DNA of 64,000 bases from Oceanihabitans sp. 2_MG-2023 (GTDB taxonomy: Bacteria; Bacteroidota; Bacteroidia; Flavobacteriales; Flavobacteriaceae): the NCBI RefSeq assembly GCF_030547245.1, contig NZ_JAUOQT010000001.1, positions 806,001-870,000 of the forward strand, written 5' to 3'. Each line of letters begins with the position of its first letter. The first letter of the stretch is position 1. The translations under genes and the position numbers were made by a program. Under the pieces are notes generated by a model. The model had not been told where the DNA came from and made no database searches. It saw only the letters and a program-made list of their open reading frames with translations. Below, piece by piece: positions 1 to 64,000 of the stretch.

Positions 1-90
1 ACTGTTCCTTGTTTAAATGATGATGATGCTTGGGTTGCATTACTTGCTAAATGGATGAATAATTGGTCTGAAAACGGTTCTTTATCGTAA
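1..90 (+). CDS. hemH: C-terminal end of probable ferrochelatase (partial)
   Basis: Only the last 29 codons and the TAA stop lie inside the window, in frame 1. The peptide contains a PCLNDDDAWVALLA stretch, which resembles the conserved C-terminus of bacterial ferrochelatases (a PCLN motif followed by a Trp-containing helix). Ferrochelatase inserts iron into porphyrin as the last step of protoheme synthesis. The gene directly downstream, 7 nt away and on the same strand, is a HemJ homologue, so a heme operon is consistent. The identification rests on a very short fragment plus context; the rest of the gene lies to the left of the window. Confidence 0.6.
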   Translation, partial: TVPCLNDDDAWVALLAKWMNNWSENGSLS

Positions 91-97
91 TATAGCT

Positions 98-646
98 ATG
101 GATTATTATAACTACATAAAAGCGTTACATCTTATCTTTGTTATTACTTGGTTTGCTGGTTTATTTTATATTCCTAGACTTTTTGTGTATCAAATTGAAG
201 CTTTTCATAAACCTTCACCCGACAAAGAGATCCTTGGTAAACAACTTAAATTAATGGCCAAACGTTTATGGAATATTATTACTTGGCCTTCTGCAATTTT
301 AGCAACTGTTTTCGCAATTTGGTTACTTGTTTTACAACCTTTTTGGTTGCAACAACCTTGGATGCATGTTAAATTAACCTTTGTTGTTTTGTTAATAATC
401 TATCATTTAAAAACACATCAGTTTTACAAACAATTGCAAAAGGGAGTGGTTAAAAAAACTTCTAATTTTATGCGTTTATGGAACGAAGGCGCAACCTTTA
501 TTCTGTTTGCTGTTGTATTTTTGGTTATACTTAAAAGCGCTTTTAATTGGATTTTTGGAGTTGTAGGAATTCTTGTTTTAGGTGTTTTGTTAATGTTAGG
601 TTTTAAACTTTATAAAAACATTCGAAATAGAAATCCGGAAGCTTAA
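98..646 (+). CDS. hemJ: HemJ-type protoporphyrinogen IX oxidase (UPF0093/CopD-like)
   Basis: This is a 182-residue integral membrane protein. The N-terminus reads YIKALHLIFVITWFAGLFY followed by PRLFVY, the signature of the HemJ/UPF0093 family, including the early His (in KALHLI) thought to bind heme. Four to five hydrophobic segments follow (about residues 8-28, 60-80, 88-105, 125-145 and 150-172). HemJ oxidises protoporphyrinogen IX to protoporphyrin IX in the inner membrane. It begins 7 nt after the stop of the probable ferrochelatase gene, so the last two heme steps are probably co-transcribed. Size and motif order match the family, and nothing looks degenerate. Confidence 0.88.
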   Translation: MDYYNYIKALHLIFVITWFAGLFYIPRLFVYQIEAFHKPSPDKEILGKQLKLMAKRLWNIITWPSAILATVFAIWLLVLQPFWLQQPWMHVKLTFVVLLIIYHLKTHQFYKQLQKGVVKKTSNFMRLWNEGATFILFAVVFLVILKSAFNWIFGVVGILVLGVLLMLGFKLYKNIRNRNPEA

Positions 647-747
647 TTTAATATTGAATTTTACATGCAATGTATTTGGTGTGATTATTGTTATATTTAG
701 ACAATTACAACACTAATTTAAGATCCCTAGTTTATACAGGCATTTCT

Positions 748-2199
748 ATGAGATTAAAAAAACTGTCTTTACGAGTTCGAATTTTTATTGCCATGATTTT
801 TTTGGTGTTTTTTGCATCGATATTAATTACAGCAGTAGCTATTTATCAAAATAAAGAAGAAACAATAGACTACCATACGCAAAGGTTAGAGCGTAAAGAG
901 TCTAATATAAAAAGACATATCAATTTTGTAATTCAAGAAACATCTTTTGAGGTTAAAACCGAAAAAATTCCATTTATTTTTAAAGATGAAATTTACAAAA
1001 TTGCTTCTACACATGATTTGCCTATAAATCTCTATGATTTAGATGGTCAGCTATTAAAATCTTCTATTGCAGCTTTAACGCAAGATTCTTTACAAACCTG
1101 TTTAAATGCCGAAGTTTTAAATGCTTTGGCAAATACCGTAGAGCATAGATATGTTTTAAAACGAAAAGTTGGAGGAGAAACGTATCAATCTTCTTTTACA
1201 TATATAAAAGATCAAAAATCGAAACCAATTGCTATTTTAAATTTACCATTATTAGAGAATGATGATTTTTTAGCAAAAGAGTTAAATGAATTTCTAGAAC
1301 GTATTGGTTTTGCTTATTTGTTTATGTTATTAATGGCAGTAGGATTGGCTTATGTTTTATCTAAATATATTACTAAATCTTTGAATACCATAAGTGACAA
1401 AATTAATACAACAAGACTAGAAAAACGCAATCAAAAAATTGAAATAGACTCTGCAACAGTGGAAATTGCAGCGCTTGTTAAATCGTATAATAGTATGATT
1501 GATGAGTTAGAAGAAAGTGCTGTACAGTTAGCTACAAGTGAGCGAGAGCAGGCTTGGCGAGAAATGGCAAAACAGGTAGCTCATGAAATAAAAAACCCGT
1601 TAACTCCCATGCGATTAACTGTACAGAGTTTTCAACGTAAGTTTGATCCTTTAGATGAAAATATTTATCAAAAATTAGACGAGTATAGTAAAACGTTAAT
1701 TCAACAAATAGACACAATGAGTTCTATTGCATCTGCATTTTCGAACTTTGCAAAAATGCCAGCACAGAAAAATGAAATGCTTAATGTTGTAGAAATAGTA
1801 GACCTTTCTTTAGATATTTTTACGGAAGAATTTATAGCGTTTTCATCGAATAAGGAAGAAATTATTGCTAAGTTTGATAGAACACAATTAATTCGAGTAG
1901 TTACTAATTTAATTAAAAATGGTATTCAAGCAATTCCTGAAGATAGAACTCCAGAAATTGTAGTGAAAGTGCTTGAGGAAAATGAGGAGGTAAAAATAAC
2001 AGTTTCAGATAATGGAATAGGCATTACAGAGGAAAATAAAATAAAAATATTTGAACCAAAATTCACCACCAAATCTAGCGGAATGGGACTAGGACTTGCA
2101 ATGGTTAAAAATATTATGGAAACTTATAACGGAAGCATTACCTTTACATCTCAATTAGGTATGGGTACAACTTTTACAGTTACTTTTCCTAAAAAATAA
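748..2199 (+). CDS. NtrY-like membrane sensor histidine kinase
   Basis: A 483-residue kinase starting at the ATG of MRLKKLSLRVRIF; an in-frame TTG at 688 would add 20 residues but is less likely. A first membrane segment (about residues 11-33) and a second (about 190-210) flank a roughly 150-residue periplasmic sensor region without a recognisable domain. A HAMP-like linker leads to the H-box (AHEIKNPLTPMRL, phospho-acceptor His279), a form typical of NtrY-like kinases. The ATPase domain shows the N box (NLIKNGIQAIP), DNGIGI, and a GMGLGLAMV lid. No response regulator lies beside it, so its partner is elsewhere. The following crotonase is about 106 nt downstream and may or may not be co-transcribed. 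Confidence 0.85.
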   Translation: MRLKKLSLRVRIFIAMIFLVFFASILITAVAIYQNKEETIDYHTQRLERKESNIKRHINFVIQETSFEVKTEKIPFIFKDEIYKIASTHDLPINLYDLDGQLLKSSIAALTQDSLQTCLNAEVLNALANTVEHRYVLKRKVGGETYQSSFTYIKDQKSKPIAILNLPLLENDDFLAKELNEFLERIGFAYLFMLLMAVGLAYVLSKYITKSLNTISDKINTTRLEKRNQKIEIDSATVEIAALVKSYNSMIDELEESAVQLATSEREQAWREMAKQVAHEIKNPLTPMRLTVQSFQRKFDPLDENIYQKLDEYSKTLIQQIDTMSSIASAFSNFAKMPAQKNEMLNVVEIVDLSLDIFTEEFIAFSSNKEEIIAKFDRTQLIRVVTNLIKNGIQAIPEDRTPEIVVKVLEENEEVKITVSDNGIGITEENKIKIFEPKFTTKSSGMGLGLAMVKNIMETYNGSITFTSQLGMGTTFTVTFPKK

Positions 2200-2305
2200 A
2201 TTTATAATCAAAACAAATGGACGGGTTGCACTTGTTGACGCGTTCTTTGCGAAAAATATAATAATAGACAACTCCCTTTCTTTAGGGAATATAAATAGCA
2301 CTTTT

Positions 2306-3088
2306 ATGGCATATAATAACATACTTTCTACAACAGAAAAAGGGATTACAACAATTACCATTAATCGACCAAGCAAATTAAATGCACTTAATAAAGAAAC
2401 TATTCAAGAATTACACGAAGGGTTTAAAGATGCAGATAAAGACAAAAACACAAAGGTTATTATTGTAACTGGTAGTGGAGAAAAAGCCTTTGTTGCAGGA
2501 GCAGATATTAGTGAGTTTGCGAATTTTAGCGTGGAGAACGGAGGGAAGCTTGCTGCAAAAGGACAAGCGTTATTGTTTGATTTTGTTGAAAATTTAAAAA
2601 CACCAGTAATTGCTGCTATTAATGGTTTTGCTCTTGGTGGTGGTTTAGAATTGGCAATGGCTTGTCATTTTAGAGTAGCAAGTGATACAGCTAAAATGGG
2701 ATTGCCAGAGGTATCTCTTGGTGTAATTCCTGGTTATGGAGGAACACAACGTTTACCACAATTAGTTGGTAAAGGTCGTGCTATGGAAATGATAATGACA
2801 GCAGGAATGATTGATGCAGAAACAGCTAAAAATTACGGTTTAGTAAACCATGTTACAACATTAGAAGCGTTACTGCCTTTAGCAGAAAAAATTGCGGGTA
2901 AAATTATGCGTAACTCTACCGTTGCAATTGGTAAAGCTATAAAAGCAATTAATGCCAATTATAAAGAAGGAAAAGATGGTTATAAATTAGAAATAAAACA
3001 ATTTGGAAAATGCTTTGGAACCGAAGATTTTAAAGAAGGTACAACAGCCTTTTTAGAAAAACGTAAAGCAGATTTTCCAGGGAAATAA
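2306..3088 (+). CDS. Enoyl-CoA hydratase/isomerase family protein (crotonase)
   Basis: A 260-residue full-length crotonase. The oxyanion-hole motif AFVAGADISEF is followed by the family signature GFALGGGLELAMACHFRVA and by GLPEVSLGVIPGYGGTQRL. The two glutamates that activate water in enoyl-CoA hydratases are therefore present (in GGLELA and LPEV). The likely reaction is hydration of 2-trans-enoyl-CoA during beta-oxidation or amino-acid degradation in the cytoplasm. The exact substrate cannot be read from the sequence. A strong terminator follows 24 nt after the stop. Confidence 0.88.
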   Translation: MAYNNILSTTEKGITTITINRPSKLNALNKETIQELHEGFKDADKDKNTKVIIVTGSGEKAFVAGADISEFANFSVENGGKLAAKGQALLFDFVENLKTPVIAAINGFALGGGLELAMACHFRVASDTAKMGLPEVSLGVIPGYGGTQRLPQLVGKGRAMEMIMTAGMIDAETAKNYGLVNHVTTLEALLPLAEKIAGKIMRNSTVAIGKAIKAINANYKEGKDGYKLEIKQFGKCFGTEDFKEGTTAFLEKRKADFPGK

Positions 3089-3112
3089 TTTTTTAAAAGA
3101 ACAAATTAGGTA

Positions 3113-3146
3113 TTAAAAAAGCGAGCAGTTATGCTCGCTTTTTTAA
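3113..3146. terminator. Bidirectional intrinsic terminator
   Basis: The inverted repeat GCGAGCA-GTTA-TGCTCGC is flanked by A6 on the left and T6 on the right, so it can act in both directions. It separates the crotonase gene (plus strand) from the converging small secreted protein gene at 3167-3766. The same stem recurs at 3981-4012 behind the paralogue, which suggests the terminator was duplicated along with the gene. Confidence 0.85.
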
Positions 3147-3166
3147 TTAAATAAGAATAGAAAATT

Positions 3167-3766
3167 TTATAATAATTCTATATTATTAATATAGGTTCTT
3201 CCTTCCGTTTTTATTACTATTTCATATTTTCCTTTATGTTCTGGATTTAAGCTTAAAATCCTACCAATATTGGTTGTGTTTTCAATAGTTTCTTCGTAGA
3301 TTAAATAAAATTCATTCCCTTCTGTATCTTCGTAGTGTACATTAATTTCTAATGGTTTTTGATCTAAGGATAATTTAGAGACATATACTTTATTCGCATT
3401 GTTTCTAATTACCGGTTTAAAGATTGTTTTGGTTTTATCTTTTTCAAATACCACTATGGTATTAGAAACCTGAAAAGGAATTACTTCGATTTCTAATGCT
3501 TTGTTCAATTCAAAAATGTAATCGCCATTTGGTAATGCTGTTAAATCAAATCCTTTTATGTATTTACCAGAATTCTGAATTAATTCATTGTATAGAATAA
3601 TCCCGTGTGTATTCTTAATTAAGAGCTCGTCTCCTTCTTTAACATCATTTAATGTTAACATGGTTCTTTTTGCATCATTTAAATTACTTAAAGGTGCATT
3701 TGCATTTGCTAGTAAAGTCGTACATAGTACTACTAATACTAAAGTGTTTTTCATTAATTTTTTCAT
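3167..3766 (-). CDS. Small secreted protein, tandem paralogue A
   Basis: A 199-residue protein of unknown function. A Lys-rich start and hydrophobic segment ending in LLANANA predict a signal peptide cut near residue 24. The mature part is beta-rich, with repeated short strands and a central FDLTALPNG(D/E)Y motif shared with the neighbouring paralogue at 4041-4637; the two are similar along their whole length. I do not recognise a catalytic motif. The architecture suggests a small Ig-like or DUF-type extracytoplasmic domain. It has its own promoter upstream and shares its terminator stem with the paralogue. Base use is typical of the window. Confidence 0.75.
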   Translation of the reverse strand: MKKLMKNTLVLVVLCTTLLANANAPLSNLNDAKRTMLTLNDVKEGDELLIKNTHGIILYNELIQNSGKYIKGFDLTALPNGDYIFELNKALEIEVIPFQVSNTIVVFEKDKTKTIFKPVIRNNANKVYVSKLSLDQKPLEINVHYEDTEGNEFYLIYEETIENTTNIGRILSLNPEHKGKYEIVIKTEGRTYINNIELL

Positions 3767-3794
3767 AATCTAATAGGTTTAATGATTATATAGA

Positions 3795-3860
3795 CAAAGC
3801 TATATCTAAAGGGGGATTTACAAAACATCTATATTTACTATTATATATAGTATTTTAACT
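3795..3860 (-). promoter_or_regulatory. Promoter and conserved upstream block of paralogue A
   Basis: Read on the minus strand, TAGCTTTG (3802-3795) fits the flavobacterial -7 element TAnnTTTG and lies 36 nt from the start codon. Further upstream (about 3817-3860) is an AT-rich block containing an ACATCTAT core and an ATATATAG stretch. Almost the same arrangement occurs at 4805-4870 in front of the remnant copy, so the block was duplicated and retained. It is a candidate binding region for the neighbouring AraC regulator. Confidence 0.55.
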
Positions 3861-3980
3861 TAAAATATTGATTACTAATTAGTTGTGATAAAATATAACA
3901 TATTAAAGTTAATTTAGTATAGACTGTTTTTTTTTGTCATTTTTAAGTTGTTGAAAAGAATTTCGAATAACATTGGTAAA

Positions 3981-4012
3981 CAAAAAAGCGAGCAGTTGTT
4001 GCTCGCTTTTAA
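3981..4012 (-). terminator. Intrinsic terminator of paralogue B
   Basis: The stem GCGAGCA-GTTGT-TGCTCGC is flanked by A6 on the plus-strand left side, which gives a U tract when read on the minus strand. It lies about 30 nt downstream of the stop of the gene at 4041-4637. Its stem is identical to that of the terminator at 3113-3146. Confidence 0.8.
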
Positions 4013-4040
4013 TAAACTGAAGAGTATTATATAAATCTAA

Positions 4041-4637
4041 CTAAAACTGTATATAATCGACAAAAGTTCTTCCTTCGGTTTTTGTAACTATTCTATATCT
4101 TCCTTTTTTGTTTTCGTCTAAATTTAAAACTCTAGCAATATTACTTGAATCTTCAATCTTTTCAGAATAAATTAAATGGAAGTCATTGTTTTCTATATCT
4201 TCATAAAAAACCTCAACATTTAAAGGTTGTTGGTTTAAAGATAATTTAGAGATATACACTTTATTTTCTTTATTTCTTATAGAAGGTATAAAGATTGTTG
4301 ATTCTTCTCCATTATTAAATGCAATCATATTATTAGAAACATGAAAAGGAATAATTTTAATTTCAGAATCTTTTACTAATTCAAAAAAGTATTCACCATT
4401 TGGTAATGCTGTTAAGTCAAACCCTTTTGTGTAGTCCCCAGAATTTTCAATTAATTCTTTGTAAATAACGATATCTAATGTATTCTTAATTAAAAGTTCG
4501 TTTCCTTCTTTAACATTATTTAATGTTAAAGTTGTTCTTCTTGCATCGTTTAAAGGATTTAAAGGAGCATTTGCGTTAGCTAGTAATGTAGTAAACAATA
4601 CTGCAATTACTAAAGTGTTTTTTATGAATTTTTTCAT
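4041..4637 (-). CDS. Small secreted protein, tandem paralogue B
   Basis: A 198-residue secreted protein of unknown function, paralogous to the product of 3167-3766. Shared features are a signal peptide ending LLANANA, the block FDLTALPNGEYFFEL, a VYISKLSLNQQPL block, and a C-terminal KTEGRTF(V)DYI segment. It has no good -7 element directly upstream; the nearest promoter lies beyond the 31-codon remnant at 4681-4776, so the two may be read from one transcript. Both copies are intact, which suggests both are under selection. A regulatory link to the divergent AraC gene is inferred from position only. Confidence 0.75.
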   Translation of the reverse strand: MKKFIKNTLVIAVLFTTLLANANAPLNPLNDARRTTLTLNNVKEGNELLIKNTLDIVIYKELIENSGDYTKGFDLTALPNGEYFFELVKDSEIKIIPFHVSNNMIAFNNGEESTIFIPSIRNKENKVYISKLSLNQQPLNVEVFYEDIENNDFHLIYSEKIEDSSNIARVLNLDENKKGRYRIVTKTEGRTFVDYIQF

Positions 4638-4680
4638 GATATTTTATTTTATAATTTATGTTGTTTTCTTTTACAACTTT

Positions 4681-4776
4681 TTAAATTGGTTCTTGATTTA
4701 AAGACTTGTTTGCGTTTACTAGTACACTTAACATTTGAGCTCCTAGATTTTTAATGTTTTTTATGAATTTTTTCAT
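4681..4776 (-). pseudogene. Remnant N-terminus of a third paralogue (31 codons)
   Basis: A minus-strand ATG at 4776 opens a 31-codon frame starting MKKFIKN, the same first seven residues as paralogue B. It later keeps an NAN motif like the end of the signal peptides, then reaches a stop. It sits 36 nt from a -7 element, exactly as paralogue A does, so it occupies the position of a former full-length copy. The rest of that gene is gone. It may now act as a leader open reading frame in front of paralogue B. Confidence 0.6.
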
Positions 4777-4804
4777 AACTATTTGGGTTTAATTATTCTG
4801 AGGA

Positions 4805-4870
4805 CAAAGTTATAGACATAGAAGAGTTTAAAAAGCATCTATTTTTACAACTATATATACTATTTTACCC
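4805..4870 (-). promoter_or_regulatory. Promoter and conserved upstream block before the remnant/paralogue B
   Basis: On the minus strand TAACTTTG (4812-4805) matches TAnnTTTG. Upstream (about 4826-4870) an AT-rich block with GCATCTAT and CTATATATAC closely resembles the block in front of paralogue A, but about 10 nt closer to the -7 element. The region also separates these genes from the divergent AraC gene. Confidence 0.55.
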
Positions 4871-4953
4871 TAGTTAATAGTATCGAAAACGTTATATGTT
4901 AATATAGTATATATTAGTGGTAAATTACCATACTCTAAGACTATTAAAAGTTG

Positions 4954-4961
4954 TAATTTTG
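4954..4961 (+). promoter_or_regulatory. -7 promoter element of the AraC gene
   Basis: TAATTTTG fits the flavobacterial -7 consensus TAnnTTTG. It lies 29 nt before the GTG start of the AraC gene, which supports that rare start codon. No clear TTG -33 element was seen at the usual spacing. Confidence 0.5.
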
Positions 4962-4989
4962 CTGTATTATATAATAACTGATTTTTATT

Positions 4990-5859
4990 GTGCAATTAAA
5001 ACCTACATTTAAAAAGATTACACCAGATTTTGGTAGCTCCATAACTGCTATACAAAAAACGAAAAAGCGAAAACGAAGTGAAGCTTTTTGGCACTTTCAC
5101 CCTGAATTAGAATTAGTTTATGTAAATAAAGGAAAAGGGAGAAGGCATATAGGTAATCATCTTTCATACTTTAATAACAGTCAATTGATATTAATAGGAT
5201 CTAATTTGCCTCATAACGGGTTTACAGATCGTTTGACTTCTAAAGGTAAAGAAACGATGTTGCAATTTCATCCAGAGTTTTTAGGGGATCTTTTTAATAA
5301 ACTGCCAGAGATGAAAAACATCACGCAGTTAATAGAACGTTCTAAAAAAGGAATTTTATTTAAAAGAGAAATAAAAGAAATCGTTGGCCCAAAAATAGAA
5401 AAACTGCCTAAATATGAAGGTATTAAACGCGTAACTAAGCTTTTAGAAATATTAGAATTATTAGCGTTGAGTTCCGATTATGTGTTGTTAAATGAAAACG
5501 GTTATATGTTTGAAACACAACCACAAGACAGTAATAAAATAGATAAGATTTTTAAATATGTTAATAAAAATTATCAAGAACATATTAGTTTAGATGAAAT
5601 TGCTGCATACGTAAACTTAACTGTTCCTGCATTTTGTAGATATTTTAAAAAAGTAACAGGTAAAACCTTTACACAGTTTGTTAACGAGTGTCGTATATTT
5701 TATGCAACAAAACTATTAACAGAAAGTCAAAGTAGTATTACTGATATTTGTTTTGAATGTGGTTTTAATAATTTTTCACACTTTAATAAAGTGTTTAATG
5801 AAGTTATTGGTAAAAGTGCATCCAAATATAGAAATGAAATGCGTTTAATTATTCAATAA
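4990..5859 (+). CDS. AraC-family transcriptional regulator
   Basis: A 289-residue regulator. The N-terminal part (about residues 20-110) is a cupin-like effector domain with a FWHFHPELELVYVNKGKG segment, typical of AraC regulators that sense small molecules. The C-terminal 100 residues hold two helix-turn-helix motifs (LDEIAAYVNLTVPAFCRYFK, then ITDICFECGFNNFSHFNKVF). The start is GTG; the next ATG would remove the effector domain. The gene is divergent from the small secreted protein genes, so it is a plausible regulator of them. A 57-codon gene follows after 7 nt. Confidence 0.85.
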   Translation: MQLKPTFKKITPDFGSSITAIQKTKKRKRSEAFWHFHPELELVYVNKGKGRRHIGNHLSYFNNSQLILIGSNLPHNGFTDRLTSKGKETMLQFHPEFLGDLFNKLPEMKNITQLIERSKKGILFKREIKEIVGPKIEKLPKYEGIKRVTKLLEILELLALSSDYVLLNENGYMFETQPQDSNKIDKIFKYVNKNYQEHISLDEIAAYVNLTVPAFCRYFKKVTGKTFTQFVNECRIFYATKLLTESQSSITDICFECGFNNFSHFNKVFNEVIGKSASKYRNEMRLIIQ

Positions 5860-5866
5860 GAAGCTT

Positions 5867-6040
5867 ATGGACGATAAAATCGATAAAACACTAGAATACT
5901 ATAGTATTAAAAAAAGAGAAATTCTTGATTTTGTTAATTCACAAAACAATCTAACCACAGAGCAGATAATAGAAAGCGGAGAGGGTTTAGAAGCTTTAGA
6001 ATATAAAATTACAGCATTAGAAATTGCAAAAGAAAATTAG
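5867..6040 (+). CDS. Small hypothetical protein, 57 aa
   Basis: An ATG 7 nt after the AraC stop opens a 57-codon frame ending at TAG 6038-6040. The product is acidic and helical (DDKIDKTLEYYSIKKREIL at the start), without signal peptide or membrane segment. Spacing suggests co-transcription with the regulator. The end lies 3 nt from the converging HD-domain gene. No family is recognised; it could be a small helical partner protein. Confidence 0.6.
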   Translation: MDDKIDKTLEYYSIKKREILDFVNSQNNLTTEQIIESGEGLEALEYKITALEIAKEN

Positions 6041-6043
6041 AGT

Positions 6044-6703
6044 TTACTTTTTTCCATTCCATTCTGCGTAAAATTGTTTTAAAAAGCCTTCCATATATTG
6101 ATGTCTTTCGAGGGCAATTTGTTTCCCTGTTTGTGTATTCATCTTGTCTTTTAACAACAAAAGCTTTTCGTAAAAATGATTAATGGTTGGCGCGGTCGAT
6201 TTTTTATATGCCGCTGTGCTCATATTTAGATTCGGTTTAATATCAGGATTGTAAAGTGCCCTATCTTTAAAACCACCATAATTAAAACAACGCGCAATAC
6301 CAATAGCTCCAATAGCATCTAGTCTGTCTGCATCTTGTACCACTTCTAATTCTTTTGAGGTAAAGGTGGTATTACCATCTAAAGATTTATTAAAAGACAT
6401 GTTAGCAATAATGGCTACGACATGTTCTATAATATCTAAAGGTATATTTTCTTCACATAAAAATTCTCGAGCTAATTTTGGGCCAACAGTATCATCACCA
6501 TTATAAAACTTACTATCTGCAATATCGTGTAATAAAGCTGCTAATGAAACCACCAAAACATCTACTTCTTCTTTTTTAGCAATTAGTAAGCTATTATTAT
6601 ATACGCGTTCAATATGAAACCAATCATGGCCACCTTCGGCATTTTTGAGCGTTTCTTTCACAAAACGCTTAGTAGTTTCAATAATAGAATTTGTAGTTTG
6701 CAT
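6044..6703 (-). CDS. HD-domain metal-dependent phosphohydrolase
   Basis: A 219-residue HD-superfamily enzyme. Metal ligands are visible in order: GGHDWFHIERV, LLHDIADSK (the HD doublet), and VVQDADRLDAIGAIGIAR. This set and length match the YedJ/YpgQ-type HD phosphohydrolases, whose natural substrates (probably nucleotides) are poorly defined. The protein is cytoplasmic. It lies 6 nt downstream of the acyl-ACP desaturase gene and is probably the last gene of the plsC-desaturase-HD operon. Confidence 0.82.
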   Translation of the reverse strand: MQTTNSIIETTKRFVKETLKNAEGGHDWFHIERVYNNSLLIAKKEEVDVLVVSLAALLHDIADSKFYNGDDTVGPKLAREFLCEENIPLDIIEHVVAIIANMSFNKSLDGNTTFTSKELEVVQDADRLDAIGAIGIARCFNYGGFKDRALYNPDIKPNLNMSTAAYKKSTAPTINHFYEKLLLLKDKMNTQTGKQIALERHQYMEGFLKQFYAEWNGKK

Positions 6704-6709
6704 TTACGA

Positions 6710-7696
6710 TTATAATTTTGCTGGTTCTACCCATTTAAATTCAAAAGAGTTTTCCGGAATTTTCATACGTTCTGCAATTCGTATCATTCTAGAGGGTAGC
6801 TTCATTAGGTAATCTCTAGCTTTCTCTGCTTCATCGGTTAGGTTTGAAATTTTATCGATTTCCCAACGCTTAGTAAGTTTTTCTAAAATATCAACATAAT
6901 CTGTAGCGGTGTATACTCCAATACGTTGTGCGGTATTAGAAAATTCTTCAAAAGCAGAACTTATTTTATTTCCAGATTCTCTTAAAAAGTGAGCAGGCAT
7001 GGTGATTTTTTGCTTCATCATATATTGAAAAGCAAGCATCATTTCACTAGGATCTACAGCAAAAATTCGTTCTACAAATTCACAATATGCATGATGGTGT
7101 CGCATTTCGTCTCCTGAAATTATTTTACACATTTTAGCAAGTTGTTTGTTTCCTTTTTGTTTTGCAATTTTTGCAACTCTATTGTGTGAAATATATGTAG
7201 CTAGTTCTTGAAAACTGGTATATAAAAAGTTTTTATAAGGATCTCTATCTGTGCCAATATCAAAACCATCGGCAATAAGATGTTGTGTCGTTTTTTCAAT
7301 TTCTTTCATGTTTACACGTCCAGAAAGGTAGAGGTATTTGTTAAGCACATCTCCATGTCTGTTTTCTTCAGCAGTCCAATGTCTAACCCATTTAGACCAA
7401 CCATTTCTTCCTACTTGATCGACGCCTTCTACATCCATTAACCAAGATTCGTAAGTTGGTAGGGCTTCTTCGGTTATCATGTCGCCAACTAAAACGACCC
7501 AAAAATCATAAGGTAATTCTTTCGATAATTCTCTAATTTCTTTTACTTCTTCCAAAAAATTATCTCCTTCACTATTTGGTAAAAAATCGGTTGGTTGCCA
7601 AATGGTATCTACAGGAATTAAATATTTCTGAATTAAGGATTCTATGTCTTTTTCTAAAAACGACATTACTTCTAATCTTACATTTTTTATGGACAT
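6710..7696 (-). CDS. Acyl-ACP desaturase (fatty acid desaturase type 2)
   Basis: A 328-residue soluble diiron desaturase. Two carboxylate/histidine motifs bind the diiron centre: EENRH (in WTAEENRHGDVLNKY) and DEMRHH (in ISGDEMRHHHAYCEF). Length and motif spacing fit the plant-type stearoyl-ACP desaturase family. It would introduce a cis double bond into ACP-bound fatty acid, so it affects membrane fluidity. It sits between plsC and the HD hydrolase with 5-6 nt gaps. Direct transfer of its products to the neighbouring acyltransferase is a plausible inference. Confidence 0.88.
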   Translation of the reverse strand: MSIKNVRLEVMSFLEKDIESLIQKYLIPVDTIWQPTDFLPNSEGDNFLEEVKEIRELSKELPYDFWVVLVGDMITEEALPTYESWLMDVEGVDQVGRNGWSKWVRHWTAEENRHGDVLNKYLYLSGRVNMKEIEKTTQHLIADGFDIGTDRDPYKNFLYTSFQELATYISHNRVAKIAKQKGNKQLAKMCKIISGDEMRHHHAYCEFVERIFAVDPSEMMLAFQYMMKQKITMPAHFLRESGNKISSAFEEFSNTAQRIGVYTATDYVDILEKLTKRWEIDKISNLTDEAEKARDYLMKLPSRMIRIAERMKIPENSFEFKWVEPAKL

Positions 7697-7701
7697 AATT
7701 T

Positions 7702-8439
7702 CTAAATTTTAATACTGTTTTTTATTGTTGTTTCAATATGCTCCAGTAATAATTCTTGTGTTTCAAAATCACTTTTAGTAACCGGTTTGTGTGCTGTAAA
7801 AGTTAAATGATTACCTATTCCTAAAGGAAACTTTCCGTAACGTAGATTTTTCCATGAATTATTAATAGTTACTGGTATAATTACTGCACTTGGAATATAT
7901 TTTATTAAGGTTTCAAGACCTTTAGTGTGAAAAGGTTTTGGTTTGCCATCACGACTTCTTGTTCCTTCCGGAAAAATAACTGCAGCACGTTTATTGGTTT
8001 CAATATAATCTGCGAATTTTCGAATAGCTACAATAGATTGTCTGGCATTTTTTCTATCTATTAAAACAGATCCTCCATGGCGTAAGTTATAGGACACACT
8101 AGCAATCCCTTTTCCTAATTCTTTTTTGCTAACAAATTTTACATGATGTTTTCTAAAATACCACATGATTGGAGGTATATCTGACATGCTTTGGTGGTTT
8201 GCCACAATAATTATTGGCTGCGAAGTATCTATATTATATTTGTTATAAAACGAATGTCTAGAACCTAAAAGATTTACGCAACGCATTAGGCAAAACTGTA
8301 AAGCATCTACACTATTTTTATGCGCTTTGTAGCCAAAAACATTAAAACAAAACCATTGTATTGGGTGAAATACCAGCAATGCTATCGCAAAAAACAAGTA
8401 ATAGATACAAGATAAAGGATATGCTAAAATTTTCCTCAT
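7702..8439 (-). CDS. plsC: 1-acyl-sn-glycerol-3-phosphate acyltransferase (PlsC family)
   Basis: A 245-residue acyltransferase with an N-terminal membrane segment (about residues 10-30). The catalytic NHxxxxD motif is NHQSMSD, followed by VSKKELGKG and the substrate-binding FPEGTRSRDG. These are the four blocks of the LPLAT/PlsC family, which makes phosphatidic acid from lysophosphatidic acid at the inner membrane. It is first in a three-gene operon with the desaturase. A -7 element (TATTTTTG on the minus strand) lies 24 nt upstream, next to the terminator of the preceding gene. Confidence 0.85.
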   Translation of the reverse strand: MRKILAYPLSCIYYLFFAIALLVFHPIQWFCFNVFGYKAHKNSVDALQFCLMRCVNLLGSRHSFYNKYNIDTSQPIIIVANHQSMSDIPPIMWYFRKHHVKFVSKKELGKGIASVSYNLRHGGSVLIDRKNARQSIVAIRKFADYIETNKRAAVIFPEGTRSRDGKPKPFHTKGLETLIKYIPSAVIIPVTINNSWKNLRYGKFPLGIGNHLTFTAHKPVTKSDFETQELLLEHIETTIKNSIKI

Positions 8440-8462
8440 TATAATTGTTAAAATTAATGATT

Positions 8463-8470
8463 CAAAAATA
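8463..8470 (-). promoter_or_regulatory. -7 promoter element of the plsC operon
   Basis: On the minus strand TATTTTTG fits TAnnTTTG and lies 24 nt from the plsC start codon. It overlaps the U-tract of the terminator just upstream, a compact arrangement in which one transcript ends where the next begins. Confidence 0.45.
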
Positions 8471-8473
8471 AAA

Positions 8474-8498
8474 AAACCACGTCTATAAAACGTGGTTT
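8474..8498 (-). terminator. Intrinsic terminator of the bacilliredoxin gene
   Basis: The inverted repeat AAACCACGT / ACGTGGTTT with a short loop is followed, on the minus strand, by a T-rich tail. It lies about 55 nt downstream of the bacilliredoxin stop codon. Confidence 0.8.
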
Positions 8499-8552
8499 AA
8501 TACTGTTAGTTTGTGTGTAAACTAAACTTTAACATATAGTGTTAAAAATTTA

Positions 8553-8963
8553 CTAGCAGTGCTCATTATAAGCATCTGTAAGATTTTCAGCAATCATTTC
8601 GGCAGGTCTACCTTCAATATGGTGACGCTCTAGCATATGCACTAATTCTCCATTTTTAAATAAAGCCATACATGGCGAACTAGGAGGAAAAGGAATCATA
8701 TATTCACGTGCTTTATTTACTGCTTCTTTATCTACGCCAGCAAAAACCGTTACAATATGATCTGGTTTTTTTGCGTTTTGTAAACTAGTTTTTGCTCCTG
8801 GTCTTGCGTTAGCTGCTGCACAACCACAAACCGAATTCACAACCACTAAAGTTGTTCCTTCTTTTGCAATAGCTGCATCCACATCTGCAATGGTGTGTAA
8901 TTCTTCAAAACCTACGTTTGTTAAATCTTCACGCATTGGTTTTACTAATTCTGCTGGGTACAT
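8553..8963 (-). CDS. Bacilliredoxin, BrxA/BrxB (YphP/YqiW) family
   Basis: A 136-residue protein starting at MYPAELVKPMREDL. A longer in-frame start at 9011 lies upstream of the -7 element and is rejected. The redox motif is CGCAAANARPG, the CGC form characteristic of bacilliredoxins, in a thioredoxin-like fold with a late FPPSSPCMALF segment. Homologues remove bacillithiol or similar thiol adducts from proteins in the cytoplasm. Which low-molecular-weight thiol this organism uses cannot be seen here. It is transcribed alone between a promoter and a terminator. Confidence 0.87.
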   Translation of the reverse strand: MYPAELVKPMREDLTNVGFEELHTIADVDAAIAKEGTTLVVVNSVCGCAAANARPGAKTSLQNAKKPDHIVTVFAGVDKEAVNKAREYMIPFPPSSPCMALFKNGELVHMLERHHIEGRPAEMIAENLTDAYNEHC

Positions 8964-8998
8964 ATTTTGTAATTTTAATTTTATTAATTTATCTCCTA

Positions 8999-9006
8999 CA
9001 AATATA
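8999..9006 (-). promoter_or_regulatory. -7 promoter element of the bacilliredoxin gene
   Basis: On the minus strand TATATTTG matches TAnnTTTG about 35 nt before the ATG at 8963. It overlaps the alternative upstream reading frame and so decides the start. Confidence 0.55.
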
Positions 9007-9189
9007 ATCAAAAACCATGCAATTTAATGAGATAGCTATTTTATAAGACACAATGGCGTACTAAAATGACGTAATTGAAATAATTATGTGATAATAGTAA
9101 CTCTTGATGTTATATAAATTTTGAGTTGGCGTTCCTTTTTACAAAAGGGTTTCTGTAACAAAAGCATTCACATTGTAACTAACAAATAG

Positions 9190-9197
9190 TATATTTG
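9190..9197 (+). promoter_or_regulatory. -7 promoter element of the TerB/J-domain gene
   Basis: TATATTTG lies 19 nt before the ATG at 9216. A TTG at 9173-9175 is upstream, but the 14-nt spacing is shorter than the 17-23 nt usual for this promoter class. Confidence 0.45.
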
Positions 9198-9215
9198 ATT
9201 TTTAAAAAATAAAAC

Positions 9216-10007
9216 ATGAGTTTCGGAAAATGGATTGGAGCATCTTTAGGATGGTCGTTTGGTGGGCCAATTGGTGCCATTATAGGTTTAGCACTTGGTA
9301 GTTTTGTAGACACGTTGTCTTCAGGAAATGGAAATCCGCTTTTAGGAGATCGTCCAACACAACAAAGAAGAAGATCGCAAAACGGAAGACCAAACTATAG
9401 AACCCAACAACAACGTAGAGCGCAAACTACTTCTGGTGATTTCGAGGTAAGCTTACTCATTCTTGCTTCTGTTGTAATAAAAGCAGATGGTGTACAAGAC
9501 CAAAGAGAACTAGATTTTGTACGTAGCCAATTTGTAAGCATGTACGGTAAAGATCGAGCGAACAAAGCATTTAAGCTATTTAAAGGTGTAAACAATCAAA
9601 CGGTTCCATTGCGTCAAGTTTGTACGCAAATTAAGCAAATGATGGATCATGCTTCACGTTTACAATTGATGCATTTTCTTTTCGGAATTGCTAAAGCAGA
9701 CGAAATGGTTACCGAAGACGAAGAACGTCAAATATTTACCATTGCTGGTTATTTAGGTATAAGCTCCAGAGATTATAATAGTATTAAAGCGATGTTTTAT
9801 AACAGTAGTGAAAATGCATATAAAATTTTAGAGATAACAAAATCTGCCACCAATGATGAAATTAAAAAAGCGTACCGTACTATGGCTAAAAAATATCATC
9901 CAGATAAAGTCGCCCATTTAGGAGAGGAGCATAAAAAAGGAGCAGAAGACAAATTTAAACAAGTTCAAAAAGCATACGAGCAATTACAAAAAGAACGTGG
10001 CTTTTAA
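9216..10007 (+). CDS. TerB-like plus DnaJ-domain protein (DjlA-like)
   Basis: A 263-residue protein with three parts. A Gly-rich hydrophobic N-terminus (about residues 5-35: [20 protein letters not shown]) may insert in or touch the membrane. A TerB/DjlA domain (about 75-185) contains [14 protein letters not shown] and a second [11 protein letters not shown] motif of the metal-binding type. A C-terminal J domain (about 198-262) has the HPD tripeptide (AKKYHPDKV). This is the DjlA order, so a DnaK co-chaperone at the inner face of the membrane is likely. Its clients are unknown. Confidence 0.85.
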
Positions 10008-10009
10008 TT

Positions 10010-10150
10010 CTACTTTTTATTATTAAATCGTTTTTCCATTTGCTTAAAATAGCGTTTTTCTTTCCACTTTCGAATGATAAAGACTACTAAGACAATTAGT
10101 CCTAGAATCATTATTCCGTCTTTTCCTGTAAGGTATTCTAGTATTTTCAT
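10010..10150 (-). CDS. Small single-span membrane protein, 46 aa
   Basis: A minus-strand ATG at 10150 opens a 46-codon frame ending at TAG (10012-10010). One hydrophobic segment (about residues 12-26: GIMILGLIVLVVFII) is followed by a strongly basic tail (RKWKEKRYFKQMEKRFNNKK). This is a plausible small membrane protein with a cytoplasmic basic tail. It converges on the J-domain gene with 2 nt between stops. No family is recognised. Confidence 0.55.
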   Translation of the reverse strand: MKILEYLTGKDGIMILGLIVLVVFIIRKWKEKRYFKQMEKRFNNKK

Positions 10151-10239
10151 GATTGTTATTTAGATATGCAAAAGTCGGAAAATATATATAAAACTTTCAG
10201 GGTATAACATCTTTTTAAACTTTAGTTAATTGATTTTTA

Positions 10240-11400
10240 TTACCCTCTAAACAAAAAGAAATCTTCTTTCATATCTTCAATTTGTGCATCTTCATTGGTG
10301 ATGATATAATCGATAGCTTTAGAGGTGAAAGTGTCTCCTTTTTCAGTTAAAGAAACAATGTTTTTATTAAAAACAATCATATTGTTTTTAAGGGCTAAAT
10401 CTAAAACGGTTTTAGCTCTCACTTTTTGCCAATTAATATGTTCTTGCAAATGGTTTACATGGCGTTCCCGTTCTTCGGTATGGTTTTTTAAATGCAATAA
10501 AAAAGTAAGTAAAGATACTTCGGTACGTTGTTGTTTTTCTCTATACATAACAGCAATAATTCCTTTGCTGGGAGCAAATAAAAAGACTATTAGAAAGATA
10601 AAGCCTAACATAGTGGTTATAGAACCAGCAATAGATGCATCTAACCAGTGTGCAAACCAATATCCTGAAATAGCACTTAGCACACCAAAACCAATAGCAA
10701 GACCAAGCATTTTCTTTAAATCTGTAGTCAACAAATATGCCGTTGCAGCAGGAGCAATCATTAAGGCAACCACTAAAATGGCGCCAACAGCATCAAAAGC
10801 ACCAACTGTTGTTACCGATGCTACTGACATTAAGCCATAATGAATAATTGCTGGTGAAAACCCTAAAGAAGCAGCCAAACCTTTATCGAAAGTGCTTAAT
10901 TTTAGTTCTTTAAAAAAAGCGAGTAGTAAGCCAATAGTTGTTATTAAAATAGAGCCAATAATCCAAAGGGATTTCGGACCAACATCTGTTCCGCCAATAA
11001 ATAACCGATCGAAAGGAGCAAAGGCTAATTCGCCAAGTAAAACAGCATCGACATCTAAATGCACGTCATTCGCGTTTTTTGCAATTAAAATAACACCAAT
11101 ACTAAACAGCGCAGGAAAAACTAAGCCAATGGCCGTGTCTTCTTTTACCAAACCTGTTTTCTGAATATATTCTACTAAAACCACAGTAATAATTCCGGTA
11201 AACGCAGCTAGTAATATTAGTAACGGAGAGTTTAGATCTTGTGTTATAAAGAACCCAATTACAATTCCTGGTAAGATGGAATGACTAATAGCATCACTAA
11301 TCATAGCCATTTTTCTTAATACAAGAAAGGTTCCCGGAATCGCGCAAGCAATAGCTACTAAGCTTGCAATAAGTTGTATTTCTATTTGCGCACTATTCAT
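10240..11400 (-). CDS. Metal ABC transporter permease (Mn/Fe/Zn type) with C-terminal winged-helix-like tail
   Basis: A 386-residue permease of the ABC-3 family; the start is the ATG at 11400, overlapping the stop of the upstream permease by 8 nt. Eight or nine membrane segments span residues 1-285, with the family motif KMAMISDAISHSILPGIVIG near the start and SVTTVGAFDAVGAILVVALM later. About 100 extra C-terminal residues end in VRAKTVLDLALKNNMIVFN...VSLTEKGDTFTS, resembling the wing of a DtxR-type winged helix (LTxxG). It forms the channel for Mn(II), Fe(II) or Zn(II) with the other permease. The tail could be a metal- or DNA-related regulatory domain. Confidence 0.85.
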   Translation of the reverse strand: MNSAQIEIQLIASLVAIACAIPGTFLVLRKMAMISDAISHSILPGIVIGFFITQDLNSPLLILLAAFTGIITVVLVEYIQKTGLVKEDTAIGLVFPALFSIGVILIAKNANDVHLDVDAVLLGELAFAPFDRLFIGGTDVGPKSLWIIGSILITTIGLLLAFFKELKLSTFDKGLAASLGFSPAIIHYGLMSVASVTTVGAFDAVGAILVVALMIAPAATAYLLTTDLKKMLGLAIGFGVLSAISGYWFAHWLDASIAGSITTMLGFIFLIVFLFAPSKGIIAVMYREKQQRTEVSLLTFLLHLKNHTEERERHVNHLQEHINWQKVRAKTVLDLALKNNMIVFNKNIVSLTEKGDTFTSKAIDYIITNEDAQIEDMKEDFFLFRG

Positions 11401-12520
11401 CTTCTGTAGATTGTTTGGTGTATAAATTGGCTGCAGTTTCAAAACCTAAATCGGTTAAACTCCACATCGAACCATCAATAGTTGCATAATTTTTCTCTAC
11501 TAGTTTCTGAAGCGTTTTCTTTGTAAAACCTTGAAAGTTATTTAATAATTTAATGGCATGCGGATGCGAAATATTTTCATGTGTTTCTGCTATATGATAC
11601 ATAAACGCTAAAGTTTTATGTAACTCTAAATCCCGTCTATTTTTAATAAAACGAATTTGTTTAAAAAGCAATCCTCTGCTTGGTGAAAAGATAAAAGAAA
11701 ATACTACAAAAACAGCAGCAACTAATACAATTACTGGTCCTGTAGAAAGATTGTTTTGGCTGGCGCTAATTGCTGTACCAAAGACACCAGAAAATGCACC
11801 AAAAATGGCAGCAAGAAAAACCATTGTACTAAGACTATTGGTCCATTGTCTTGCAGCAGCAGCAGGAGCAAGTAGCATAGCACTCATTAAAACAACACCA
11901 ACGGTTTGCAAGCCTAATACAATTGCTAAAACAATAAAACTAGTAATTAAAACATCTATAAATCTGGTGTTAAACCCTAAGGTTTTGGTGTAATCTGCAT
12001 CAAACAATAGTATTTTAAATTCTTTCCAAAATAGTAAGAGTACTAATAGGCAAACTCCTGTAACAATAGCCATTAACCAAACATCACTTTCTACAAGTGT
12101 TGCTGCTTGTCCGAATAAATACTTATCTAAACCAGCTTGGTTTGCATTTGGTTGTTTTTGTATGAAAGTAAGTAGTAACATACCAAAACCAAAAAAGAGT
12201 GATAAAATTAAACCTAAAGCAGTATCACTTTTTAAATGTGTTTTTGTGATTATTCCTCGAATCCAGAAGGTGCCAATAAGACCACTAACCAAAGCACCAA
12301 TTAATAATGTATTTGTGTCTTTTGCTCCAGTTATTAAAAAAGCAATTGCAATTCCAGGTAAAGCAGCATGCGAAATGGCATCACCAAGAAGACTTTGTTT
12401 TCTTAGTACAGCAAAACTACCAAGCATGCCTGTAACTGCTCCTAAAATTGCAGTTCCAAGTGTGATGGTTCTTAGCGTGTAGTCTGTAAAAACTAGTTTT
12501 ATGTATTCTGTTATGTCCAT
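11393..12520 (-). CDS. Metal ABC transporter permease (Mn/Fe/Zn type) with C-terminal winged-helix-like tail
   Basis: A 375-residue ABC-3 permease, paralogous to the next gene. The LRKQSLLGDAISHAALPGIA motif and about nine membrane segments occupy residues 1-280. The C-terminal part (about 290-375) is soluble and contains AFMYHIAETHENISHPHA, an FTKKTLQKLVEKNYATI helix pair and SLTDLGFETA, again like a DtxR winged helix. The stop overlaps the next start (ATGAATAG), indicating translational coupling. It follows the ATPase gene after a 211-nt gap full of palindromes. It works with the ATPase and lipoprotein as an importer. Confidence 0.85.
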   Translation of the reverse strand: MDITEYIKLVFTDYTLRTITLGTAILGAVTGMLGSFAVLRKQSLLGDAISHAALPGIAIAFLITGAKDTNTLLIGALVSGLIGTFWIRGIITKTHLKSDTALGLILSLFFGFGMLLLTFIQKQPNANQAGLDKYLFGQAATLVESDVWLMAIVTGVCLLVLLLFWKEFKILLFDADYTKTLGFNTRFIDVLITSFIVLAIVLGLQTVGVVLMSAMLLAPAAAARQWTNSLSTMVFLAAIFGAFSGVFGTAISASQNNLSTGPVIVLVAAVFVVFSFIFSPSRGLLFKQIRFIKNRRDLELHKTLAFMYHIAETHENISHPHAIKLLNNFQGFTKKTLQKLVEKNYATIDGSMWSLTDLGFETAANLYTKQSTEDE

Positions 12521-12581
12521 AATACCCGTTAAAGCAGAAATCTCTTCCTTGATTCGTGAATTGTTTTTGTTTTGTTATTCT

Positions 12582-12638
12582 GCGTAAAGACGCATAATCT
12601 ATTTTATGGTCATCCTGAATCCAGTTCAGGATGACCAT
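12582..12638. repeat. Palindromic repeats between ABC ATPase and permease genes
   Basis: A short hairpin TGCGT-AAAG-ACGCA (12582-12595) is followed by a near-perfect 33-nt palindrome (12606-12638). That palindrome has 14-nt arms around a 5-nt loop, arm sequence ATGGTCATCCTGAA. The GTCATCCTGAA core is a repeat type found scattered between genes in many genomes. No T tract follows, so it is a REP-like element or an mRNA-stabilising hairpin rather than a classical terminator. Confidence 0.75.
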
Positions 12639-12710
12639 TCATTTATATTTTTTATTGCTAAACTTCTAAAGAAATTTGTGGCAATCTGTTCTTTTTTTAC
12701 TTTTTAAGAT

Positions 12711-12726
12711 TCCTGCCTTCGCAGGA
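12711..12726. repeat. Short palindrome just after the ABC ATPase gene
   Basis: TCCTGC-CTTC-GCAGGA lies 5 nt beyond the stop of the ATPase gene. Read on the minus strand it is followed by A-rich rather than T-rich sequence, so termination is doubtful. It belongs with the neighbouring palindromes at 12582-12638. All lie inside the putative metal-transport operon and may set the ratio of ATPase to permease expression. Confidence 0.6.
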
Positions 12727-12731
12727 GTTTA

Positions 12732-13505
12732 TTACTCTTGAATACTTACTTTATAATTAATTCCATAGGTCTTGGTTAAATTATCATCGTTAAAAATATC
12801 TTTAACAGGACCTGTAGCAATTTTCTTCACATTTAAAAAAGTAACCCAATCAAAATATTCTGGAACGGTTTGTAAATCGTGATGTACTACAATAACTGTT
12901 TTACCAGCTTTTCGTAATTCTTTTAAAATATTAATAATAGCAATTTCTGTGGTGGCATCTACTCCTTGAAAAGGTTCATCCATAAAATAAATGGATGCGT
13001 TTTGTACTAAAGCTCTGGCTAAAAATATTCGTTGTTGTTGCCCTCCAGAAAGCTGACTAATTTGTCTACTTTTAAAGGCAAGCATTCCAACTTTTTCTAA
13101 AGCTTCTAAAGCTGCTTTTTTTTCTTTTTGCTTAGGTCTTTTAATCCAGCCTAAACTTCCGTAAGTTCCCATCATAACAACGTCTAAGGCTGTCGTTGGG
13201 AAGTCCCAATCTACACTTCCTTTTTGTGGCACGTAGGCAACTAATTTACGTTGTTTGTCATATGGTTTACCATAAATTGAAACGCTTCCTGCAATTGGTT
13301 TTAAGATGCCTAAAATAGATTTTATAAGTGTAGATTTTCCAGCGCCATTTGGACCAACAATTGCCATAAGAACACCTTCTGGAATTTCTAAATCAATATC
13401 CCAAAGTACAGGTTTGTAGTTGTATGCAACGGTTAAATCGTCAACTTTTACTGCTAATACTCCTGAATAGGTAGGAGTCTCTTTATTTTGTGATTGTTCT
13501 TTCAT
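12732..13505 (-). CDS. Metal ABC transporter ATP-binding protein (Mn/Fe/Zn type)
   Basis: A 257-residue ATPase from the ATG at 13505 (an ATG at 13523 is an alternative). It has Walker [11 protein letters not shown]-loop [13 protein letters not shown], signature LSGGQQQR, Walker B IYFMDEP and the switch His in VVHHD. The [19 protein letters not shown] segment is typical of the Mn/Zn/Fe importer subclass. It powers the two permeases downstream and the lipoprotein encoded upstream. Gene order receptor, binding protein, ATPase, permease, permease on one strand supports a single import system. Confidence 0.9.
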
Positions 13506-13664
13506 AATTTTATTTCTGTTCATTTTGCCTTGATGCAAAACGAACCAAAAGATCACGATCAAAATCAGGAAATTGCTAAAGCAACATTCACTATCAGAAC
13601 TTCGTGCTTGAAGCTTTGCTTCGCATCTTTGTTCTTTCGCTCATTATTTCTGAATTTTGATGTT

Positions 13665-13681
13665 TTCCGACTGTGTCGGAA
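13665..13681. repeat. Small hairpin between binding-protein and ATPase genes
   Basis: TTCCGAC-TGT-GTCGGAA forms a 7-bp stem within the 265-nt gap 13506-13770. The rest of that gap holds no gene that I can support. No T tract follows on either strand. Confidence 0.45.
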
Positions 13682-13770
13682 TTTCAAGTTCCATTTATAT
13701 TTTTGTTTTAAGTATTATAATTTGTTTTCAACCAAGTACGCACTGCAAATTGCTACTCAATACTGCCTAC

Positions 13771-14682
13771 TTACTTTAAAGCATTTACAATAGTATTTAC
13801 ATTATATTCAAACATGCCAATGTAAGTTCCTTCTGCGGTTCCATCATTTCCTAAGGCATCCGAATACAGTGTTCCGCCAATAACAACTTCATGATTTTTA
13901 GAGTTTACAGCTGCTTGTAGCGCTTCAATAGTACGTTTAGGTACAGAGCTTTCTACAAAAACAGCCTTCACTTTTTTATTTATTATAAATGTAGCTAATT
14001 TTTGTACATCTTGAACACCAGCTTCTGTTGCAGTAGATAACCCTTGCAAACCAACCACTTCAAAATCATAATTTTTCCCGAAATAATTAAATGCATCATG
14101 CGCTGTTACTAGAATTCTTTTTTCTTTTGGAAGCGTTTTAATTGTTGCTTTAATCTTCGTTTCTAGCGTTTCTAATTTTGCTAGATATTGCTTTTCATTT
14201 TCTTTGTAATTTAAGCTGTTTGCAGGATCTTTTTCCGATAACACTTGAGTTACTTTTTTAGTGAATTGTTTAAAGTATTCAATATTAAACCAAACGTGTG
14301 GGTCGTAATTAGAAGCAAAATAATCGGAACCAATCAAGGTGCTTTTATCAATAACTTCCGCTAAAGCGATAGGGGTTTTGGTTTTACTTCCCATTTTTTC
14401 AAAAACTTCTACTAGTTTTCCTTCTAAATGTAAACCATTATAAAAAATAATATCTGCGTTTACTAGTTTTGTAACATCACCTTCACTGGCTTTATATAAA
14501 TGTGGGTCTACTCCAGAACCCATTAAACCTTGCGTGTTTACATATTCACCGCCAACATTTTTAACCAGATCTGTTATCATGGTCGTGGTGGTTACTATGT
14601 TGAGTTTTCCGTTTTCTTTAGTCTCTTTTTTACAAGCGGTTAAACTAAAAGTAATGGCTAAGAAGAACATTATTTTTTTCAT
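13771..14682 (-). CDS. Metal-binding lipoprotein of a Mn/Fe/Zn ABC importer (cluster A-I)
   Basis: A 303-residue substrate-binding protein. The signal peptide ends in a lipobox (FSLTAC), so Cys17 is probably lipidated and the protein faces the periplasm. The two metal-binding His are in GSGVDPHLYKAS and YDPHVWFN; later acidic ligands are expected in the VFVESSVPKRT and GGTLYSDALG regions. There is no His-rich loop of the ZnuA type, which favours Mn(II) or Fe(II) over Zn(II). It sits between the TonB receptor and the ATPase gene. Confidence 0.87.
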   Translation of the reverse strand: MKKIMFFLAITFSLTACKKETKENGKLNIVTTTTMITDLVKNVGGEYVNTQGLMGSGVDPHLYKASEGDVTKLVNADIIFYNGLHLEGKLVEVFEKMGSKTKTPIALAEVIDKSTLIGSDYFASNYDPHVWFNIEYFKQFTKKVTQVLSEKDPANSLNYKENEKQYLAKLETLETKIKATIKTLPKEKRILVTAHDAFNYFGKNYDFEVVGLQGLSTATEAGVQDVQKLATFIINKKVKAVFVESSVPKRTIEALQAAVNSKNHEVVIGGTLYSDALGNDGTAEGTYIGMFEYNVNTIVNALK

Positions 14683-14722
14683 ATATCTAAATATTTATTG
14701 CGAAAGTACTAAAAATGAGCGA

Positions 14723-16978
14723 TTAATTTAATTTATATCTTACACCAAAAAACAATCGAATACCTTGGTTTGGACCATAAACATACGATGGGTCAAAGGT
14801 TAGTGCATATGGATTGTCTGTGGTTGCAATGACATCTCCATTAGTGTTAAATGCTACATTTTCGTCAAAAGGATCGTTTGCTCTTGCTATTACAAACGGA
14901 TTTCCTTTGTTGGGTGTCCAGTTTAAAAGATTTTTAACACCTCCATATATTTCTAAATTATCTATTCCATCATGAGTAAGCTGAATGTTTTGTATGCTCC
15001 ATGTTGGAGAGTATTCTTGTCTTGGGTCTAAATCTCCTAGTAATGGTAATCGCATTGGCCCATAAATGTTACCTGTATAATCTAAAGTAAGATTCGTTGG
15101 GTAGTTTTTATAACTAAAAGACCATACGCCAGAATATTTTTCTGTGAGTATTTGATCTATTCGCTCACCATTTTTCGTTTGTGAAACCTCTTGATACGTA
15201 GCGCCAATAGACGCTTTTATTCCATTTTTTATAACAGCATCTATATTGATACTAAGTCCTTTAGATGTAGAATAACCATCTAGATTGTCATATATAATCT
15301 GATTTGGATTGGTATCATAATCTGGAATGATAGCATTTGTAAAATAGGTATACCAAGCAGAAGTGTCTAAAGTAAAATACATCCCGTTTTTTAAGTATAA
15401 TTTTTTAAGATAATTAAGTGTAACATTATAGGATTCTTCCGGATTTAGTTCCTCTTTAATAATCACCTCTCTTGCTCCAGTAAGTGCTGCATGTTCTTCG
15501 GTAAATAGATTAACAACTCTAAAGCCTGTTCCAGCATTTAACCGAATGATATCACTATCTGTTGGTTTGTATTTGTAAGCGATTCTTGGTGTGAAAATAG
15601 TACCATGTCTAGTATCATAATCAAAACGCAGACCTAATAACAAACTTTGTTTTTTGTTAAAAGCTATTTCATCTTGAACAAATAAAGATGGAATAGTCAC
15701 TTTGTCTGCATTTGGAGTTGCTGTGGTATTATCATTATAATAATTGTAGCGAAATGCTGCGCCAAAAAGCAGATCGTTTTTACTTATTTTTTTATCCCAA
15801 ATAAATTGGCCAAACCCAATACTTTGTTGCGCTAAATAAGGCGTGTCTCCATACACTGAGTTTTGATCGTGATCGGAATAGGAGAATTGAAAATTCACTT
15901 TTTCTTTAAAGGGTAATTCATAGTTACCTAAAATTTCAAATCGAGAGGTATAAATACTTTCACCATAAACTTCATTACCTCCTCTATCTGCTTTAGTCCA
16001 TTGTAGCTCTCCTCCCCAACGATCTTCATAAAAGTAACGGCCAGCAAGAGCTAGTTTTTTGTTATTTGCTCTTTTAAAATCCCATTTTTGGAAAATAGAA
16101 ATACGATCTTGTAATGTTAGATCGGTAAAATTATCTTTGTTATTATCCACAGGATTGTCGTATTTAAAATAATTAGTACCAAATAAAACCGTTGCTTTTT
16201 CACCTACATTTGCTTTAAAACCAGCGTCTATATTTACTTCACCCCAACCTGTAACAAATCCATCTGCAAAGAATCTTGGCGCATTTTCAGGTAATTTGGT
16301 GATAACATTAATTAAACCGCCTACAGCTTCGCTTCCATATAGTGAGGAAGCCGGTCCTTTAACCACTTCTATTTGTTCTATTAATGAATTTGGAATTCCA
16401 GACAAACCATAAACGGTAGACAGGCCACTTACAATTGGCATACCATCAATTAAAACTAGAGTGTAAGGTCCTTCTAAGCCATTAATATGAATATCCCCAG
16501 TATTACAAACATTACAATTTAATTGTGGTCTAACTCCATTTACATTTTGTAGTGCTTCAAAAATATTTGGTGTTGGATTTTTTTTCAAAAATGTTGGGGA
16601 ATATACTTCTACAGGAACAGGACTCTCTAATCTAGAAACTGCTTTTAATGTGCCTGTTATTATGATTTCTTCTAAATCGTCATTTTCATTTAAATGGAAG
16701 TTTATATAAACAGTTTTGTCTGAAATATGAATCGTTTTCTTTTGTGTTTTATACCCAGTAAATGAAGCTATTATTGTATAGTTTCCTTTCTCTAAATTTT
16801 TAATTAAAAAATGACCATTTTCATCGGTTGTGCTTCCTTTTGTGGTGTTTTCAATATAAATATTAGCAAATGGAAGTGGTTCTCCGTTTGATATAACTTT
16901 TCCTTCCACATTATAAATGCTTTGTGCAACTATAGTAGAACCGTAAAATAGTATAACTATGAAATAAATTAGTTTCAT
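14723..16978 (-). CDS. TonB-dependent outer-membrane receptor, probable metal uptake
   Basis: A 751-residue receptor. The signal peptide (about 1-18) is followed by a CarboxypepD-like domain (about 20-105), a plug domain (about 120-235, with LVLIDGMPIVSGLSTVYGL and ASSLYGSEAVGGLINVI) and a beta-barrel ending in an aromatic residue run. The plug has a Cys pair, LNCNVCNTGDIHING, found in a subset of metal-linked receptors. It is first in a same-strand series with the metal ABC importer and divergent from a DtxR-type regulator. It would carry a metal ion or complex across the outer membrane. Confidence 0.87.
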   Translation of the reverse strand: MKLIYFIVILFYGSTIVAQSIYNVEGKVISNGEPLPFANIYIENTTKGSTTDENGHFLIKNLEKGNYTIIASFTGYKTQKKTIHISDKTVYINFHLNENDDLEEIIITGTLKAVSRLESPVPVEVYSPTFLKKNPTPNIFEALQNVNGVRPQLNCNVCNTGDIHINGLEGPYTLVLIDGMPIVSGLSTVYGLSGIPNSLIEQIEVVKGPASSLYGSEAVGGLINVITKLPENAPRFFADGFVTGWGEVNIDAGFKANVGEKATVLFGTNYFKYDNPVDNNKDNFTDLTLQDRISIFQKWDFKRANNKKLALAGRYFYEDRWGGELQWTKADRGGNEVYGESIYTSRFEILGNYELPFKEKVNFQFSYSDHDQNSVYGDTPYLAQQSIGFGQFIWDKKISKNDLLFGAAFRYNYYNDNTTATPNADKVTIPSLFVQDEIAFNKKQSLLLGLRFDYDTRHGTIFTPRIAYKYKPTDSDIIRLNAGTGFRVVNLFTEEHAALTGAREVIIKEELNPEESYNVTLNYLKKLYLKNGMYFTLDTSAWYTYFTNAIIPDYDTNPNQIIYDNLDGYSTSKGLSINIDAVIKNGIKASIGATYQEVSQTKNGERIDQILTEKYSGVWSFSYKNYPTNLTLDYTGNIYGPMRLPLLGDLDPRQEYSPTWSIQNIQLTHDGIDNLEIYGGVKNLLNWTPNKGNPFVIARANDPFDENVAFNTNGDVIATTDNPYALTFDPSYVYGPNQGIRLFFGVRYKLN

Positions 16979-17011
16979 GTAGAATTATTTTTAATTAAAT
17001 ATAAAATAAAA

Positions 17012-17027
17012 TTTAGACTAGTCTAAA
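17012..17027. promoter_or_regulatory. Perfect 16-bp palindrome, candidate DtxR/MntR-type operator
   Basis: TTTAGACTAGTCTAAA is a perfect inverted repeat between the divergent TonB receptor and DtxR-type regulator genes. On the receptor side it lies 9 nt upstream of a near-consensus -7 (TATATTTA on minus, 17003-16996). On the regulator side it lies 26 nt before TATATTTG. One dimeric metalloregulator could therefore repress both genes. The TTAG...CTAA form resembles DtxR-family boxes. Confidence 0.7.
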
Positions 17028-17052
17028 AATATTTTAAGAAATATATCTTTTC

Positions 17053-17060
17053 TATATTTG
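17053..17060 (+). promoter_or_regulatory. -7 promoter element of the DtxR-type gene
   Basis: TATATTTG fits TAnnTTTG and lies 17 nt before the ATG at 17078. The palindrome at 17012-17027 overlaps or borders the expected -33 region, consistent with autoregulation. Confidence 0.55.
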
Positions 17061-17077
17061 TAAGAGATAATAATACT

Positions 17078-17734
17078 ATGATTACATTAACAGAAGAAAA
17101 TTATATAAAAGCAATTTATCATCTTGGAAGCAATGGTGATACATCCGTAAATACAAATGCTATAGCTGAAGTCATGCAGACTAAAGCTTCTTCGGTTACA
17201 GATATGATTAAAAAATTGTCGGAAAAAAATTATGCAGATTATAAAAAATACCAAGGAGTCACATTAACAGAAGCGGGAAGGGTTGTAGCTGTAAATATTA
17301 TTAGGAAACATCGACTTTGGGAAGTTTTTTTAGTTGAAAAATTGAATTTTTCTTGGGATGAAGTTCATGAAGTTGCAGAACACTTAGAGCACATTAAGTC
17401 AGAGAAGTTGATTAATCAGTTAGATGCTTTTTTAGAATTTCCGAAGCATGATCCTCATGGAGATCCAATTCCTGATAAAGAAGGAAATTTTCAGCATATA
17501 GAAAAGATTATTCTAGCTAAAGCCGAAGTTGGTTCTACATATAAATGTGTTGGAGTAGATGATGATTCTTCTAGTTTTTTAAAATATTTAGATAGTAATA
17601 AAATTGCTTTAGGCACAATAATAACCATTAAACATAGGGAGCCTTATGATAATTCTATAAAAATTGCATTAGAAAATACAGAAATTGTTGTTTCTCAAAA
17701 TGTAGCTAAGAATTTATATTTAAAGAAGGTTTAA
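17078..17734 (+). CDS. DtxR/MntR-family metal-dependent transcriptional regulator
   Basis: A 218-residue, full-length DtxR-type protein. The winged helix (about 1-65) has NTNAIAEVMQTKASSVTDMI as recognition region and VTLTEAGR in the wing. The dimerisation/metal domain (about 66-140) has RKHRLWEVFLVEKL, HEVAEHLEHI and FPKHDPHGDPIPD. A FeoA/SH3-like domain (about 150-218) follows. Metal-bound protein should repress uptake genes, and the palindrome upstream is the obvious site. Divergence from the receptor-importer genes points to Mn(II) or Fe(II) control. Confidence 0.9.
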   Translation: MITLTEENYIKAIYHLGSNGDTSVNTNAIAEVMQTKASSVTDMIKKLSEKNYADYKKYQGVTLTEAGRVVAVNIIRKHRLWEVFLVEKLNFSWDEVHEVAEHLEHIKSEKLINQLDAFLEFPKHDPHGDPIPDKEGNFQHIEKIILAKAEVGSTYKCVGVDDDSSSFLKYLDSNKIALGTIITIKHREPYDNSIKIALENTEIVVSQNVAKNLYLKKV

Positions 17735-17790
17735 AAGAAAACAAAATATTTTGGCACGATTTAGGATTATAAGCTACTAATAACTACACT

Positions 17791-18216
17791 ATGAAGTACG
17801 TATCATTTATTATTCTATTATTTGCTGCATCTGCTCTTTTTGCTCAAGATTCTACAAAAACAAATACTGTAATACCGCCAAAAATTGTGACTAAACTTAA
17901 TTTTGGTGAAGATTTACAAGTTAATGATATACGTTTAAAGTTTGTAGAAGTAGTTCAAGATTCTCGCTGTCCTAAAGCGGTTCAATGCATTTGGGAAGGA
18001 GAAGTAATTATTTTGGTAGATGTTTATGAACACAATAAAAAAGTGGTACAAAAGAAATTAGTTTTTAATGCAAGAAGTACTTTTAATAATGAAATAGGTA
18101 ATTTATTTACTTCAGATGTTTTAAATATTTCGGGTATTAAAGTAATGCCATATCCTGTTGCTAGTAATAAAATTTTGAAAGAAGATTATTATGTACAACT
18201 AGATGTAAGTAATTAA
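17791..18216 (+). CDS. Small secreted protein with Cys pair, unknown function
   Basis: A 141-residue protein with a signal peptide ending at LFAQDS. The mature part is beta-rich and has two cysteines in DSRCPKAVQCIWEGE, a motif I have seen in small Bacteroidota exported proteins of unknown role. The DSRCP...C.W pattern suggests a disulfide in the periplasm. It follows the regulator by 56 nt and could share its transcript. The stop overlaps, tail to tail, the stop of the small Cys-rich gene on the other strand. Confidence 0.7.
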   Translation: MKYVSFIILLFAASALFAQDSTKTNTVIPPKIVTKLNFGEDLQVNDIRLKFVEVVQDSRCPKAVQCIWEGEVIILVDVYEHNKKVVQKKLVFNARSTFNNEIGNLFTSDVLNISGIKVMPYPVASNKILKEDYYVQLDVSN

Positions 18217-18344
18217 TGACAACTGCAATCGTCTGTTCCGCAGGCTTTTTTAGCTTTCTTTTTATAAAAAAACTTCTTAATAATAAATGCTAATGCAAGT
18301 AAAACAGAAGAAAAAGCTAGTATATTTTGAATGATCGTATTCAT
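18213..18344 (-). CDS. FeoB-associated Cys-rich small membrane protein
   Basis: A 43-codon minus-strand frame. One membrane segment (about residues 4-22) is followed by a lysine cluster (IIKKFFYKKKAKKA) and a Cys-rich tail CGTDDCSCH. This matches the small FeoB-associated Cys-rich membrane proteins found after feoB in many genomes. It lies 44 nt downstream of feoB on the same strand. The tail may bind Fe(II) or hand it to or from FeoB; that role is inferred. Confidence 0.8.
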   Translation of the reverse strand: MNTIIQNILAFSSVLLALAFIIKKFFYKKKAKKACGTDDCSCH

Positions 18345-18388
18345 AATTAATTGGTCGAAATCTTTCTTCTAAATTTACAAAAAAAGGA

Positions 18389-20488
18389 TTACTTTAAAAA
18401 CTGATAAGCAATTAATGCTGCTATATACGCAATAATGGTCATTATTATTAATTGTAAGGTTGGCCATTTCCAAGAATTGGTTTCTCTTTTAACAATAGCT
18501 AAAGTGCTCATACACTGCATGGCAAAAGCATAAAATAAAAGTAGTGAAATACCCGAGGCTAAGGTAAATAATGGTCCGCCAGTAATTGGGTTGACTTCTT
18601 TAGCCATTCTGTTTTTAATGGTTTCTTCCTCATCACTACCAACACTATAAATGGTTGCTAATGTGCCAACAAAAACTTCACGAGCAGCAAAACTACTCAC
18701 AATAGCAATACCTATTTTCCAATCGTAACCTAGAGGCCTAATAACAGGTTCAATAGCTCTTCCTGTAATTCCAATAAAAGAGTGTTCTAGTTTATGAGAA
18801 GCCACTTTTTGGTCTAACTCTTCTTCAGATAAATTTTGCGAAGCATATTCTGTTTTTACAATTTCTTCGGCATTATTAAAGTTTTTCCCTGGTCCGTAAG
18901 AAGCTAAAAACCATAATATAATTGAGATTGCTAAAATTATTTTTCCAGCTCCAAATACAAATGATTTTGTTTTTTCTAAAACCGTTAAAGCAACATTCTT
19001 AATCAGCGGAAGCTTATAGTTTGGCATTTCTACTACAAAGAAACTTTTGTTCTTAATTTTTAGTATTTTATTTAAAATATATGCAGAAAAAATTGCTGTT
19101 CCAAATCCTATTAAATACAAAAGCATTAAAGTTAGCGCTTGGTAGCTTAAACCAAGAAAACGACCTTCGGGAATCACTAAAGCAATAATAATTAAATATA
19201 CAGGAAGCCTAGCAGCGCAGGTAGTAAAAGGGGTCACTAAAATGGTAATTAATCGTTCTTTCCAGCTTTCAATATTTCTTGTAGCCATAATTGCAGGAAT
19301 TGCACATGCGGTACCAGAAATTAACGGTACAACGCTTTTTCCGCTAAGGCCAAAGCGTCTCATAATTCTGTCCATTAAAAAGACTACACGACTCATGTAG
19401 CCACTTTCTTCTAAAAGGGCAATAAATAGAAATAAGAATGCAATTTGAGGAATAAAAATAACAACACCACCAAGCCCGGGAATTATTCCTTCGGCAATTA
19501 AATTGGTAAAAGCACCTTTAGGTAATGCGTTTTTTGTCCATTCACTTAACGAAGCAAAAGCAGAATCTATTAAATCCATTGGTATGCTAGACCAGTCATA
19601 AATAGCTTGAAAAATAGTTAATAAAATGAAAGCAAAAATGACATAACCCCAAACTTTATGGGTTAATATTTTGTCAAATTTTGCACGTAAACCTTTAGCT
19701 TGACTAGCGTCTATAGTTTGTCCTTTTTTAAGAACATTATTAATAAACTGATATCTTTTTATGGTTTCTTTTTGCTGTAATTTTTTTAAGTTGCTTGAAG
19801 ATTTAGTTTTAAAACTAGAAATAGCTTCCATTTCTTTTCTTTCTAGTTTTCCAAAATTTACATCCTGTGTAATAACTAGCCAAAGTTTGTATAAGAGTTG
19901 GTTTGGAAAAGTATTACGGAGTCTATCAAAATATTCCTTGTCAATTTCAGAAGCATGAAGACAAGGGGTAACAGATAAATCTTTATAGTCTGTAATTAGT
20001 TTTTTTAAGGAGTCTATACCTTCGCTTTTACGCGTGCTTATTAATGCTATTTTTGTTTTTAGTTGTTCTTCTAAATATTCAATGTCTAACGAAATACCTT
20101 TATATTTCATTCTGTCAGACATATTAATAACTAGAATACAAGGGATTTCTAAATCTTTTATTTGAGTAAAAAGGAGTAAGTTTCTTTTTAAATTTTCAAC
20201 ATCACTTACAACAATCGCAACATCTGGATAATCCTTATCGTTTTTATTTAAAAGCAGTTCTATAACGACATTCTCATCTAAAGAAGAAGCGTTTAAACTA
20301 TAGGTTCCAGGTAAATCTATAATATGGGCTTTTACACCACGAGGTAGTTTGCAAATACCTTCTTTTTTTTCAACCGTAATTCCAGGATAGTTTCCAACTT
20401 TTTGGTTTAAACCAGTAAGGGCATTAAACACGGAGGTTTTTCCGGTATTTGGGTTTCCAATAAGTGCAACATTTATTTGTTTACTCAT
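18389..20488 (-). CDS. feoB: Ferrous iron transporter FeoB
   Basis: A 699-residue Fe(II) transporter. The N-terminal G domain (about 1-170) has G1 GNPNTGKTSV, a switch region with YPGITVEKKEG, G3 DLPGTYSL and an NMSD G4. A helical spacer follows, then two Gate motifs in the membrane part (about 280-695), including PLISGTACAIPAIMA with the conserved Cys, and VSSFAAREVFVGTLA. Length and order are normal. Its start overlaps feoA by 8 nt, so the two are translationally coupled. Confidence 0.95.
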   Translation of the reverse strand: MSKQINVALIGNPNTGKTSVFNALTGLNQKVGNYPGITVEKKEGICKLPRGVKAHIIDLPGTYSLNASSLDENVVIELLLNKNDKDYPDVAIVVSDVENLKRNLLLFTQIKDLEIPCILVINMSDRMKYKGISLDIEYLEEQLKTKIALISTRKSEGIDSLKKLITDYKDLSVTPCLHASEIDKEYFDRLRNTFPNQLLYKLWLVITQDVNFGKLERKEMEAISSFKTKSSSNLKKLQQKETIKRYQFINNVLKKGQTIDASQAKGLRAKFDKILTHKVWGYVIFAFILLTIFQAIYDWSSIPMDLIDSAFASLSEWTKNALPKGAFTNLIAEGIIPGLGGVVIFIPQIAFLFLFIALLEESGYMSRVVFLMDRIMRRFGLSGKSVVPLISGTACAIPAIMATRNIESWKERLITILVTPFTTCAARLPVYLIIIALVIPEGRFLGLSYQALTLMLLYLIGFGTAIFSAYILNKILKIKNKSFFVVEMPNYKLPLIKNVALTVLEKTKSFVFGAGKIILAISIILWFLASYGPGKNFNNAEEIVKTEYASQNLSEEELDQKVASHKLEHSFIGITGRAIEPVIRPLGYDWKIGIAIVSSFAAREVFVGTLATIYSVGSDEEETIKNRMAKEVNPITGGPLFTLASGISLLLFYAFAMQCMSTLAIVKRETNSWKWPTLQLIIMTIIAYIAALIAYQFLK

Positions 20489-20717
20489 GGATAATTTTTT
20501 CGATTAATATATGACTTGCAGTTTCTTTTCTAATCGCTAAATGTGTTCCATTTATATTTAAATACATTGGGTCTTGAAAAGGAGCAACCTGCAGAAGCTC
20601 TACCGTATTACCAGGCAGACAACCCATTTCTAAAAGTTTTAATGGTATATGTATAGATGAAACATCCGTTATAATACCTTGTTCTCCTCGTTTAAGATGT
20701 GCTATTGTTATTTGCAA
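20481..20717 (-). CDS. feoA: FeoA, cytosolic SH3-like partner of FeoB
   Basis: A 78-residue SH3-like FeoA domain, with a hydrophobic core, the turn LLEMGCLPGNTVELLQ and a final segment GTHLAIRKETASHILIE. FeoA is required for FeoB-mediated Fe(II) uptake. It is first in the feoA-feoB-small Cys-rich operon and overlaps feoB by 8 nt. Confidence 0.92.
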   Translation of the reverse strand: MQITIAHLKRGEQGIITDVSSIHIPLKLLEMGCLPGNTVELLQVAPFQDPMYLNINGTHLAIRKETASHILIEKIIHE

Positions 20718-20743
20718 GCTTATTTAGATTGATTTTAAAGAAG

Positions 20744-20783
20744 CAAATGTACTATAAAAGTAGTTGCTAAAAAAATAGTTGCT
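20744..20783 (-). promoter_or_regulatory. Promoter region of feoAB with direct repeat
   Basis: On the minus strand TACATTTG (20751-20744) matches TAnnTTTG, about 27 nt from the feoA start. Just upstream TAGTTGCT occurs twice (20761-20768 and 20776-20783, plus-strand reading) at 15-nt spacing. This direct repeat covers the -33 region and could be a regulator site; no copy of the 17012 palindrome is seen here. Confidence 0.45.
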
Positions 20784-20790
20784 TAATAAA

Positions 20791-21462
20791 CTATTTATAT
20801 TCTTTTTTTAACGTTTTAATGTCTTCCAAAATACGTTCTACATCTTCTGTTTTTGTGCCATCATAAAAGCCTCTAATTTGACGCTTTTTGTCAATAAGCA
20901 TAAAGTTTTCAGTGTGTACCATATCAAAAGGACCTCCGTCACCTGCGTCTTTAACTGCTAGATAACTTTTTCTTGCAAGCGCGTAAATTTGTTTTTTATC
21001 TCCAGTTACTAAGTTCCATTTTTCATCATTTACACCTTTTTTTAAAGCGTAACGTTTTAATTGTGCAACACTATCTATTTTAGGTGTAACCGAATGTGAA
21101 AGCAACATCACTTCGTCATCATTTAAAATCTCTTTTTGAATTTGATACATGTTATCTGTCATTAACGGACAAATGGTTTGGCAAGTGGTAAAAAAGAAGT
21201 CGGCTACGTAAATTTTGTCTTTATAATGTTCCTGCGTTATTGTTTTTCCATTTTGATTAGTAAGGCTAAAATCTGCTATTTTATGATATTTCTTTTTATA
21301 CTGAATTGTGCTATCAACTAATTCGGCATTAACCAAAGCAGGTTGATAGACAGGGAGAACTCTGTCTACTTTTAAAATACTGTAGAAAATAGAAATAATA
21401 ATAATGGATAAAATCCCTAAAACAATAGCAAAATATTTGTAGTCTTTAAAAAATGAAAGCAT
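20791..21462 (-). CDS. SCO1/SenC-family protein, copper/thiol chaperone
   Basis: A 223-residue protein from the ATG at 21462 (MLSFFKDYKYF); an earlier ATG at 21483 is possible. A membrane anchor (about residues 9-29) precedes a thioredoxin-fold domain. The CxxxC motif is TTCQTICPLM, and the later conserved His is in VHTENFMLID, giving the usual Cu-binding Cys2His set. SCO proteins help assemble the Cu(A) site of cytochrome oxidase on the outer face of the inner membrane. No oxidase genes are in the window. Confidence 0.88.
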   Translation of the reverse strand: MLSFFKDYKYFAIVLGILSIIIISIFYSILKVDRVLPVYQPALVNAELVDSTIQYKKKYHKIADFSLTNQNGKTITQEHYKDKIYVADFFFTTCQTICPLMTDNMYQIQKEILNDDEVMLLSHSVTPKIDSVAQLKRYALKKGVNDEKWNLVTGDKKQIYALARKSYLAVKDAGDGGPFDMVHTENFMLIDKKRQIRGFYDGTKTEDVERILEDIKTLKKEYK

Positions 21463-21574
21463 GAAAAAAAAGTTTGTATACAAAATTACAATTTATTTCA
21501 TCTTGAGCTAGTAATAAAGGTTACATTAAATACAACTAAATATTGTAACTTTAATGTTTAAAAATGATATTGAA

Positions 21575-23515
21575 ATGAAAAATTATTTTTTATTGATCCT
21601 ATTATTATCTACCATTTTTTCTTTTGGGCAAACCTATGATGACGAATTAAATACTCTGGTTGAAGCAGAAGCTAAATCTGCATCCAATAGAATTTATAAC
21701 CAAAGAGTTAATTTAAATACAGGGAATTACGATGTTACTTATCATCAATTAGAATTTACTATAGACCCAAGTATTACAGGTATTTCGGGAGTTGTAACTA
21801 CACATTTTATGGCTAAAGAAAACATGACAGAAGTAACTTTTGATTTAGCAGATAATATGATCGTATCTCAAGTTTTACAAAACGGAAATACACTGTCATT
21901 TACTCAAAATACAGACGATGAGCTTGTAATAGTCTTAGCGCAAACCTTAAATACTGGGCAAACAGGGATTGTAGAGATTAGTTATTCTGGAAACCCAATA
22001 AGTTCTGGTTTTGGTTCTTTTGCTCAAACCACTCATAATAGTGATCCAATAATTTGGACATTATCGGAACCTTATGGAGCTAAAGGGTGGTGGCCTTGTA
22101 AACAAGATTTAAATGATAAAATTGAAAGTATAGACGTATATATTACAACGCCGCAATTTAATTCGCAAGGAGAAGAATATATTGCAGTTAGTAATGGTGT
22201 AGAACAAAGTCAAACCGTAAATGGTACTAATAAAACGACACATTATAAGCATGAATTTCCTATTCCAGCGTATTTAATTGCTATTGCAGCTACTAATTAT
22301 GAAGTCTATTCTCACACGGTTGCAAATAATGGGAATCCTTTCGAAATTGTAAATTATGTATATCCAGAAAGTCTAACATTGGCACAAGCTAGTACAGAAG
22401 TAACTGTAGATATTATGGAATTGTTTTCTGAGAAATTTGAGGAATATCCTTACGCTTCCGAAAAATATGGACACGCCCAATTTGGTTGGGGAGGAGGTAT
22501 GGAACATACTACCGTTTCTTTTATGGGAAGTTTTAGTAGAAATTTAATAGCTCACGAATTAGCCCACCAATGGTTTGGAGATAAAATTACTTGTGGTAGC
22601 TGGAAAGATATTTGGTTAAATGAAGGCTTTGCTACCTATTTGTCTGGACTAGTAATTGAAGATTTTGACGGAGAAGCAAGCTTTACTAGTTGGAAACAAG
22701 GACGCGTTAGTTCTATAACATCTCAAACAGATGGAGCGGTGTATTTAACAGACAGTGACACTACAAGTGTTAGTAGGATTTTTAATAGTAGATTAAGTTA
22801 CAATAAAGGATCCATGGTTTTGCACATGCTTAGAAAGAAAGTTGGAGATGCTAATTTTTATCAAGGAATGCAAGACTATTTAAGCGATACTAATTTAGCT
22901 TTCGATTATGCGAAAACTCCAGATTATATTTCTAAAATGGAAACTGCTAGTGGGGAAGATTTAACCGAGTTTTTTAACGATTGGGTATACAATCAAGGAT
23001 ATCCAACATACACAATTAATGCGAGTTGGGTAGATGTAAATAGCCTTCAATTAGAAGTAAATCAAACCCAAAGTCATAGTTCTGTGACTTATTTTGAAGC
23101 ACCTATTCCGTTAAGAATTATTGGAACAAATGGGGAAGAATTAAATATCATTTTAAATAATACTTATGAAGGAGAAACTTTTGTTGAAACTGTAAGTTTT
23201 GAAATTAGTGAAATTCTATTAGATCCAGATGTAGACCTAATTTCTAAAAATAATATGGTAACATTAAGTACCAATACTTATTATTTAAAGAATCAGTTAT
23301 TCATGTATCCAAACCCAACAACAACAAGTATTAATTTTACAAAACCGGAAGGGTTAATAGTTAATACGATTCAAATTTATGACGTATTAGGGAAATTGGT
23401 TTTAGAGTCTAGCTATCAGGAAAGTATTGCTACAGAAACATTGTCTTCTGGAGTACATTTTGTAAAATTTTCCACAAATCAAGGTGTTTTTCATAAAAGG
23501 CTGTTAAAGGATTAA
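21575..23515 (+). CDS. Secreted M1-family metallopeptidase with type IX sorting domain
   Basis: A 646-residue secreted peptidase; the ATG at 21575 (MKNYFLLILL) starts a normal signal peptide, so it is preferred over 21554. An M1 N-terminal beta-domain leads to an exopeptidase-like GGGMEHTTVSF motif, the zinc site HELAH (327-331) and third ligand Glu350 in WLNEGFATY. A C-terminal sorting domain (about 570-646) begins with MYPNPTTTSINF and ends KRLLKD, typical for export by the type IX system. It probably degrades extracellular peptides. Confidence 0.9.
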   Translation: MKNYFLLILLLSTIFSFGQTYDDELNTLVEAEAKSASNRIYNQRVNLNTGNYDVTYHQLEFTIDPSITGISGVVTTHFMAKENMTEVTFDLADNMIVSQVLQNGNTLSFTQNTDDELVIVLAQTLNTGQTGIVEISYSGNPISSGFGSFAQTTHNSDPIIWTLSEPYGAKGWWPCKQDLNDKIESIDVYITTPQFNSQGEEYIAVSNGVEQSQTVNGTNKTTHYKHEFPIPAYLIAIAATNYEVYSHTVANNGNPFEIVNYVYPESLTLAQASTEVTVDIMELFSEKFEEYPYASEKYGHAQFGWGGGMEHTTVSFMGSFSRNLIAHELAHQWFGDKITCGSWKDIWLNEGFATYLSGLVIEDFDGEASFTSWKQGRVSSITSQTDGAVYLTDSDTTSVSRIFNSRLSYNKGSMVLHMLRKKVGDANFYQGMQDYLSDTNLAFDYAKTPDYISKMETASGEDLTEFFNDWVYNQGYPTYTINASWVDVNSLQLEVNQTQSHSSVTYFEAPIPLRIIGTNGEELNIILNNTYEGETFVETVSFEISEILLDPDVDLISKNNMVTLSTNTYYLKNQLFMYPNPTTTSINFTKPEGLIVNTIQIYDVLGKLVLESSYQESIATETLSSGVHFVKFSTNQGVFHKRLLKD

Positions 23516-23555
23516 GCAATATATCTTTGCACTTTTTTTAGTTAGTATAAAAACG

Positions 23556-23563
23556 TACTTTTG
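23556..23563 (+). promoter_or_regulatory. -7 promoter element of rseP
   Basis: TACTTTTG fits TAnnTTTG and lies 25 nt before the ATG at 23588. A second match, TATCTTTG (23522-23529), lies further upstream. A TTG start codon at 23561 is inside the element and therefore unlikely to be used. Confidence 0.5.
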
Positions 23564-23587
23564 CACGTTATAAACAAAACCCAATAC

Positions 23588-24928
23588 ATGACTGTATTTA
23601 TAATTAAAGCCGCTCAGTTATTTTTGAGCCTTTCTATATTAGTAGTTTTACATGAGCTAGGACATTTTATTCCTGCAAAACTATTTAAAACCAAAGTGGA
23701 AAAGTTCTACTTATTTTTCGATATTAAATTCTCATTATTCAAGAAAAAAATTGGCGAAACCGTATATGGTATTGGTTGGTTGCCCCTTGGAGGTTATGTA
23801 AAAATAGCAGGAATGATAGATGAAAGTATGGATAAAGAGCAAATGGCTAAACCACCACAACCATGGGAGTTTCGCTCTAAGCCAACCTGGCAACGATTAA
23901 TCATTATGTTAGGTGGTGTTTTTATGAACTTTGTACTGGCATTCTTCCTTTACATGGTAATACTATTTGTTTGGGGAACCGTTTATATCAATAAAGATGA
24001 TGTAAAATATGGCTACGGAGTTAGTAAAACTATGGAGAACTATGGTTTTCAACAAGGAGATAAAATTGTTTCTGTAGATGGGGAACCAATTGAAGATTTA
24101 ACAGAAGATGTTAGTAAATATCTAATGTTTAGAAATATTGAAACCATAAAAGTAGAACATACTAATGGTGCTATGGAAGATCTTGCTATACCAGAAGATA
24201 TTGGTAAACAGCTTTTTGCAGCTGGAGATTTGCCAGCTTTCGAACCAAGATCCCCTTTTAAATTAGAAGGAGTAGAACCAGGTTTACCAGCAGAACAAGC
24301 GGGATTAAAGGCAGAAGATAAAATTGTAGCAGTTAATGGAAATCCGATTACTTATTTTTCAGATTTCACGTATCAATTAAAAAATAGTGCAACAAAAGAT
24401 ATTGTTTTACTAGTAGAACGTAATAATGAAGAAAAGGAATTTACAATAACACCAACCGAAGATAATAAGGTTGGTATTTCGGTAACCAGAACGGATCCAG
24501 ATTTTATTAAAATTAACCAGAAAGAATACGCCATAGGAGAAAGTATTTCGGGAGGTATTAGTAAAGGTTATTGGGAGATAAAAGACTATTTAGCACAATT
24601 TCAATACATATTCACTAAAAAGGGAGCATCACAAATTGGAGGTTTTGCTGCTATAGGTCAAATGTTTCCTGCACAATGGAACTGGCAAGTATTTTGGAAA
24701 ATGACAGCTTTCTTGTCTATCATGTTAGGTGTATTAAATTTATTACCAATTCCAGCACTAGATGGTGGTCATGTAATGTTTTTATTATATGAAATTGTTT
24801 CCGGAAGAAAACCAGGAGATAAATTCATGGAGTACGCGCAATTAGTTGGTTTTGTACTTCTTATAGGTTTGGTTTTGTTTGCAAACGGAAACGATGCATT
24901 TAAAGCGATTCAAGAGTGGTTAAAATAA
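23588..24928 (+). CDS. rseP: RseP-type site-2 protease (M50)
   Basis: A 446-residue intramembrane zinc protease. The catalytic HELGH (residues 22-26) lies in the first membrane segment, and the third ligand is in PIPALDGGHVMF near the C-terminus. GWLPLGGYVKIAGM is the conserved loop after the first segment, and two PDZ regions lie between (about 130-300), including GLPAEQAGLKAEDKIV. RseP cuts anti-sigma factors or signal peptide remnants within the membrane. The start is the ATG behind the promoter. Confidence 0.92.
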   Translation: MTVFIIKAAQLFLSLSILVVLHELGHFIPAKLFKTKVEKFYLFFDIKFSLFKKKIGETVYGIGWLPLGGYVKIAGMIDESMDKEQMAKPPQPWEFRSKPTWQRLIIMLGGVFMNFVLAFFLYMVILFVWGTVYINKDDVKYGYGVSKTMENYGFQQGDKIVSVDGEPIEDLTEDVSKYLMFRNIETIKVEHTNGAMEDLAIPEDIGKQLFAAGDLPAFEPRSPFKLEGVEPGLPAEQAGLKAEDKIVAVNGNPITYFSDFTYQLKNSATKDIVLLVERNNEEKEFTITPTEDNKVGISVTRTDPDFIKINQKEYAIGESISGGISKGYWEIKDYLAQFQYIFTKKGASQIGGFAAIGQMFPAQWNWQVFWKMTAFLSIMLGVLNLLPIPALDGGHVMFLLYEIVSGRKPGDKFMEYAQLVGFVLLIGLVLFANGNDAFKAIQEWLK

Positions 24929-24952
24929 TTTTAATTATTTTTAATTTTGTAT

Positions 24953-24982
24953 TTGTAGAAATTAAAAAATAATATATATTTG
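24953..24982 (+). promoter_or_regulatory. Promoter of the tRNA-Asn gene
   Basis: TTG (24953-24955), a 19-nt spacer and TATATTTG (24975-24982) form a full match to the flavobacterial promoter. The mature tRNA begins about 110 nt downstream, so the primary transcript has a 5' leader. Confidence 0.6.
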
Positions 24983-25091
24983 CACTCGCAAAAGTGATAA
25001 ACTCATTTTTTTAGGAGTTAGTTCTCTAAAAAAAATAATAGTTTTAGCAAAAGCGAAAAGTCAGAAAAAAGACTTTAAAAGAAAACGACAC

Positions 25092-25168
25092 TCCTCTTTA
25101 GCTCAGTTGGTTAGAGCATCTGACTGTTAATCAGAGGGTCCTAAGTTCGAGTCTTAGAAGAGGAGCCA
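25092..25168 (+). tRNA. tRNA-Asn (GTT)
   Basis: Full cloverleaf: acceptor TCCTCTT pairs with AAGAGGA, the D-arm has AGCTCAGTTGGTTAGAGC, and the anticodon stem TCTGA/TCAGA encloses loop CTGTTAA with anticodon GTT. The T-arm is CTAAG-TTCGAGT-CTTAG. Discriminator G is followed by an encoded CCA (25166-25168). Confidence 0.97.
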
Positions 25169-25176
25169 AATGGGTA

Positions 25177-25208
25177 AAAGCCTTTACAGCAATGTAAGGG
25201 CTTTTTTT
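25177..25208 (+). terminator. Intrinsic terminator after tRNA-Asn
   Basis: AGCCTTTACA-GCAA-TGTAAGGGCT forms a stem-loop and is followed by a run of seven T. It closes the tRNA transcript before the signalling region. Confidence 0.85.
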
Positions 25209-25305
25209 ATGGCGTAAAGTGAAATTTAAAACACTTTCTGTTATCTCGGCTATAATAAATCTCTTGCTATGTTGTTTGTATATAGGTGTTTATGGTTTTA
25301 TAAAA

Positions 25306-25395
25306 CCATTCGTCGACACTTGCTTCCCGCCCATCTATAGACATTGTTTGTTAAAAGAATATTTAATATAACAGGTTAGTCTTCGGTTAATTTTG
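25306..25395 (+). promoter_or_regulatory. Candidate LytTR site A and promoter of the 106-aa gene
   Basis: CCATTCGTCGACACT (25306-25320) is a strong copy of the motif shared by seven promoters here. A weaker copy, CCGCCCATCTATAGA (25327-25341), lies 21 nt on. The -7 element TAATTTTG (25388-25395) is 82 nt from the first and 61 nt from the second. The same 82/61 geometry occurs at site B. Confidence 0.65.
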
Positions 25396-25417
25396 TACCA
25401 GTTAATCCAAACAAACC

Positions 25418-25738
25418 ATGTTAAAAACAGAAGTTCCCTCTTTATTATTTTTAAATAAAATAAGTAGAAAGTTATTTAAAAATGAAAAAAATAATACAGT
25501 CGAAAATAATACATATCCAATTAACATTGATGATGAAAAATATAGCTTAAAAACGATGGAAAAATATGCTTTAAATAAAAACATAAGAAACTTAGAGTTT
25601 ATAAATCATTTAGAAATGAATTTACAAGACAAACAATTAAAAAATATGCCCCTTGAGTTTCTTACAGATTTAAAACAATTAAAAATACATTCTCAAAACA
25701 ATCTATTAACAACACTTTATTCTATTAATAAAAAATAG
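25418..25738 (+). CDS. Hypothetical protein, 106 aa, of the LytTR-linked regulon
   Basis: A 106-residue soluble protein, Lys/Asn-rich and mostly helical, without signal peptide, membrane segment or recognised motif. The C-terminal half has an amphipathic segment with LEMNLQDKQLKNMPLEFL. The ATG lies 22 nt after a -7 element that carries a candidate LytTR site at the standard distance, so it is likely a genuine gene. It is the first gene of the signalling region and is not in the downstream operon. No function can be assigned. Confidence 0.55.
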   Translation: MLKTEVPSLLFLNKISRKLFKNEKNNTVENNTYPINIDDEKYSLKTMEKYALNKNIRNLEFINHLEMNLQDKQLKNMPLEFLTDLKQLKIHSQNNLLTTLYSINKK

Positions 25739-25757
25739 ATTTAGGTATTGTAAAAAA

Positions 25758-25847
25758 CCATTGGTCGACACTTAAACGTTATTGGTCGACACTAAAATCG
25801 TTCTAATCGAATATAAAAAATAAAAACTCCTATTAAATCTAGCTTTG
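25758..25847 (+). promoter_or_regulatory. Candidate LytTR site B and promoter of the signalling operon
   Basis: CCATTGGTCGACACT (25758-25772) and TTATTGGTCGACACT (25779-25793) share 13 of 15 bases and are spaced 21 nt apart. The -7 element TAGCTTTG (25840-25847) lies 82 and 61 nt from them. Direct repeats at about two helical turns are the known form of LytTR-domain sites, and the operon behind this promoter encodes a LytTR regulator. This suggests autoregulation. Confidence 0.75.
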
Positions 25848-25872
25848 TTGTGTTAAATAAAAGACCCTCGTA

Positions 25873-26286
25873 ATGTTAAAAAAACTTAAAATACTTCTTA
25901 TTGAAGATGACATGATTGAAATAATGAAATTGAATAGAACGATTTCTACATTAAAATTAGATCATAAAATTATTGAAGCAAATAATGGAGAAGAAGCACT
26001 AGAAATTTTAGAGCAAAAAGATAACTTACCTGATGTTATTTTATTAGATTTAAATATGCCAAAAATAAATGGCATCGAGTTTTTAAGCATTTTAAAAAAA
26101 GATGATGTATTAAAATATATTCCTACCATAATTTTAACAACATCCAATAATCAAAAAGATTTATTAGAATGTTATAAGATAGGTGTTGCTGGTTATGTTT
26201 TAAAGCCATTAAAATATGAGGATTATGTTAGTAAAATTGAAAAATTATTAGCATATTGGAGTATCAACGAGTTAATAGTAGTTTAA
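25873..26286 (+). CDS. Single-domain (CheY-like) response regulator
   Basis: A 137-residue receiver domain with no output domain. The acidic pocket is in LLIEDDMIEI, the phospho-acceptor is Asp59 in LLDLNMP, a Thr lies in LTTSNN, and the switch Lys is in YVLKPLKY. Stand-alone receivers of this size often act as phosphate sinks or allosteric partners. It is first in the seven-gene signalling operon and 4 nt before the H-NOX gene. It may compete with the LytTR regulator for phosphoryl groups from the two kinases or the Hpt protein. Confidence 0.88.
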   Translation: MLKKLKILLIEDDMIEIMKLNRTISTLKLDHKIIEANNGEEALEILEQKDNLPDVILLDLNMPKINGIEFLSILKKDDVLKYIPTIILTTSNNQKDLLECYKIGVAGYVLKPLKYEDYVSKIEKLLAYWSINELIVV

Positions 26287-26290
26287 AAAA

Positions 26291-26830
26291 ATGAAAGGAA
26301 TAGTTTTTACCGAGTTTTTAGAATTAGTAGAAGATAAATTTGGATTAGAAATGGTCGATAATATTATCTCAAGTTCTACATTAGAATCTGAAGGCATTTA
26401 TACAGCCGTAGGGACATATAGTTTTTCAGAAATGTTACAATTATTAGGGCATTTAAGCGAAAACACAGGTATATCAATAGACAACTTGTTATTGGTATAT
26501 GCCGAACACTTTTTCAGTGTAATTGAAAAAAGTTATCCTGGACTCTTAGAAACATATAAAGACCCAATTGAAATGATTTCATCTATAGAAAATCATATTC
26601 ATGTAGAAGTTAGAAAAATTTATCCAGATGCAGAATTGCCAACTTTTGAAGTTGTCGAAAAAACAGAAAACTCTTTAGTAATGATATATACTTCTAGCAG
26701 AGCTATGCATCACTTTGGCTTAGGTTTAATGAACAAAACTTTCGAACACTTTGGTTCAACTGCAAAAATAGATTTAGAAAAAATTAAAGAAGACGGAACA
26801 GAAGTGCGATTTGTTATTCATAAAAATTAA
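26291..26830 (+). CDS. H-NOX (heme nitric oxide/oxygen binding) protein
   Basis: A 179-residue stand-alone H-NOX. It starts MKGIVFTEFLELVEDKFG, the family N-terminus. The proximal heme ligand is most likely His104 in NHIHVEVRKIYPDAELPTF, and the YxSxR motif that clamps the heme propionates is Y133-T-S-S-R137. Stand-alone bacterial H-NOX proteins bind NO and inhibit a neighbouring kinase. The start overlaps or abuts the PAS kinase gene (its stop 26828-26830 shares one base with the kinase ATG), so the pair is translationally coupled. Confidence 0.92.
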   Translation: MKGIVFTEFLELVEDKFGLEMVDNIISSSTLESEGIYTAVGTYSFSEMLQLLGHLSENTGISIDNLLLVYAEHFFSVIEKSYPGLLETYKDPIEMISSIENHIHVEVRKIYPDAELPTFEVVEKTENSLVMIYTSSRAMHHFGLGLMNKTFEHFGSTAKIDLEKIKEDGTEVRFVIHKN

Positions 26831-28788
26831 TGAGTCAAGAGCAAGTAGAAATATTACAACGTGCTTTAAAAAGAGAAAAAGCGGCAAGAAAAGCAGCCGA
26901 AAAAATTCTTGAAGAAAAATCAAGAGAATTATACTTTACATCACAACGACTAGAGCAATTACTAGAAGAGAAATCTTCACAATTACAAGGTGTTTTTGAA
27001 AATATTGTAGATGCATATGTTGTTATGGATTTACAAGGAAATATCATAAAATTTAATGAAGCAGCAACTAAATTATTTGGTTACGATATTAGTAGAGAAG
27101 AAATAAACGTTGTAAATCTTATTTATAAAGAAGATTATCCATATGCAATATCTTCTTTTATGGAACTGCAAAATAAAGCCTATTTTAAAAATTACGAAGC
27201 TAGAGTGTACACTAAATCTAAAGAGGTTAAATGGGTACATATAAATGCTAGTTTAATTTTTGATAAAGAAAAAAAACCCGTTGCAGCACAAGGTATTGTT
27301 AGAGATATAACAGACCAAAAAGCATCCGAAGAAAAATTAATAGCATCCGAAAATAGATTAGCATCACTAGTTGTTAATCTAGATAGTGGTATCGTATTAG
27401 AAGACGAAAACCGTAGCATTGTTCTTACAAATAATAAATTTTGTGACCTTTTTAATATTGAAGCAAAACCATCAGATCTAATAGGGATGGATTGCCAAGC
27501 TGCATCCGAACAAAATAAAGTGCTATTTAAAAACCCAGACTCCTTTTTGCAAAGAATGCGAGTTATTGATGAAAATAAAAAAACAGTTTTAGGAGACGAA
27601 CTAGAAATGTTAGATGGTAAAATACTCGAGAGAAACTATATTCCAATAATAACAGGTGATACCAGTAAAGGCTATTTATGGACATTTAAAGATGTCACCT
27701 TAAACAGAACTTATAGAAAAAGCCTTGAAGCTCAAAAACAAAAGTATTACAGCATTATTGCCAATATGAATTTAGGTTTGGTCGAAGTAAATAATAATGA
27801 AGAAATATTAATGGTAAACCAAAGCTTTGAGAAAATTTCTGGATTTAAACAGGAAGAAGTTTTAGGTAAAAATGCAAGAGAGCTTTTTGCAATAGACGGC
27901 TCTTCTGATGTTATTTTAAAAGAGAATGTTAAACGTCTTAAAGGAGAATCTAGCTCCTATGAAATTAAAGCCAGAAATAAAGCAGGTGAAATACTGTATT
28001 TATTAATAAGTGGAGCACCAAATTATAATATAGATGGAGAAGTAATAGGTTCTATTGGTATACATCTAGACATTACGGCAATTAAAAACTTAGAATTTCA
28101 AAAAGAAAAATTATTAAGTAAACTAGAAAAAAGTAACGACGAATTACAAGAGTACGCACATATTGTATCCCACGATCTAAAATCACCATTAAGAAGCATA
28201 CATGCACTAGTTAGTTGGTTAAAAGAAGACAATCAAGGTAAACTTGACGATATAAGTATACAAAACATAGGGCTTATAGAAACTACATTAGAGAAAATGG
28301 AACAACTTATTACAGATGTTTTAAATTATTCTAGTGTAGGCGCAGAGACTTCCTTAAAAACAGAAGTCGATTTAAATAGTTTAGTAAACGAATTAGTATC
28401 GATTTTATACATTCCAGATCATATAGAAATTAAAAGTTTAAATACATTACCAAATATAATTGGGGATAGAACGAAACTTCAACAAGTATTTCAAAATTTA
28501 ATTAGTAACTCTGTTAAGTTTATAGATAAAGAGCATGGAAGTATTATAATAGATGTAGAAGACTTAAAAAGTCATTATAAGTTTTCTATTAAAGATAATG
28601 GTATTGGTATTGAGAAAAAATATCATGATAAAATATTTAAGATATTTCATTCTTTAAAGAAAAGCAAAGATTCCTCAGGAATTGGCTTATCTATTGTTAA
28701 AAAAATTATCAACTTACATGAAGGAGAAATATGGTTAGATAGCGAACCAAATGTAGGTAGCACTTTCTATTTCACTTTAAAAAAATAA
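26830..28788 (+). CDS. Soluble PAS-domain histidine kinase, probable H-NOX partner
   Basis: A 652-residue cytoplasmic kinase. A coiled coil (about 1-48, LQRALKREKAARKAAEK) is followed by three PAS domains (about 48-165, 175-300 and 305-425), a phytochrome-type HisKA with SHDLKSPLRSIHAL (His448), and an ATPase domain with NLISNSVKF, DNGIGI and GIGLSIVKKI. There is no membrane segment. Because its start touches the H-NOX stop, it is the natural target of H-NOX regulation. Close relatives of this layout often carry a receiver; here the receivers and Hpt are separate proteins. Confidence 0.9.
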   Translation: MSQEQVEILQRALKREKAARKAAEKILEEKSRELYFTSQRLEQLLEEKSSQLQGVFENIVDAYVVMDLQGNIIKFNEAATKLFGYDISREEINVVNLIYKEDYPYAISSFMELQNKAYFKNYEARVYTKSKEVKWVHINASLIFDKEKKPVAAQGIVRDITDQKASEEKLIASENRLASLVVNLDSGIVLEDENRSIVLTNNKFCDLFNIEAKPSDLIGMDCQAASEQNKVLFKNPDSFLQRMRVIDENKKTVLGDELEMLDGKILERNYIPIITGDTSKGYLWTFKDVTLNRTYRKSLEAQKQKYYSIIANMNLGLVEVNNNEEILMVNQSFEKISGFKQEEVLGKNARELFAIDGSSDVILKENVKRLKGESSSYEIKARNKAGEILYLLISGAPNYNIDGEVIGSIGIHLDITAIKNLEFQKEKLLSKLEKSNDELQEYAHIVSHDLKSPLRSIHALVSWLKEDNQGKLDDISIQNIGLIETTLEKMEQLITDVLNYSSVGAETSLKTEVDLNSLVNELVSILYIPDHIEIKSLNTLPNIIGDRTKLQQVFQNLISNSVKFIDKEHGSIIIDVEDLKSHYKFSIKDNGIGIEKKYHDKIFKIFHSLKKSKDSSGIGLSIVKKIINLHEGEIWLDSEPNVGSTFYFTLKK

Positions 28789-28790
28789 AA

Positions 28791-29924
28791 ATGAAAACAG
28801 TACAACTAGTAAAAAATAAAAATAAAGATTGGGAATATGTTGTCGAAAAACAAGAGTTAAAAGAACCTTTAGTATTGGTTTTTGGTAACAGATATATGTT
28901 AGAAGACAAAGATGTTTACAAGGATATTAAACAATTATTTCCTGATGGACATATTGTTTTTGCCTCTTCATGTGCCGAAATTTCATCGAACACAGTAAAC
29001 CAAGAAAGTATAACTATTACTGCAATTGAGTTTGAAAAAAGCACTTTTCAAATACAGACAAGTAATGTTTTAAACAAAGATTTAGATAGTTATAAAACTG
29101 GTAACGATTTAATAAATCAGCTTTCGCAAGAAAACTTAAAATATGTACTAGTAGTTTCTGAAGGTAGTTTTATTAATGGTAGCCAACTTACCAAAGGTAT
29201 GAGCGCATCAACATCTGATAATATAGTAATAACAGGTGGTTTATGTGGAGATGATGATAGATTTGAAAAAACATTAGCATCTTATAATGAAAATCCAAAA
29301 GAAGGGGAACTTGTAGCTATTGGTTTTTATGGAGATACCCTTGAAATTTCTTTCTCTATTCATGGTGGATGGACACCTTTTGGCCCAGAGCGAAGAGTAA
29401 CAAAATCTAAAGGCAATACCTTGTTTGAATTAGATGGAAAACCAGCTCTTGACTTATATAAAAGTTATTTAGGAGATAAAGCAAAAGACTTACCAGGAGC
29501 AGCATTATTATATCCTTTAAATGTGAAGTCTACAGACGAAAAGCAATCTATTGTAAGATCTATTTTAAATATAAATGAAGAAGAGAATGCTGTAATTTTA
29601 GCAGGGGATATTAAAGAAAATTCTAAAGTTCAGCTTATGATGACTAATGTAGATCATATTGCAAATGCATCCGAACGTGCAGCAAGACAAGCATTAGAAT
29701 ACCGAACAAATAAACCAGAATTAGCCATATTAGTAAGTTGTATTGGCAGAAAATTAGTGCTAGACCAACGTGTAGAAGAAGAAATTGAAGAAGTAATAGA
29801 GGTTATAGGTAATGATACTGTAATTAGTGGTTTTTATTCCTATGGGGAGATAGCACCTTTTCATGGTGAAGTAGCTTGCCAATTGCATAATCAAACCATG
29901 ACCATAACGCTAATAAGCGAATAA
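28791..29924 (+). CDS. FIST-domain protein, candidate NosP-type NO sensor
   Basis: A 377-residue FIST N plus FIST C protein. The N-part has LVLVFGNRYML and SSCAEISSNTV; the C-part has GNTLFELDGKPALDLY and ends with SGFYSYGEIAPFHGEVACQL, the hallmark end of FIST_C. NosP proteins are FIST-domain hemoproteins that bind NO and control a partner kinase. A His at position 191 (SIHGGWTPFG) lies near the domain junction and is a candidate heme ligand, but I cannot confirm it. The stop overlaps the next kinase ATG by one base. Confidence 0.88.
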   Translation: MKTVQLVKNKNKDWEYVVEKQELKEPLVLVFGNRYMLEDKDVYKDIKQLFPDGHIVFASSCAEISSNTVNQESITITAIEFEKSTFQIQTSNVLNKDLDSYKTGNDLINQLSQENLKYVLVVSEGSFINGSQLTKGMSASTSDNIVITGGLCGDDDRFEKTLASYNENPKEGELVAIGFYGDTLEISFSIHGGWTPFGPERRVTKSKGNTLFELDGKPALDLYKSYLGDKAKDLPGAALLYPLNVKSTDEKQSIVRSILNINEEENAVILAGDIKENSKVQLMMTNVDHIANASERAARQALEYRTNKPELAILVSCIGRKLVLDQRVEEEIEEVIEVIGNDTVISGFYSYGEIAPFHGEVACQLHNQTMTITLISE

Positions 29925-30988
29925 TGAATTCCCTTTTAAAAAGACAAATTCGTAAATATTTAAGTGAAGAGTTAAAAAACAATGAAAATTTAAAAACGTT
30001 TATTAACGCTGTAGATTTGTCGTATAATAATTTTGACGAACAATCTGCTATGATTCAAAGAGCAATGGCTATTAGCTCTGACGAATTATATACCGCTAAC
30101 CGAAAATTACAAAAGGAAGCAGACGAACAAAAGGAAGTTATTAATAAACTTAAAAGTGTTATCGATACACTAAAATTTTATAATTTAAAAGAAGACGAAA
30201 AAGAAGAGAATGTCGAGTTAACTGGTTCTAATTTGGTAGATTTTATTGATAACCAAACTAAGGAGATTGTTCAAATGAACAAGCAAAAGCAATTTATGTT
30301 AAATGAACTTGCACATCAAAACCAAGAGCTTAGCGATTATGCACATATGGTATCTCACGATTTAAAATCACCACTTCGTAGTATAGATACATTAACCGCT
30401 TGGTTAAGACAGGATTATGAAGAAATATTTGATGAAAACGGAAAAAAAACATTAAAACTAATTCGAACAAATGTTGAAAAAATGGATACCCTAATTAGTG
30501 GTATTTTAGAATATTCAACCATAGGTAAAAACCGAATAGAAGTATACGATGTAGATTTAAATAATTTAATTGAAGACTTATTAAAAAGTATTCAAGTCCC
30601 AGACCATATTCATATTACAAAAACAGATTTACCTATAATTAAAGGCGATAAATATAGATTGAAACAACTGTTTCAAAACCTAATTGGCAATGCAATAAAG
30701 TATAATGATAAAGATCAAGGAACTGTTGCTATTGGTTTAGAAGATAAAAAGGAATACTGGCAATTTCACATAAAAGATAACGGAAAAGGTATTGACAAAA
30801 CCTACTTTAACAAAATTTTTAAAACCTTTGAGAAATTAGAAAATAATCCAGATTCTTCCGGAATAGGATTGTCTATTGTTAAAAAAATTGTCGAATTGTA
30901 TGGAGGAAAAATATGGCTAGAATCGCAAGTTCATATTGGAACCACATTTTATTTCACCCTTAAAAAATCCCCAAATGGAACAGCCTAA
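29924..30988 (+). CDS. Soluble histidine kinase, probable FIST/NosP partner
   Basis: A 354-residue cytoplasmic kinase. The N-terminus (about 1-75) has a NNFDEQSAMIQRAMAISSDEL stretch that resembles the N-terminal region of kinases encoded beside FIST/NosP genes. A coiled coil (about 75-140) follows, then HisKA with SHDLKSPLRSIDTL (His145) and an ATPase domain with NLIGNAIKY, DNGKGI and GIGLSIVKKI. No PAS domain is present, so the input probably comes from the FIST protein. The kinase core is paralogous to that at 26830-28788. Confidence 0.9.
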   Translation: MNSLLKRQIRKYLSEELKNNENLKTFINAVDLSYNNFDEQSAMIQRAMAISSDELYTANRKLQKEADEQKEVINKLKSVIDTLKFYNLKEDEKEENVELTGSNLVDFIDNQTKEIVQMNKQKQFMLNELAHQNQELSDYAHMVSHDLKSPLRSIDTLTAWLRQDYEEIFDENGKKTLKLIRTNVEKMDTLISGILEYSTIGKNRIEVYDVDLNNLIEDLLKSIQVPDHIHITKTDLPIIKGDKYRLKQLFQNLIGNAIKYNDKDQGTVAIGLEDKKEYWQFHIKDNGKGIDKTYFNKIFKTFEKLENNPDSSGIGLSIVKKIVELYGGKIWLESQVHIGTTFYFTLKKSPNGTA

Positions 30989-31292
30989 TCAATCTTACAT
31001 TAACAGCTTGTCTGGAGGTGATCAAGCATTTAAACAAAAACTAATAGATGTTATAAAAAAAGAGTTTCCAGAAGAGAAATTAGTGTATTTTAATAACTAC
31101 AATGCTAAAAATTATAAGTTAGCAGCAGAAAATGTACATAAACTTAAACATAAAATTAGTATTTTAGGGCTCGAGAAAGGTTATGAAGTTGCAGTAGCAT
31201 ACGAAAATAGTTTGCTAGAAGGTTCTACAAACCATAAGGAAGCATTTGAAGCTATTTTAAACAGCATAACAATATATCTAGAAGAAATTTAA
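30975..31292 (+). CDS. Histidine phosphotransfer (Hpt) protein
   Basis: A 105-residue helical Hpt protein from the ATG at 30975, which lies within the end of the preceding kinase gene. The motif is ENVHKLKHKISILGL, in which His55 aligns with the phospho-acceptor of the AHxLKG motif. It has no kinase domain and should pass phosphoryl groups between the kinases' receivers and the LytTR regulator or CheY-like protein. Its place between the kinases and the output regulator supports a convergent relay. Confidence 0.85.
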   Translation: MEQPNQSYINSLSGGDQAFKQKLIDVIKKEFPEEKLVYFNNYNAKNYKLAAENVHKLKHKISILGLEKGYEVAVAYENSLLEGSTNHKEAFEAILNSITIYLEEI

Positions 31293-31301
31293 ATATACCA
31301 T

Positions 31302-32015
31302 ATGAATTGTATTGTTATTGATGACGAAGCTACTGCTAGAATGATTATTTCGCAATTATGCTCCAATGTGCCAAGTCTTAATGTTTTAGAAGAGTTTCCT
31401 AATGCAATGCAAGCTATTAAATACTTAAATCAAAATGAAGTTGATTTAATTTTCTTAGATATACACATGCCAGATTTTACAGGTTTCGATTTTATTGAAA
31501 CCCTTAAAAATCCCCCAAAAATAATACTCACAACATCAGATCCTAATTTTGCTATTCAAGCTTTTGAATATGACTGTATTGTCGATTATTTGGTAAAACC
31601 AATTACCCAAGAACGGTTTAATAAAGCTATAGGTAAAGCAGAAGCTAAACAAAATAAACCCGTTACAAAAGCTTCAAAAACAGAAAAAGTTGAAAGTACT
31701 TCAGGTAACGACTTGTATGTAAATATAGATAGACGCTTAATTAAAATAGATATCCCAAGTATTTACTTAGTCGAAGCTAAGGGAGATTATATTCAGGTTA
31801 AAACAGAAGATAAAAATTATACTGTACATTCTACCTTAAAAAAAATAGAAGAAAAACTTCCAGACAATTTATTCTTAAAAGTACATAGATCGTATATTAT
31901 CAATATTAAAAAGATAATTGATATAGAAGATAACAGTGTTTTAATTAAAAAAGATGTTATTCCCGTAAGTAGATCGAATAGGCCAGAATTAATGAAAAGG
32001 CTTAATTTATTATAA
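31302..32015 (+). CDS. LytTR-family response regulator (output of the relay)
   Basis: A 237-residue regulator. The receiver (about 1-115) has IVIDDEATARM, Asp53 in FLDIHMP, and a KPIT switch. The linker is Lys/Thr-rich. The LytTR DNA-binding domain (about 140-237) includes IYLVEAKGDYIQV, VHSTLKKIEEKLP and FLKVHRSYIIN. LytTR proteins bind direct repeats, and the 21-nt repeats upstream of this operon and six further promoters are the likely targets. It is last in the operon and followed by a terminator. Confidence 0.93.
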   Translation: MNCIVIDDEATARMIISQLCSNVPSLNVLEEFPNAMQAIKYLNQNEVDLIFLDIHMPDFTGFDFIETLKNPPKIILTTSDPNFAIQAFEYDCIVDYLVKPITQERFNKAIGKAEAKQNKPVTKASKTEKVESTSGNDLYVNIDRRLIKIDIPSIYLVEAKGDYIQVKTEDKNYTVHSTLKKIEEKLPDNLFLKVHRSYIINIKKIIDIEDNSVLIKKDVIPVSRSNRPELMKRLNLL

Positions 32016-32149
32016 GACATTGCATTTCAACGATTATTTTAAGAGAGTCGTCTTAAAATTCGTTTCAAACCTATTTAAAACCAACAAACGCTTTCATTAG
32101 CATTATGTTTACATTGTAATCAGTTAAGGGATTCATTGGTTAGTATATA

Positions 32150-32182
32150 AAAAGGCAGAAATTTATTTTTCTGTCTTTTTTT
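32150..32182 (+). terminator. Intrinsic terminator of the signalling operon
   Basis: AAAGGCAGAAA and TTTCTGTCTTT pair with one G-U wobble around a short AT loop and are followed by a run of T. It lies about 135 nt after the LytTR stop. Confidence 0.7.
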
Positions 32183-32205
32183 TTGCCTTTAACTTCTGCA
32201 ATTTA

Positions 32206-32275
32206 CCATTCATCTATACTTTAAATTACACTAATCGAAAAACATAAAATGCAGCTTGCTTTCCTAATAGTTTTG
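32206..32275 (+). promoter_or_regulatory. Candidate LytTR site C and promoter of the CAP-domain gene
   Basis: CCATTCATCTATACT (32206-32220) and a weaker ACACTAATCGAAAAA (32228-32242, spaced 22 nt) lie upstream of -7 element TAGTTTTG (32268-32275). The first half-site is 62 nt from the -7. The stretch after the second half-site (CGAAAAACATAA) is repeated almost exactly at site D. Confidence 0.7.
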
Positions 32276-32297
32276 TCGTCAAATTAAACCAAAACCG

Positions 32298-32792
32298 ATG
32301 AAAAAAGTAGCAGTTATTATAACCGTTTTATTAAGTACATTTTTAATGTCTTGCTCTGTTGAAGAGGATGTTAATTCTTCAGAAAATTATACTACACAAG
32401 TTGTAGAGGTAACATATACAACTTTAGATTATGAAATTGCAGAGCTAATAAATGCACATAGAATTTCGATAGGTCTTGATACATTAAGTCTACTTAGTCA
32501 AGCCTCCAAAGAAGCGATTACACATAACCAATATATGGCTAGTCAAGGTAATATAAGTCATGATCATTTTAGTGAACGTTCTCAAAACTTAAAAGATTCG
32601 GTGAATGCAAAAAAAGTATCAGAAAATGTTGGTTACGGTTATAATAGTGCTACATCCATAGTGAATGCTTGGTTAAATAGCGAAGGGCATAGACAAGCTA
32701 TAGAAAATCCAGTTTATACAGACTTTGGTATTTCTTCAAAAGAAGATGAAACAGGCAGTAATTACGTAACAAACATCTTTGTAAAGCTATAA
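32298..32792 (+). CDS. CAP (SCP/PR1)-domain lipoprotein
   Basis: A 164-residue lipoprotein. The lipobox is LMSC with Cys19 as lipid site. The CAP domain (about 48-162) has the conserved His and Glu of the family: ITHNQYMA, NISHDHFSER, VSENVGYGY and SEGHRQAIENP. Bacterial CAP proteins are usually extracytoplasmic with roles in adhesion, envelope or matrix that are poorly defined. Its promoter carries a candidate LytTR site, so it belongs to the predicted NO regulon. Confidence 0.87.
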   Translation: MKKVAVIITVLLSTFLMSCSVEEDVNSSENYTTQVVEVTYTTLDYEIAELINAHRISIGLDTLSLLSQASKEAITHNQYMASQGNISHDHFSERSQNLKDSVNAKKVSENVGYGYNSATSIVNAWLNSEGHRQAIENPVYTDFGISSKEDETGSNYVTNIFVKL

Positions 32793-32820
32793 TTTAAAAT
32801 AGCTTATCTACACATAATTA

Positions 32821-32889
32821 CCATTCGTCTACACTAAAGCTACACGAAACGAAAAACATAATTTGAAGCAGGTAATATCAATAAATTTG
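32821..32889 (+). promoter_or_regulatory. Candidate LytTR site D and promoter of the large secreted protein
   Basis: CCATTCGTCTACACT (32821-32835) with a weaker downstream element at 32842-32856 (21 nt) precedes -7 element TAAATTTG (32882-32889). The first half-site is 61 nt from the -7. The match to site C extends beyond the half-sites. Confidence 0.7.
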
Positions 32890-32915
32890 TACTGTAAATA
32901 AGAAATAAATATACC

Positions 32916-35522
32916 ATGAAAACAAAATTACACATATTAAAAAATCAACTAGTAATACTAGCAGTAGTATTAGTTGGTTTAACAACACAAGCACAAAATA
33001 TTCCTTTTAATTGCGATTATAGTGCATACTTATTTCAACGTAATGATGTATATGCAATTGATTTAGCATCTGGTAATTCTTACCTTGCTGCAACAGATAT
33101 TACACCAGGAAATATTAATGCGGCAGCATATAATCCAGCAGATGGTTTTATTTGGGGTTATTTAAGTACACCTTCTAAAACCATTGTTAGAATTGGAAAA
33201 GATTTCCAAACTACATCTTTTACGATACCAGAACTAACTACAGGAAATAAATATGTTGGAGATATTAGTCCCGATGGTATTTATTATTTTAAAGCTGGAG
33301 GTACAAGCTATTTTAAAGTAGATTTAAATCCTAACTCTGCAACTTATACACAATACCTTTCAACAGAAAGTTTAACACAAAATATTAACATCCATGATTG
33401 GGCCTTTAATGCAGTAGATGGTAACTTATATGCAGTAGAAAAAACTTCAAATGTTTTATATAGAATTAACCCAATAACAAGTGCAGTATCATCTTTAGGT
33501 GTTGTCCCAATTCTATCTGGATTAAGCTATTCATATGGAGCTGTGTATTTTGATGCAGATGGTCGTTTTTATGTCTCGGCTAATGAAACCGGAACTGTTT
33601 ATGTAATACAAAGTGTTCAGGATTTAGACGGAATAAATGTTATGGAATCTAATTTATTTGCATTTGGTCCTTCAAGCTCTAGTAATGATGGTGCACGTTG
33701 CCCAACAGCTCCAGTTGCTCAAGAAATATGTGATAATGGTATTGATGATGATGGAGATGGTTTAATAGATTGCGAAGATCCTTCTTGTTCAGGTTTTGGA
33801 AGTTGCGAAGTGATTGCACCACCTACAACTGCTAACGATGGCGGTTTAGAAAGTAACGGAAGATTATCGGAAGCAATTAGCAAACGTAACTTTAATCGTG
33901 CTAAAAAGAGCTATGCCTTTGACCAAATGTCGGCAAAACGTGTTACTCCAAACCCAGTAAGTTATACTAGTAGAACCACCAATGATTTTCAATTACAAGA
34001 TTTTGTACCATTAACAACTATTAACGAAGATTATGCAGTAGAGTCTACACCTTCAGACTTATTAAACATTACCAACGCAACAGAAGTGTATTCTGTAGAT
34101 TATATGCAAAACGATGCGTCTATAGCTTCCATCTTAGCTTTAAAAACAGAAAACGGCGTATACGAACATACCAAATATATTTGTGATAGATTATTAGGAG
34201 CAGAATTAATTTCGGTTTCTACCATTGATATTAATGATCAAGCATTCATTAAATCCATTATAAAAAATGCAGACGGTTCTTTTGAATATGTTTTAAGCTT
34301 ATCTGCTAAAGTTGCTAATAACGATGCGAATTTTGCAATAGAAAGCCATTGGAATTTAGATGTATATGAAGAAAATATAACTTTTTACAACTTTCAAATC
34401 TGGTCGAATTCTATAGACGATTTATATAGCTTGTCTCAAGAAGTATTAAACTTATTAGAAGTAGTAAAACCAATCTCTGGTTACGAATTATCTACGCCTC
34501 CAACCGTTTTTGTAAGAAAAGGAAAGTATAACAATGGCGCCTTAGATCTTCAAATAATAAATACCAATGCAACCGAAAATGTAACTTTCGATTCTGGTTA
34601 TAGAGAAACAGAAACGAGTGACTTTAACTACACATCGTCTAACTTAAACTTAAACGAAAATTATATTACCAATATTCAAGTACCAACAGGAAATCTATTT
34701 GATGTTGGGTTTAGAATTGGAGATGGTATAAACACACCAGACGATTTATTTATGTCCGATGGGCCTTGGGGAGTTGATGATTCACAAGCAGGAACAGTTG
34801 TAACTAATTACAATATTTCACCTAATACGAATGAATTTGATGCGGCAGATTTTCCAATAGAAAGAAACCTAAGCTTAAGCGCACACACAAGTACTTATTT
34901 TGCAGCTTACAGAGCATTAACACCACGTTTTAAAGCAGTAGATGTAACAAACTACGATAGCTTCAAACTTAAAGCAAAAGGAACAGGAAATTTAGAAATT
35001 ACTTTAGTAAAACAAAGTATCACCAATTGGGAAGAGCAATATAAAACAACCATTGCTTTAACAGCAGATTACCAGAGTTTTGCAATACCTTTTTCTGCAT
35101 TTACATCTGCTTTAAATACCGAATTACAAGCAAACGATGTGGTTACCATAGTATTTACAATGGTAAGTGAAGACGGAACAAGAACCGCAAAAGAAATGGA
35201 TGTACAGGATGTACGTTTCTCTACAGGAAATACCTTATCTGTAAACGATTTTGAAACAGATACAACAACAAATTCTGTAAAAGCATATCCAAACCCAATG
35301 CGAAATGCATCTAATATTCACTTTAGTGCAAATCAAAATGAAACTGTACAATTAGTTATTTATAACCAATTAGGTAAAGTAGTATTTCATACTACAGTAA
35401 ATGCACAAGCAGGTAAAAACCAAATAGCAATAGAAAGAAATAACTTAAGTTCTGGTTTATACATCTGTAAAATAGTAAGTACACAAACCCAATATAATCC
35501 CTTGAAGTTACTTGTAAAGTAA
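32916..35522 (+). CDS. Large secreted protein with type IX sorting domain
   Basis: An 868-residue exported protein. The signal peptide ends at TTQAQ. The N-terminal part (about 25-270) resembles a beta-propeller with repeated short DxxG-type turns. A calcium-binding-like segment, CDNGIDDDGDGLIDCEDP, follows at about 275, then a long unassigned middle region, a carbohydrate-binding-like beta domain (about 700-790), and a C-terminal sorting domain starting YPNPMRNAS and ending KLLVK. The candidate LytTR promoter links it to the relay. It could be a cell-surface or matrix protein that holds exopolysaccharide. Confidence 0.8.
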   Translation: MKTKLHILKNQLVILAVVLVGLTTQAQNIPFNCDYSAYLFQRNDVYAIDLASGNSYLAATDITPGNINAAAYNPADGFIWGYLSTPSKTIVRIGKDFQTTSFTIPELTTGNKYVGDISPDGIYYFKAGGTSYFKVDLNPNSATYTQYLSTESLTQNINIHDWAFNAVDGNLYAVEKTSNVLYRINPITSAVSSLGVVPILSGLSYSYGAVYFDADGRFYVSANETGTVYVIQSVQDLDGINVMESNLFAFGPSSSSNDGARCPTAPVAQEICDNGIDDDGDGLIDCEDPSCSGFGSCEVIAPPTTANDGGLESNGRLSEAISKRNFNRAKKSYAFDQMSAKRVTPNPVSYTSRTTNDFQLQDFVPLTTINEDYAVESTPSDLLNITNATEVYSVDYMQNDASIASILALKTENGVYEHTKYICDRLLGAELISVSTIDINDQAFIKSIIKNADGSFEYVLSLSAKVANNDANFAIESHWNLDVYEENITFYNFQIWSNSIDDLYSLSQEVLNLLEVVKPISGYELSTPPTVFVRKGKYNNGALDLQIINTNATENVTFDSGYRETETSDFNYTSSNLNLNENYITNIQVPTGNLFDVGFRIGDGINTPDDLFMSDGPWGVDDSQAGTVVTNYNISPNTNEFDAADFPIERNLSLSAHTSTYFAAYRALTPRFKAVDVTNYDSFKLKAKGTGNLEITLVKQSITNWEEQYKTTIALTADYQSFAIPFSAFTSALNTELQANDVVTIVFTMVSEDGTRTAKEMDVQDVRFSTGNTLSVNDFETDTTTNSVKAYPNPMRNASNIHFSANQNETVQLVIYNQLGKVVFHTTVNAQAGKNQIAIERNNLSSGLYICKIVSTQTQYNPLKLLVK

Positions 35523-35596
35523 CACTAATTATTTGTTTTTTGATTGATAGCGTGGAAACCTAAAAACTAATAATAGCTTATAAGTTGGTTTCTACT

Positions 35597-35628
35597 AAAG
35601 GCAAGAGCGAGGGCTCTTGCCTTTTTTT
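35597..35628 (+). terminator. Intrinsic terminator after the large secreted protein
   Basis: GGCAAGAGC-GAGG-GCTCTTGCC (stem 35600-35621) is followed by T7. It is a textbook Rho-independent terminator. Confidence 0.9.
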
Positions 35629-35880
35629 GTTCTTATTTTAAGGAAGTTGAAATGCTTCGTTATGTTTTGAAAGATAGTGTTTTAGCTTTTATTTAATAAG
35701 AAATTACATAAGCTGTTATTTAGAAGGAGTTACGACTGAAGAATCTTTTTTATGTAATGAAGTAATTACAGAAAGTATTTTTTAAGTAGTAAATTTAATA
35801 GTTAATTACAATGGGATTATACTTATTTAAAGTCGTGCACTATAATTTTTAATGGGAAATAATTTTTAAAACAAAATCCA

Positions 35881-36612
35881 ATGAACAATAATCAAATCAA
35901 TAAAAAACTAGAAAGAAAAATTAATTTCTTTACAGCTTATTTTTTTAAGTGCTTTAGTTATTTCTTTTTTTGCTTTTAGTAATAAAGATAAAATGGAGCG
36001 TTTTGATGAGCTCATTGTAAAAAAAAATTACTGTAATTGGTGAAGACAATTTACCTAGGATGGTACTTAGTAATGAAAACAGGCAACATTTAGGAAGAAT
36101 GAATGGCAAGAATGGGAGAAAGAGAACGTCCTTTAGGTATTTTTTCTTTAATAACGAAGGAGATGAATGTGGTGGTTTAGTATTTAAAACAAAAGAAAAA
36201 GATGGAAAAATTATCTTCGAAATGTCTTTTACAATGGATAATTATAAAGATGATCAAGCAGTACAAATACTTAATGATGAGTATTATTCTAATGCTAAAG
36301 CATATATAAAAAGGGGAATCTCTATCAATCAATATTCGGTTGGTTCTATCATAGACGAAAGAAATAATAAGCTTAAAAAGTTAAGCATGATTGAAGATGG
36401 AAAAGAACGTACGGAAAAATTAATACGTTAATGGAACAATAAGGAGCTGTAAACCGTTTGTTTATGGGTAAAACAAAAGGAAACAGTTCGGGGCAGTTTT
36501 AGCTGGACCTGACGGTCCTCCAAAAATGATGATATATTTAGATGATAAAGGAGTGCCAAAAATTCAAACTTTTACTGAAAATGGCGAAATAAAAGACTTC
36601 CTGGAAAATTAA
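35881..36612 (+). pseudogene. Frameshifted gene of a conserved flavobacterial family
   Basis: The start (MNNNQINKKLERKIN), a membrane segment (SALVISFFAF), SNKDKMERFDEL, MVLSNENRQHLGRMNGK, NNEGDECGGLVFKTKEKDG and the end (GPDGPPKMMIYLDDKG... DFLEN) are all readable but in different frames. Apparent indels lie at a T7 run (35940-35946), an A9 run (36019-36027), a T6 run (36140-36145) and a G4 run (36490-36493). The largest open frame is 36060-36431. An intact membrane-anchored protein of about 240 residues seems to have existed. The neighbouring genes are clean, so decay is likelier than sequencing error, though homopolymer errors remain possible. Confidence 0.75.
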
Positions 36613-36703
36613 TACCGGGCCAGTTCTACTAAAGAATTTCCATAGTAATCGAATAAACTAAGAATCTCTTTTTATTTTAGTTAATAAGATTAAATAATAA
36701 ATC

Positions 36704-38764
36704 TTATTCCCTAAAAACAGGCTTTTCAAACAATAACCATTTAAAACGCAATCCAACCTCATTAAACGTAAAACCAGCAGCAGTTGCAGAGGCAATATTA
36801 CTTCGTGTACCAAATAGATTTGCCATACAACGATCGGAGAATTTATATCCAAGTTTTCCTTGTATTCTGTAGGTGCTTTGGCTTTTATCGTCTTCAATAT
36901 ATTGTAATCCTGTTGCTGCAGTTAATTCGTAAAACCATTCTTTAGGTTTCGCTATGTTTTCGTCTTTAATAAGATTAGCAAAAACTTCCACTGCATTAAA
37001 TTTTTCAGGGGAGAAATAAACCGTTGGCACTTGGTTTTTAAATGTAATGTATTGGTAGTTTATACCAGCTTTAAGTGATGGTTTTGGTAAAATGTTATAG
37101 TATAATGAAGTAAATAAAAGGTTTCTCGCATTGTTATCGCTTTGGCTGGTGTAAAAGTATTGTGTAAACCAACCTAAGTTAAAGTTCGTGTTTAAGCTAT
37201 AGTTTGCATAATAGTTATTTTGTACTATTTCACGATCTAATAATTCGGCATTAAAGCTTTGTAATTCACGTTTGTACCCCACCGTTAAATCTTGTAATTT
37301 AAAAGGTTTAATATTAAAAGAAACATCGGTTAATAGTTGCGTATAATCATTTGTAGTTGCTTTTGCCGAGGTTAATCCTGCAGTACCTTTAAAGGTTACG
37401 TTTGGTAATAATTGATACGAAAGACCTAAGCTAAAGTCGTTAGAAGTTGCATCGTTATTTGTAACGGCATTGGTGGTGTTTCTGTAATTATAGCTTGCTA
37501 ATACTTTAAATTTTGTAGAAAACGGAAACTCTATATTGTTGTTAAACGCAAATGCTTCGTTATCTCCATTATCAAAGGAATAGGATGTTTTTCCTTCGTA
37601 AAAAGGAGTAAAGGTAGTGTTGAGGTTTTTTATAAAGTTGGTAGCATCTTTTTGGTTTTCGTAAAACTTCAACGTGTTTTCTGCAGAAGTATATGCCGCT
37701 TCATATTTACCTAAAGCTTTTAATGCATTTGCGTTTCCTAAGTTACCATCAAAAGAAGTACTATCATTTACCAAAATTTGGTCGTAATCTTTAACACTCT
37801 TTTTAAAATCGCTTTTGTAGATATTAAGTGTCGCACGTAAAGCCAATAACCAGTTTTCGTTAGGTTTGGTTTCTATTAAATTTGCGATAAGCGTATCTGA
37901 TGCTTTAAATTTCTTGTTCCAAATTAAGGCTTGTACATAACGTTCTGTCGTTTGTTGACTAAGTGTCGGTTCGGTAGTTTTATCTAGACTTTCAAAAGCT
38001 TCTGTACTTAGTTGTAATGCCTCTTTTTCTTTTCCGTTTAAATGCGAAACTAATGCTAAACCGTTTAATGCTGTGATTTTATTTTCAGGATTTTCAGCTA
38101 GAATGTCATAGGTTGCTTTGGCATCTTCTAAACGATTGGCAATTAAATATAAGTTGGCTAAGTTTAATAAGGTGTCTTTGTCATTATTAAAAAGAATTAA
38201 GTTTTCTTTTAACAATAACTCAGCTTCATCGTATTTTTGCGATTGCTGTTTTTGGTAAGCATATCCTAAATACATGTATTTTTTAGAGGTTAATGCGTTT
38301 GGGTTTCCTGGTAATACTTCTAATGCTTTATCTACATATTTTAAAGCATCTTTATATTCTTTTAAATTAGAAAGAGTATTGGCGTAACTTAATAATGCAG
38401 GAAAACTTTTAGGGTCTTCATCTATCAAGCCCTTAAAATAAGTTTTAGCTTTTGAAAAATTACTATTCCATAATAAAGACTCTCCATAATTTAGCTTCAC
38501 CTCAAAATCTGTAGGGTAATCTGCTAATAGATTTGTAAATAGTGTATTTGCTGCTTCTGGTTTTCCGTTTAATCCAATCGCACGACCATAACATAGTCTA
38601 GCGGTTTTGTTTTGTGGATATTCTTTTAAAATACTTTGAAAAAACGTTTCCGCTTTCGCGTATTTGCCTGTTTCTAAATAGGTAAACCCTTCTTGCATGT
38701 CTTGTGCATAGCTAAAAAAAGCAGTTAATAATAATGTAAATAGGGCAAAAAATTTAAGTTTCAT
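36704..38764 (-). CDS. TPR protein with C-terminal outer-membrane beta-barrel, possible polysaccharide exporter
   Basis: A 686-residue exported protein. The signal peptide ends at FFSYAQ. Residues about 20-400 form around ten tetratricopeptide repeats (for example AKAETFFQSILKEYPQNK). Residues about 400-686 are alternating strands with aromatic residues (YNYRNTTNAV, YFYTSQSDNN) and end in FR(E), as an outer-membrane barrel does. TPR-plus-barrel proteins of this plan (PgaA, PelB, BcsC) export exopolysaccharides. Divergence from the STAS-flippase genes and the GT genes nearby support that role. YaiO-type proteins are an alternative. Confidence 0.8.
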   Translation of the reverse strand: MKLKFFALFTLLLTAFFSYAQDMQEGFTYLETGKYAKAETFFQSILKEYPQNKTARLCYGRAIGLNGKPEAANTLFTNLLADYPTDFEVKLNYGESLLWNSNFSKAKTYFKGLIDEDPKSFPALLSYANTLSNLKEYKDALKYVDKALEVLPGNPNALTSKKYMYLGYAYQKQQSQKYDEAELLLKENLILFNNDKDTLLNLANLYLIANRLEDAKATYDILAENPENKITALNGLALVSHLNGKEKEALQLSTEAFESLDKTTEPTLSQQTTERYVQALIWNKKFKASDTLIANLIETKPNENWLLALRATLNIYKSDFKKSVKDYDQILVNDSTSFDGNLGNANALKALGKYEAAYTSAENTLKFYENQKDATNFIKNLNTTFTPFYEGKTSYSFDNGDNEAFAFNNNIEFPFSTKFKVLASYNYRNTTNAVTNNDATSNDFSLGLSYQLLPNVTFKGTAGLTSAKATTNDYTQLLTDVSFNIKPFKLQDLTVGYKRELQSFNAELLDREIVQNNYYANYSLNTNFNLGWFTQYFYTSQSDNNARNLLFTSLYYNILPKPSLKAGINYQYITFKNQVPTVYFSPEKFNAVEVFANLIKDENIAKPKEWFYELTAATGLQYIEDDKSQSTYRIQGKLGYKFSDRCMANLFGTRSNIASATAAGFTFNEVGLRFKWLLFEKPVFRE

Positions 38765-38807
38765 GTTCTAGTTTTTAATCATTTGCAAGTTAGGCATTCA
38801 TTTCCAT

Positions 38808-38877
38808 TCATTCATCTACAGCAATGGTCCACTCATCGAAATTCAATGGAATCTCATAGCTTTCTATTGCATCTTTG
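38808..38877 (+). promoter_or_regulatory. Candidate LytTR site E and promoter of the STAS-flippase genes
   Basis: TCATTCATCTACAGC (38808-38822) and CCACTCATCGAAATT (38829-38843) are both good half-sites, 21 nt apart. The -7 is CATCTTTG (38870-38877), one base from TAnnTTTG, and lies 62 nt from the first half-site. Being in a divergent intergenic region it could also affect the TPR/barrel gene. Confidence 0.7.
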
Positions 38878-38916
38878 CATCAGAAATTAGTCACAAACAA
38901 ATCAAAAATAAGAATT

Positions 38917-39195
38917 ATGCCACTAACAATTACAGAAGAAAACAACACCATTATATTAGAAGGTGTATTAAATACAAACACAATAAGTGGTTTTAAAAAT
39001 CACTTTAATGTTATTTTAAATACGAACAAAGCAGTGACCTTAGATATGGATAAGGTTACTGAAATCGATGCATCGGGAATGTACACATTAAAAGAAATGT
39101 ATAGAAACGCAATTCATAGTAACAACATATTTTTCGTTATTGGTTCTGGTTGTAAAGATGTTTACGAAGATTTTAAATATCCAAACGTAGCCTAA
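38917..39195 (+). CDS. STAS-domain protein (anti-sigma antagonist-like)
   Basis: A 92-residue STAS domain from the ATG at 38917; an upstream in-frame start at 38875 lies inside the promoter and is rejected. The core has VTLDMDKVTEIDASGMYTL, in which DASG aligns with the phosphorylation-site DSSG of SpoIIAA-type antagonists, the Ser being retained. No anti-sigma kinase or phosphatase is visible nearby. It may regulate the flippase or a glycosyltransferase. It lies 28 nt before the flippase gene and is likely in its operon. Confidence 0.82.
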   Translation: MPLTITEENNTIILEGVLNTNTISGFKNHFNVILNTNKAVTLDMDKVTEIDASGMYTLKEMYRNAIHSNNIFFVIGSGCKDVYEDFKYPNVA

Positions 39196-39223
39196 TTAAT
39201 ACTAACAAAAACCACATCCTACG

Positions 39224-40468
39224 ATGCAAGCTTTATCTATATTAAAATCGAAAAAAATAACTCCAGAACAAGTATTTATGCTAAGTGTATTAGCCGTTAA
39301 TGGAGGGAACTATTTGTACAATCTTATTTTAGGTCGTGTTTTAGGACCAGCACAATTTGCAGATGCAGCCGTGTTAATTACCTTTTTATTGGTGCTATCT
39401 TTTGTAGCGATGACCTTTCAATTAGTAACTGCAAAATTTTCTGTAGTTTTTGAAAACGATACGTTTAAAAATTTCATTTCTAAAATTTATAAAAACGCAA
39501 GCATTGTTGGGTTGGGATTAGGTGCATTAATCATCGTGTTTGCCAACCAACTTCAAGACCTTTTTAATACGTCGTCTTCTAGTATGTTTACCATTTTTGG
39601 AATTGGAGTGCCTTTATATTTTTTAATGAGTGTGAATCGCGGTGTTTTTCAAGGAAAAAAAGAATTTAAATCGTTATCGATTACCTATCAAGCAGAAATG
39701 CTAAGCAGATTAATAATCACCTTGGCTTTAATCTTCTTGTTTGATATACAATCTTCGGTGGTGATTGCAATTGGTATTTTAATTTCTTTTGGATTTGGAT
39801 TAGTGCCTTTTAAATTTAGAAATCTAAACTTTAAAAAGACGATTGCTATAGAAGCAAACCAGTCTAAACAAGTACGAAGTTTTTTTATTATTACAGCTTT
39901 TTACGAGTTCACACAAATCATTATTAACAATAGTGACATCTTATTGGTAAAACATTATTTTGATGCTTATGAGGCAGGGTTATATGCTTCATTAGCTTTA
40001 ATAGGTCGTATTGTTTACTTCGTCGCTTGGATGTTTGTAATGTTATTACTACCAACAGTAGTACAGCTTAAAAAAGAAGGAAAAGAAACTGCACCAATTT
40101 TATTTAAATATGTTGGTTATATAGCAGCAATTGCAACAACTATTGTTATTGGTTGTGCATTATTTCCAGAAACCGCAATAACCATATTGTTTGGAGATAG
40201 CTATTTGGCAATGGCTCCATTGTTATGGAAATACGCTTTAGCTACTGGCTTATTTGCCGTATCTAACCTCTTTGCATATTACTATTTATCCTTAGACAGG
40301 TTTGTTCCTGTTGTAATTTCGGGTGTATTCGGTATGCTTCAAATGGGATTAGTTATCTTTTTTCATGATAGTTTAGAACAAGTAGTTCACATGCAAATTG
40401 TAGCAATGATTCTATTATTAGTAATGCAGCTTTTTTTCTTCGTTTTGGATACGAAAGGTAAGCAATAG
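39224..40468 (+). CDS. Polysaccharide flippase (MATE/MVF superfamily, Wzx/PelG-like)
   Basis: A 414-residue protein with about 12 membrane segments and the N-terminal layout of oligosaccharide flippases (LSVLAVNGGNYLYNLILGRVLGPAQFADAAV). It would move lipid-linked glycan or polymer across the inner membrane. Its length fits Wzx-type and is a little shorter than PelG. It is transcribed with the STAS gene from a candidate LytTR promoter, close to a GT4 enzyme and a TPR/barrel gene. Confidence 0.85.
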   Translation: MQALSILKSKKITPEQVFMLSVLAVNGGNYLYNLILGRVLGPAQFADAAVLITFLLVLSFVAMTFQLVTAKFSVVFENDTFKNFISKIYKNASIVGLGLGALIIVFANQLQDLFNTSSSSMFTIFGIGVPLYFLMSVNRGVFQGKKEFKSLSITYQAEMLSRLIITLALIFLFDIQSSVVIAIGILISFGFGLVPFKFRNLNFKKTIAIEANQSKQVRSFFIITAFYEFTQIIINNSDILLVKHYFDAYEAGLYASLALIGRIVYFVAWMFVMLLLPTVVQLKKEGKETAPILFKYVGYIAAIATTIVIGCALFPETAITILFGDSYLAMAPLLWKYALATGLFAVSNLFAYYYLSLDRFVPVVISGVFGMLQMGLVIFFHDSLEQVVHMQIVAMILLLVMQLFFFVLDTKGKQ

Positions 40469-40506
40469 AAATAAAAAAAGAATTTTATATTATTAGTCTA
40501 TATAAA

Positions 40507-40540
40507 GGAAAAGGCTGTGGTTTTGTACTGCAGCTTTTTT
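40507..40540 (+). terminator. Intrinsic terminator of the STAS-flippase operon
   Basis: AAAGGCTG and CAGCTTTT pair imperfectly (a G-U wobble) around a TTTTGTA loop and are followed by T6. It lies about 40 nt after the flippase stop. Confidence 0.65.
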
Positions 40541-40728
40541 AGTTTGTAGTTATTGTGTCTTCCTTTTGAATGACAGTATCCATTTTATTTAATAATATTT
40601 TCAGAGGTATTCGGTTATTGGGAGAGCAACGAAGAATTTAACTAAGAAAGTTAATATGTTAAAGAGATTCTTAAGTCATACTTCTTTCTAAAGGATACTA
40701 TTAAAAATACTAAAACGACATCTTCTTA

Positions 40729-40798
40729 CCATTCGTCTACAGCAACGTGCAACCTATCTAAACTCTCCTGAATATGTCTCTTTAAATACGCAAATTTG
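40729..40798 (+). promoter_or_regulatory. Candidate LytTR site F and promoter of the GT4 gene
   Basis: CCATTCGTCTACAGC (40729-40743) and a weaker CAACCTATCTAAACT (40750-40764, 21 nt) precede CAAATTTG (40791-40798), one base from TAnnTTTG and 62 nt from the first half-site. The remainder of the gap 40541-40728 holds nothing else I can support. Confidence 0.7.
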
Positions 40799-40835
40799 TA
40801 GTGTAATTAAGAAACAACATATTAAAATTTATATT

Positions 40836-40916
40836 ATGAACCATCCAGAACGAGGTTCTTCTTTAAAAGAAAAAATTAAAACTGGATGCCATATAAAACC
40901 TTTAAAAAATAAATAA
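40836..40916 (+). CDS. Possible 26-aa peptide upstream of the GT4 gene
   Basis: An ATG in the GT4 leader opens a 26-codon frame ending 7 nt before the GT4 start. The product is basic and contains one Cys (SSLKEKIKTGCHIKPLK). It could be a leader peptide, a small regulatory protein, or a chance frame. Its placement downstream of a strong regulated promoter and its spacing to the next gene are the only support. Confidence 0.35.
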   Translation: MNHPERGSSLKEKIKTGCHIKPLKNK

Positions 40917-40923
40917 CAAACTT

Positions 40924-42144
40924 ATGAAACTAGCAATCGTAACTGCATATCCACCAAGTAAAGTAACTTTAAACGAATACGCTTACCATTTAGTAAAGCA
41001 CTTTAGACAAAAAGATAATGTAACTGAAATTGTTTTACTTACAGACAAAACGGAAGGAGCAAAAGATATTGCTTTTACTGAAGATGGTTGTAAGATTACA
41101 GTGAAAGAATGCTGGGCATTTAATAGCTATACAAATATTATAAATGTGACTAAAGCGATTAATAATACACAACCAGATGCCGTTTTATTCAACTTACAAT
41201 TTATGAAATTTGGAGATAAAAAAGTTGCAGCAGCTTTAGGCTTAATGTTACCATTAGTTTGTAAGCTAAAAAAGATTCCAAACATTGTATTATTACACAA
41301 TATACTAGAAGAAGTAGATCTAGGCTCAGCAGGATTTACAAGTAGTAAAATCATGCAAAAAGTATATGGCTTTATAGGAACTAGCTTAACAAGGTTAATA
41401 TTGCAAGCAGATACTGTTGCAGTAACCATGCAAAAATATGTGGATATTTTAGAAGAAAAATATAATGCTTCAAATGTGACTTTAATTCCACATGGAACAT
41501 TTGAAATTTCTGAAGAAAAACCTGAATACAGCTTGCCACAAGGACCTTTACAAGTGATGACTTTTGGTAAATTTGGAACTTACAAAAAAGTAGAAGGTAT
41601 GATTGAAGCCGTAGAAAAAGTAAGAGTATCTACAGGATTAGATTTAGAAGTTGTAATTGCAGGAACAGACAATCCAAATGTACCTGGTTATTTGGCAAAA
41701 GTTCAAGAAGATTACAAGCATATACCTCAAGTTCGTTTTACTGGTTATGTAGAAGAATATGAAGTGCCAACCTTATTTAAAGAAAGTGCTGTGGTTGTAT
41801 TTCCATACACGTCGACAACAGGAAGCTCGGGTGTTTTACACCAAGCAGGAAGTTATGGAAAAGCAGTAGTGATGCCAGACTTAGGAGACCTTGCTTTATT
41901 AGTAAAAGATGAAGGGTATAAAGGAGAGTTTTTTGAGCCAACTTCTGTAGAAAGTTTAGCAAATGCAATTGAAGCAATTGTAACCAATGAAGCACACAGA
42001 ATTGCTTTAGGAAAAGCAAACTATGAAGCTGCAACAGCCTATCCAATGGAGAAAATTGCAGATATGTACTTATCGAATTTTGATAGAATTATTACAAGAA
42101 AAACACCAAAAAGTAGAAACGCATTAAAACCTACTAATGCATAG
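40924..42144 (+). CDS. GT4-family (GT-B fold) glycosyltransferase
   Basis: A 406-residue cytoplasmic GT. The first domain starts MKLAIVTAYPPSKVTLNEYA and has NIVLLHNILEE; the second has LQVMTFGKFGTYKKVEGMIEA, a VRFTGYVEEYEVPTLF acceptor-side segment and the nucleotide-sugar loop FPYTSTTGSSGVLHQAGSYGKAV. The second-domain architecture is that of GT4 retaining enzymes. In Pel systems the polymerase (PelF) is also a soluble GT4. A candidate LytTR promoter drives it, so it may be the key regulated polymer or lipid-glycan transferase. Confidence 0.87.
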   Translation: MKLAIVTAYPPSKVTLNEYAYHLVKHFRQKDNVTEIVLLTDKTEGAKDIAFTEDGCKITVKECWAFNSYTNIINVTKAINNTQPDAVLFNLQFMKFGDKKVAAALGLMLPLVCKLKKIPNIVLLHNILEEVDLGSAGFTSSKIMQKVYGFIGTSLTRLILQADTVAVTMQKYVDILEEKYNASNVTLIPHGTFEISEEKPEYSLPQGPLQVMTFGKFGTYKKVEGMIEAVEKVRVSTGLDLEVVIAGTDNPNVPGYLAKVQEDYKHIPQVRFTGYVEEYEVPTLFKESAVVVFPYTSTTGSSGVLHQAGSYGKAVVMPDLGDLALLVKDEGYKGEFFEPTSVESLANAIEAIVTNEAHRIALGKANYEAATAYPMEKIADMYLSNFDRIITRKTPKSRNALKPTNA

Positions 42145-42199
42145 AATATAATGAATCGCCACCTTTTTTTGTCCCAAAACAATTAAAAAACCTATAGTT

Positions 42200-42275
42200 A
42201 TTTAGAAGTAAGTATACAGGAAGAATCTAATAATTAAGCTATTTGATTTAAGATTCTTCTTGCTGTACTCTAAAT
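42200..42275. terminator. Long imperfect hairpin between convergent genes
   Basis: Nested complementary blocks ATTTAGA/TCTAAAT (42200-42206 and 42269-42275), TACAG/CTGTA (42215-42219 and 42263-42267) and AAGAATCT/AGATTCTT (42221-42228 and 42251-42258) form a long stem. It lies between the GT4 gene and the glycosidase gene, so it is a probable two-way terminator. T tracts are weak. Confidence 0.55.
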
Positions 42276-42293
42276 AGCAAACGAACAAAAATA

Positions 42294-43808
42294 CTAGTTC
42301 GTAATGTATTTAAACGATGCCTTTTTTGCCCCATTTTTATCGATAAATCCAAAATGTTTTTGAGTATTTCGACGCCAAGGCCTACTACCTACGACCGCTT
42401 TTGGTACATCTACAAAATCATATAAAGTCCAAGACATAAATTGCAATTTATTAGCAGCAATTATTTCTTGGATTTTCTTGTGATAATTCTCCTGGTCTTC
42501 TACTGAAGAACCAAGAGGTTTCCAGAAACCGCTATAAGAAGATATTCCAAATTCCTGTAACACCAAAGGTTTGTTAGGTATCTCTTTTTGCATCTTTTTT
42601 ATAGCAGCATCCAGTTCTTCTAAATCTTCATAATAATGAAAGGATACAATGTCTACTTTATCTTTTAATATAGAAGCACTTTGTGTATTAGACCAACCAA
42701 TAGTTACTGGGTGTGTTGTATCTACAGATTTTACTAAGTCTATCATATTATCTAACCAAGCGATTACATTTTCTTTTCCTCTAGATTCAAAATCAAGGTT
42801 TGGTTCGTTTTTAATATCCCAAGCAATAATAGCGTTATGGTTTTTAAAAGTAGTTACTATGGTTTCTGCGTGACGTTGGTTCAAGGTCCAATTCATTACC
42901 GAATAATCACCATAAAAATCAAACAAGGTCAGCACGACTTTGAGGTTGTTTTCTTCCGCAGCATCTAAAGTTTGTTTTAGTTTTTCTAGCTTTCCCGGTT
43001 TTACATCTGCTTTTCCAAAATCGTCATATTGCACGAAAATTCTTACCGAATTTAAACCAGCATCTTTTATAATTTTAAAGTCGTTAGTAATAATGTCTTT
43101 CGAAAAATCGTCGCCAAACATATTCCAAGGAGTTGCTTTCGGGTAGTAATTAATACCTTTAATAGTTAAACTATCGGTTTCAATTTTTGGTGTTTTAGCT
43201 TCAAAAGGATTACTACTTTCTTTTACCAAATGTCTAATACGCCAAAAGCCATCCTCTAATAAAAATACCATTTTGTAAGTAGATGTTTCTGTAGTTTCTA
43301 AAACTAGTTTTTCAGCTTTAAAAATTCGCTTGTACTCTATAACATTTCTATCTGTAATAACAGCCAATTGTCCATCTTCACTAAAAAACTCTAAAGTTGG
43401 ATTGTGTTTTAATGTAGTAGCTTCAATGGTGGTGTTTTCGGATTTGTTTAAATGAATAAAAGCATATAAATTTTCTCTAGCACTATCGGTGTAATAATCT
43501 TTTATTCCGGCAGTTTTATTCGTTTTGTAAGCCACTTGTTTTACATACCAAGCATCTAAATAATCATTCTGTAAGGCATTGAGGTTTTCGTTATCTATTG
43601 GCCGTCCTTCATTATTTAAAGGTTCCCAAATTAATTTTGGAGCATATTGTTCTACTTTTTGTATTTCGGTATGTAGCATGGTACTTCTATCTGCCCCAGT
43701 ATTTAGATAGCTAAAAATCGCGCTAATACCAGAAATAATCAATGCTACAATCATAATATATGAGATTATTAATATGGTACGTAGTATGTTTTTATTAAGA
43801 CCTACCAT
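42294..43808 (-). CDS. Membrane-anchored GH-A clan glycoside hydrolase (GH5-like)
   Basis: A 504-residue protein. An N-terminal anchor (about 9-32) is followed by an NTF2/IMS-like domain (about 45-205, ending FLLEDGFWRIRHLVKES) and a TIM-barrel (about 215-500). The catalytic acid/base is in WDIKNEPN and the nucleophile in VLQEFGISSY, the paired Glu of clan GH-A. Such enzymes in exopolysaccharide operons (BcsZ, PelA, PslG) trim or edit polymer in the periplasm. It is last of three coupled genes (7-nt overlap with the one upstream). Confidence 0.85.
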   Translation of the reverse strand: MVGLNKNILRTILIISYIMIVALIISGISAIFSYLNTGADRSTMLHTEIQKVEQYAPKLIWEPLNNEGRPIDNENLNALQNDYLDAWYVKQVAYKTNKTAGIKDYYTDSARENLYAFIHLNKSENTTIEATTLKHNPTLEFFSEDGQLAVITDRNVIEYKRIFKAEKLVLETTETSTYKMVFLLEDGFWRIRHLVKESSNPFEAKTPKIETDSLTIKGINYYPKATPWNMFGDDFSKDIITNDFKIIKDAGLNSVRIFVQYDDFGKADVKPGKLEKLKQTLDAAEENNLKVVLTLFDFYGDYSVMNWTLNQRHAETIVTTFKNHNAIIAWDIKNEPNLDFESRGKENVIAWLDNMIDLVKSVDTTHPVTIGWSNTQSASILKDKVDIVSFHYYEDLEELDAAIKKMQKEIPNKPLVLQEFGISSYSGFWKPLGSSVEDQENYHKKIQEIIAANKLQFMSWTLYDFVDVPKAVVGSRPWRRNTQKHFGFIDKNGAKKASFKYITN

Positions 43809-45019
43809 AGTTTTTTGTTTTTAAATGTTTTGTTAATTCCTGCGGTTTCTATACGAAAATTATAAGTGTCACTTTCATACACAGCTGGCTTCAAGAAAAA
43901 GGTAGCATAGCCATTAAAAGACGTTTTAGTAATAGTGTCTACAAGTGTATTGTCTTTATAAATTAATAGTTTTACGTGTAATCCATCCGGAATCATTTGC
44001 TCCATAAAACTTTGTAATGGACCAACTAATATTTCGCGATTTTTGTTAGTAAAGGCAACTTTAAAATCGTCTAGAACACTTTGATATTTTAAGGTAATCG
44101 TATTACTTGCTGCCATACCATCTACATAAGCTTTAATGCTCCAGTTGTCTTTAAAATCGGGATGAATTATTTTAGAATGTGCCACTCCTTCTATAGTAGT
44201 TCCTGTCGTTTTTAAAATATTTCCATTCGCATTTGTAATATAAAAGGTAACAAATGTACCATCGCTAACCACATTATCTTGCTTGTCTTTTAGTACAGAA
44301 GTTGAAAAGGTTGTAATCTGATTTCCGTCGGCATAATTATGTGGTCGTTTTGCTGAAATGGTAAAATCTGTAGGAATTGCAGCCCAAACATGAATAGTGA
44401 ATTCTTTAGAATTGACGCCTAAACTTTCCGAAGATACTAACATACGTCCACTTTCTCTTTTAGAATAAATGTTTCGATAAGTAATTAAATTCTTGGTAAA
44501 AATAGCATTGTTTTCTTCGGAAGCTAAAAACTGAAACTTTGCATTTACCTTCGTATTTGTAGGTACAGGATTATCTAAAGAATCTGTAGGAATTACAACC
44601 AACATGGTGTAATCTGTTTCTCCAGCTTCAATACTTGGCGGGCCAATATAGGTTTCCATAGTGGCGACTTCTGCTTTTGAATTCATATAGAATTGACCAG
44701 AAATAGATTTGTTGCCCTTTAATAATTTCCAGTTTACAACCCCCATTTTTTTTGTGATGTTTTGTGGAATTTCATATTGAAATGCATTGTCTTTTACTAT
44801 AGCTGTAACCAAAGTAGAACCATAACTATTCGAGCAATAGAGTAGTGGTTTTTCATCTTCGGAAGCTGTAAATTTTAAAATAACAGCATTTCCAACTTCA
44901 TATTCTATTTGTGTGCTTAGTAACTGAACCGGATTAGTAGCTTCGTTGTCTTGCACAAAAGCAAAGGAAGATAATAAAATCAATCCTAAAAGGAATATGT
45001 ATGTACGTTTACATTGCAT
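43802..45019 (-). CDS. Secreted multi-domain beta protein, unknown function
   Basis: A 405-residue exported protein. The signal peptide ends near FAFVQ. The mature part looks like three or four Ig-like beta domains (VGNAVILKFTASEDEK, FTISAKRPHNYADGNQ, TFVTFYITNANGNILK and SFNGYATFFLKPA are typical strands of Big or invasin-like folds). No catalytic motif is visible. The start overlaps the previous gene by one base (TAATG) and the stop overlaps the glycosidase start, so the three are co-translated. It may be a periplasmic scaffold of the export machine. Confidence 0.75.
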   Translation of the reverse strand: MQCKRTYIFLLGLILLSSFAFVQDNEATNPVQLLSTQIEYEVGNAVILKFTASEDEKPLLYCSNSYGSTLVTAIVKDNAFQYEIPQNITKKMGVVNWKLLKGNKSISGQFYMNSKAEVATMETYIGPPSIEAGETDYTMLVVIPTDSLDNPVPTNTKVNAKFQFLASEENNAIFTKNLITYRNIYSKRESGRMLVSSESLGVNSKEFTIHVWAAIPTDFTISAKRPHNYADGNQITTFSTSVLKDKQDNVVSDGTFVTFYITNANGNILKTTGTTIEGVAHSKIIHPDFKDNWSIKAYVDGMAASNTITLKYQSVLDDFKVAFTNKNREILVGPLQSFMEQMIPDGLHVKLLIYKDNTLVDTITKTSFNGYATFFLKPAVYESDTYNFRIETAGINKTFKNKKLW

Positions 45020-48000
45020 TAATTCGGGTTTCCTATATATGTGTTAATTTCTATTTTAATATAACTAAAATCTGGATGATCGATTTTTTGTAATTGGGCA
45101 TCACTATGATTTTCTATTCTGTTAGGTACTATTTTTGCTGCAATGGCAGCATTTGGTAAACCATTTACAAAAATGTTTTGCATGTTTGTATTTATGATTT
45201 TTACTTTACCATTTTTTAAAATTTCGTATTCAAAATCTTGTTTGCGTTGTTGTCTCACACCTTCTTTTACAAATAAATGATCAACCCAAACCATATTTTT
45301 ATTGGCATCATAATAACTAACCAATAGCTGAGGTATTGTAATTTCTTGGATGCCACTATTAAATAAGTTTCCGTTTATAGTTTCCTCTTTAATAGTAATG
45401 GCACTTAATACCACATTCTTATATAAATCGGATCCAGATACATTTCCAGCGATTTGTAAGTTGAATTTTGTGGGTTGTTCTTCAAATTCGACAGGTGTAA
45501 ATTCATCTGGGTTAAATGTGTCTGGAATAGAATCCTGCGTTCTAGACCAGGCAATGCCTTCAAAATTAATGCGGAAACTACTCGATTCTTTTGGCATTAA
45601 TTTATGTTTAACGTGATACTTTGCATTGTAGGTTGCTAGTTGTTTGTTATCATTATTGTATAAGGTTCCTTTTAAAATAACATCAGCAGGTACATTATCT
45701 ATATTCTGTACTTCACCAATAATGGCATAACTACCATCATACTGCACTAGTTTAGCAGAAACGACTTCTAAAACAGGTTGTTTTAAAATGTCTTCATGAT
45801 GTGTTTGTTGAGTAGTGATACGACGTCTCCCTTGATTAAAATACTTGGTTGCATTTGCAGAATAAAGTTGATCTGGCGGTAAATCGTTGTTTAAATCATC
45901 TGGTTGTAAATACCACTTTCCTTTTCGTTTGGATAAGGATTTATAATCTACTTTTTCTATTTTTTCTAAAGGAGTAATCCATTGGCTAGTCACTTTTGCC
46001 GAAACGGTACTGTCGTTATGTTTTGTAATTTCTGTATCAATAGCATCCATTTTTGCATAGCTACTTAGTAAACCATCAGTTACTGAAATCTCTAACATGT
46101 ATTGTGCAATTGGTAACTGGTTTTCTGGATCGATTAAACCATGCGCTTTTTCAAATTCTTTAAAATCTAAAGCATCGTAATATGCGATAATAGCATTTTC
46201 TGGACTGCGTTGCGAATCGTTTTTTAGATAGAATAAATAGATACCATAAAATACTGTAATAGCTAATATGAAAGACCAAATATGCGTAATTCGTAAAACA
46301 ATTCGTGAGAATTTATTATACGTCGTTGGAAACTTTAAAAAATCGGGAATAGGTTTAATCCTAGTTTTAAGTGCGATTACCCAAAGCATTTGTATGTTTA
46401 AAACAAAGGCTATTAAAACGGTTAAAAATGGAATAATTCCCCACATTATTTTCACCCATTTAGCAACATCCTCTTTTGGTAAAATAGAGGAAACAGGAGG
46501 GATGTTTAGTCGTTCCCATACCATAATGCCATTTTCTAATTGACGCAAGCGTTGCCAACCACAAAAGTATAATATGGGATCGTAAAACTTATCGTTAGAA
46601 AAGATGTATTTGAGATTGTATTTTTCTGGTGTGGTTAAAAATTGCTGTAACGATCCAATACCGGCAACGCCTTTAAACTTAGAGTTTTCTAAACGCTCGA
46701 TTGGTCGTGTGGTTAATTCTGGCAGTCGTCTTGCAGAGTGGTAGTTTCCATCTACAGTCATGGCATTGGTTTGTGCACTTAGCCAAGCCATTTGGTCCCC
46801 AAAACCTAAAGTTAAAAAGCGCCATTTATCATGATCGTCTTGATTTAAGAAATTCACAATAGGAAGCATTTTTATTTTTTGAGGTTGTGATGGTCTAAAA
46901 TAATTTAAACTCATAGTAAACACGACCATAAACACCATTAAACAAGCTAATATGCCGCCAATAATTCTGTGGTAAACAGCTCCAAATTTAGCTTGAATTA
47001 ATTCTTTTAAATCACCTTCTACAAAACGATATGCAAACTCTCCCATTAATGGTATAGATAAAATGGAAGCCCAAAGTGTAAATCTATCTAGGGTTAAAAT
47101 ATTAAAAGCGGTTTCTCCTAACATTTTTAAAGGTATAGGAGTTGTTCCTCCTGTTCCTAAAATGGTGCAAATGGTTACAGATAACCCAAAAAACAGATAT
47201 CGTTTGCTATAATATCTATAAAATATATATGGTAAAAGAACAAGTAAAATTCCCCAAGGAATTAAAAAAAACACTAATCCAGAGGAGGTGATTTCTAAGA
47301 AATTATCACGAGAACCATGCGGAATTGGCACTTGTGTAATTGGGTTCGCTTTCGAGTTTAACCAATATGGAAAAATACAACCTATAATTAAAACTAAGGA
47401 TAGCATCCCAAAGCTCACAATACGTTTAAACAACTTAAAAAAACTATTCAAAAATATTTTAAAGGTCACTTCTTTCATCGAGCTGACCTGCTCTCTAGAA
47501 ACATCCATAATAACCATTCCTATTAAAGGAAAAATAAAAAAGATCATTCCAAAAATGGGCGTCACATGATGTGAAGTAACGGTTACGGCTATTAAAGATA
47601 AGGATGTAGCTAAATACCATTTCTTACCTGTTTTTAACCACAAATAAATTTCGGGTAGGGCATGCATTAAAACAGAAACGCCAACAATACTTGGTAATTG
47701 ACCAAAAATATGAAGCGTTTCTACAAAAGAAGAACTAAAGACTGCTAAAATAGCAGCATAACCAGCAACTGTTTTGTTGGCAGTCATCATTAAAGAAAAT
47801 CGATAAGCTCCAGTAATAAAAAGGATAATTGCAATTAAGGCTACACTAAACATCCCAAACTTTAAACCACCAATCATAGACAATAATCCAATGGTTTGAT
47901 GCACTAAAGGAGGATAACTTTGTACAGTAAAACCAGTATACCATTCGTAGTTCCATGGCTCAAACCAACTATTTGCATAATGATCTGCAAAAAATAGGTG

Positions 48001-48108
48001 TATTAACGCATCATAAGTAGTTTCCAAAGTGAAAAATATGGAACTGCCATGAAAAGCCAATCCTAAAAGAATGGCTGTGATTAAGTATTTATTTGAGGTT
48101 TCCTTCAT
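45019..48108 (-). CDS. Large GT-C-like membrane protein with NTF2-like and FxLYD-like tail
   Basis: A 1029-residue protein. About twelve membrane segments span residues 1-400, plus others near 555 and 610. The first periplasmic loop contains TTYDALIHLFFADHYANSWF, where an Asp lies as in GT-C transferases, and TVQSYPPLVHQ follows; the overall type matches PTPS-related/GT-C proteins. The soluble tail has an NTF2-like domain (about 640-745: SPENAIIAYYDALDFKEFEK) and an FxLYD-like domain (about 780-870: AIIGEVQNIDNVPAD). It is first of a three-gene coupled operon and may transfer sugars or assemble polymer at the inner membrane. Confidence 0.75.
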   Translation of the reverse strand: MKETSNKYLITAILLGLAFHGSSIFFTLETTYDALIHLFFADHYANSWFEPWNYEWYTGFTVQSYPPLVHQTIGLLSMIGGLKFGMFSVALIAIILFITGAYRFSLMMTANKTVAGYAAILAVFSSSFVETLHIFGQLPSIVGVSVLMHALPEIYLWLKTGKKWYLATSLSLIAVTVTSHHVTPIFGMIFFIFPLIGMVIMDVSREQVSSMKEVTFKIFLNSFFKLFKRIVSFGMLSLVLIIGCIFPYWLNSKANPITQVPIPHGSRDNFLEITSSGLVFFLIPWGILLVLLPYIFYRYYSKRYLFFGLSVTICTILGTGGTTPIPLKMLGETAFNILTLDRFTLWASILSIPLMGEFAYRFVEGDLKELIQAKFGAVYHRIIGGILACLMVFMVVFTMSLNYFRPSQPQKIKMLPIVNFLNQDDHDKWRFLTLGFGDQMAWLSAQTNAMTVDGNYHSARRLPELTTRPIERLENSKFKGVAGIGSLQQFLTTPEKYNLKYIFSNDKFYDPILYFCGWQRLRQLENGIMVWERLNIPPVSSILPKEDVAKWVKIMWGIIPFLTVLIAFVLNIQMLWVIALKTRIKPIPDFLKFPTTYNKFSRIVLRITHIWSFILAITVFYGIYLFYLKNDSQRSPENAIIAYYDALDFKEFEKAHGLIDPENQLPIAQYMLEISVTDGLLSSYAKMDAIDTEITKHNDSTVSAKVTSQWITPLEKIEKVDYKSLSKRKGKWYLQPDDLNNDLPPDQLYSANATKYFNQGRRRITTQQTHHEDILKQPVLEVVSAKLVQYDGSYAIIGEVQNIDNVPADVILKGTLYNNDNKQLATYNAKYHVKHKLMPKESSSFRINFEGIAWSRTQDSIPDTFNPDEFTPVEFEEQPTKFNLQIAGNVSGSDLYKNVVLSAITIKEETINGNLFNSGIQEITIPQLLVSYYDANKNMVWVDHLFVKEGVRQQRKQDFEYEILKNGKVKIINTNMQNIFVNGLPNAAIAAKIVPNRIENHSDAQLQKIDHPDFSYIKIEINTYIGNPN

Positions 48109-48167
48109 TTAAAGCCTAAGCTACAATAATATGGTAAAGATAATTAAATATAACAGTGCTTCCATTT

Positions 48168-48258
48168 TTAATTATCTACAGCAACTTACCATTCGTCGAT
48201 ACTTACCTATAGGTTAAACTAAATAACAATTTTAAGGTTGTCTTCTCCTGTACATTTG
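48168..48258 (+). promoter_or_regulatory. Candidate LytTR site G and promoter of the receiver-GT2 operon
   Basis: TTAATTATCTACAGC (48168-48182) and CCATTCGTCGATACT (48189-48203) are 21 nt apart. The -7 TACATTTG (48251-48258) is 62 nt from the strong half-site and 83 from the other. The arrangement (82-83 and 61-62) equals that of sites A and B. Confidence 0.75.
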
Positions 48259-48286
48259 TAGTATCAAAACAAAAAAAAAACGAATT

Positions 48287-49471
48287 ATGAAAGTTTTAGC
48301 AATAGATGACCAACAATTAGTATTACTTCCTTTACAAAAGCGATTAGTAGCATTAGGATACGAAGTGCAAGTAGAAACAGACGCTAAAAAAGGGTTAGAA
48401 TTATATGAATCCTTTAAGCCAGATTTAGTGATTGTAGATATTAATATGCCATTTGTTTCTGGGTTAGAGGTTGTAAAACATATAAGAATTACTAAAAACT
48501 CGCAAACACCAATTATGGTTTTATCTGGTGATACAAAAGATGAAACGATTACGGAAGGTTTTGAATTAGGAATTAACGATTATATGAAAAAGCCATTAAG
48601 TTTAAACGAGATAAGTGCTCGTGTAAAACGATTAATTGGAGTTCCAACATTGCAAAATGTGGTGACGAATAGTAATGTAATGATACAAGAGCGTTGCGTT
48701 GGTGTTGTAATACCATGTTATAACGAAGAAGAACGTTTATTAAGTGATGAATTTATAAGCTATATCGATAAAAATTCTGGTTATCATTTATGTTTTGTAA
48801 ATGATGGAAGTAAAGATAAAACATTAGAAGTTTTAAAAGAACTACAAAAAGGAAGAGAAGATTTTATTACCGTTTACGATTGTGAGAAAAACGGTGGAAA
48901 AGCAGAAGCTGTTCGTTTAGGAATGTTACACATGTCTAAAAAAGAAGATTTAGATTATATCGGGTTTTTAGATGCAGATTTATCAACAGACTTAGCAGAT
49001 TTTGACGATTTAGTAAAGACAATTGAAACTTCAGAATTTAAAATTGTAAGTGGTTCTCGTATCTCAAGAATGGGAGCGAATATCACTAAAGAATCCGCTA
49101 GAAAAATAATCAGTTTAACCATCAATTTTATTATCAGAAAGATTTTAAAAATGGATTTTAAAGATACACAATGTGGCGCTAAAATTTTCCGTAAAGATGT
49201 AATTGAAATTGCTTTTGGTAAAAAGTTTGTAACCCAATGGATTTTTGATGTAGAAATCTTTAAAAGAATGAGTATTCATTTCGGATTAAAAGAGGCGAAA
49301 ACAATGCTTTGCGAGCAACCATTAAAAAGATGGATACATGCAGATGGTTCTAAGTTATCTATGAAGGATTCTGTAAAAATTGTTGGGCAATTAGGACAAA
49401 TAGCTTGGGTATACAGAAGTAAAAAACAATACTTAAAAGCTGTCAGTTCAACAGATTTAAAAGTAGCCTAA
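48287..49471 (+). CDS. Receiver domain fused to a GT2 glycosyltransferase
   Basis: A 394-residue fusion. The receiver (about 1-120) has LAIDDQQLVL, Asp51 in IVDINMP, a SGD motif and KKPLS. A short linker leads to a GT2 domain (about 135-390) with VGVVIPCYNEEERL, FVNDGSKDKT, DxD at 229-231 (FLDADLSTD) and TQCGAKIFRK, the form of DPM1/ALG5-like enzymes acting on polyprenyl phosphate. Direct control of a glycosyltransferase by phosphorylation would bypass transcription. The candidate LytTR promoter and the Hpt protein nearby make a link to the NO relay plausible. Confidence 0.88.
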   Translation: MKVLAIDDQQLVLLPLQKRLVALGYEVQVETDAKKGLELYESFKPDLVIVDINMPFVSGLEVVKHIRITKNSQTPIMVLSGDTKDETITEGFELGINDYMKKPLSLNEISARVKRLIGVPTLQNVVTNSNVMIQERCVGVVIPCYNEEERLLSDEFISYIDKNSGYHLCFVNDGSKDKTLEVLKELQKGREDFITVYDCEKNGGKAEAVRLGMLHMSKKEDLDYIGFLDADLSTDLADFDDLVKTIETSEFKIVSGSRISRMGANITKESARKIISLTINFIIRKILKMDFKDTQCGAKIFRKDVIEIAFGKKFVTQWIFDVEIFKRMSIHFGLKEAKTMLCEQPLKRWIHADGSKLSMKDSVKIVGQLGQIAWVYRSKKQYLKAVSSTDLKVA

Positions 49472-49497
49472 TAATAACAATAAAATGTAACTAAGTC

Positions 49498-49992
49498 ATG
49501 AAAATAGGTATTATCATCATCTTTCATAATAATGAAAATGAAATTGACACTTCCTTCTTTATAGAGCAAATTAAAAAGACTCCAAATATCGAATTGTGTT
49601 TAGTAAATAATGATAGTAAAGATTGTACTTACAGTTTGTTAAATGAAATAAAAGAAGCATGTAACAACGTTTCTGTAGTAAACATTAAAAAATTCAAGTC
49701 AGATATTGCAGCAGTAAAAGCAGGGGCAAGATTTATGTTTAATGCGTTTAACTTAAAACATTTAGGTTACGTTTCTATAAATATGTTAAACATTAAATAT
49801 TATGGTTTAAATGGCTTGATTCGGGTAATAATAGAAAATCAAGAAGTGATTTTAAACTATAATATTAAGAAGATAAAAACCTATGAAATCAAGCAAACAT
49901 TATTTCAGAGTTTATTTTCAGTAATAGATTATTTAAAAAAAATACAAACGAATAACCCGTTTATTCAATTACAATATCAAAGAAACCTTTAA
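49498..49992 (+). CDS. Short, probably degenerate GT2-like protein
   Basis: A 164-residue protein. The start KIGIIIIFHNNENEID and LCLVNNDSKDCTYSLLNEIK match the first half of a GT2 domain, and FKSDIAAVKAGARFM resembles the AxxxG segment. There is no DxD motif, and the chain stops before the acceptor part, so catalysis is doubtful. It may be a regulatory or pseudoenzyme partner of the receiver-GT2 fusion, which lies 26 nt upstream. Codon and base use are normal. Confidence 0.65.
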   Translation: MKIGIIIIFHNNENEIDTSFFIEQIKKTPNIELCLVNNDSKDCTYSLLNEIKEACNNVSVVNIKKFKSDIAAVKAGARFMFNAFNLKHLGYVSINMLNIKYYGLNGLIRVIIENQEVILNYNIKKIKTYEIKQTLFQSLFSVIDYLKKIQTNNPFIQLQYQRNL

Positions 49993-50003
49993 AAGAAAAA
50001 ATT

Positions 50004-51005
50004 ATGAAAGTTTATCCAATAAAATTCAATCCAATATTAAAAGAAAAAATCTGGGGAGGTAACAAACTAGGTACCCTTTTAGGAAAAGATACAAACAAAA
50101 ATAATGTAGGTGAAAGTTGGGAGATTTCTGATGTAAATGGAAATATTTCAGAAGTTAGTAATGGAGCTTATAAAGGAGCTAGTTTAAAAACACTAATTGA
50201 AGATCATGAAGCAACGCTTTTAGGAGCAGAGAATTTTGCAAACTTTGGATATAATTTTCCGCTATTAATTAAATTTTTAGATGCGAAAACAGATTTATCT
50301 GTGCAAGTACACCCAGATAATACAATGGCTAAAAAACATCATGATTCTTTTGGTAAAACAGAAATGTGGTACATTATGGATAGCGATGAAAAAGCAGATA
50401 TTGTTTTAGGTTTAAAAGATAAAACTACAAACCCAAAAGTTTTAAATCATATTAATGCAACTAATGTAGATACTATTTTTAATAGAGAACAAGTAAAAAA
50501 AGGAGATAGTTTTTTTATTCCTGCAGGAAAAATTCATGCTATTGGAGCTGGAGTTCTTGCAGCAGAAATTCAACAAACAAGCGATATTACTTACCGTGTT
50601 TACGATTGGGATAGAACCGATGATTCTGGACAAAAAAGAGAATTACACACGCAATTGGCAGAACAAGCAACTAAAGAGTTTGATACTAATTGTAAAGCAA
50701 GCTACGATTTAAAACCAAATACAAGCGCAAGTTTAGTAGATTGTGAATATTTTACAACTAACATTTTAGATATTACCAACCACCAAGTAAAGAATTATAG
50801 TCACTTAGATTCGTTTGTAATTTTTATGTGTGTAGAAGGGCAAGTTGAAATAACAGCTGGTTTACATACCGAAACGGTAAAGATGGGAGAAACGATTTTA
50901 ATTCCTGCAAATACAGAGGAGGTAGTATTTAGTTCTAATACAGCAAAACTTTTAGAAGTTTATGTAGATAAAGGTTTAGTGCAAAACATGCAACAAGCGT
51001 CATAA
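50004..51005 (+). CDS. manA: Type I mannose-6-phosphate isomerase
   Basis: A 333-residue zinc isomerase of the short class I type. IKFNPILKEKIWGGNKL, KFLDAKTDLSVQVHPDN (zinc ligands), a GKTEMWYIMD segment (ligand Glu), FFIPAGKIHAIGAGVLA and EIQQTSDITYRVYDWDR are all in place. It interconverts mannose-6-phosphate and fructose-6-phosphate and so supplies GDP-mannose precursors. Its place in the GT2 operon, 11 nt after the GT2-like gene, suggests a mannose-containing glycan product. Confidence 0.92.
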   Translation: MKVYPIKFNPILKEKIWGGNKLGTLLGKDTNKNNVGESWEISDVNGNISEVSNGAYKGASLKTLIEDHEATLLGAENFANFGYNFPLLIKFLDAKTDLSVQVHPDNTMAKKHHDSFGKTEMWYIMDSDEKADIVLGLKDKTTNPKVLNHINATNVDTIFNREQVKKGDSFFIPAGKIHAIGAGVLAAEIQQTSDITYRVYDWDRTDDSGQKRELHTQLAEQATKEFDTNCKASYDLKPNTSASLVDCEYFTTNILDITNHQVKNYSHLDSFVIFMCVEGQVEITAGLHTETVKMGETILIPANTEEVVFSSNTAKLLEVYVDKGLVQNMQQAS

Positions 51006-51009
51006 TACA

Positions 51010-52299
51010 TTAGGATCGCTTATCAATTACCAAAATAGGTTTTCTGCTCATTGCAGGAAACTGTAGTTTTTGAATTTCTTTTTTATCATGAAAGGCTATT
51101 CTTGGCGCAACACGAAGTTTCGCTCTAAAGTGATCTTTAATACTTTGTAATAATTTTTCGGAAGGATCGGTTGCCGCAATTTTTATTAGAATTTCATCGG
51201 TACCAATATCATTATGAGAAATCTCGATAATATAACTTTCTACTGCATTAAAATCGTTTAAAATATTATCCATTGCTGGAGGATACAAAGTGGTGCCTTT
51301 ATATTTTATCATTTGTTTTTTTCTACCAACAACTGGTCCTAAACGCATGGTGTTTCTACCACAAGAACAAGTTTCTTTATGTGCCTTTACCATATCACCA
51401 GTTTTAAAACGCAATAAAGGCATACCCTCTATACCTAAAGTTGTGATGGTTAATTCGCCAACTTCACCTTCAGGAACAACATGATTTTTATCGTCTAAAA
51501 TTTCAACAATAATTAATTCTGGGTGCTGATGCCCTCCTTGTTGGTGTTCACATTCGGTAAATGCAGTATTCATTTCGGTAGAAGCATAGGTAGAAAACAA
51601 TTCAATATCCCACTTGGCTTTTATTTTTTGCGACAAGGTATTTAAACTAAAATCTTGTTCGCGCAACGGTTCGCCTATGCATATGGCACCTTTAACTCCA
51701 GATGCATTTATATCTATTTCATTTCGTTCGGCATACTCCATAAGTTTTAATAAAAACGAAGGGACAGCTATCAAATAGGTTGGTTTAAATTTTAAAATGG
51801 AATCCCATTGTAATTCTGGTATTCCTGCGCCTACACGAATGATTCCGGCACCAAGTTTACGTACACCAAGAAAGTATGCTAATCCTGCCATAAAACGCCT
51901 GTCTATGGTTGTCATGAGTTGTACAATATCTTCCTTGCCAACTCCTGCACAAGCAAAAGAAATAGCTTCGTTATATGCTAAACGCTCTAAGTCATTATCG
52001 GTTAAAGCAAAAGTTACAGGGTCTCCTAAAGTACCAGAAGTAGTAACATAATCGATTATTTTACTTTTTGGCACACATAAAAAAGCATCATTATTTTGTT
52101 GTAATTGGTCTTTGGTTGTAACTGGAATTTTAGATAAATCTTCAATAGTTTGAATAGCATCAATTGCAATATTGTTTTCTTTAAAAACACGTTTGTAGTA
52201 TGCTGAGTTTTCATTTAAATACGTTAACAATTCTGCTAATTTATTTTCTTGAAAAGCTTTAATTTCTTTGGTTGATGCTTGTTCTATTTTAGGAATCAT
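51010..52299 (-). CDS. PaaK-like adenylate-forming ligase (AMP-binding)
   Basis: A 429-residue enzyme of the phenylacetate-CoA ligase type. The phosphate loop is YVTTSGTLGDPVTF, followed by an ELFSTYASTEMNTAFTECE segment, LRFKTGDMVKA and a zinc-ribbon-like ETCSCGRNTMR loop, then KMIKYKGTTLYPP. It would activate an aryl or acyl acid as the adenylate. Ligases of this type occur in flexirubin/aryl-polyene loci, where an aryl acid starter is activated. It overlaps the upstream C45 gene by 4 nt (ATGA) and is the last gene of the long minus-strand cluster. Confidence 0.82.
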   Translation of the reverse strand: MIPKIEQASTKEIKAFQENKLAELLTYLNENSAYYKRVFKENNIAIDAIQTIEDLSKIPVTTKDQLQQNNDAFLCVPKSKIIDYVTTSGTLGDPVTFALTDNDLERLAYNEAISFACAGVGKEDIVQLMTTIDRRFMAGLAYFLGVRKLGAGIIRVGAGIPELQWDSILKFKPTYLIAVPSFLLKLMEYAERNEIDINASGVKGAICIGEPLREQDFSLNTLSQKIKAKWDIELFSTYASTEMNTAFTECEHQQGGHQHPELIIVEILDDKNHVVPEGEVGELTITTLGIEGMPLLRFKTGDMVKAHKETCSCGRNTMRLGPVVGRKKQMIKYKGTTLYPPAMDNILNDFNAVESYIIEISHNDIGTDEILIKIAATDPSEKLLQSIKDHFRAKLRVAPRIAFHDKKEIQKLQFPAMSRKPILVIDKRS

Positions 52300-53975
52300 A
52301 AATTTAATTTCCTTTTAATCTTTTTAATATATTTATCTAATTCCTCTTGATCTGGAACGGTAGTAATTTCTTTGGTATTTGCAGTTTCAAAAGCATGTAA
52401 AGCTGCTGTATAAAATCCTTTTTCGTAATAATATTTTCCAACAAGATAATATACTTCCCAATACTCTGGGTTTAGTTGAATGGTTTCTGTAAGCTTTTCT
52501 GAAGAAATTTTTGTTTCATTACTAATAGCATGTTGTAATGCTTTACTAGCTATTCTGTAGGCTTCATAATTTTTATATGCTTCGGTAAACTGAAACGCAT
52601 CTGCTTCAATGGTTAATTCTGGTATAGAAAGGTTTAGATGGGAAGCGGAAGCATCTGCAAAAACCTCATCTAAATCGTAAGCTACAAATGCACCTAATTG
52701 ATACGGATTGGATGAAACCCAAACCTGTCGCTCTTCGGGTTTAAAAACAATACCATGGTGTGCTAAAAGTTGGTTTAAGGCTTTCTCATTGCCATAACCA
52801 ATGGCTTTATCATGTAAACCTTCTTTGTTTCGTAGAATAGCTACAGCGTCTTGTACATTTAATTTTTCGGTAGCAGCTAAAAGTTCTTCCATACGTTCGT
52901 AACGATATGCTGAATGACTTTCGGCTATTGCTTTTATGTTATTTTTATCTTCTGCATAAGCGTCACTTTGAAAGTGATTGGTACATATTAATTGGTTGGT
53001 ATTTTCTACTTGATACACACCAAAATTCTTAGGTGAAACCTCAATAGTAATGGCTTTTTTGTCTTTTGCACTACCAACAAAAATGGATTCGGATACAAAA
53101 ACCTGACGTTTTTTGGCAATGGCTATGGCTTCATCAATAGTTGATGCATATTGTAAAATTTCACGATTTAAAATAGAAATTGGTGTTTTGGCAATCCAAG
53201 GAATTTTAGATTTTCCAGCATTTATAGTCACTGTAAGTCCGTGTTCATTCATACCAGAAACTACACCAATCATTCCGGGCCAAGTTACCGACATAAATTT
53301 GTAACCTTCTGTTGGGTTTACAAAAGCTACTATTTTATTTTTTGCGAAGTCATCACCAGCATAGAAATCTAGGTTTCTACCGATTAATAATTGTCCGTCT
53401 TCGGTTTTATTCCCCCAAGCAGCAAAAGAAGAACAACCAACCAACATTAAATCTTGCATAGCGTGACCAATATCATGCGCGCCGTGAAGATACAACACTC
53501 TTAAATATTCTTCGGCAATATGATTATAGTCGTTGGATGCATATTTGGATAGCCCTAAAATCTCTGCTTTGTAAGCTTCTGGAATATGTAAATACATCTT
53601 TCGATTGTAGAAAGCTAAAACTTTTCGTAGTAGATATTGCTTGAATTTAGAGGGAACCAATTCGTCTACTTTACTTAAAAAAGCATGCTCTTGGGTTTTA
53701 AATAAATCTTCGGTTAATAAACCCGTATTTAAACCAATTTGGTAAGCGTTTCCTTCTACAAACAATTCATAAGAACCATATTCGTTTTTTGCAAAACTAT
53801 TATTTCCTGAAGCAAACGTAGAATCGTTAATTGTAATTTTTTCTGAAATTGTTGCATCATAACCACTTACATCTGGAATGTCATGTATAGATTTTGAGAT
53901 ACCACATGAAGTGAGTGCCGCAAAAAGTATGACAACTAAAAACGAAGTGTAGCAATTAAAATTTTTAATCTTCAT
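52296..53975 (-). CDS. C45-type (Ntn-hydrolase) acyltransferase/peptidase-like lipoprotein
   Basis: A 559-residue lipoprotein. The signal peptide ends with LTSCGIS (lipobox Cys). The Ntn-hydrolase domain (about 130-420) has the probable N-terminal nucleophile in LVGCSSFAAWG, with LIGRNLDF and GLTVTINAGKS matching the C45/acyl-CoA:6-APA acyltransferase family. The last 100 residues form a TPR-like helical tail. It could attach or cleave an acyl or amide bond of the pigment or a lipid in the periplasm. It overlaps both neighbours. Confidence 0.8.
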   Translation of the reverse strand: MKIKNFNCYTSFLVVILFAALTSCGISKSIHDIPDVSGYDATISEKITINDSTFASGNNSFAKNEYGSYELFVEGNAYQIGLNTGLLTEDLFKTQEHAFLSKVDELVPSKFKQYLLRKVLAFYNRKMYLHIPEAYKAEILGLSKYASNDYNHIAEEYLRVLYLHGAHDIGHAMQDLMLVGCSSFAAWGNKTEDGQLLIGRNLDFYAGDDFAKNKIVAFVNPTEGYKFMSVTWPGMIGVVSGMNEHGLTVTINAGKSKIPWIAKTPISILNREILQYASTIDEAIAIAKKRQVFVSESIFVGSAKDKKAITIEVSPKNFGVYQVENTNQLICTNHFQSDAYAEDKNNIKAIAESHSAYRYERMEELLAATEKLNVQDAVAILRNKEGLHDKAIGYGNEKALNQLLAHHGIVFKPEERQVWVSSNPYQLGAFVAYDLDEVFADASASHLNLSIPELTIEADAFQFTEAYKNYEAYRIASKALQHAISNETKISSEKLTETIQLNPEYWEVYYLVGKYYYEKGFYTAALHAFETANTKEITTVPDQEELDKYIKKIKRKLNL

Positions 53976-55503
53976 GGCTGTTAGATTCTAAAATCTTATC
54001 TAATAAATAATCTTTACCAAGAATTTCGGAACAGGTAATAATAGCGCTTATCGTTACTCCTAAAATTCCGTGCATATTTAAACTCTGACCGGTAAAAAAC
54101 AAGTTTTTTATTTTAGTTTTTGGCGATAAATGTGAGTGTAAAGGTTTGTTTACATCTTTAACATAGGCGTACATAGAACCACGATTACTACCAATATAAT
54201 CTCTATAAGACAAAGGTGTTGAGGTGTAATAAGCTTCGATACAATCTCTAATATTAGGGAATTTTTTTACTAACTCATCAATAAGTGTTTCTGCTTTTTC
54301 GGTTTTAAATTGCTCGTAGGTTTGCCCTCTGTCGTTTTTATTTGCAACGGTATTGTGTGTGTCTTCCCAAGGTTTTACTTCGTCATAATTCATATAGGTC
54401 ATTACCGCAATACTATCACCAAATCCGTTAGAATTTTTCTTAATTCCCATAGACATCATATATCCTTCTGGCCAACTTTCTTGTGTGTAGTTGTGGGAAT
54501 CCCAAACTTTGGTAGCATCTTTAAAATGGTAGAAGTTTTTATTTTGATATTTAAACGTGTTCGGTTTTAAAACAAGGTATAAAGTGAAAGCAGCAATGGT
54601 ACTTTCAATTTTTTCAATTCGGTTGGTGTATGATTTTCTAAATTTATCTTCCCCTACCATTTTTACAGTAAGTTTCGGTTCTATATTAGAAATAAATAAA
54701 CCACCTTTAACCTCTACTCCTTTGGTTGTAGTTGCTGAAGTGATTAAACCATCTTCAAATCCGAATTTTGAAACTTCGTGATGTTTATACACTTCTCCAC
54801 CTTCGGCTTTTAGTCTTTTAATTAGCACTTTGGTAATTTGGCTTCCACCATTGACACAACGATAGGAACTTTGTATATAGGAGTTTGTAGATAATGCATG
54901 TACAAAAAATGGTGTTTTGTTTTGATCTCCGGCATACAAATAATTAGAACCAGCTAAAACCGCTTGCAGTTTTTTATTTGTTGTAAATGAATTTATGTAT
55001 TCTTTTGCTGGTAGTTGAAAAATTTCAGCATCATCATAATAAGGCTTTCCTTTTTTAAGGGAGTATAACGGGAATTTAAGACAGGTTTCTTGTAGCTTTT
55101 GGCAATACATTTTGATACCTTCTTCTTCATCAGGGAAATCTACTAATAAGTTTTTTATAAAATTATCGTAGCCTTGTGCATGTTTATACTCTTTAGGGTC
55201 TTCATCAAAAGAGATGACATCAAAACCATCTTCATCCATTTTATGAAGCTGTATGCCGTCTAAAATATCAATATATTTAAAGTATTGATGTAAGTTTTGT
55301 CCTTCGCTTAAGCCACCAATATAATGTACTCCTGTATCAAAAATAGTTTTGTTACGAACAAAGGTTTGTAGGTTTCCACCATATTGATTGTTTTTTTCTA
55401 AAACGCAAACACTCTTTCCTTCTTTGGCAAGAATAATTGCAGAAACCAATCCAGCGAGACCACTTCCAACGATTACAACATCATAATATTCTTTGTACTT
55501 CAA
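53965..55503 (-). CDS. CrtI/CrtISO-like FAD-dependent oxidoreductase
   Basis: A 512-residue flavoprotein. The dinucleotide-binding fold is VVIVGSGLAGLVSAIILAKE, with VLEKNNQYGGNLQTF and a C-terminal NLFFTGQSLNMHGILGVT motif typical of phytoene desaturase and carotene isomerase relatives. Related enzymes occur in flexirubin and aryl-polyene clusters, where they may oxidise, reduce or isomerise the polyene. The stop overlaps the C45 gene start by 11 nt. No other carotenoid gene is in the window, which argues for the polyene role. Confidence 0.83.
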   Translation of the reverse strand: MKYKEYYDVVIVGSGLAGLVSAIILAKEGKSVCVLEKNNQYGGNLQTFVRNKTIFDTGVHYIGGLSEGQNLHQYFKYIDILDGIQLHKMDEDGFDVISFDEDPKEYKHAQGYDNFIKNLLVDFPDEEEGIKMYCQKLQETCLKFPLYSLKKGKPYYDDAEIFQLPAKEYINSFTTNKKLQAVLAGSNYLYAGDQNKTPFFVHALSTNSYIQSSYRCVNGGSQITKVLIKRLKAEGGEVYKHHEVSKFGFEDGLITSATTTKGVEVKGGLFISNIEPKLTVKMVGEDKFRKSYTNRIEKIESTIAAFTLYLVLKPNTFKYQNKNFYHFKDATKVWDSHNYTQESWPEGYMMSMGIKKNSNGFGDSIAVMTYMNYDEVKPWEDTHNTVANKNDRGQTYEQFKTEKAETLIDELVKKFPNIRDCIEAYYTSTPLSYRDYIGSNRGSMYAYVKDVNKPLHSHLSPKTKIKNLFFTGQSLNMHGILGVTISAIITCSEILGKDYLLDKILESNSHED

Positions 55504-55507
55504 TATT

Positions 55508-58500
55508 TTATTTTTTTAAGATAATAAGTGTTTCGTTTTCTTTTTCAACTTTAAAATCTAAAGATTTTAAAAGTTCAATATATAAATTTCGACATTCTTT
55601 TAATAATACAAAAACATTCGCAGTATTTGCTATATTTTTAATTTCATTTTCAGGAATCCCTTTAAGATTAAGTATAGCAGTATTAGTGTTGTTTTGTATT
55701 AGTTCTTCCATAGAATTATACACCGAAATTTTATAATGTGTATTTGTAATGTAGCTATTTTTAACTATTGCACTTTCATTTTTGTCTTTAATAAACGTAT
55801 GTATTTTCCTGTCTGGATGATCTAAAGCCAATAGTAAGTCTAGTTGTCCAGAATCTTTAGAAAAATGTGTAATAACATCTTTTTCGCCAATAGTATCTAG
55901 AATTGCTCTATAATTTATTGCGTTGGTCTTTAAATCTGTTTTAACCTTTTTATAAAGTGCATCTCCTTTATATCTGTAATCTTCTAAAACAATACGATGA
56001 AAGTATGTTTCGTTTTCTAACTCATCACGAAGTAGATTAAATTCTTTCTTAAAATGAGCACTTATTGCTTTCGTTTTTTCTCTAGATGTAGAACCAAAAC
56101 TTTGATCTTCGGTTGTAATTCTATCTAATATTTTTATGGTAAGATGTTCTCTTTTTATTATAAAGCTTCCTTTTGGTAGGACTTCAGAATTACCATGAAT
56201 TAGTATAGGCAGAATATCTAGATTTAATTCTTCGGCTAAGAAAAAAGCACCTTTATGAAAACGTTTTATCTTGTTTGTATAAGATCTAGTTCCTTCTGGA
56301 AAGGCCATTAAAGAATAGCCTTGATCTAATTTGTTTTTTAAATGTGAGACACCACCATCAATACCATTAGAAACTGGATAAAAACCAGCCATTTTTACAG
56401 TTCTTCCAAAAACAGGAGAGTTGTATACCCAATCGTTTACCAAGAAAATAATTTTTGGAGATTGCATACCAATTGCTAGAATATCTAAAAAAGAGGTGTG
56501 GTTTGCAATAATGATAGCTTGTTTTTTAAAGGTTTCGTTATTTGGATTTAGAGTTTTTACCTTAACAAATGGATTAGTAAAAAATACAGATCTCATAAAT
56601 TTAGAGAGCACTTGATGAAACCAAGGCATTTTTACTTTTTTAGAAAGCGGAATGAGAGGGAAAACAATAGCTGCTATTAATCCCAATACAAATCCACCAA
56701 TACCATAATACCCAAAAGAAAAAAGAGCATGTAATAATAAATGCAAAGTTATTGGTCTTTTGGTTTTACTTCCAATAAATAATTTAAAAAGTAAAGGTTG
56801 TATACTAAACGAAATTAATAAAGCAGATAAAATACCAATAATCGAAACTAGCGAGATGGAATGTAAAGCAGGATGCTTAGCAAAAATTAAAACACCAACG
56901 CCTAAAATAGTGGTTATAACCGAAAGTATAATAGAGGTTTTATGTGTTGGTAAAGCTATTTCTCCTGTTTTATATTCGTGCAGTAAACCATTAGTAATAA
57001 AAATACAATAGTCTATACCTAAACCAAAAATAAAGGTGGAAATTATGATATTAAATATATTAAACTGTATACCAAAAAATCCCATTGTACCAATGGTTAA
57101 CAGCCAAGTAAGTGCAATTGGAATTGCTGTAACTAAGGTTAAAGAAATACTTCTGTAAAAAAGTAATAATAATAATAAAACAACGATAGAAGAGTATAAA
57201 ACTAGACGATTAAAGTCGGTTTTTAGATTGCCTAAAAAAGTTTCGTTCATGTGTTTTCTATCTACAACGACTGTTTTTTCTTGGTTTTCAAAAGTATCTA
57301 CTAGGCTTTGTGTGTTTTTATCTTGTACTTTAACTAAAGTAGTTACGGTGGAGAAATCGTTTTTGGAAGAAATATAATCTTCGGTAGAAATATTTTTTAA
57401 AGCTTTAAAGTCGGTAACCGTTAGCGGATTAAAAGTATTCTCTAATAGCGCATAAAATTTGTGGAAGGTGGTTGGTTTAAAACCTAAAGTTTTTCCGCTT
57501 TCCACTAAATTGTTTTTTGTGTTTTGAATGTTTTCTATAGTCCAAAACTGCTTCCAAGTATTAATTTTCTGATTTTGAATTTCTTCAGATTGAATTAAAG
57601 AACCAATAGAACTAAACTGAATTATTTTATCATCCTTTTGAAGCTTTTTAAGCATTGGGAAAATAACATCATTAGCTTGTAGTGCTTCGTTTTCTGTGTT
57701 TCCGTATGTGGCTAAATACACCGATTTTGATGAAATATTAGTAAGTGCATCTAACCTTTGTTGCGCATCCATTAACGATTTAGGTTCAAAATTTAGTTTT
57801 GCTAAGTCGTTATTAAAAGTCACTTTGTTATAGGTAAAAGCACTAATACCTATAAGAATTGCTAAAGCAATTAAAACCCATTTGTTTTGGTGCAAAGGAT
57901 AAGAAGCTACGCGATCTATAACATTTTTTTTAGTAGCCGTTTCTGTTTTGGTATTATATACTTGCGGAATAAAAAGTAGCGCAAAAACCGAAGCGCCTAA
58001 AACGCTAATTGCTGCAAAAATGCCTAAATCTTGTAATGCTTGCGACTCAATAAACAATAAACATAAAAAGGCTAAAGCTGTTGTTAAACTACTGATTAAA
58101 ATAGGTTTAGTAATTTCTTTATATAACTGTTTTGCATTGTTGTTACTGCGAATATGTGTAAGAATATGTAGCGCATAATCTAGAGTTACACCAAGAAGTA
58201 CTGAACCAATACCCAGTGAAATTGCAGATATTTTACCGCGTATAAGATATAATAAGCTTACCGCCAAAAGTGCACCTAAAATGGTAGGTGTAAATAGAAT
58301 AATTGGTATGCTTAATTTTTTGTAAAAAAGAATAAGAATAAGTAATAAAACGGTTACAGCAATACCAACAGTAAGTTGAATGTCTCTTTTTATTTGCTTG
58401 GCATTTGCAACAGCTATAAGCGCTCCTCCAAAATATTCAGCTTCTACTTTATTTTTAAATGTTATATTCAGTTGATCTTGTAGTGCATATAAATTATCTG

Positions 58501-59185
58501 CAAAAGTTGCGTTTTCTGCTGTTTCGCTAGATGCAAATGTTGGTGTAATAAAAAGCAGTACATTGTTTTTGTCTTTACTAATTATAAATCCGTTATATAG
58601 CGTGAAGTCATCACCAAAACTTAATTCTTGTAGTTTTTTTAAAGCAATAAAAGATAAGCCTAATGGATCTTTTAAAATGGTTTCTTTAGCCACAAAACCA
58701 GAAGGGGAAACTAAGGTTTTATAATTAGCATTCGTGGTTTTTTGAATACTATCTTTATCTAGTTTTTGTTGTATGGTTTGGTAATCTTCTTTATTTAAAA
58801 ACAAAGGTAAATTGTTGTATACAAAGTCTAAGGTATTCATTATATCCTTATCTGCAACTTGCCCTTGAATGTCTTTTATATATGCTTCTGAAGAATTAGA
58901 AATACTATCAATAAACTGCGTTGCATAGTTGGTTAAATCATCTGTATTTCCGTTTTCTTTTCGTTGAATATTTACAATAATCTTATCGGCAAAATTAACT
59001 TGTTTAAGTACTTTTTGTGCTTCGGAAGATTTTTCGCTTTGCGGAATAAGTTTGGTAATATCTTCTTCGAATTTAATATTTGAAGCTAGAAAAAATAAGC
59101 CAACAAAGAGTGCTAACAAAATACCAATGCTTAAAGGTTTTTGAGAGGCAATACGTTGGTGTATTTTATAAAACAGCTTATCCAT
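55508..59185 (-). CDS. MMPL/RND-type exporter fused to a PlsC acyltransferase
   Basis: A 1225-residue fusion. Two RND halves (about 1-400 and 420-800) each have an N-terminal helix, a periplasmic loop and six membrane segments, including SLGIGSVLLGVTLDYALHIL and FIFGLGIDYCIFITNG. The PlsC domain (about 870-1070) has NHTSFLD and FPEGTRSYTNK. The last 150 residues are soluble and resemble a truncated Rossmann-like methyltransferase fold. This exporter-acyltransferase unit fits transfer of an acyl/polyene chain to an acceptor and transport to the outer membrane. Such fusions occur in aryl-polyene/flexirubin loci. Confidence 0.85.
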   Translation of the reverse strand: MDKLFYKIHQRIASQKPLSIGILLALFVGLFFLASNIKFEEDITKLIPQSEKSSEAQKVLKQVNFADKIIVNIQRKENGNTDDLTNYATQFIDSISNSSEAYIKDIQGQVADKDIMNTLDFVYNNLPLFLNKEDYQTIQQKLDKDSIQKTTNANYKTLVSPSGFVAKETILKDPLGLSFIALKKLQELSFGDDFTLYNGFIISKDKNNVLLFITPTFASSETAENATFADNLYALQDQLNITFKNKVEAEYFGGALIAVANAKQIKRDIQLTVGIAVTVLLLILILFYKKLSIPIILFTPTILGALLAVSLLYLIRGKISAISLGIGSVLLGVTLDYALHILTHIRSNNNAKQLYKEITKPILISSLTTALAFLCLLFIESQALQDLGIFAAISVLGASVFALLFIPQVYNTKTETATKKNVIDRVASYPLHQNKWVLIALAILIGISAFTYNKVTFNNDLAKLNFEPKSLMDAQQRLDALTNISSKSVYLATYGNTENEALQANDVIFPMLKKLQKDDKIIQFSSIGSLIQSEEIQNQKINTWKQFWTIENIQNTKNNLVESGKTLGFKPTTFHKFYALLENTFNPLTVTDFKALKNISTEDYISSKNDFSTVTTLVKVQDKNTQSLVDTFENQEKTVVVDRKHMNETFLGNLKTDFNRLVLYSSIVVLLLLLLFYRSISLTLVTAIPIALTWLLTIGTMGFFGIQFNIFNIIISTFIFGLGIDYCIFITNGLLHEYKTGEIALPTHKTSIILSVITTILGVGVLIFAKHPALHSISLVSIIGILSALLISFSIQPLLFKLFIGSKTKRPITLHLLLHALFSFGYYGIGGFVLGLIAAIVFPLIPLSKKVKMPWFHQVLSKFMRSVFFTNPFVKVKTLNPNNETFKKQAIIIANHTSFLDILAIGMQSPKIIFLVNDWVYNSPVFGRTVKMAGFYPVSNGIDGGVSHLKNKLDQGYSLMAFPEGTRSYTNKIKRFHKGAFFLAEELNLDILPILIHGNSEVLPKGSFIIKREHLTIKILDRITTEDQSFGSTSREKTKAISAHFKKEFNLLRDELENETYFHRIVLEDYRYKGDALYKKVKTDLKTNAINYRAILDTIGEKDVITHFSKDSGQLDLLLALDHPDRKIHTFIKDKNESAIVKNSYITNTHYKISVYNSMEELIQNNTNTAILNLKGIPENEIKNIANTANVFVLLKECRNLYIELLKSLDFKVEKENETLIILKK

Positions 59186-60374
59186 TTTGTAATGTTATGT
59201 TTTTTTTATTAAAAATAGTAAACAGTACAAAACTTAGTATACCTAATACCATTGCAGATAATATAGCCAATGTAAAACTACCAACTAAGTAGGTTTTTAG
59301 GTGATCTGTTATTTCGAAACCATTTTTAAACATATCTAAAGTATAGTTGTAGTCTACACCTAAAATAGTTTGTCCAATTTTTGAACTTGCGTATAACACA
59401 AAAGGAATAAAAGGGGGTAAGCTTACATTAGAAAAACCAAAAGAAATTGCTTTGTTTAATCGAAATAGTACCGCTAATGAAATTACTAATAGGGTATGAA
59501 AACCCCAAAAAGGAGATAAACCAATAAATACTCCAAGTGCCACAGATAATGCTTTTTTTGTTGGTGTGTCTTGATGCCCTAAAAAGTCTTCGATAAAGAA
59601 TCGTTTAATTCCTTTTTTTTTTAATTTTCGGAATAAATTTCTCGGCTTTATGTAAAATGCTAATATTAATATTAAGCAAGTGTTTAAAATGCTAATTCTT
59701 GTAAAATCTTTAAAAGGTCTAAAATGAGAAACGCGTTCGGTTTCATCATATAACACCTTTATAGGAATGTTTTTTACTTCTACATCATTCCACGCTGCTT
59801 TTACAATTACTTCTATTTCAAATTCGAATTTCTTTGTATAAAACTTTAGTTTTTCTAAAGCTTTTAGAGGATACATTCTAAAACCAGATTGCGTATCTGT
59901 TAGTTTAATTCCTGTTTCAAACCAAAACCAAAAGTTAGAGAATTTATTTCCAAAACTACTTTTCCCAGGAACGGTTTCATGACTCATATTACGAGCTCCA
60001 ATAAGTAAAAGATTTTTGTTTTTGGATTGTTCTAAAGCTGCTACAAATGCTTGAATATCTTCTGGAAAATGTTGCCCATCCGAATCAATAGTAATAGCAT
60101 AATGGTAGCCTAAAGTTGTTGCTTTAATAAAACCTTGGCGTAATGCATTTCCCTTTCCTTGATTTTTAGGAATAAAAATATGTTGTACTTGCGAATAGTT
60201 TTCTAGAATTTGCGCAGTGCTATCTGTAGCTCCATCATTAATAATAATGATGTTTTTTGTGTATTGCAAAACACCATCGATAACACGTTTTAATGTACGC
60301 TCGTTGTTGTATGTTGGAATTAACACACAGATTTTCAGATTGTTTATTTTATTAATTAATAGCTCGTTAGTCAC
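59178..60374 (-). CDS. GT2 glycosyltransferase fused to DUF2062
   Basis: A 398-residue protein. The GT2 domain (about 12-230) has VLIPTYNNERTLKR, INDGATDST and the DxD-type IDSDGQHFPEDI; a TQSGFRMYPL segment follows, like dolichyl-phosphate sugar synthases. The C-terminal DUF2062 (about 265-395) is membrane-bound with FIGLSPFWGFHTLLVI. Both domains are seen together in aryl-polyene loci. It overlaps the MMPL-PlsC gene by 8 nt. Confidence 0.83.
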   Translation of the reverse strand: MTNELLINKINNLKICVLIPTYNNERTLKRVIDGVLQYTKNIIIINDGATDSTAQILENYSQVQHIFIPKNQGKGNALRQGFIKATTLGYHYAITIDSDGQHFPEDIQAFVAALEQSKNKNLLLIGARNMSHETVPGKSSFGNKFSNFWFWFETGIKLTDTQSGFRMYPLKALEKLKFYTKKFEFEIEVIVKAAWNDVEVKNIPIKVLYDETERVSHFRPFKDFTRISILNTCLILILAFYIKPRNLFRKLKKKGIKRFFIEDFLGHQDTPTKKALSVALGVFIGLSPFWGFHTLLVISLAVLFRLNKAISFGFSNVSLPPFIPFVLYASSKIGQTILGVDYNYTLDMFKNGFEITDHLKTYLVGSFTLAILSAMVLGILSFVLFTIFNKKNITLQNG

Positions 60375-60394
60375 TTAAAGAAAGTGTTTTCTTT

Positions 60395-60892
60395 TTACGA
60401 GTCTAAAATTAATGATTTTTCTTCATCTGTAAAGACTTTAGACTGTAAAATATAGTCTTTTATGTGTTTTTTTAATGTGGAAGATTTTATACTATTAAAT
60501 TGTTTTAAGATTGTGAGTCTGTCTTCGTCTATGTTGCTTTTGTATTTTAAAAGCTTTGGTGTATTTTCTTGAATACCTAAACGTATAAAACGTAGTTCGA
60601 TATTGTTAGGTGCTTTGGTGATTGCATATTCTACTAATGTTACACCTTCTACAAAACCTTCTTTTTTTTCTTTTAAAGTTTTTGCGTGTTTTGCAACTAA
60701 TGCTATTGCAGCGCCTTTGTATGCAATAAATTCTACTTTATCTTTTTTGGTTATATGTGCTAAAGACTGATTAAAGGCTTCGGTTTTGGTCTTGTCTTTT
60801 GCAGCAATTTTATAAGCATCTCTAACAGAATCTAAATTTAAAGACTGTATGTTTAAGCTTAATGCAGTTATTAATAAAACAATTAATTTCAT
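60395..60892 (-). CDS. Exported small helical protein, unknown function
   Basis: A 165-residue protein with an N-terminal signal-like segment (MKLIVLLITALSLNIQ) and a helical, Lys-rich body (VALAKHAKTLKEKKEGF-like segment near residue 75, and ELRFIRLGIQENTPKLL). No motif is recognised. Proteins of this size and composition occur in flexirubin-type loci. It lies between the GT2 and the dehydratase genes with short gaps (20 and 44 nt). Confidence 0.65.
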   Translation of the reverse strand: MKLIVLLITALSLNIQSLNLDSVRDAYKIAAKDKTKTEAFNQSLAHITKKDKVEFIAYKGAAIALVAKHAKTLKEKKEGFVEGVTLVEYAITKAPNNIELRFIRLGIQENTPKLLKYKSNIDEDRLTILKQFNSIKSSTLKKHIKDYILQSKVFTDEEKSLILDS

Positions 60893-60936
60893 TTTTTAGT
60901 TTTTATAAACCTACAAGGTCTTTAAAACCAAGTAGA

Positions 60937-61302
60937 TTACTTTTCTATAAAGTTACTTGTCAATTTTAATGCCACAGTGTCTCCAAATGAAGTACTATTT
61001 TTTACTTTATACCCTTCTTCGGTTTCACTAATGTCTAATTTTAATACTAAATCTGGTGTTTTCTCGGGATTTATTATTGCCATAAATTTAATGTTGCTAG
61101 AAGATTGCATCCTTAATTTTTTACCAACTACATCTTCGGTTAACTCTTTAATAATTTGCATCATACAAACTCCTGGAGTTACAGGATTTCCAGGAAAATG
61201 TCCTTTAAAGATTTCGTGATCTTTGTTTATGGTAATGTTAGCAGTTGCCAAATTCTCGGCAATTGCTACATTATTTACTGTGTAAAAGTCTTTTAATTGC
61301 AT
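60937..61302 (-). CDS. FabZ/FabA-like 3-hydroxyacyl-ACP dehydratase (hotdog fold)
   Basis: A 121-residue hotdog protein. The active-site His is in FKGHFPGNPVTPGVCMMQ, the FabZ-type motif. Helix and strand order match a single hotdog domain, smaller than FabZ (about 145). In aryl-polyene pathways a dehydratase of this kind makes the conjugated double bonds on ACP-bound chains. No ACP gene is visible inside the window. Confidence 0.83.
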   Translation of the reverse strand: MQLKDFYTVNNVAIAENLATANITINKDHEIFKGHFPGNPVTPGVCMMQIIKELTEDVVGKKLRMQSSSNIKFMAIINPEKTPDLVLKLDISETEEGYKVKNSTSFGDTVALKLTSNFIEK

Positions 61303-61309
61303 GTTTTAT

Positions 61310-61924
61310 TTACATTTTGCTAAAGTCGAACTTATAGGTTACTCCAAATTGAATAACACCGTTTAATGCACTATCATTATCGTAGTAATTGTCGTCGTAA
61401 TCATCATAGTAATAGTCGTTATAATAATCATCACGAACATCAATTATTCCTTGTTTGTAACGAACTTCTAAACCTAAACCAAAAGGAAACTCATAACCAA
61501 TACCTCCAAAAAAAGAAATATCTATTGGTGTTGCATCGTTGTAATAAGCAGAGTTAACCAATATATCTAAACTAGGTCCAATAATTAAATTAAGACCAAT
61601 ATCTGGAACAGGAAAAAATTTGTTTGCTAAGTTTAAACTTACATATTCTAGGTCTAAATCTTCTTCATAAGTAGAATCAAAATCAGAGTATTCAAATGTA
61701 GTTCCTTGATTAGAATAGGTAGTCTCAATTTGTAATTCGTAAAAGCGTGCCAGATGAAGATTTACATATAAACCACCTTGAAGACCTAACTTTGCAGTAG
61801 ATTCATCTACATTAGAAAGGTTTGCTAGATTGAATCCTGCTTTTATTCCTGGACTAACTGTTACTTGCGAAAACACTGTTGTACTAGCAATAATTAAGGC
61901 TAAGCTTAAAATAATTTTTTTCAT
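61310..61924 (-). CDS. Outer-membrane beta-barrel protein (PorT-like)
   Basis: A 204-residue exported protein with a signal peptide ending ASTTVFSQ. The body begins GIKAGFNLANLSNVDES, typical of PorT-like barrels, and alternates hydrophobic strands. An unusual Asp/Tyr-rich run (DDYYNDYYYDDYDDNYY, about 170-186) forms an extracellular loop, possibly cation-binding. It ends with FGVTYKFDFSKM. It sits within the pigment-type cluster and may be an unrelated resident or an outer-membrane partner. Confidence 0.8.
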   Translation of the reverse strand: MKKIILSLALIIASTTVFSQVTVSPGIKAGFNLANLSNVDESTAKLGLQGGLYVNLHLARFYELQIETTYSNQGTTFEYSDFDSTYEEDLDLEYVSLNLANKFFPVPDIGLNLIIGPSLDILVNSAYYNDATPIDISFFGGIGYEFPFGLGLEVRYKQGIIDVRDDYYNDYYYDDYDDNYYDNDSALNGVIQFGVTYKFDFSKM

Positions 61925-61930
61925 TCTGTT

Positions 61931-62533
61931 TTAATTTATGGATTTGAGGTTTATTTTTAATTTAATATTACTATGTAATATTACTATCTTTTGTGCAATA
62001 TTATCATTTATTTCTGAAAACAAAAACCTAACTTTTTCTTTGCCATTATTAACCCTAATCACTTTACTAATTTCTGGGTTTTCAAAATAATAATAGTCTT
62101 TGTTATTTAAGGAGGTTTTTTTTATGGTTTCCTTAGTTAAAGCGTACGCTTTTGTTGTTTTAAGATTCTCTGTGATCAAGACTCTAAAGTCTTTCTTCAA
62201 AATATTAATGAGTATTTTTTTATCGAGATCCTCTAGAATATAATTTACTTTAAAATCTTCGTTATTAAAAGTAAAGTCAAAAAGCTTATTTCCCATTTCT
62301 GTGGTAAAAACAATTCTATGGTGTTGTTCTGCAATTTTTTTAACTATAAAAAGGCCTCCAAAAGTATTGTCGTAGACTTCTATGTTGGCTTTGTAAATGT
62401 AATCTTGATTTAGATTAGAAAAATAGGGATTGAAAACATTGCTTGTTACAGCAACATCCATAAAATTGTTTTTTTTTGGAAACGATGCACAGCCAATAAA
62501 GATAAAGCATACACTAATTAGTAAATATCGCAT
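61931..62533 (-). CDS. Lipoprotein of the polyene-type cluster, LolB-like by context
   Basis: A 200-residue lipoprotein: MRYLLISVCFIFIGCASF with the lipobox Cys at position 15. The body is beta-rich (LFIVKKIAEQHHRIVFTTEM, NKLFDFTFNNEDF). Aryl-polyene clusters often carry such an outer-membrane lipoprotein next to a LolA-like gene. No conserved motif is certain, so the assignment rests on context. It overlaps the LolA-like gene by 20 nt. Confidence 0.65.
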   Translation of the reverse strand: MRYLLISVCFIFIGCASFPKKNNFMDVAVTSNVFNPYFSNLNQDYIYKANIEVYDNTFGGLFIVKKIAEQHHRIVFTTEMGNKLFDFTFNNEDFKVNYILEDLDKKILINILKKDFRVLITENLKTTKAYALTKETIKKTSLNNKDYYYFENPEISKVIRVNNGKEKVRFLFSEINDNIAQKIVILHSNIKLKINLKSIN

Positions 62534-63131
62534 TATCTAATGTTTGGTTTAGTACTTTGTTTAGGAATATTATTTTGGTATAATCTTGTGAAGGTTCTAT
62601 CATTTTTACTTCAATTACATCTCCTTTTGTATTGAATGTAATATGAAATGCTTGAATATATTTAGCAAATTTTTTGTCTTTCGGACTAAAATAAACCAAG
62701 CTATTTGTGTCTTTTTTGAAGTACTCTATATTAAATTCTGCATCATCAAACATGTCGCCTTTAACACTACTAATAATAAGTTTGTTAAGTTGTTTAAACA
62801 TTTTGTTACTACCAATATCTACGTTGCTTTTGTTGCCCTCGTCATTAATAAAAAGGGTTTCATCTTTAAATAGAATCGAATATTTAAAAGGGTCAATATA
62901 TTCCCATTTTACTAAATCTGGCGCCTTAAAAGCTAATTTTCCAGAAGTTTTAATATCATTATCTAAAAAATCTAAATGTTTGTATTGTATAAAATCACTA
63001 GAAATAGTATTGGTAGTATTTGCCAAAGCTTTTACTTTTGTTTTTAAAGCAGTAGCTTCAGTGTTGTTCATTGGTGTTTGCGCTTTTGCTGCAAAAACGA
63101 TAAAAAATAATATATATATGAGCTTATGCAT
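62514..63131 (-). CDS. LolA-like outer-membrane lipoprotein carrier
   Basis: A 205-residue exported protein from the ATG at 63131 (MHKLIYILFF); the upstream in-frame start at 63158 is rejected. The signal peptide ends FAAKAQ. The LolA fold is shown by ISSDFIQYKHLDFLDNDI, SGKLAFKAPDLVKWEYIDP and FKYSILFKDETLFIND. LolA-like proteins in these loci are thought to carry a lipid-like or pigment precursor across the periplasm. It overlaps the deacetylase gene by 8 nt and the lipoprotein gene by 20 nt. Confidence 0.83.
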   Translation of the reverse strand: MHKLIYILFFIVFAAKAQTPMNNTEATALKTKVKALANTTNTISSDFIQYKHLDFLDNDIKTSGKLAFKAPDLVKWEYIDPFKYSILFKDETLFINDEGNKSNVDIGSNKMFKQLNKLIISSVKGDMFDDAEFNIEYFKKDTNSLVYFSPKDKKFAKYIQAFHITFNTKGDVIEVKMIEPSQDYTKIIFLNKVLNQTLDNAIFTN

Positions 63132-63900
63132 ATGCTTTAATGTTAAATAAAGAATCAATTGTTACAGATTCGATTTTTTGTTGTTGTAAAAATATCAATA
63201 ACTGTTCCAAAACACTAATGGTTTTCTCGCTAGTGTCATGCAATAGAATTACATCCCCTTTTTTAAGGTTTTTTGTTACTCTTTTTAAAATGGTTTGCTC
63301 ACTTAAATTTCGGGTATCTAAAGAGCGTTTGTTCCATCCTATAGAGTGGAGTTTTATAATTTGTAAAGCTCTTTTAATTCGTGGGTTTGTTACACCAAAA
63401 GTAGGTCTATATAATAGAGCGTCTTTACAAATTTGGCGATTAATTATTTTGTTTGTTTTTTTTAATTCTTCTACCATTTTTTCTACTGAAAAAAAACCAA
63501 AATTAGTGCTATGAGTATAGGTGTGGTTTCCAATTGTATGCCCTTCTTTTATAATGCTTTTAAAAACTTCAGGATGCATTTCTATATTTTTACCAATACA
63601 AAAAAAAGTTGCTTTTGCATTATATTTTTTAAGAAGCGCTAATACTTTTGGTGTAAATTCAAGGTTAGGACCATCGTCAAAAGTGATAGCAATTTGATTT
63701 TTGTTTATTTCTGGATTGGAATTTAAAGAAGTAAAGTGATAATTCCATCCAACGAAAGAAGATCCAGCAACTGTAATTAAAAACCAAGCAAATAGGAATA
63801 AAATAATGAACCAAATAGAAAAACTATAATAGCTGTAAGCAACTAACAAACCAACTAAAAGAAGACTTGAGATAATATTTACAGTTTTAAAATTTAGCAT
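63124..63900 (-). CDS. Polysaccharide deacetylase-family (NodB) membrane protein
   Basis: A 258-residue protein. Two membrane segments (about 8-28 and 30-48) precede a NodB domain (about 65-250). Motif 1 is ITFDDGPN, motif 2 is GHTIGNHTYTHS (metal His pair), and VILLHDT near the C-terminus is motif 5. It removes an N- or O-acetyl group, or another acyl group, from a glycan or glycolipid. Such enzymes accompany flexirubin/aryl-polyene loci. The start overlaps the end of the next gene upstream by 5 nt. Confidence 0.85.
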   Translation of the reverse strand: MLNFKTVNIISSLLLVGLLVAYSYYSFSIWFIILFLFAWFLITVAGSSFVGWNYHFTSLNSNPEINKNQIAITFDDGPNLEFTPKVLALLKKYNAKATFFCIGKNIEMHPEVFKSIIKEGHTIGNHTYTHSTNFGFFSVEKMVEELKKTNKIINRQICKDALLYRPTFGVTNPRIKRALQIIKLHSIGWNKRSLDTRNLSEQTILKRVTKNLKKGDVILLHDTSEKTISVLEQLLIFLQQQKIESVTIDSLFNIKAYA

Positions 63901-64000
63901 TGTTTTAGTAGCGTGAAACTATGATTTTCTCCACGATACTGATTGTATAATAAGATGTTTTTAAATGAAGCTGTGTCTTTATTATTAAGTTTTACAGCCT
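63894..64000 (-). CDS. C-terminal fragment, possible beta-ketoacyl synthase (partial)
   Basis: The last 34 codons and TAA are visible on the minus strand; the gene continues beyond the right edge. The tail (FKNILLYNQYRGENHSFTLL) has the look of a ketosynthase-like C-terminus, and the position at the head of a polyene-type cluster suggests that. The fragment is too short to be certain. It overlaps the deacetylase start. Confidence 0.4.
   Translation of the reverse strand, partial: AVKLNNKDTASFKNILLYNQYRGENHSFTLLKQC

Follow-up and report, generated by a model that had tools for sequence, protein, structure and literature searches.

Direct repeats in fixed register at seven promoters are probable operators of a LytTR response regulator in an exopolysaccharide cluster of Oceanihabitans

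Introduction

AgrA of Staphylococcus aureus serves peptide quorum sensing and has a half-site other than the one described here. It is likewise a LytTR activator on direct repeats, with the centre near -60 according to the excerpt of PMC4227749, which also gives FhRhHRS as a motif of LytTR response regulators. LytTR sites consist of two repeats of 9–11 nt with spacers of 11–13 nt in the excerpt of PMC4847170. There, the fragment labelled as the YehT binding site is ACCGCTTA-N13-ACCACTCA, and Escherichia coli BtsR/YehT (btsT/yjiY promoter) has the same period of 21 and nearly the same half-site as the present locus. YpdB (E. coli, yhjX promoter) likewise has a direct repeat, GGCATTTCAT, of period 21 whose A and B sites are unequal (PMC4847170, in part), but its half-site is different and one target gene is reported for it in that excerpt. 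As far as the excerpted sources go, BtsR/YehT works with a membrane kinase of the LytS type and has a pyruvate transporter as target, whereas the kinases here stand beside haem-sensor-like proteins and the putative target is an exopolysaccharide cluster. BtsR is also a REC-LytTR protein, 26% identical to the LytTR regulator of this study over 234 aligned positions, and its operator has two half-sites rather than three.

SypG of Vibrio fischeri is not known to be a LytTR protein. In this species, which belongs to another phylum, hnoX-hahK is a two-gene operon without a FIST protein. The excerpt of PMC12369376 describes that H-NOX and its kinase govern the syp polysaccharide cluster, as is proposed here, by a route of phosphotransfer and a DNA-binding response regulator. 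In the NosP-kinase systems of Pseudomonas and Burkholderia, a FIST gene adjoins a kinase gene in whose product no sensory domain is recognised (PMC12570481, in part), as in the present operon, but their output is a c-di-GMP-type response regulator instead of a LytTR protein. No Bacteroidota LytTR operator of this kind was found among the literature matches listed, which mostly covered non-subscription papers, and, among the 15 of 64 papers listed for the motif letters, all were unrelated by title. To our knowledge, few transcription factor sites have been mapped in Flavobacteriaceae.

Here, a 64,000-nt stretch of Oceanihabitans sp. 2_MG-2023 (contig 1, 806001-870000; the window) was analysed, for which an earlier note had proposed a LytTR regulon. 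Judged from sequence comparison, the repeats are very probably the operators of the LytTR regulator encoded at 31302-32015, which would regulate its own operon and activate an exopolysaccharide cluster.

Results

With up to three mismatches, the pattern CCATTCGTCKACAST matched nine times in the window; shuffles gave 1.72 matches on average and 6 at most. The matches were the seven sites named in the earlier note, the second copy at 25779 and a three-mismatch match at 53658. All seven sites had a -7 box in register (61–62 or 82–83 nt). This arrangement occurred at 7 places in the window, whereas 1000 shuffles averaged 0.004 and never exceeded 1. The -7 box was exactly TAnnTTTG in five of the seven promoters; CATCTTTG at 38808 and CAAATTTG at 40729 are variants, and the variant is kept in relatives. 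The distances from the motif C to the first -7 base were 82, 82, 62, 61, 62, 62 and 62 nt at 25306, 25758, 32206, 32821, 38808, 40729 and 48189, respectively. Since a second copy lies 21 nt downstream at both sites with 82, that is at 61, the earlier statement that one half-site stands 61 or 62 nt from the -7 box is true for all seven promoters. The features are collected in Table 1.

Table 1. Predicted operators, -7 boxes and genes of the cluster (positions in the window)
Feature	Position	Strand	Details
Operator 1	25305..25341	+	distal 25305-25320 strong, central 25326-25341 weak; before 106-aa ORF 25418-25738
-7 box TAATTTTG	25388..25395	+	82/61 nt from operator 1
Operator 2	25757..25814	+	distal 25757-25772, central 25778-25793, proximal 25799-25814 degenerate; before signalling operon
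-7 box TAGCTTTG	25840..25847	+	signalling operon
RR1, stand-alone receiver	25873..26286	+	Pfam Response_reg 4.6e-23
H-NOX (HNOB) haem sensor, predicted	26291..26830	+	Pfam HNOB 1.1e-38, 133 bits
PAS-PAS histidine kinase	26830..28788	+	domain search
FIST protein, NosP-like	28791..29924	+	Pfam FIST 1.4e-42
Histidine kinase without predicted sensor domain	29924..30988	+	domain search
HPt-like phosphotransfer protein	30966..31292	+	Pfam Hpt 17.3 bits
LytTR response regulator, presumed ligand	31302..32015	+	Pfam LytTR 1.8e-21, Response_reg 2.3e-18
Operator 3	32205..32242	+	central 32205-32220, proximal about 32227-32242; before CAP-domain protein 32298-32792
-7 box TAGTTTTG	32268..32275	+	operator 3 promoter
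Operator 4	32799..32856	+	distal 32799-32814, central 32820-32835, proximal 32841-32856; before 32916-35522
-7 box TAAATTTG	32882..32889	+	operator 4 promoter
TPR superhelix and 16-strand barrel protein	36704..38764	-	divergent from operator 5; AlphaFold2 pLDDT 88.7
Operator 5	38807..38843	+	central 38807-38822, proximal 38828-38843; before STAS 38917-39195, flippase 39224-40468
-7 box CATCTTTG	38870..38877	+	operator 5 promoter
Operator 6	40728..40764	+	central 40728-40743, proximal 40749-40764; before glycosyltransferase 40924-42144
-7 box CAAATTTG	40791..40798	+	operator 6 promoter
Operator 7	48167..48203	+	distal 48167-48182, central 48188-48203; before receiver-glycosyltransferase fusion 48287-49471
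-7 box TACATTTG	48251..48258	+	operator 7 promoter

A second copy at 21 nt had also been described, a spacing that fits the published repeat-spacer layout as excerpted, and one at 22 nt for the site at 32206, where the best second copy was found at 22. The 21-nt spacing stood as a register across relatives, but in single promoters the partner half-site is often poor and is recognisable mainly through comparison with relatives. In operator 1, whose distal half-site is kept in all four congeneric loci compared, the 61-nt copy is weak, with a PWM score of 0.4 versus 29.6 for its partner; the same loci supplied the training set of the PWM (84 half-sites), which means that PWM scores are no independent evidence. 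Over 49 promoters (the window and 20 loci of other genera), half-site similarity peaked at offsets of +21 (z 5.6) and -21 (z 3.4), which indicates that the operator consists of three half-sites in register, not two. These profiles kept the window and left out the congeneric loci G001, G002, G004 and G005, which would otherwise dominate. Copies at 82–83 nt, from which two promoter classes had been proposed, do exist, but a single three-site operator whose strong copies differ between promoters describes them better than two classes do.

No conserved -33 element was seen in the 49 promoters (no column from -25 to -22 exceeds 0.28 bit), and the T run between -20 and -17 is weak, reaching 0.76 bit. 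It is improbable that LytTR represses the cluster from these sites until the signal releases it. Such repression would suit operator 5, where a protein bound between the STAS gene and the divergent porin gene 36704-38764 could block the porin promoter. It is also favoured by V. fischeri, whose biofilm formation is reduced by HnoX and nitric oxide according to the excerpt of PMC12369376, so that a signal of this type can act negatively. However, the sites lie upstream of the -7 box and not over it in 7/7 promoters, an AgrA-like activator position, and the missing -33 element is what activated promoters would show. This layout points to activation by LytTR rather than repression.

In the 3.69-Mb genome, six matches at 0–1 mismatch were found, all inside the 23-kb cluster. 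The 16 matches at two mismatches all lack a -7 box in register, and therefore a wider regulon in the same genome is not claimed. Random positions and frequencies of the motif across the genome, named beforehand as the refuting outcome, did not occur in the genome scan and the shuffles. A chance origin of the motif is ruled out by the shuffles, the genome-wide matches and the reversed-pattern controls. The LytTR gene was rightly called the only one in the window; it is one of 17 in the genome.

LytTR orthologue loci were found in Lacinutrix, Olleya, Winogradskyella, Psychroserpens, Algibacter and other genera, and half-sites were counted by strand with the plain consensus, not the PWM. In the first 40 loci, the LytTR strand carried 43+19 half-sites at 0–1 mismatch and the opposite strand 1. 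In a further 73 loci (80 minus seven from genomes already searched), 200 half-sites shared the strand of LytTR and 1 did not, the reversed pattern had no match, and 72 loci carried one site or more; a second copy (core, at most three mismatches) was at +21 in 85 cases and at -21 in 22. The -7 box was 61–62 or 82–83 nt away in 76 of 87 cases in one count and in 125 of 154 in the further 73 loci. Against the proposal count 12 of the 40 loci without a site at 0–1 mismatch, three of them with a LytTR 77–82% identical, and three loci without sites whose LytTR is 46–54% identical. There is hardly any likelihood that the likeness of the promoters is a functionless recent segment duplication or dispersed repeat. 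Operators 3 and 4 are alike also outside the half-sites, but across 20 other genera the half-sites and their distance persist, whereas most of the intervening columns do not. Moreover, nearly every site has the orientation of the LytTR gene.

A half-site with a PWM score of at least 12 was present upstream of RR1 in 33 of 39 cases, the window included, and absent in 6. It was absent upstream of 5/19 STAS, 7/27 GT1, 10/21 receiver-GT2, 3/15 T9SS, 1/5 CAP and 0/5 small ORF genes, and of 20/27 flippase genes, which often stand second behind STAS. RR1 matches starting after residue 12, matches below 30% identity and receiver-GT2 matches shorter than 300 residues were dropped from these counts. The operator 6 glycosyltransferase (E ≤1e-90) occurred in 27 of 148 relatives, and all 27 had a LytTR orthologue (Fisher 1e-19, kinship ignored).

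That the motif is bound by a different regulator, for example a paralogous LytTR protein or the product of a distant gene, with the cluster as its target, is even less probable than repression. The 17 LytTR genes of the genome favour it. So does genome G055, which counts against our proposal: a good half-site pair precedes the receiver, H-NOX, kinase and FIST-fragment orthologues without a detectable LytTR orthologue, with no LytTR gene in the following 9 kb of the contig and all ten LytTR genes elsewhere. In contrast, the six good sites of the Oceanihabitans genome are all within this cluster, and 20 paralogous LytTR loci had no half-site at 0–1 mismatch and four matches at two mismatches, all of which lack a -7 box in register. 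The 107 relatives without an orthologue showed no genome-wide motif excess (111 matches versus 106 in the control); this comparison covered 148 relatives, the own genome left out, with 41 orthologue genomes defined by at least 52% identity. In G008 and G017, the polysaccharide cluster is on another contig than LytTR, and the sites adjoin LytTR. No half-site scoring above 10 was found in 18 kb around the unlinked polysaccharide genes, a stretch that in G017 begins inside the flippase gene, so that the flippase promoter is outside it. Action at a distance was thus not seen, which also counts against the proposal, although the two genomes are read as sites following LytTR.

The LytTR gene is the last of an operon with genes for an H-NOX protein, a NosP-like FIST protein, two kinases, a lone receiver and an HPt-like protein. 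YxSxR is the H-NOX haem motif; it reads YTSSR in the window and was present in 32 of 34 proteins, the window included. The FIST protein scored 63 bits against an NCBIfam NosP cut-off of 450 and the HPt-like protein was below the Pfam Hpt cut-off of 24.6 bits, hence the names NosP-like and HPt-like only, although VHK[LI][KR]HK was present in every HPt-like protein listed. Both the receiver and the LytTR domain of the regulator were above the Pfam cut-offs, and its best NCBIfam match was BtsR, at 123 bits below the equivalog cut-off of 246. The counterpart of FhRhHRS is FLKVHRS, in which K replaces the R in third position; 32 of 41 LytTR proteins fitted a relaxed form of the expression, and the other 9 (60–68% identical) did not. 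The AlphaFold2 model of LytTR (pLDDT 49) was discarded and counted against the proposal.

Downstream of the sites are the signalling operon itself and exopolysaccharide genes. The product of 32916-35522 has a type-9-secretion sorting tail. BcsC/PgaA-type polysaccharide export porins have a TPR superhelix followed by a 16-strand barrel, and the AlphaFold2 model of the 36704-38764 product has this layout. Its best Foldseek match was BcsC (1.2e-12; TMq 0.34, low overall), with PelBC, 4y25 ('polysaccharide outer membrane secretin', TMt 0.80) and many generic TPR proteins also matched, and it scored below the curated sequence models of PgaA (38.9 bits, cut-off 366.65) and BcsC (15.7 bits, cut-off 858). 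The model suggests that this protein is probably a BcsC-like exopolysaccharide export porin.

Discussion

The comparisons above show the motif, its spacing, its phase relative to the -7 box, its restriction to the cluster in this genome and its inheritance together with this LytTR gene. Binding of the LytTR regulator to the predicted operators is a well-supported prediction. Phosphorylated LytTR would occupy two or three half-sites, ACCAYTCRTCKACASY, arranged head to tail at 21-nt intervals; as 21 nt is two helical turns, the half-sites would be on one face of the DNA. Taking the sigma-A box as -12 to -5, the operator would span roughly -96 to -39, so LytTR would sit just upstream of RNA polymerase and activate promoters without a conserved -33 element. 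The targets would be its own signalling operon, as positive feedback, two exported proteins and the exopolysaccharide synthesis genes.

Nitric oxide is the presumed signal. The phosphate of RR1, a possible phosphorelay intermediate, would be set by two pairs of proteins, one formed by H-NOX and the PAS kinase and one by the NosP-like FIST protein and the second kinase, and we infer the order RR1, HPt-like protein, LytTR for the transfer of this phosphate. About evenly balanced, in our estimate, is the complete picture, in which two types of nitric oxide sensor with their own kinases and a split phosphorelay act on LytTR at a three-site operator, as an autoregulatory, cluster-bound switch that turns on the matrix in many genera of Flavobacteriaceae.

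On this proposal, one regulon common to many Flavobacteriaceae would get a defined operator, a probable ligand, targets and a probable signal. The strict -7 phase would be a clean case for a LytTR activator engaging a Bacteroidota promoter, and nitric oxide control of the matrix in Flavobacteriaceae would become directly testable.

Operator motif in the window and the genome

All seven motif sites claimed in the earlier note were found at the coordinates listed in the table. The note had also placed a half-site 61 or 62 nt upstream of the −7 box in every case, and this held, since both 82-nt sites have a further copy 21 nt on, at 61 nt. The half-site (up to 2 mismatches) combined with NAnnTTTG at 61, 62, 82 or 83 nt occurred at 7 places in the window, whereas 1000 dinucleotide shuffles averaged 0.004 such places and never exceeded 1. 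Because the consensus was derived from the seven sites, the tests in other genomes weigh more than this shuffle test. In the 3.69-Mb genome, ACCATTCRTCKAYAST with up to 2 mismatches gave 22 matches, versus 17 for the reversed pattern. All six matches with 0–1 mismatch were within 831305–854203 of contig 1, which is this cluster, so the random genomic scatter that the earlier note had named as the opposing outcome was not observed. The −7 box was in register for 6/6 of these matches, versus 0/16 of the remaining ones. The site of operator 5 has 3 differences from ACCATTCRTCKAYAST; the conservation of its position in relatives supports it.

Predicted operators and other features of the cluster (window positions)
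Feature	Position (strand)	Motif to −7 box (nt)	Downstream gene or remark
Operator 1	25306	82	106-aa ORF
Operator 2	25758	82	signalling operon
Operator 3	32206	62	CAP
Operator 4	32821	61	T9SS-tail protein
Operator 5	38808	62	STAS and flippase
Operator 6	40729	62	glycosyltransferase
Operator 7	48189	62	receiver-glycosyltransferase fusion
106-aa ORF	25418–25738		own operator
Signalling operon	25873–32015		
LytTR response regulator	31302–32015 (+)		last gene of the operon
Probable porin gene	36704–38764 (−)		divergent from operator 5
GCAAGTTA	38785–38792		between operator 5 and the porin gene
In-register boxes, STAS, flippase and glycosyltransferase promoters	38870–38877, 40791–40798		never T-first
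Glycosyltransferase	40924–42144		
Membrane-type protein	45019–48108		1029 aa
Receiver-glycosyltransferase fusion	48287–49471		

Conservation of the sites in relatives

Orthologues of the LytTR gene with at least 52% identity were found in 41 of 148 relatives, and the remaining matches were at most 48% identical. In 40 loci around orthologues (each up to 20 kb; one, G112, at 47% identity), half-sites with 0–1 mismatch on the LytTR strand numbered 43 in the closer 20 and 19 in the more distant 20, versus 1 and 0 on the opposite strand, and 28 of the 40 loci contained at least one. The 20 loci around paralogous LytTR genes contained no half-sites with 0–1 mismatch and 4 with 2 mismatches. Across whole genomes, matches numbered 161 versus 72 for a control pattern in relatives that have the orthologue, and relatives without it had no excess (111 versus 106). 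A separate set contained 80 named loci, largely from Winogradskyella, Psychroserpens, Algibacter, Olleya and Lacinutrix, of which 73 had not been searched before. In these 73, the LytTR strand carried 200 half-sites and the opposite strand 1, the reversed pattern had 0 matches, and 72 loci contained at least one half-site. Related species are non-independent draws, so the counts above overstate the number of events; the contrast between the LytTR-strand counts and the controls is far beyond such kinship inflation.

Operator anatomy

In the 73 named loci, NAnnTTTG boxes were counted up to 160 nt downstream of the sites, and of 154 boxes 70 were at 61–62 nt and 55 at 82–83 nt; downstream of the best half-site in eight orthologous gene sets, the counts were 64 and 12 of 87. 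When 49 promoters of the window and of 20 loci of other genera were aligned on the central half-site, flank similarity to the half-site, scored at 82 offsets, peaked at +21 (z 5.6) and at −21 (z 3.4), with +17 (z 2.1) in third place. Based on these two peaks, the predicted operator consists of three half-sites on one helix face, at about −82, −61 and −41 relative to the −7 box, and the strong copies differ from promoter to promoter. The proximal copy approximates NCAYTCRTCGAAAWT, and the distal copy conserves chiefly T, R, C and A, at alternate positions. No conserved −33 element was visible in the aligned promoters; a weak T run at −20 to −17 was all that stood out. With the sigma-A box at −12 to −5, as given for Flavobacterium psychrophilum in PMC9723704, the central and proximal copies together would span about −75 to −39; the AgrA repeats are centred near −60 according to PMC4227749.

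At the promoters of STAS, the flippase and the glycosyltransferase, and at orthologous promoters, the in-register NAnnTTTG boxes are CATCTTTG, GATATTTG and CAAATTTG, none with T first; those of the CAP, T9SS and fusion promoters are T-first. GCAAGTTA is kept in many relatives; its minus strand, TAACTTGC, is possibly the porin gene's own −7 element.

Predicted input and output genes

The signalling operon contains a lone receiver, an H-NOX protein, a PAS kinase, a FIST protein, a second kinase, an HPt-like protein and the LytTR regulator. With thresholds of 35% identity and half the length, each of the last three was matched in 80/80 named loci. The receiver was matched in 78 of these loci, H-NOX in 77, the PAS kinase in 58 and FIST in 52, so the sensor end is more variable than the output end. 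YxSxR is kept in 32 of 34 H-NOX proteins, and the FIST protein scores 63 bits against NosP, far under the cut-off of 450. The gene order suggests a split phosphorelay, since each of two sensor-like proteins has a kinase after it and the operon also encodes a receiver and an HPt-like protein. The 106-aa ORF had no match in a Pfam search and was found in 6/80 named loci and 4 congeneric stretches, with a partial match in the relative G074.

Among the genes downstream of the operators are those for a flippase, a glycosyltransferase and a fusion of a response-regulator receiver with a family-2 glycosyltransferase. The glycosyltransferase (E ≤1e-90) was found in 27/148 relatives and the fusion (E ≤1e-70) in 26, with 24 matched over both halves and 2 over the glycosyltransferase half only; the LytTR orthologue was present in 27/27 and 26/26 of them. 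The fusion protein may carry out phosphorylation-controlled sugar transfer. The porin gene product was modelled as a TPR superhelix with a 16-strand barrel (pLDDT 88.7), and its best Foldseek match was BcsC (E 1.2e-12, TM-score 0.34), with PelBC and a polysaccharide secretin lower amid generic TPR proteins. The membrane-type protein has no confident Pfam family (PTPS_related at 0.043) and is 56–96% identical where matched in the relatives' cluster.

Probable assignment of the operators to the LytTR regulator

LytTR was the only DNA-binding domain found by Pfam in the 20 proteins scanned (25418–49992). The best curated relative of the regulator is BtsR, with a score below the equivalog cut-off. 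In PMC4847170, the fragment labelled as the YehT binding site is ACCGCTTA-N13-ACCACTCA, which shares the period of the operators here and differs little from their half-site (ACCAYTCR). In two relatives, G008 and G017, the polysaccharide cluster and LytTR are on different contigs; 1 and 2 half-sites (0–1 mismatch) were found near LytTR, and none in the 18 kb examined of the polysaccharide clusters. One locus counts against the site-LytTR coupling: in G055 (L143), a good half-site pair precedes orthologues of the receiver, H-NOX, kinase and part of FIST with no LytTR gene behind it, and all ten LytTR genes of this genome are on other contigs, the best being 41% identical. A takeover by a LytTR paralogue would fit this locus, as would a decayed operon with leftover sites.

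Our literature search found no description of a three-site LytTR operator, of a cluster-bound LytTR regulon in Bacteroidota, or of H-NOX and NosP-like proteins coupled to LytTR output over an exopolysaccharide cluster. LytTR binding to 21-nt direct repeats is of a known kind. The operator set is real and well conserved, and the predicted operators very probably belong to this LytTR regulator.
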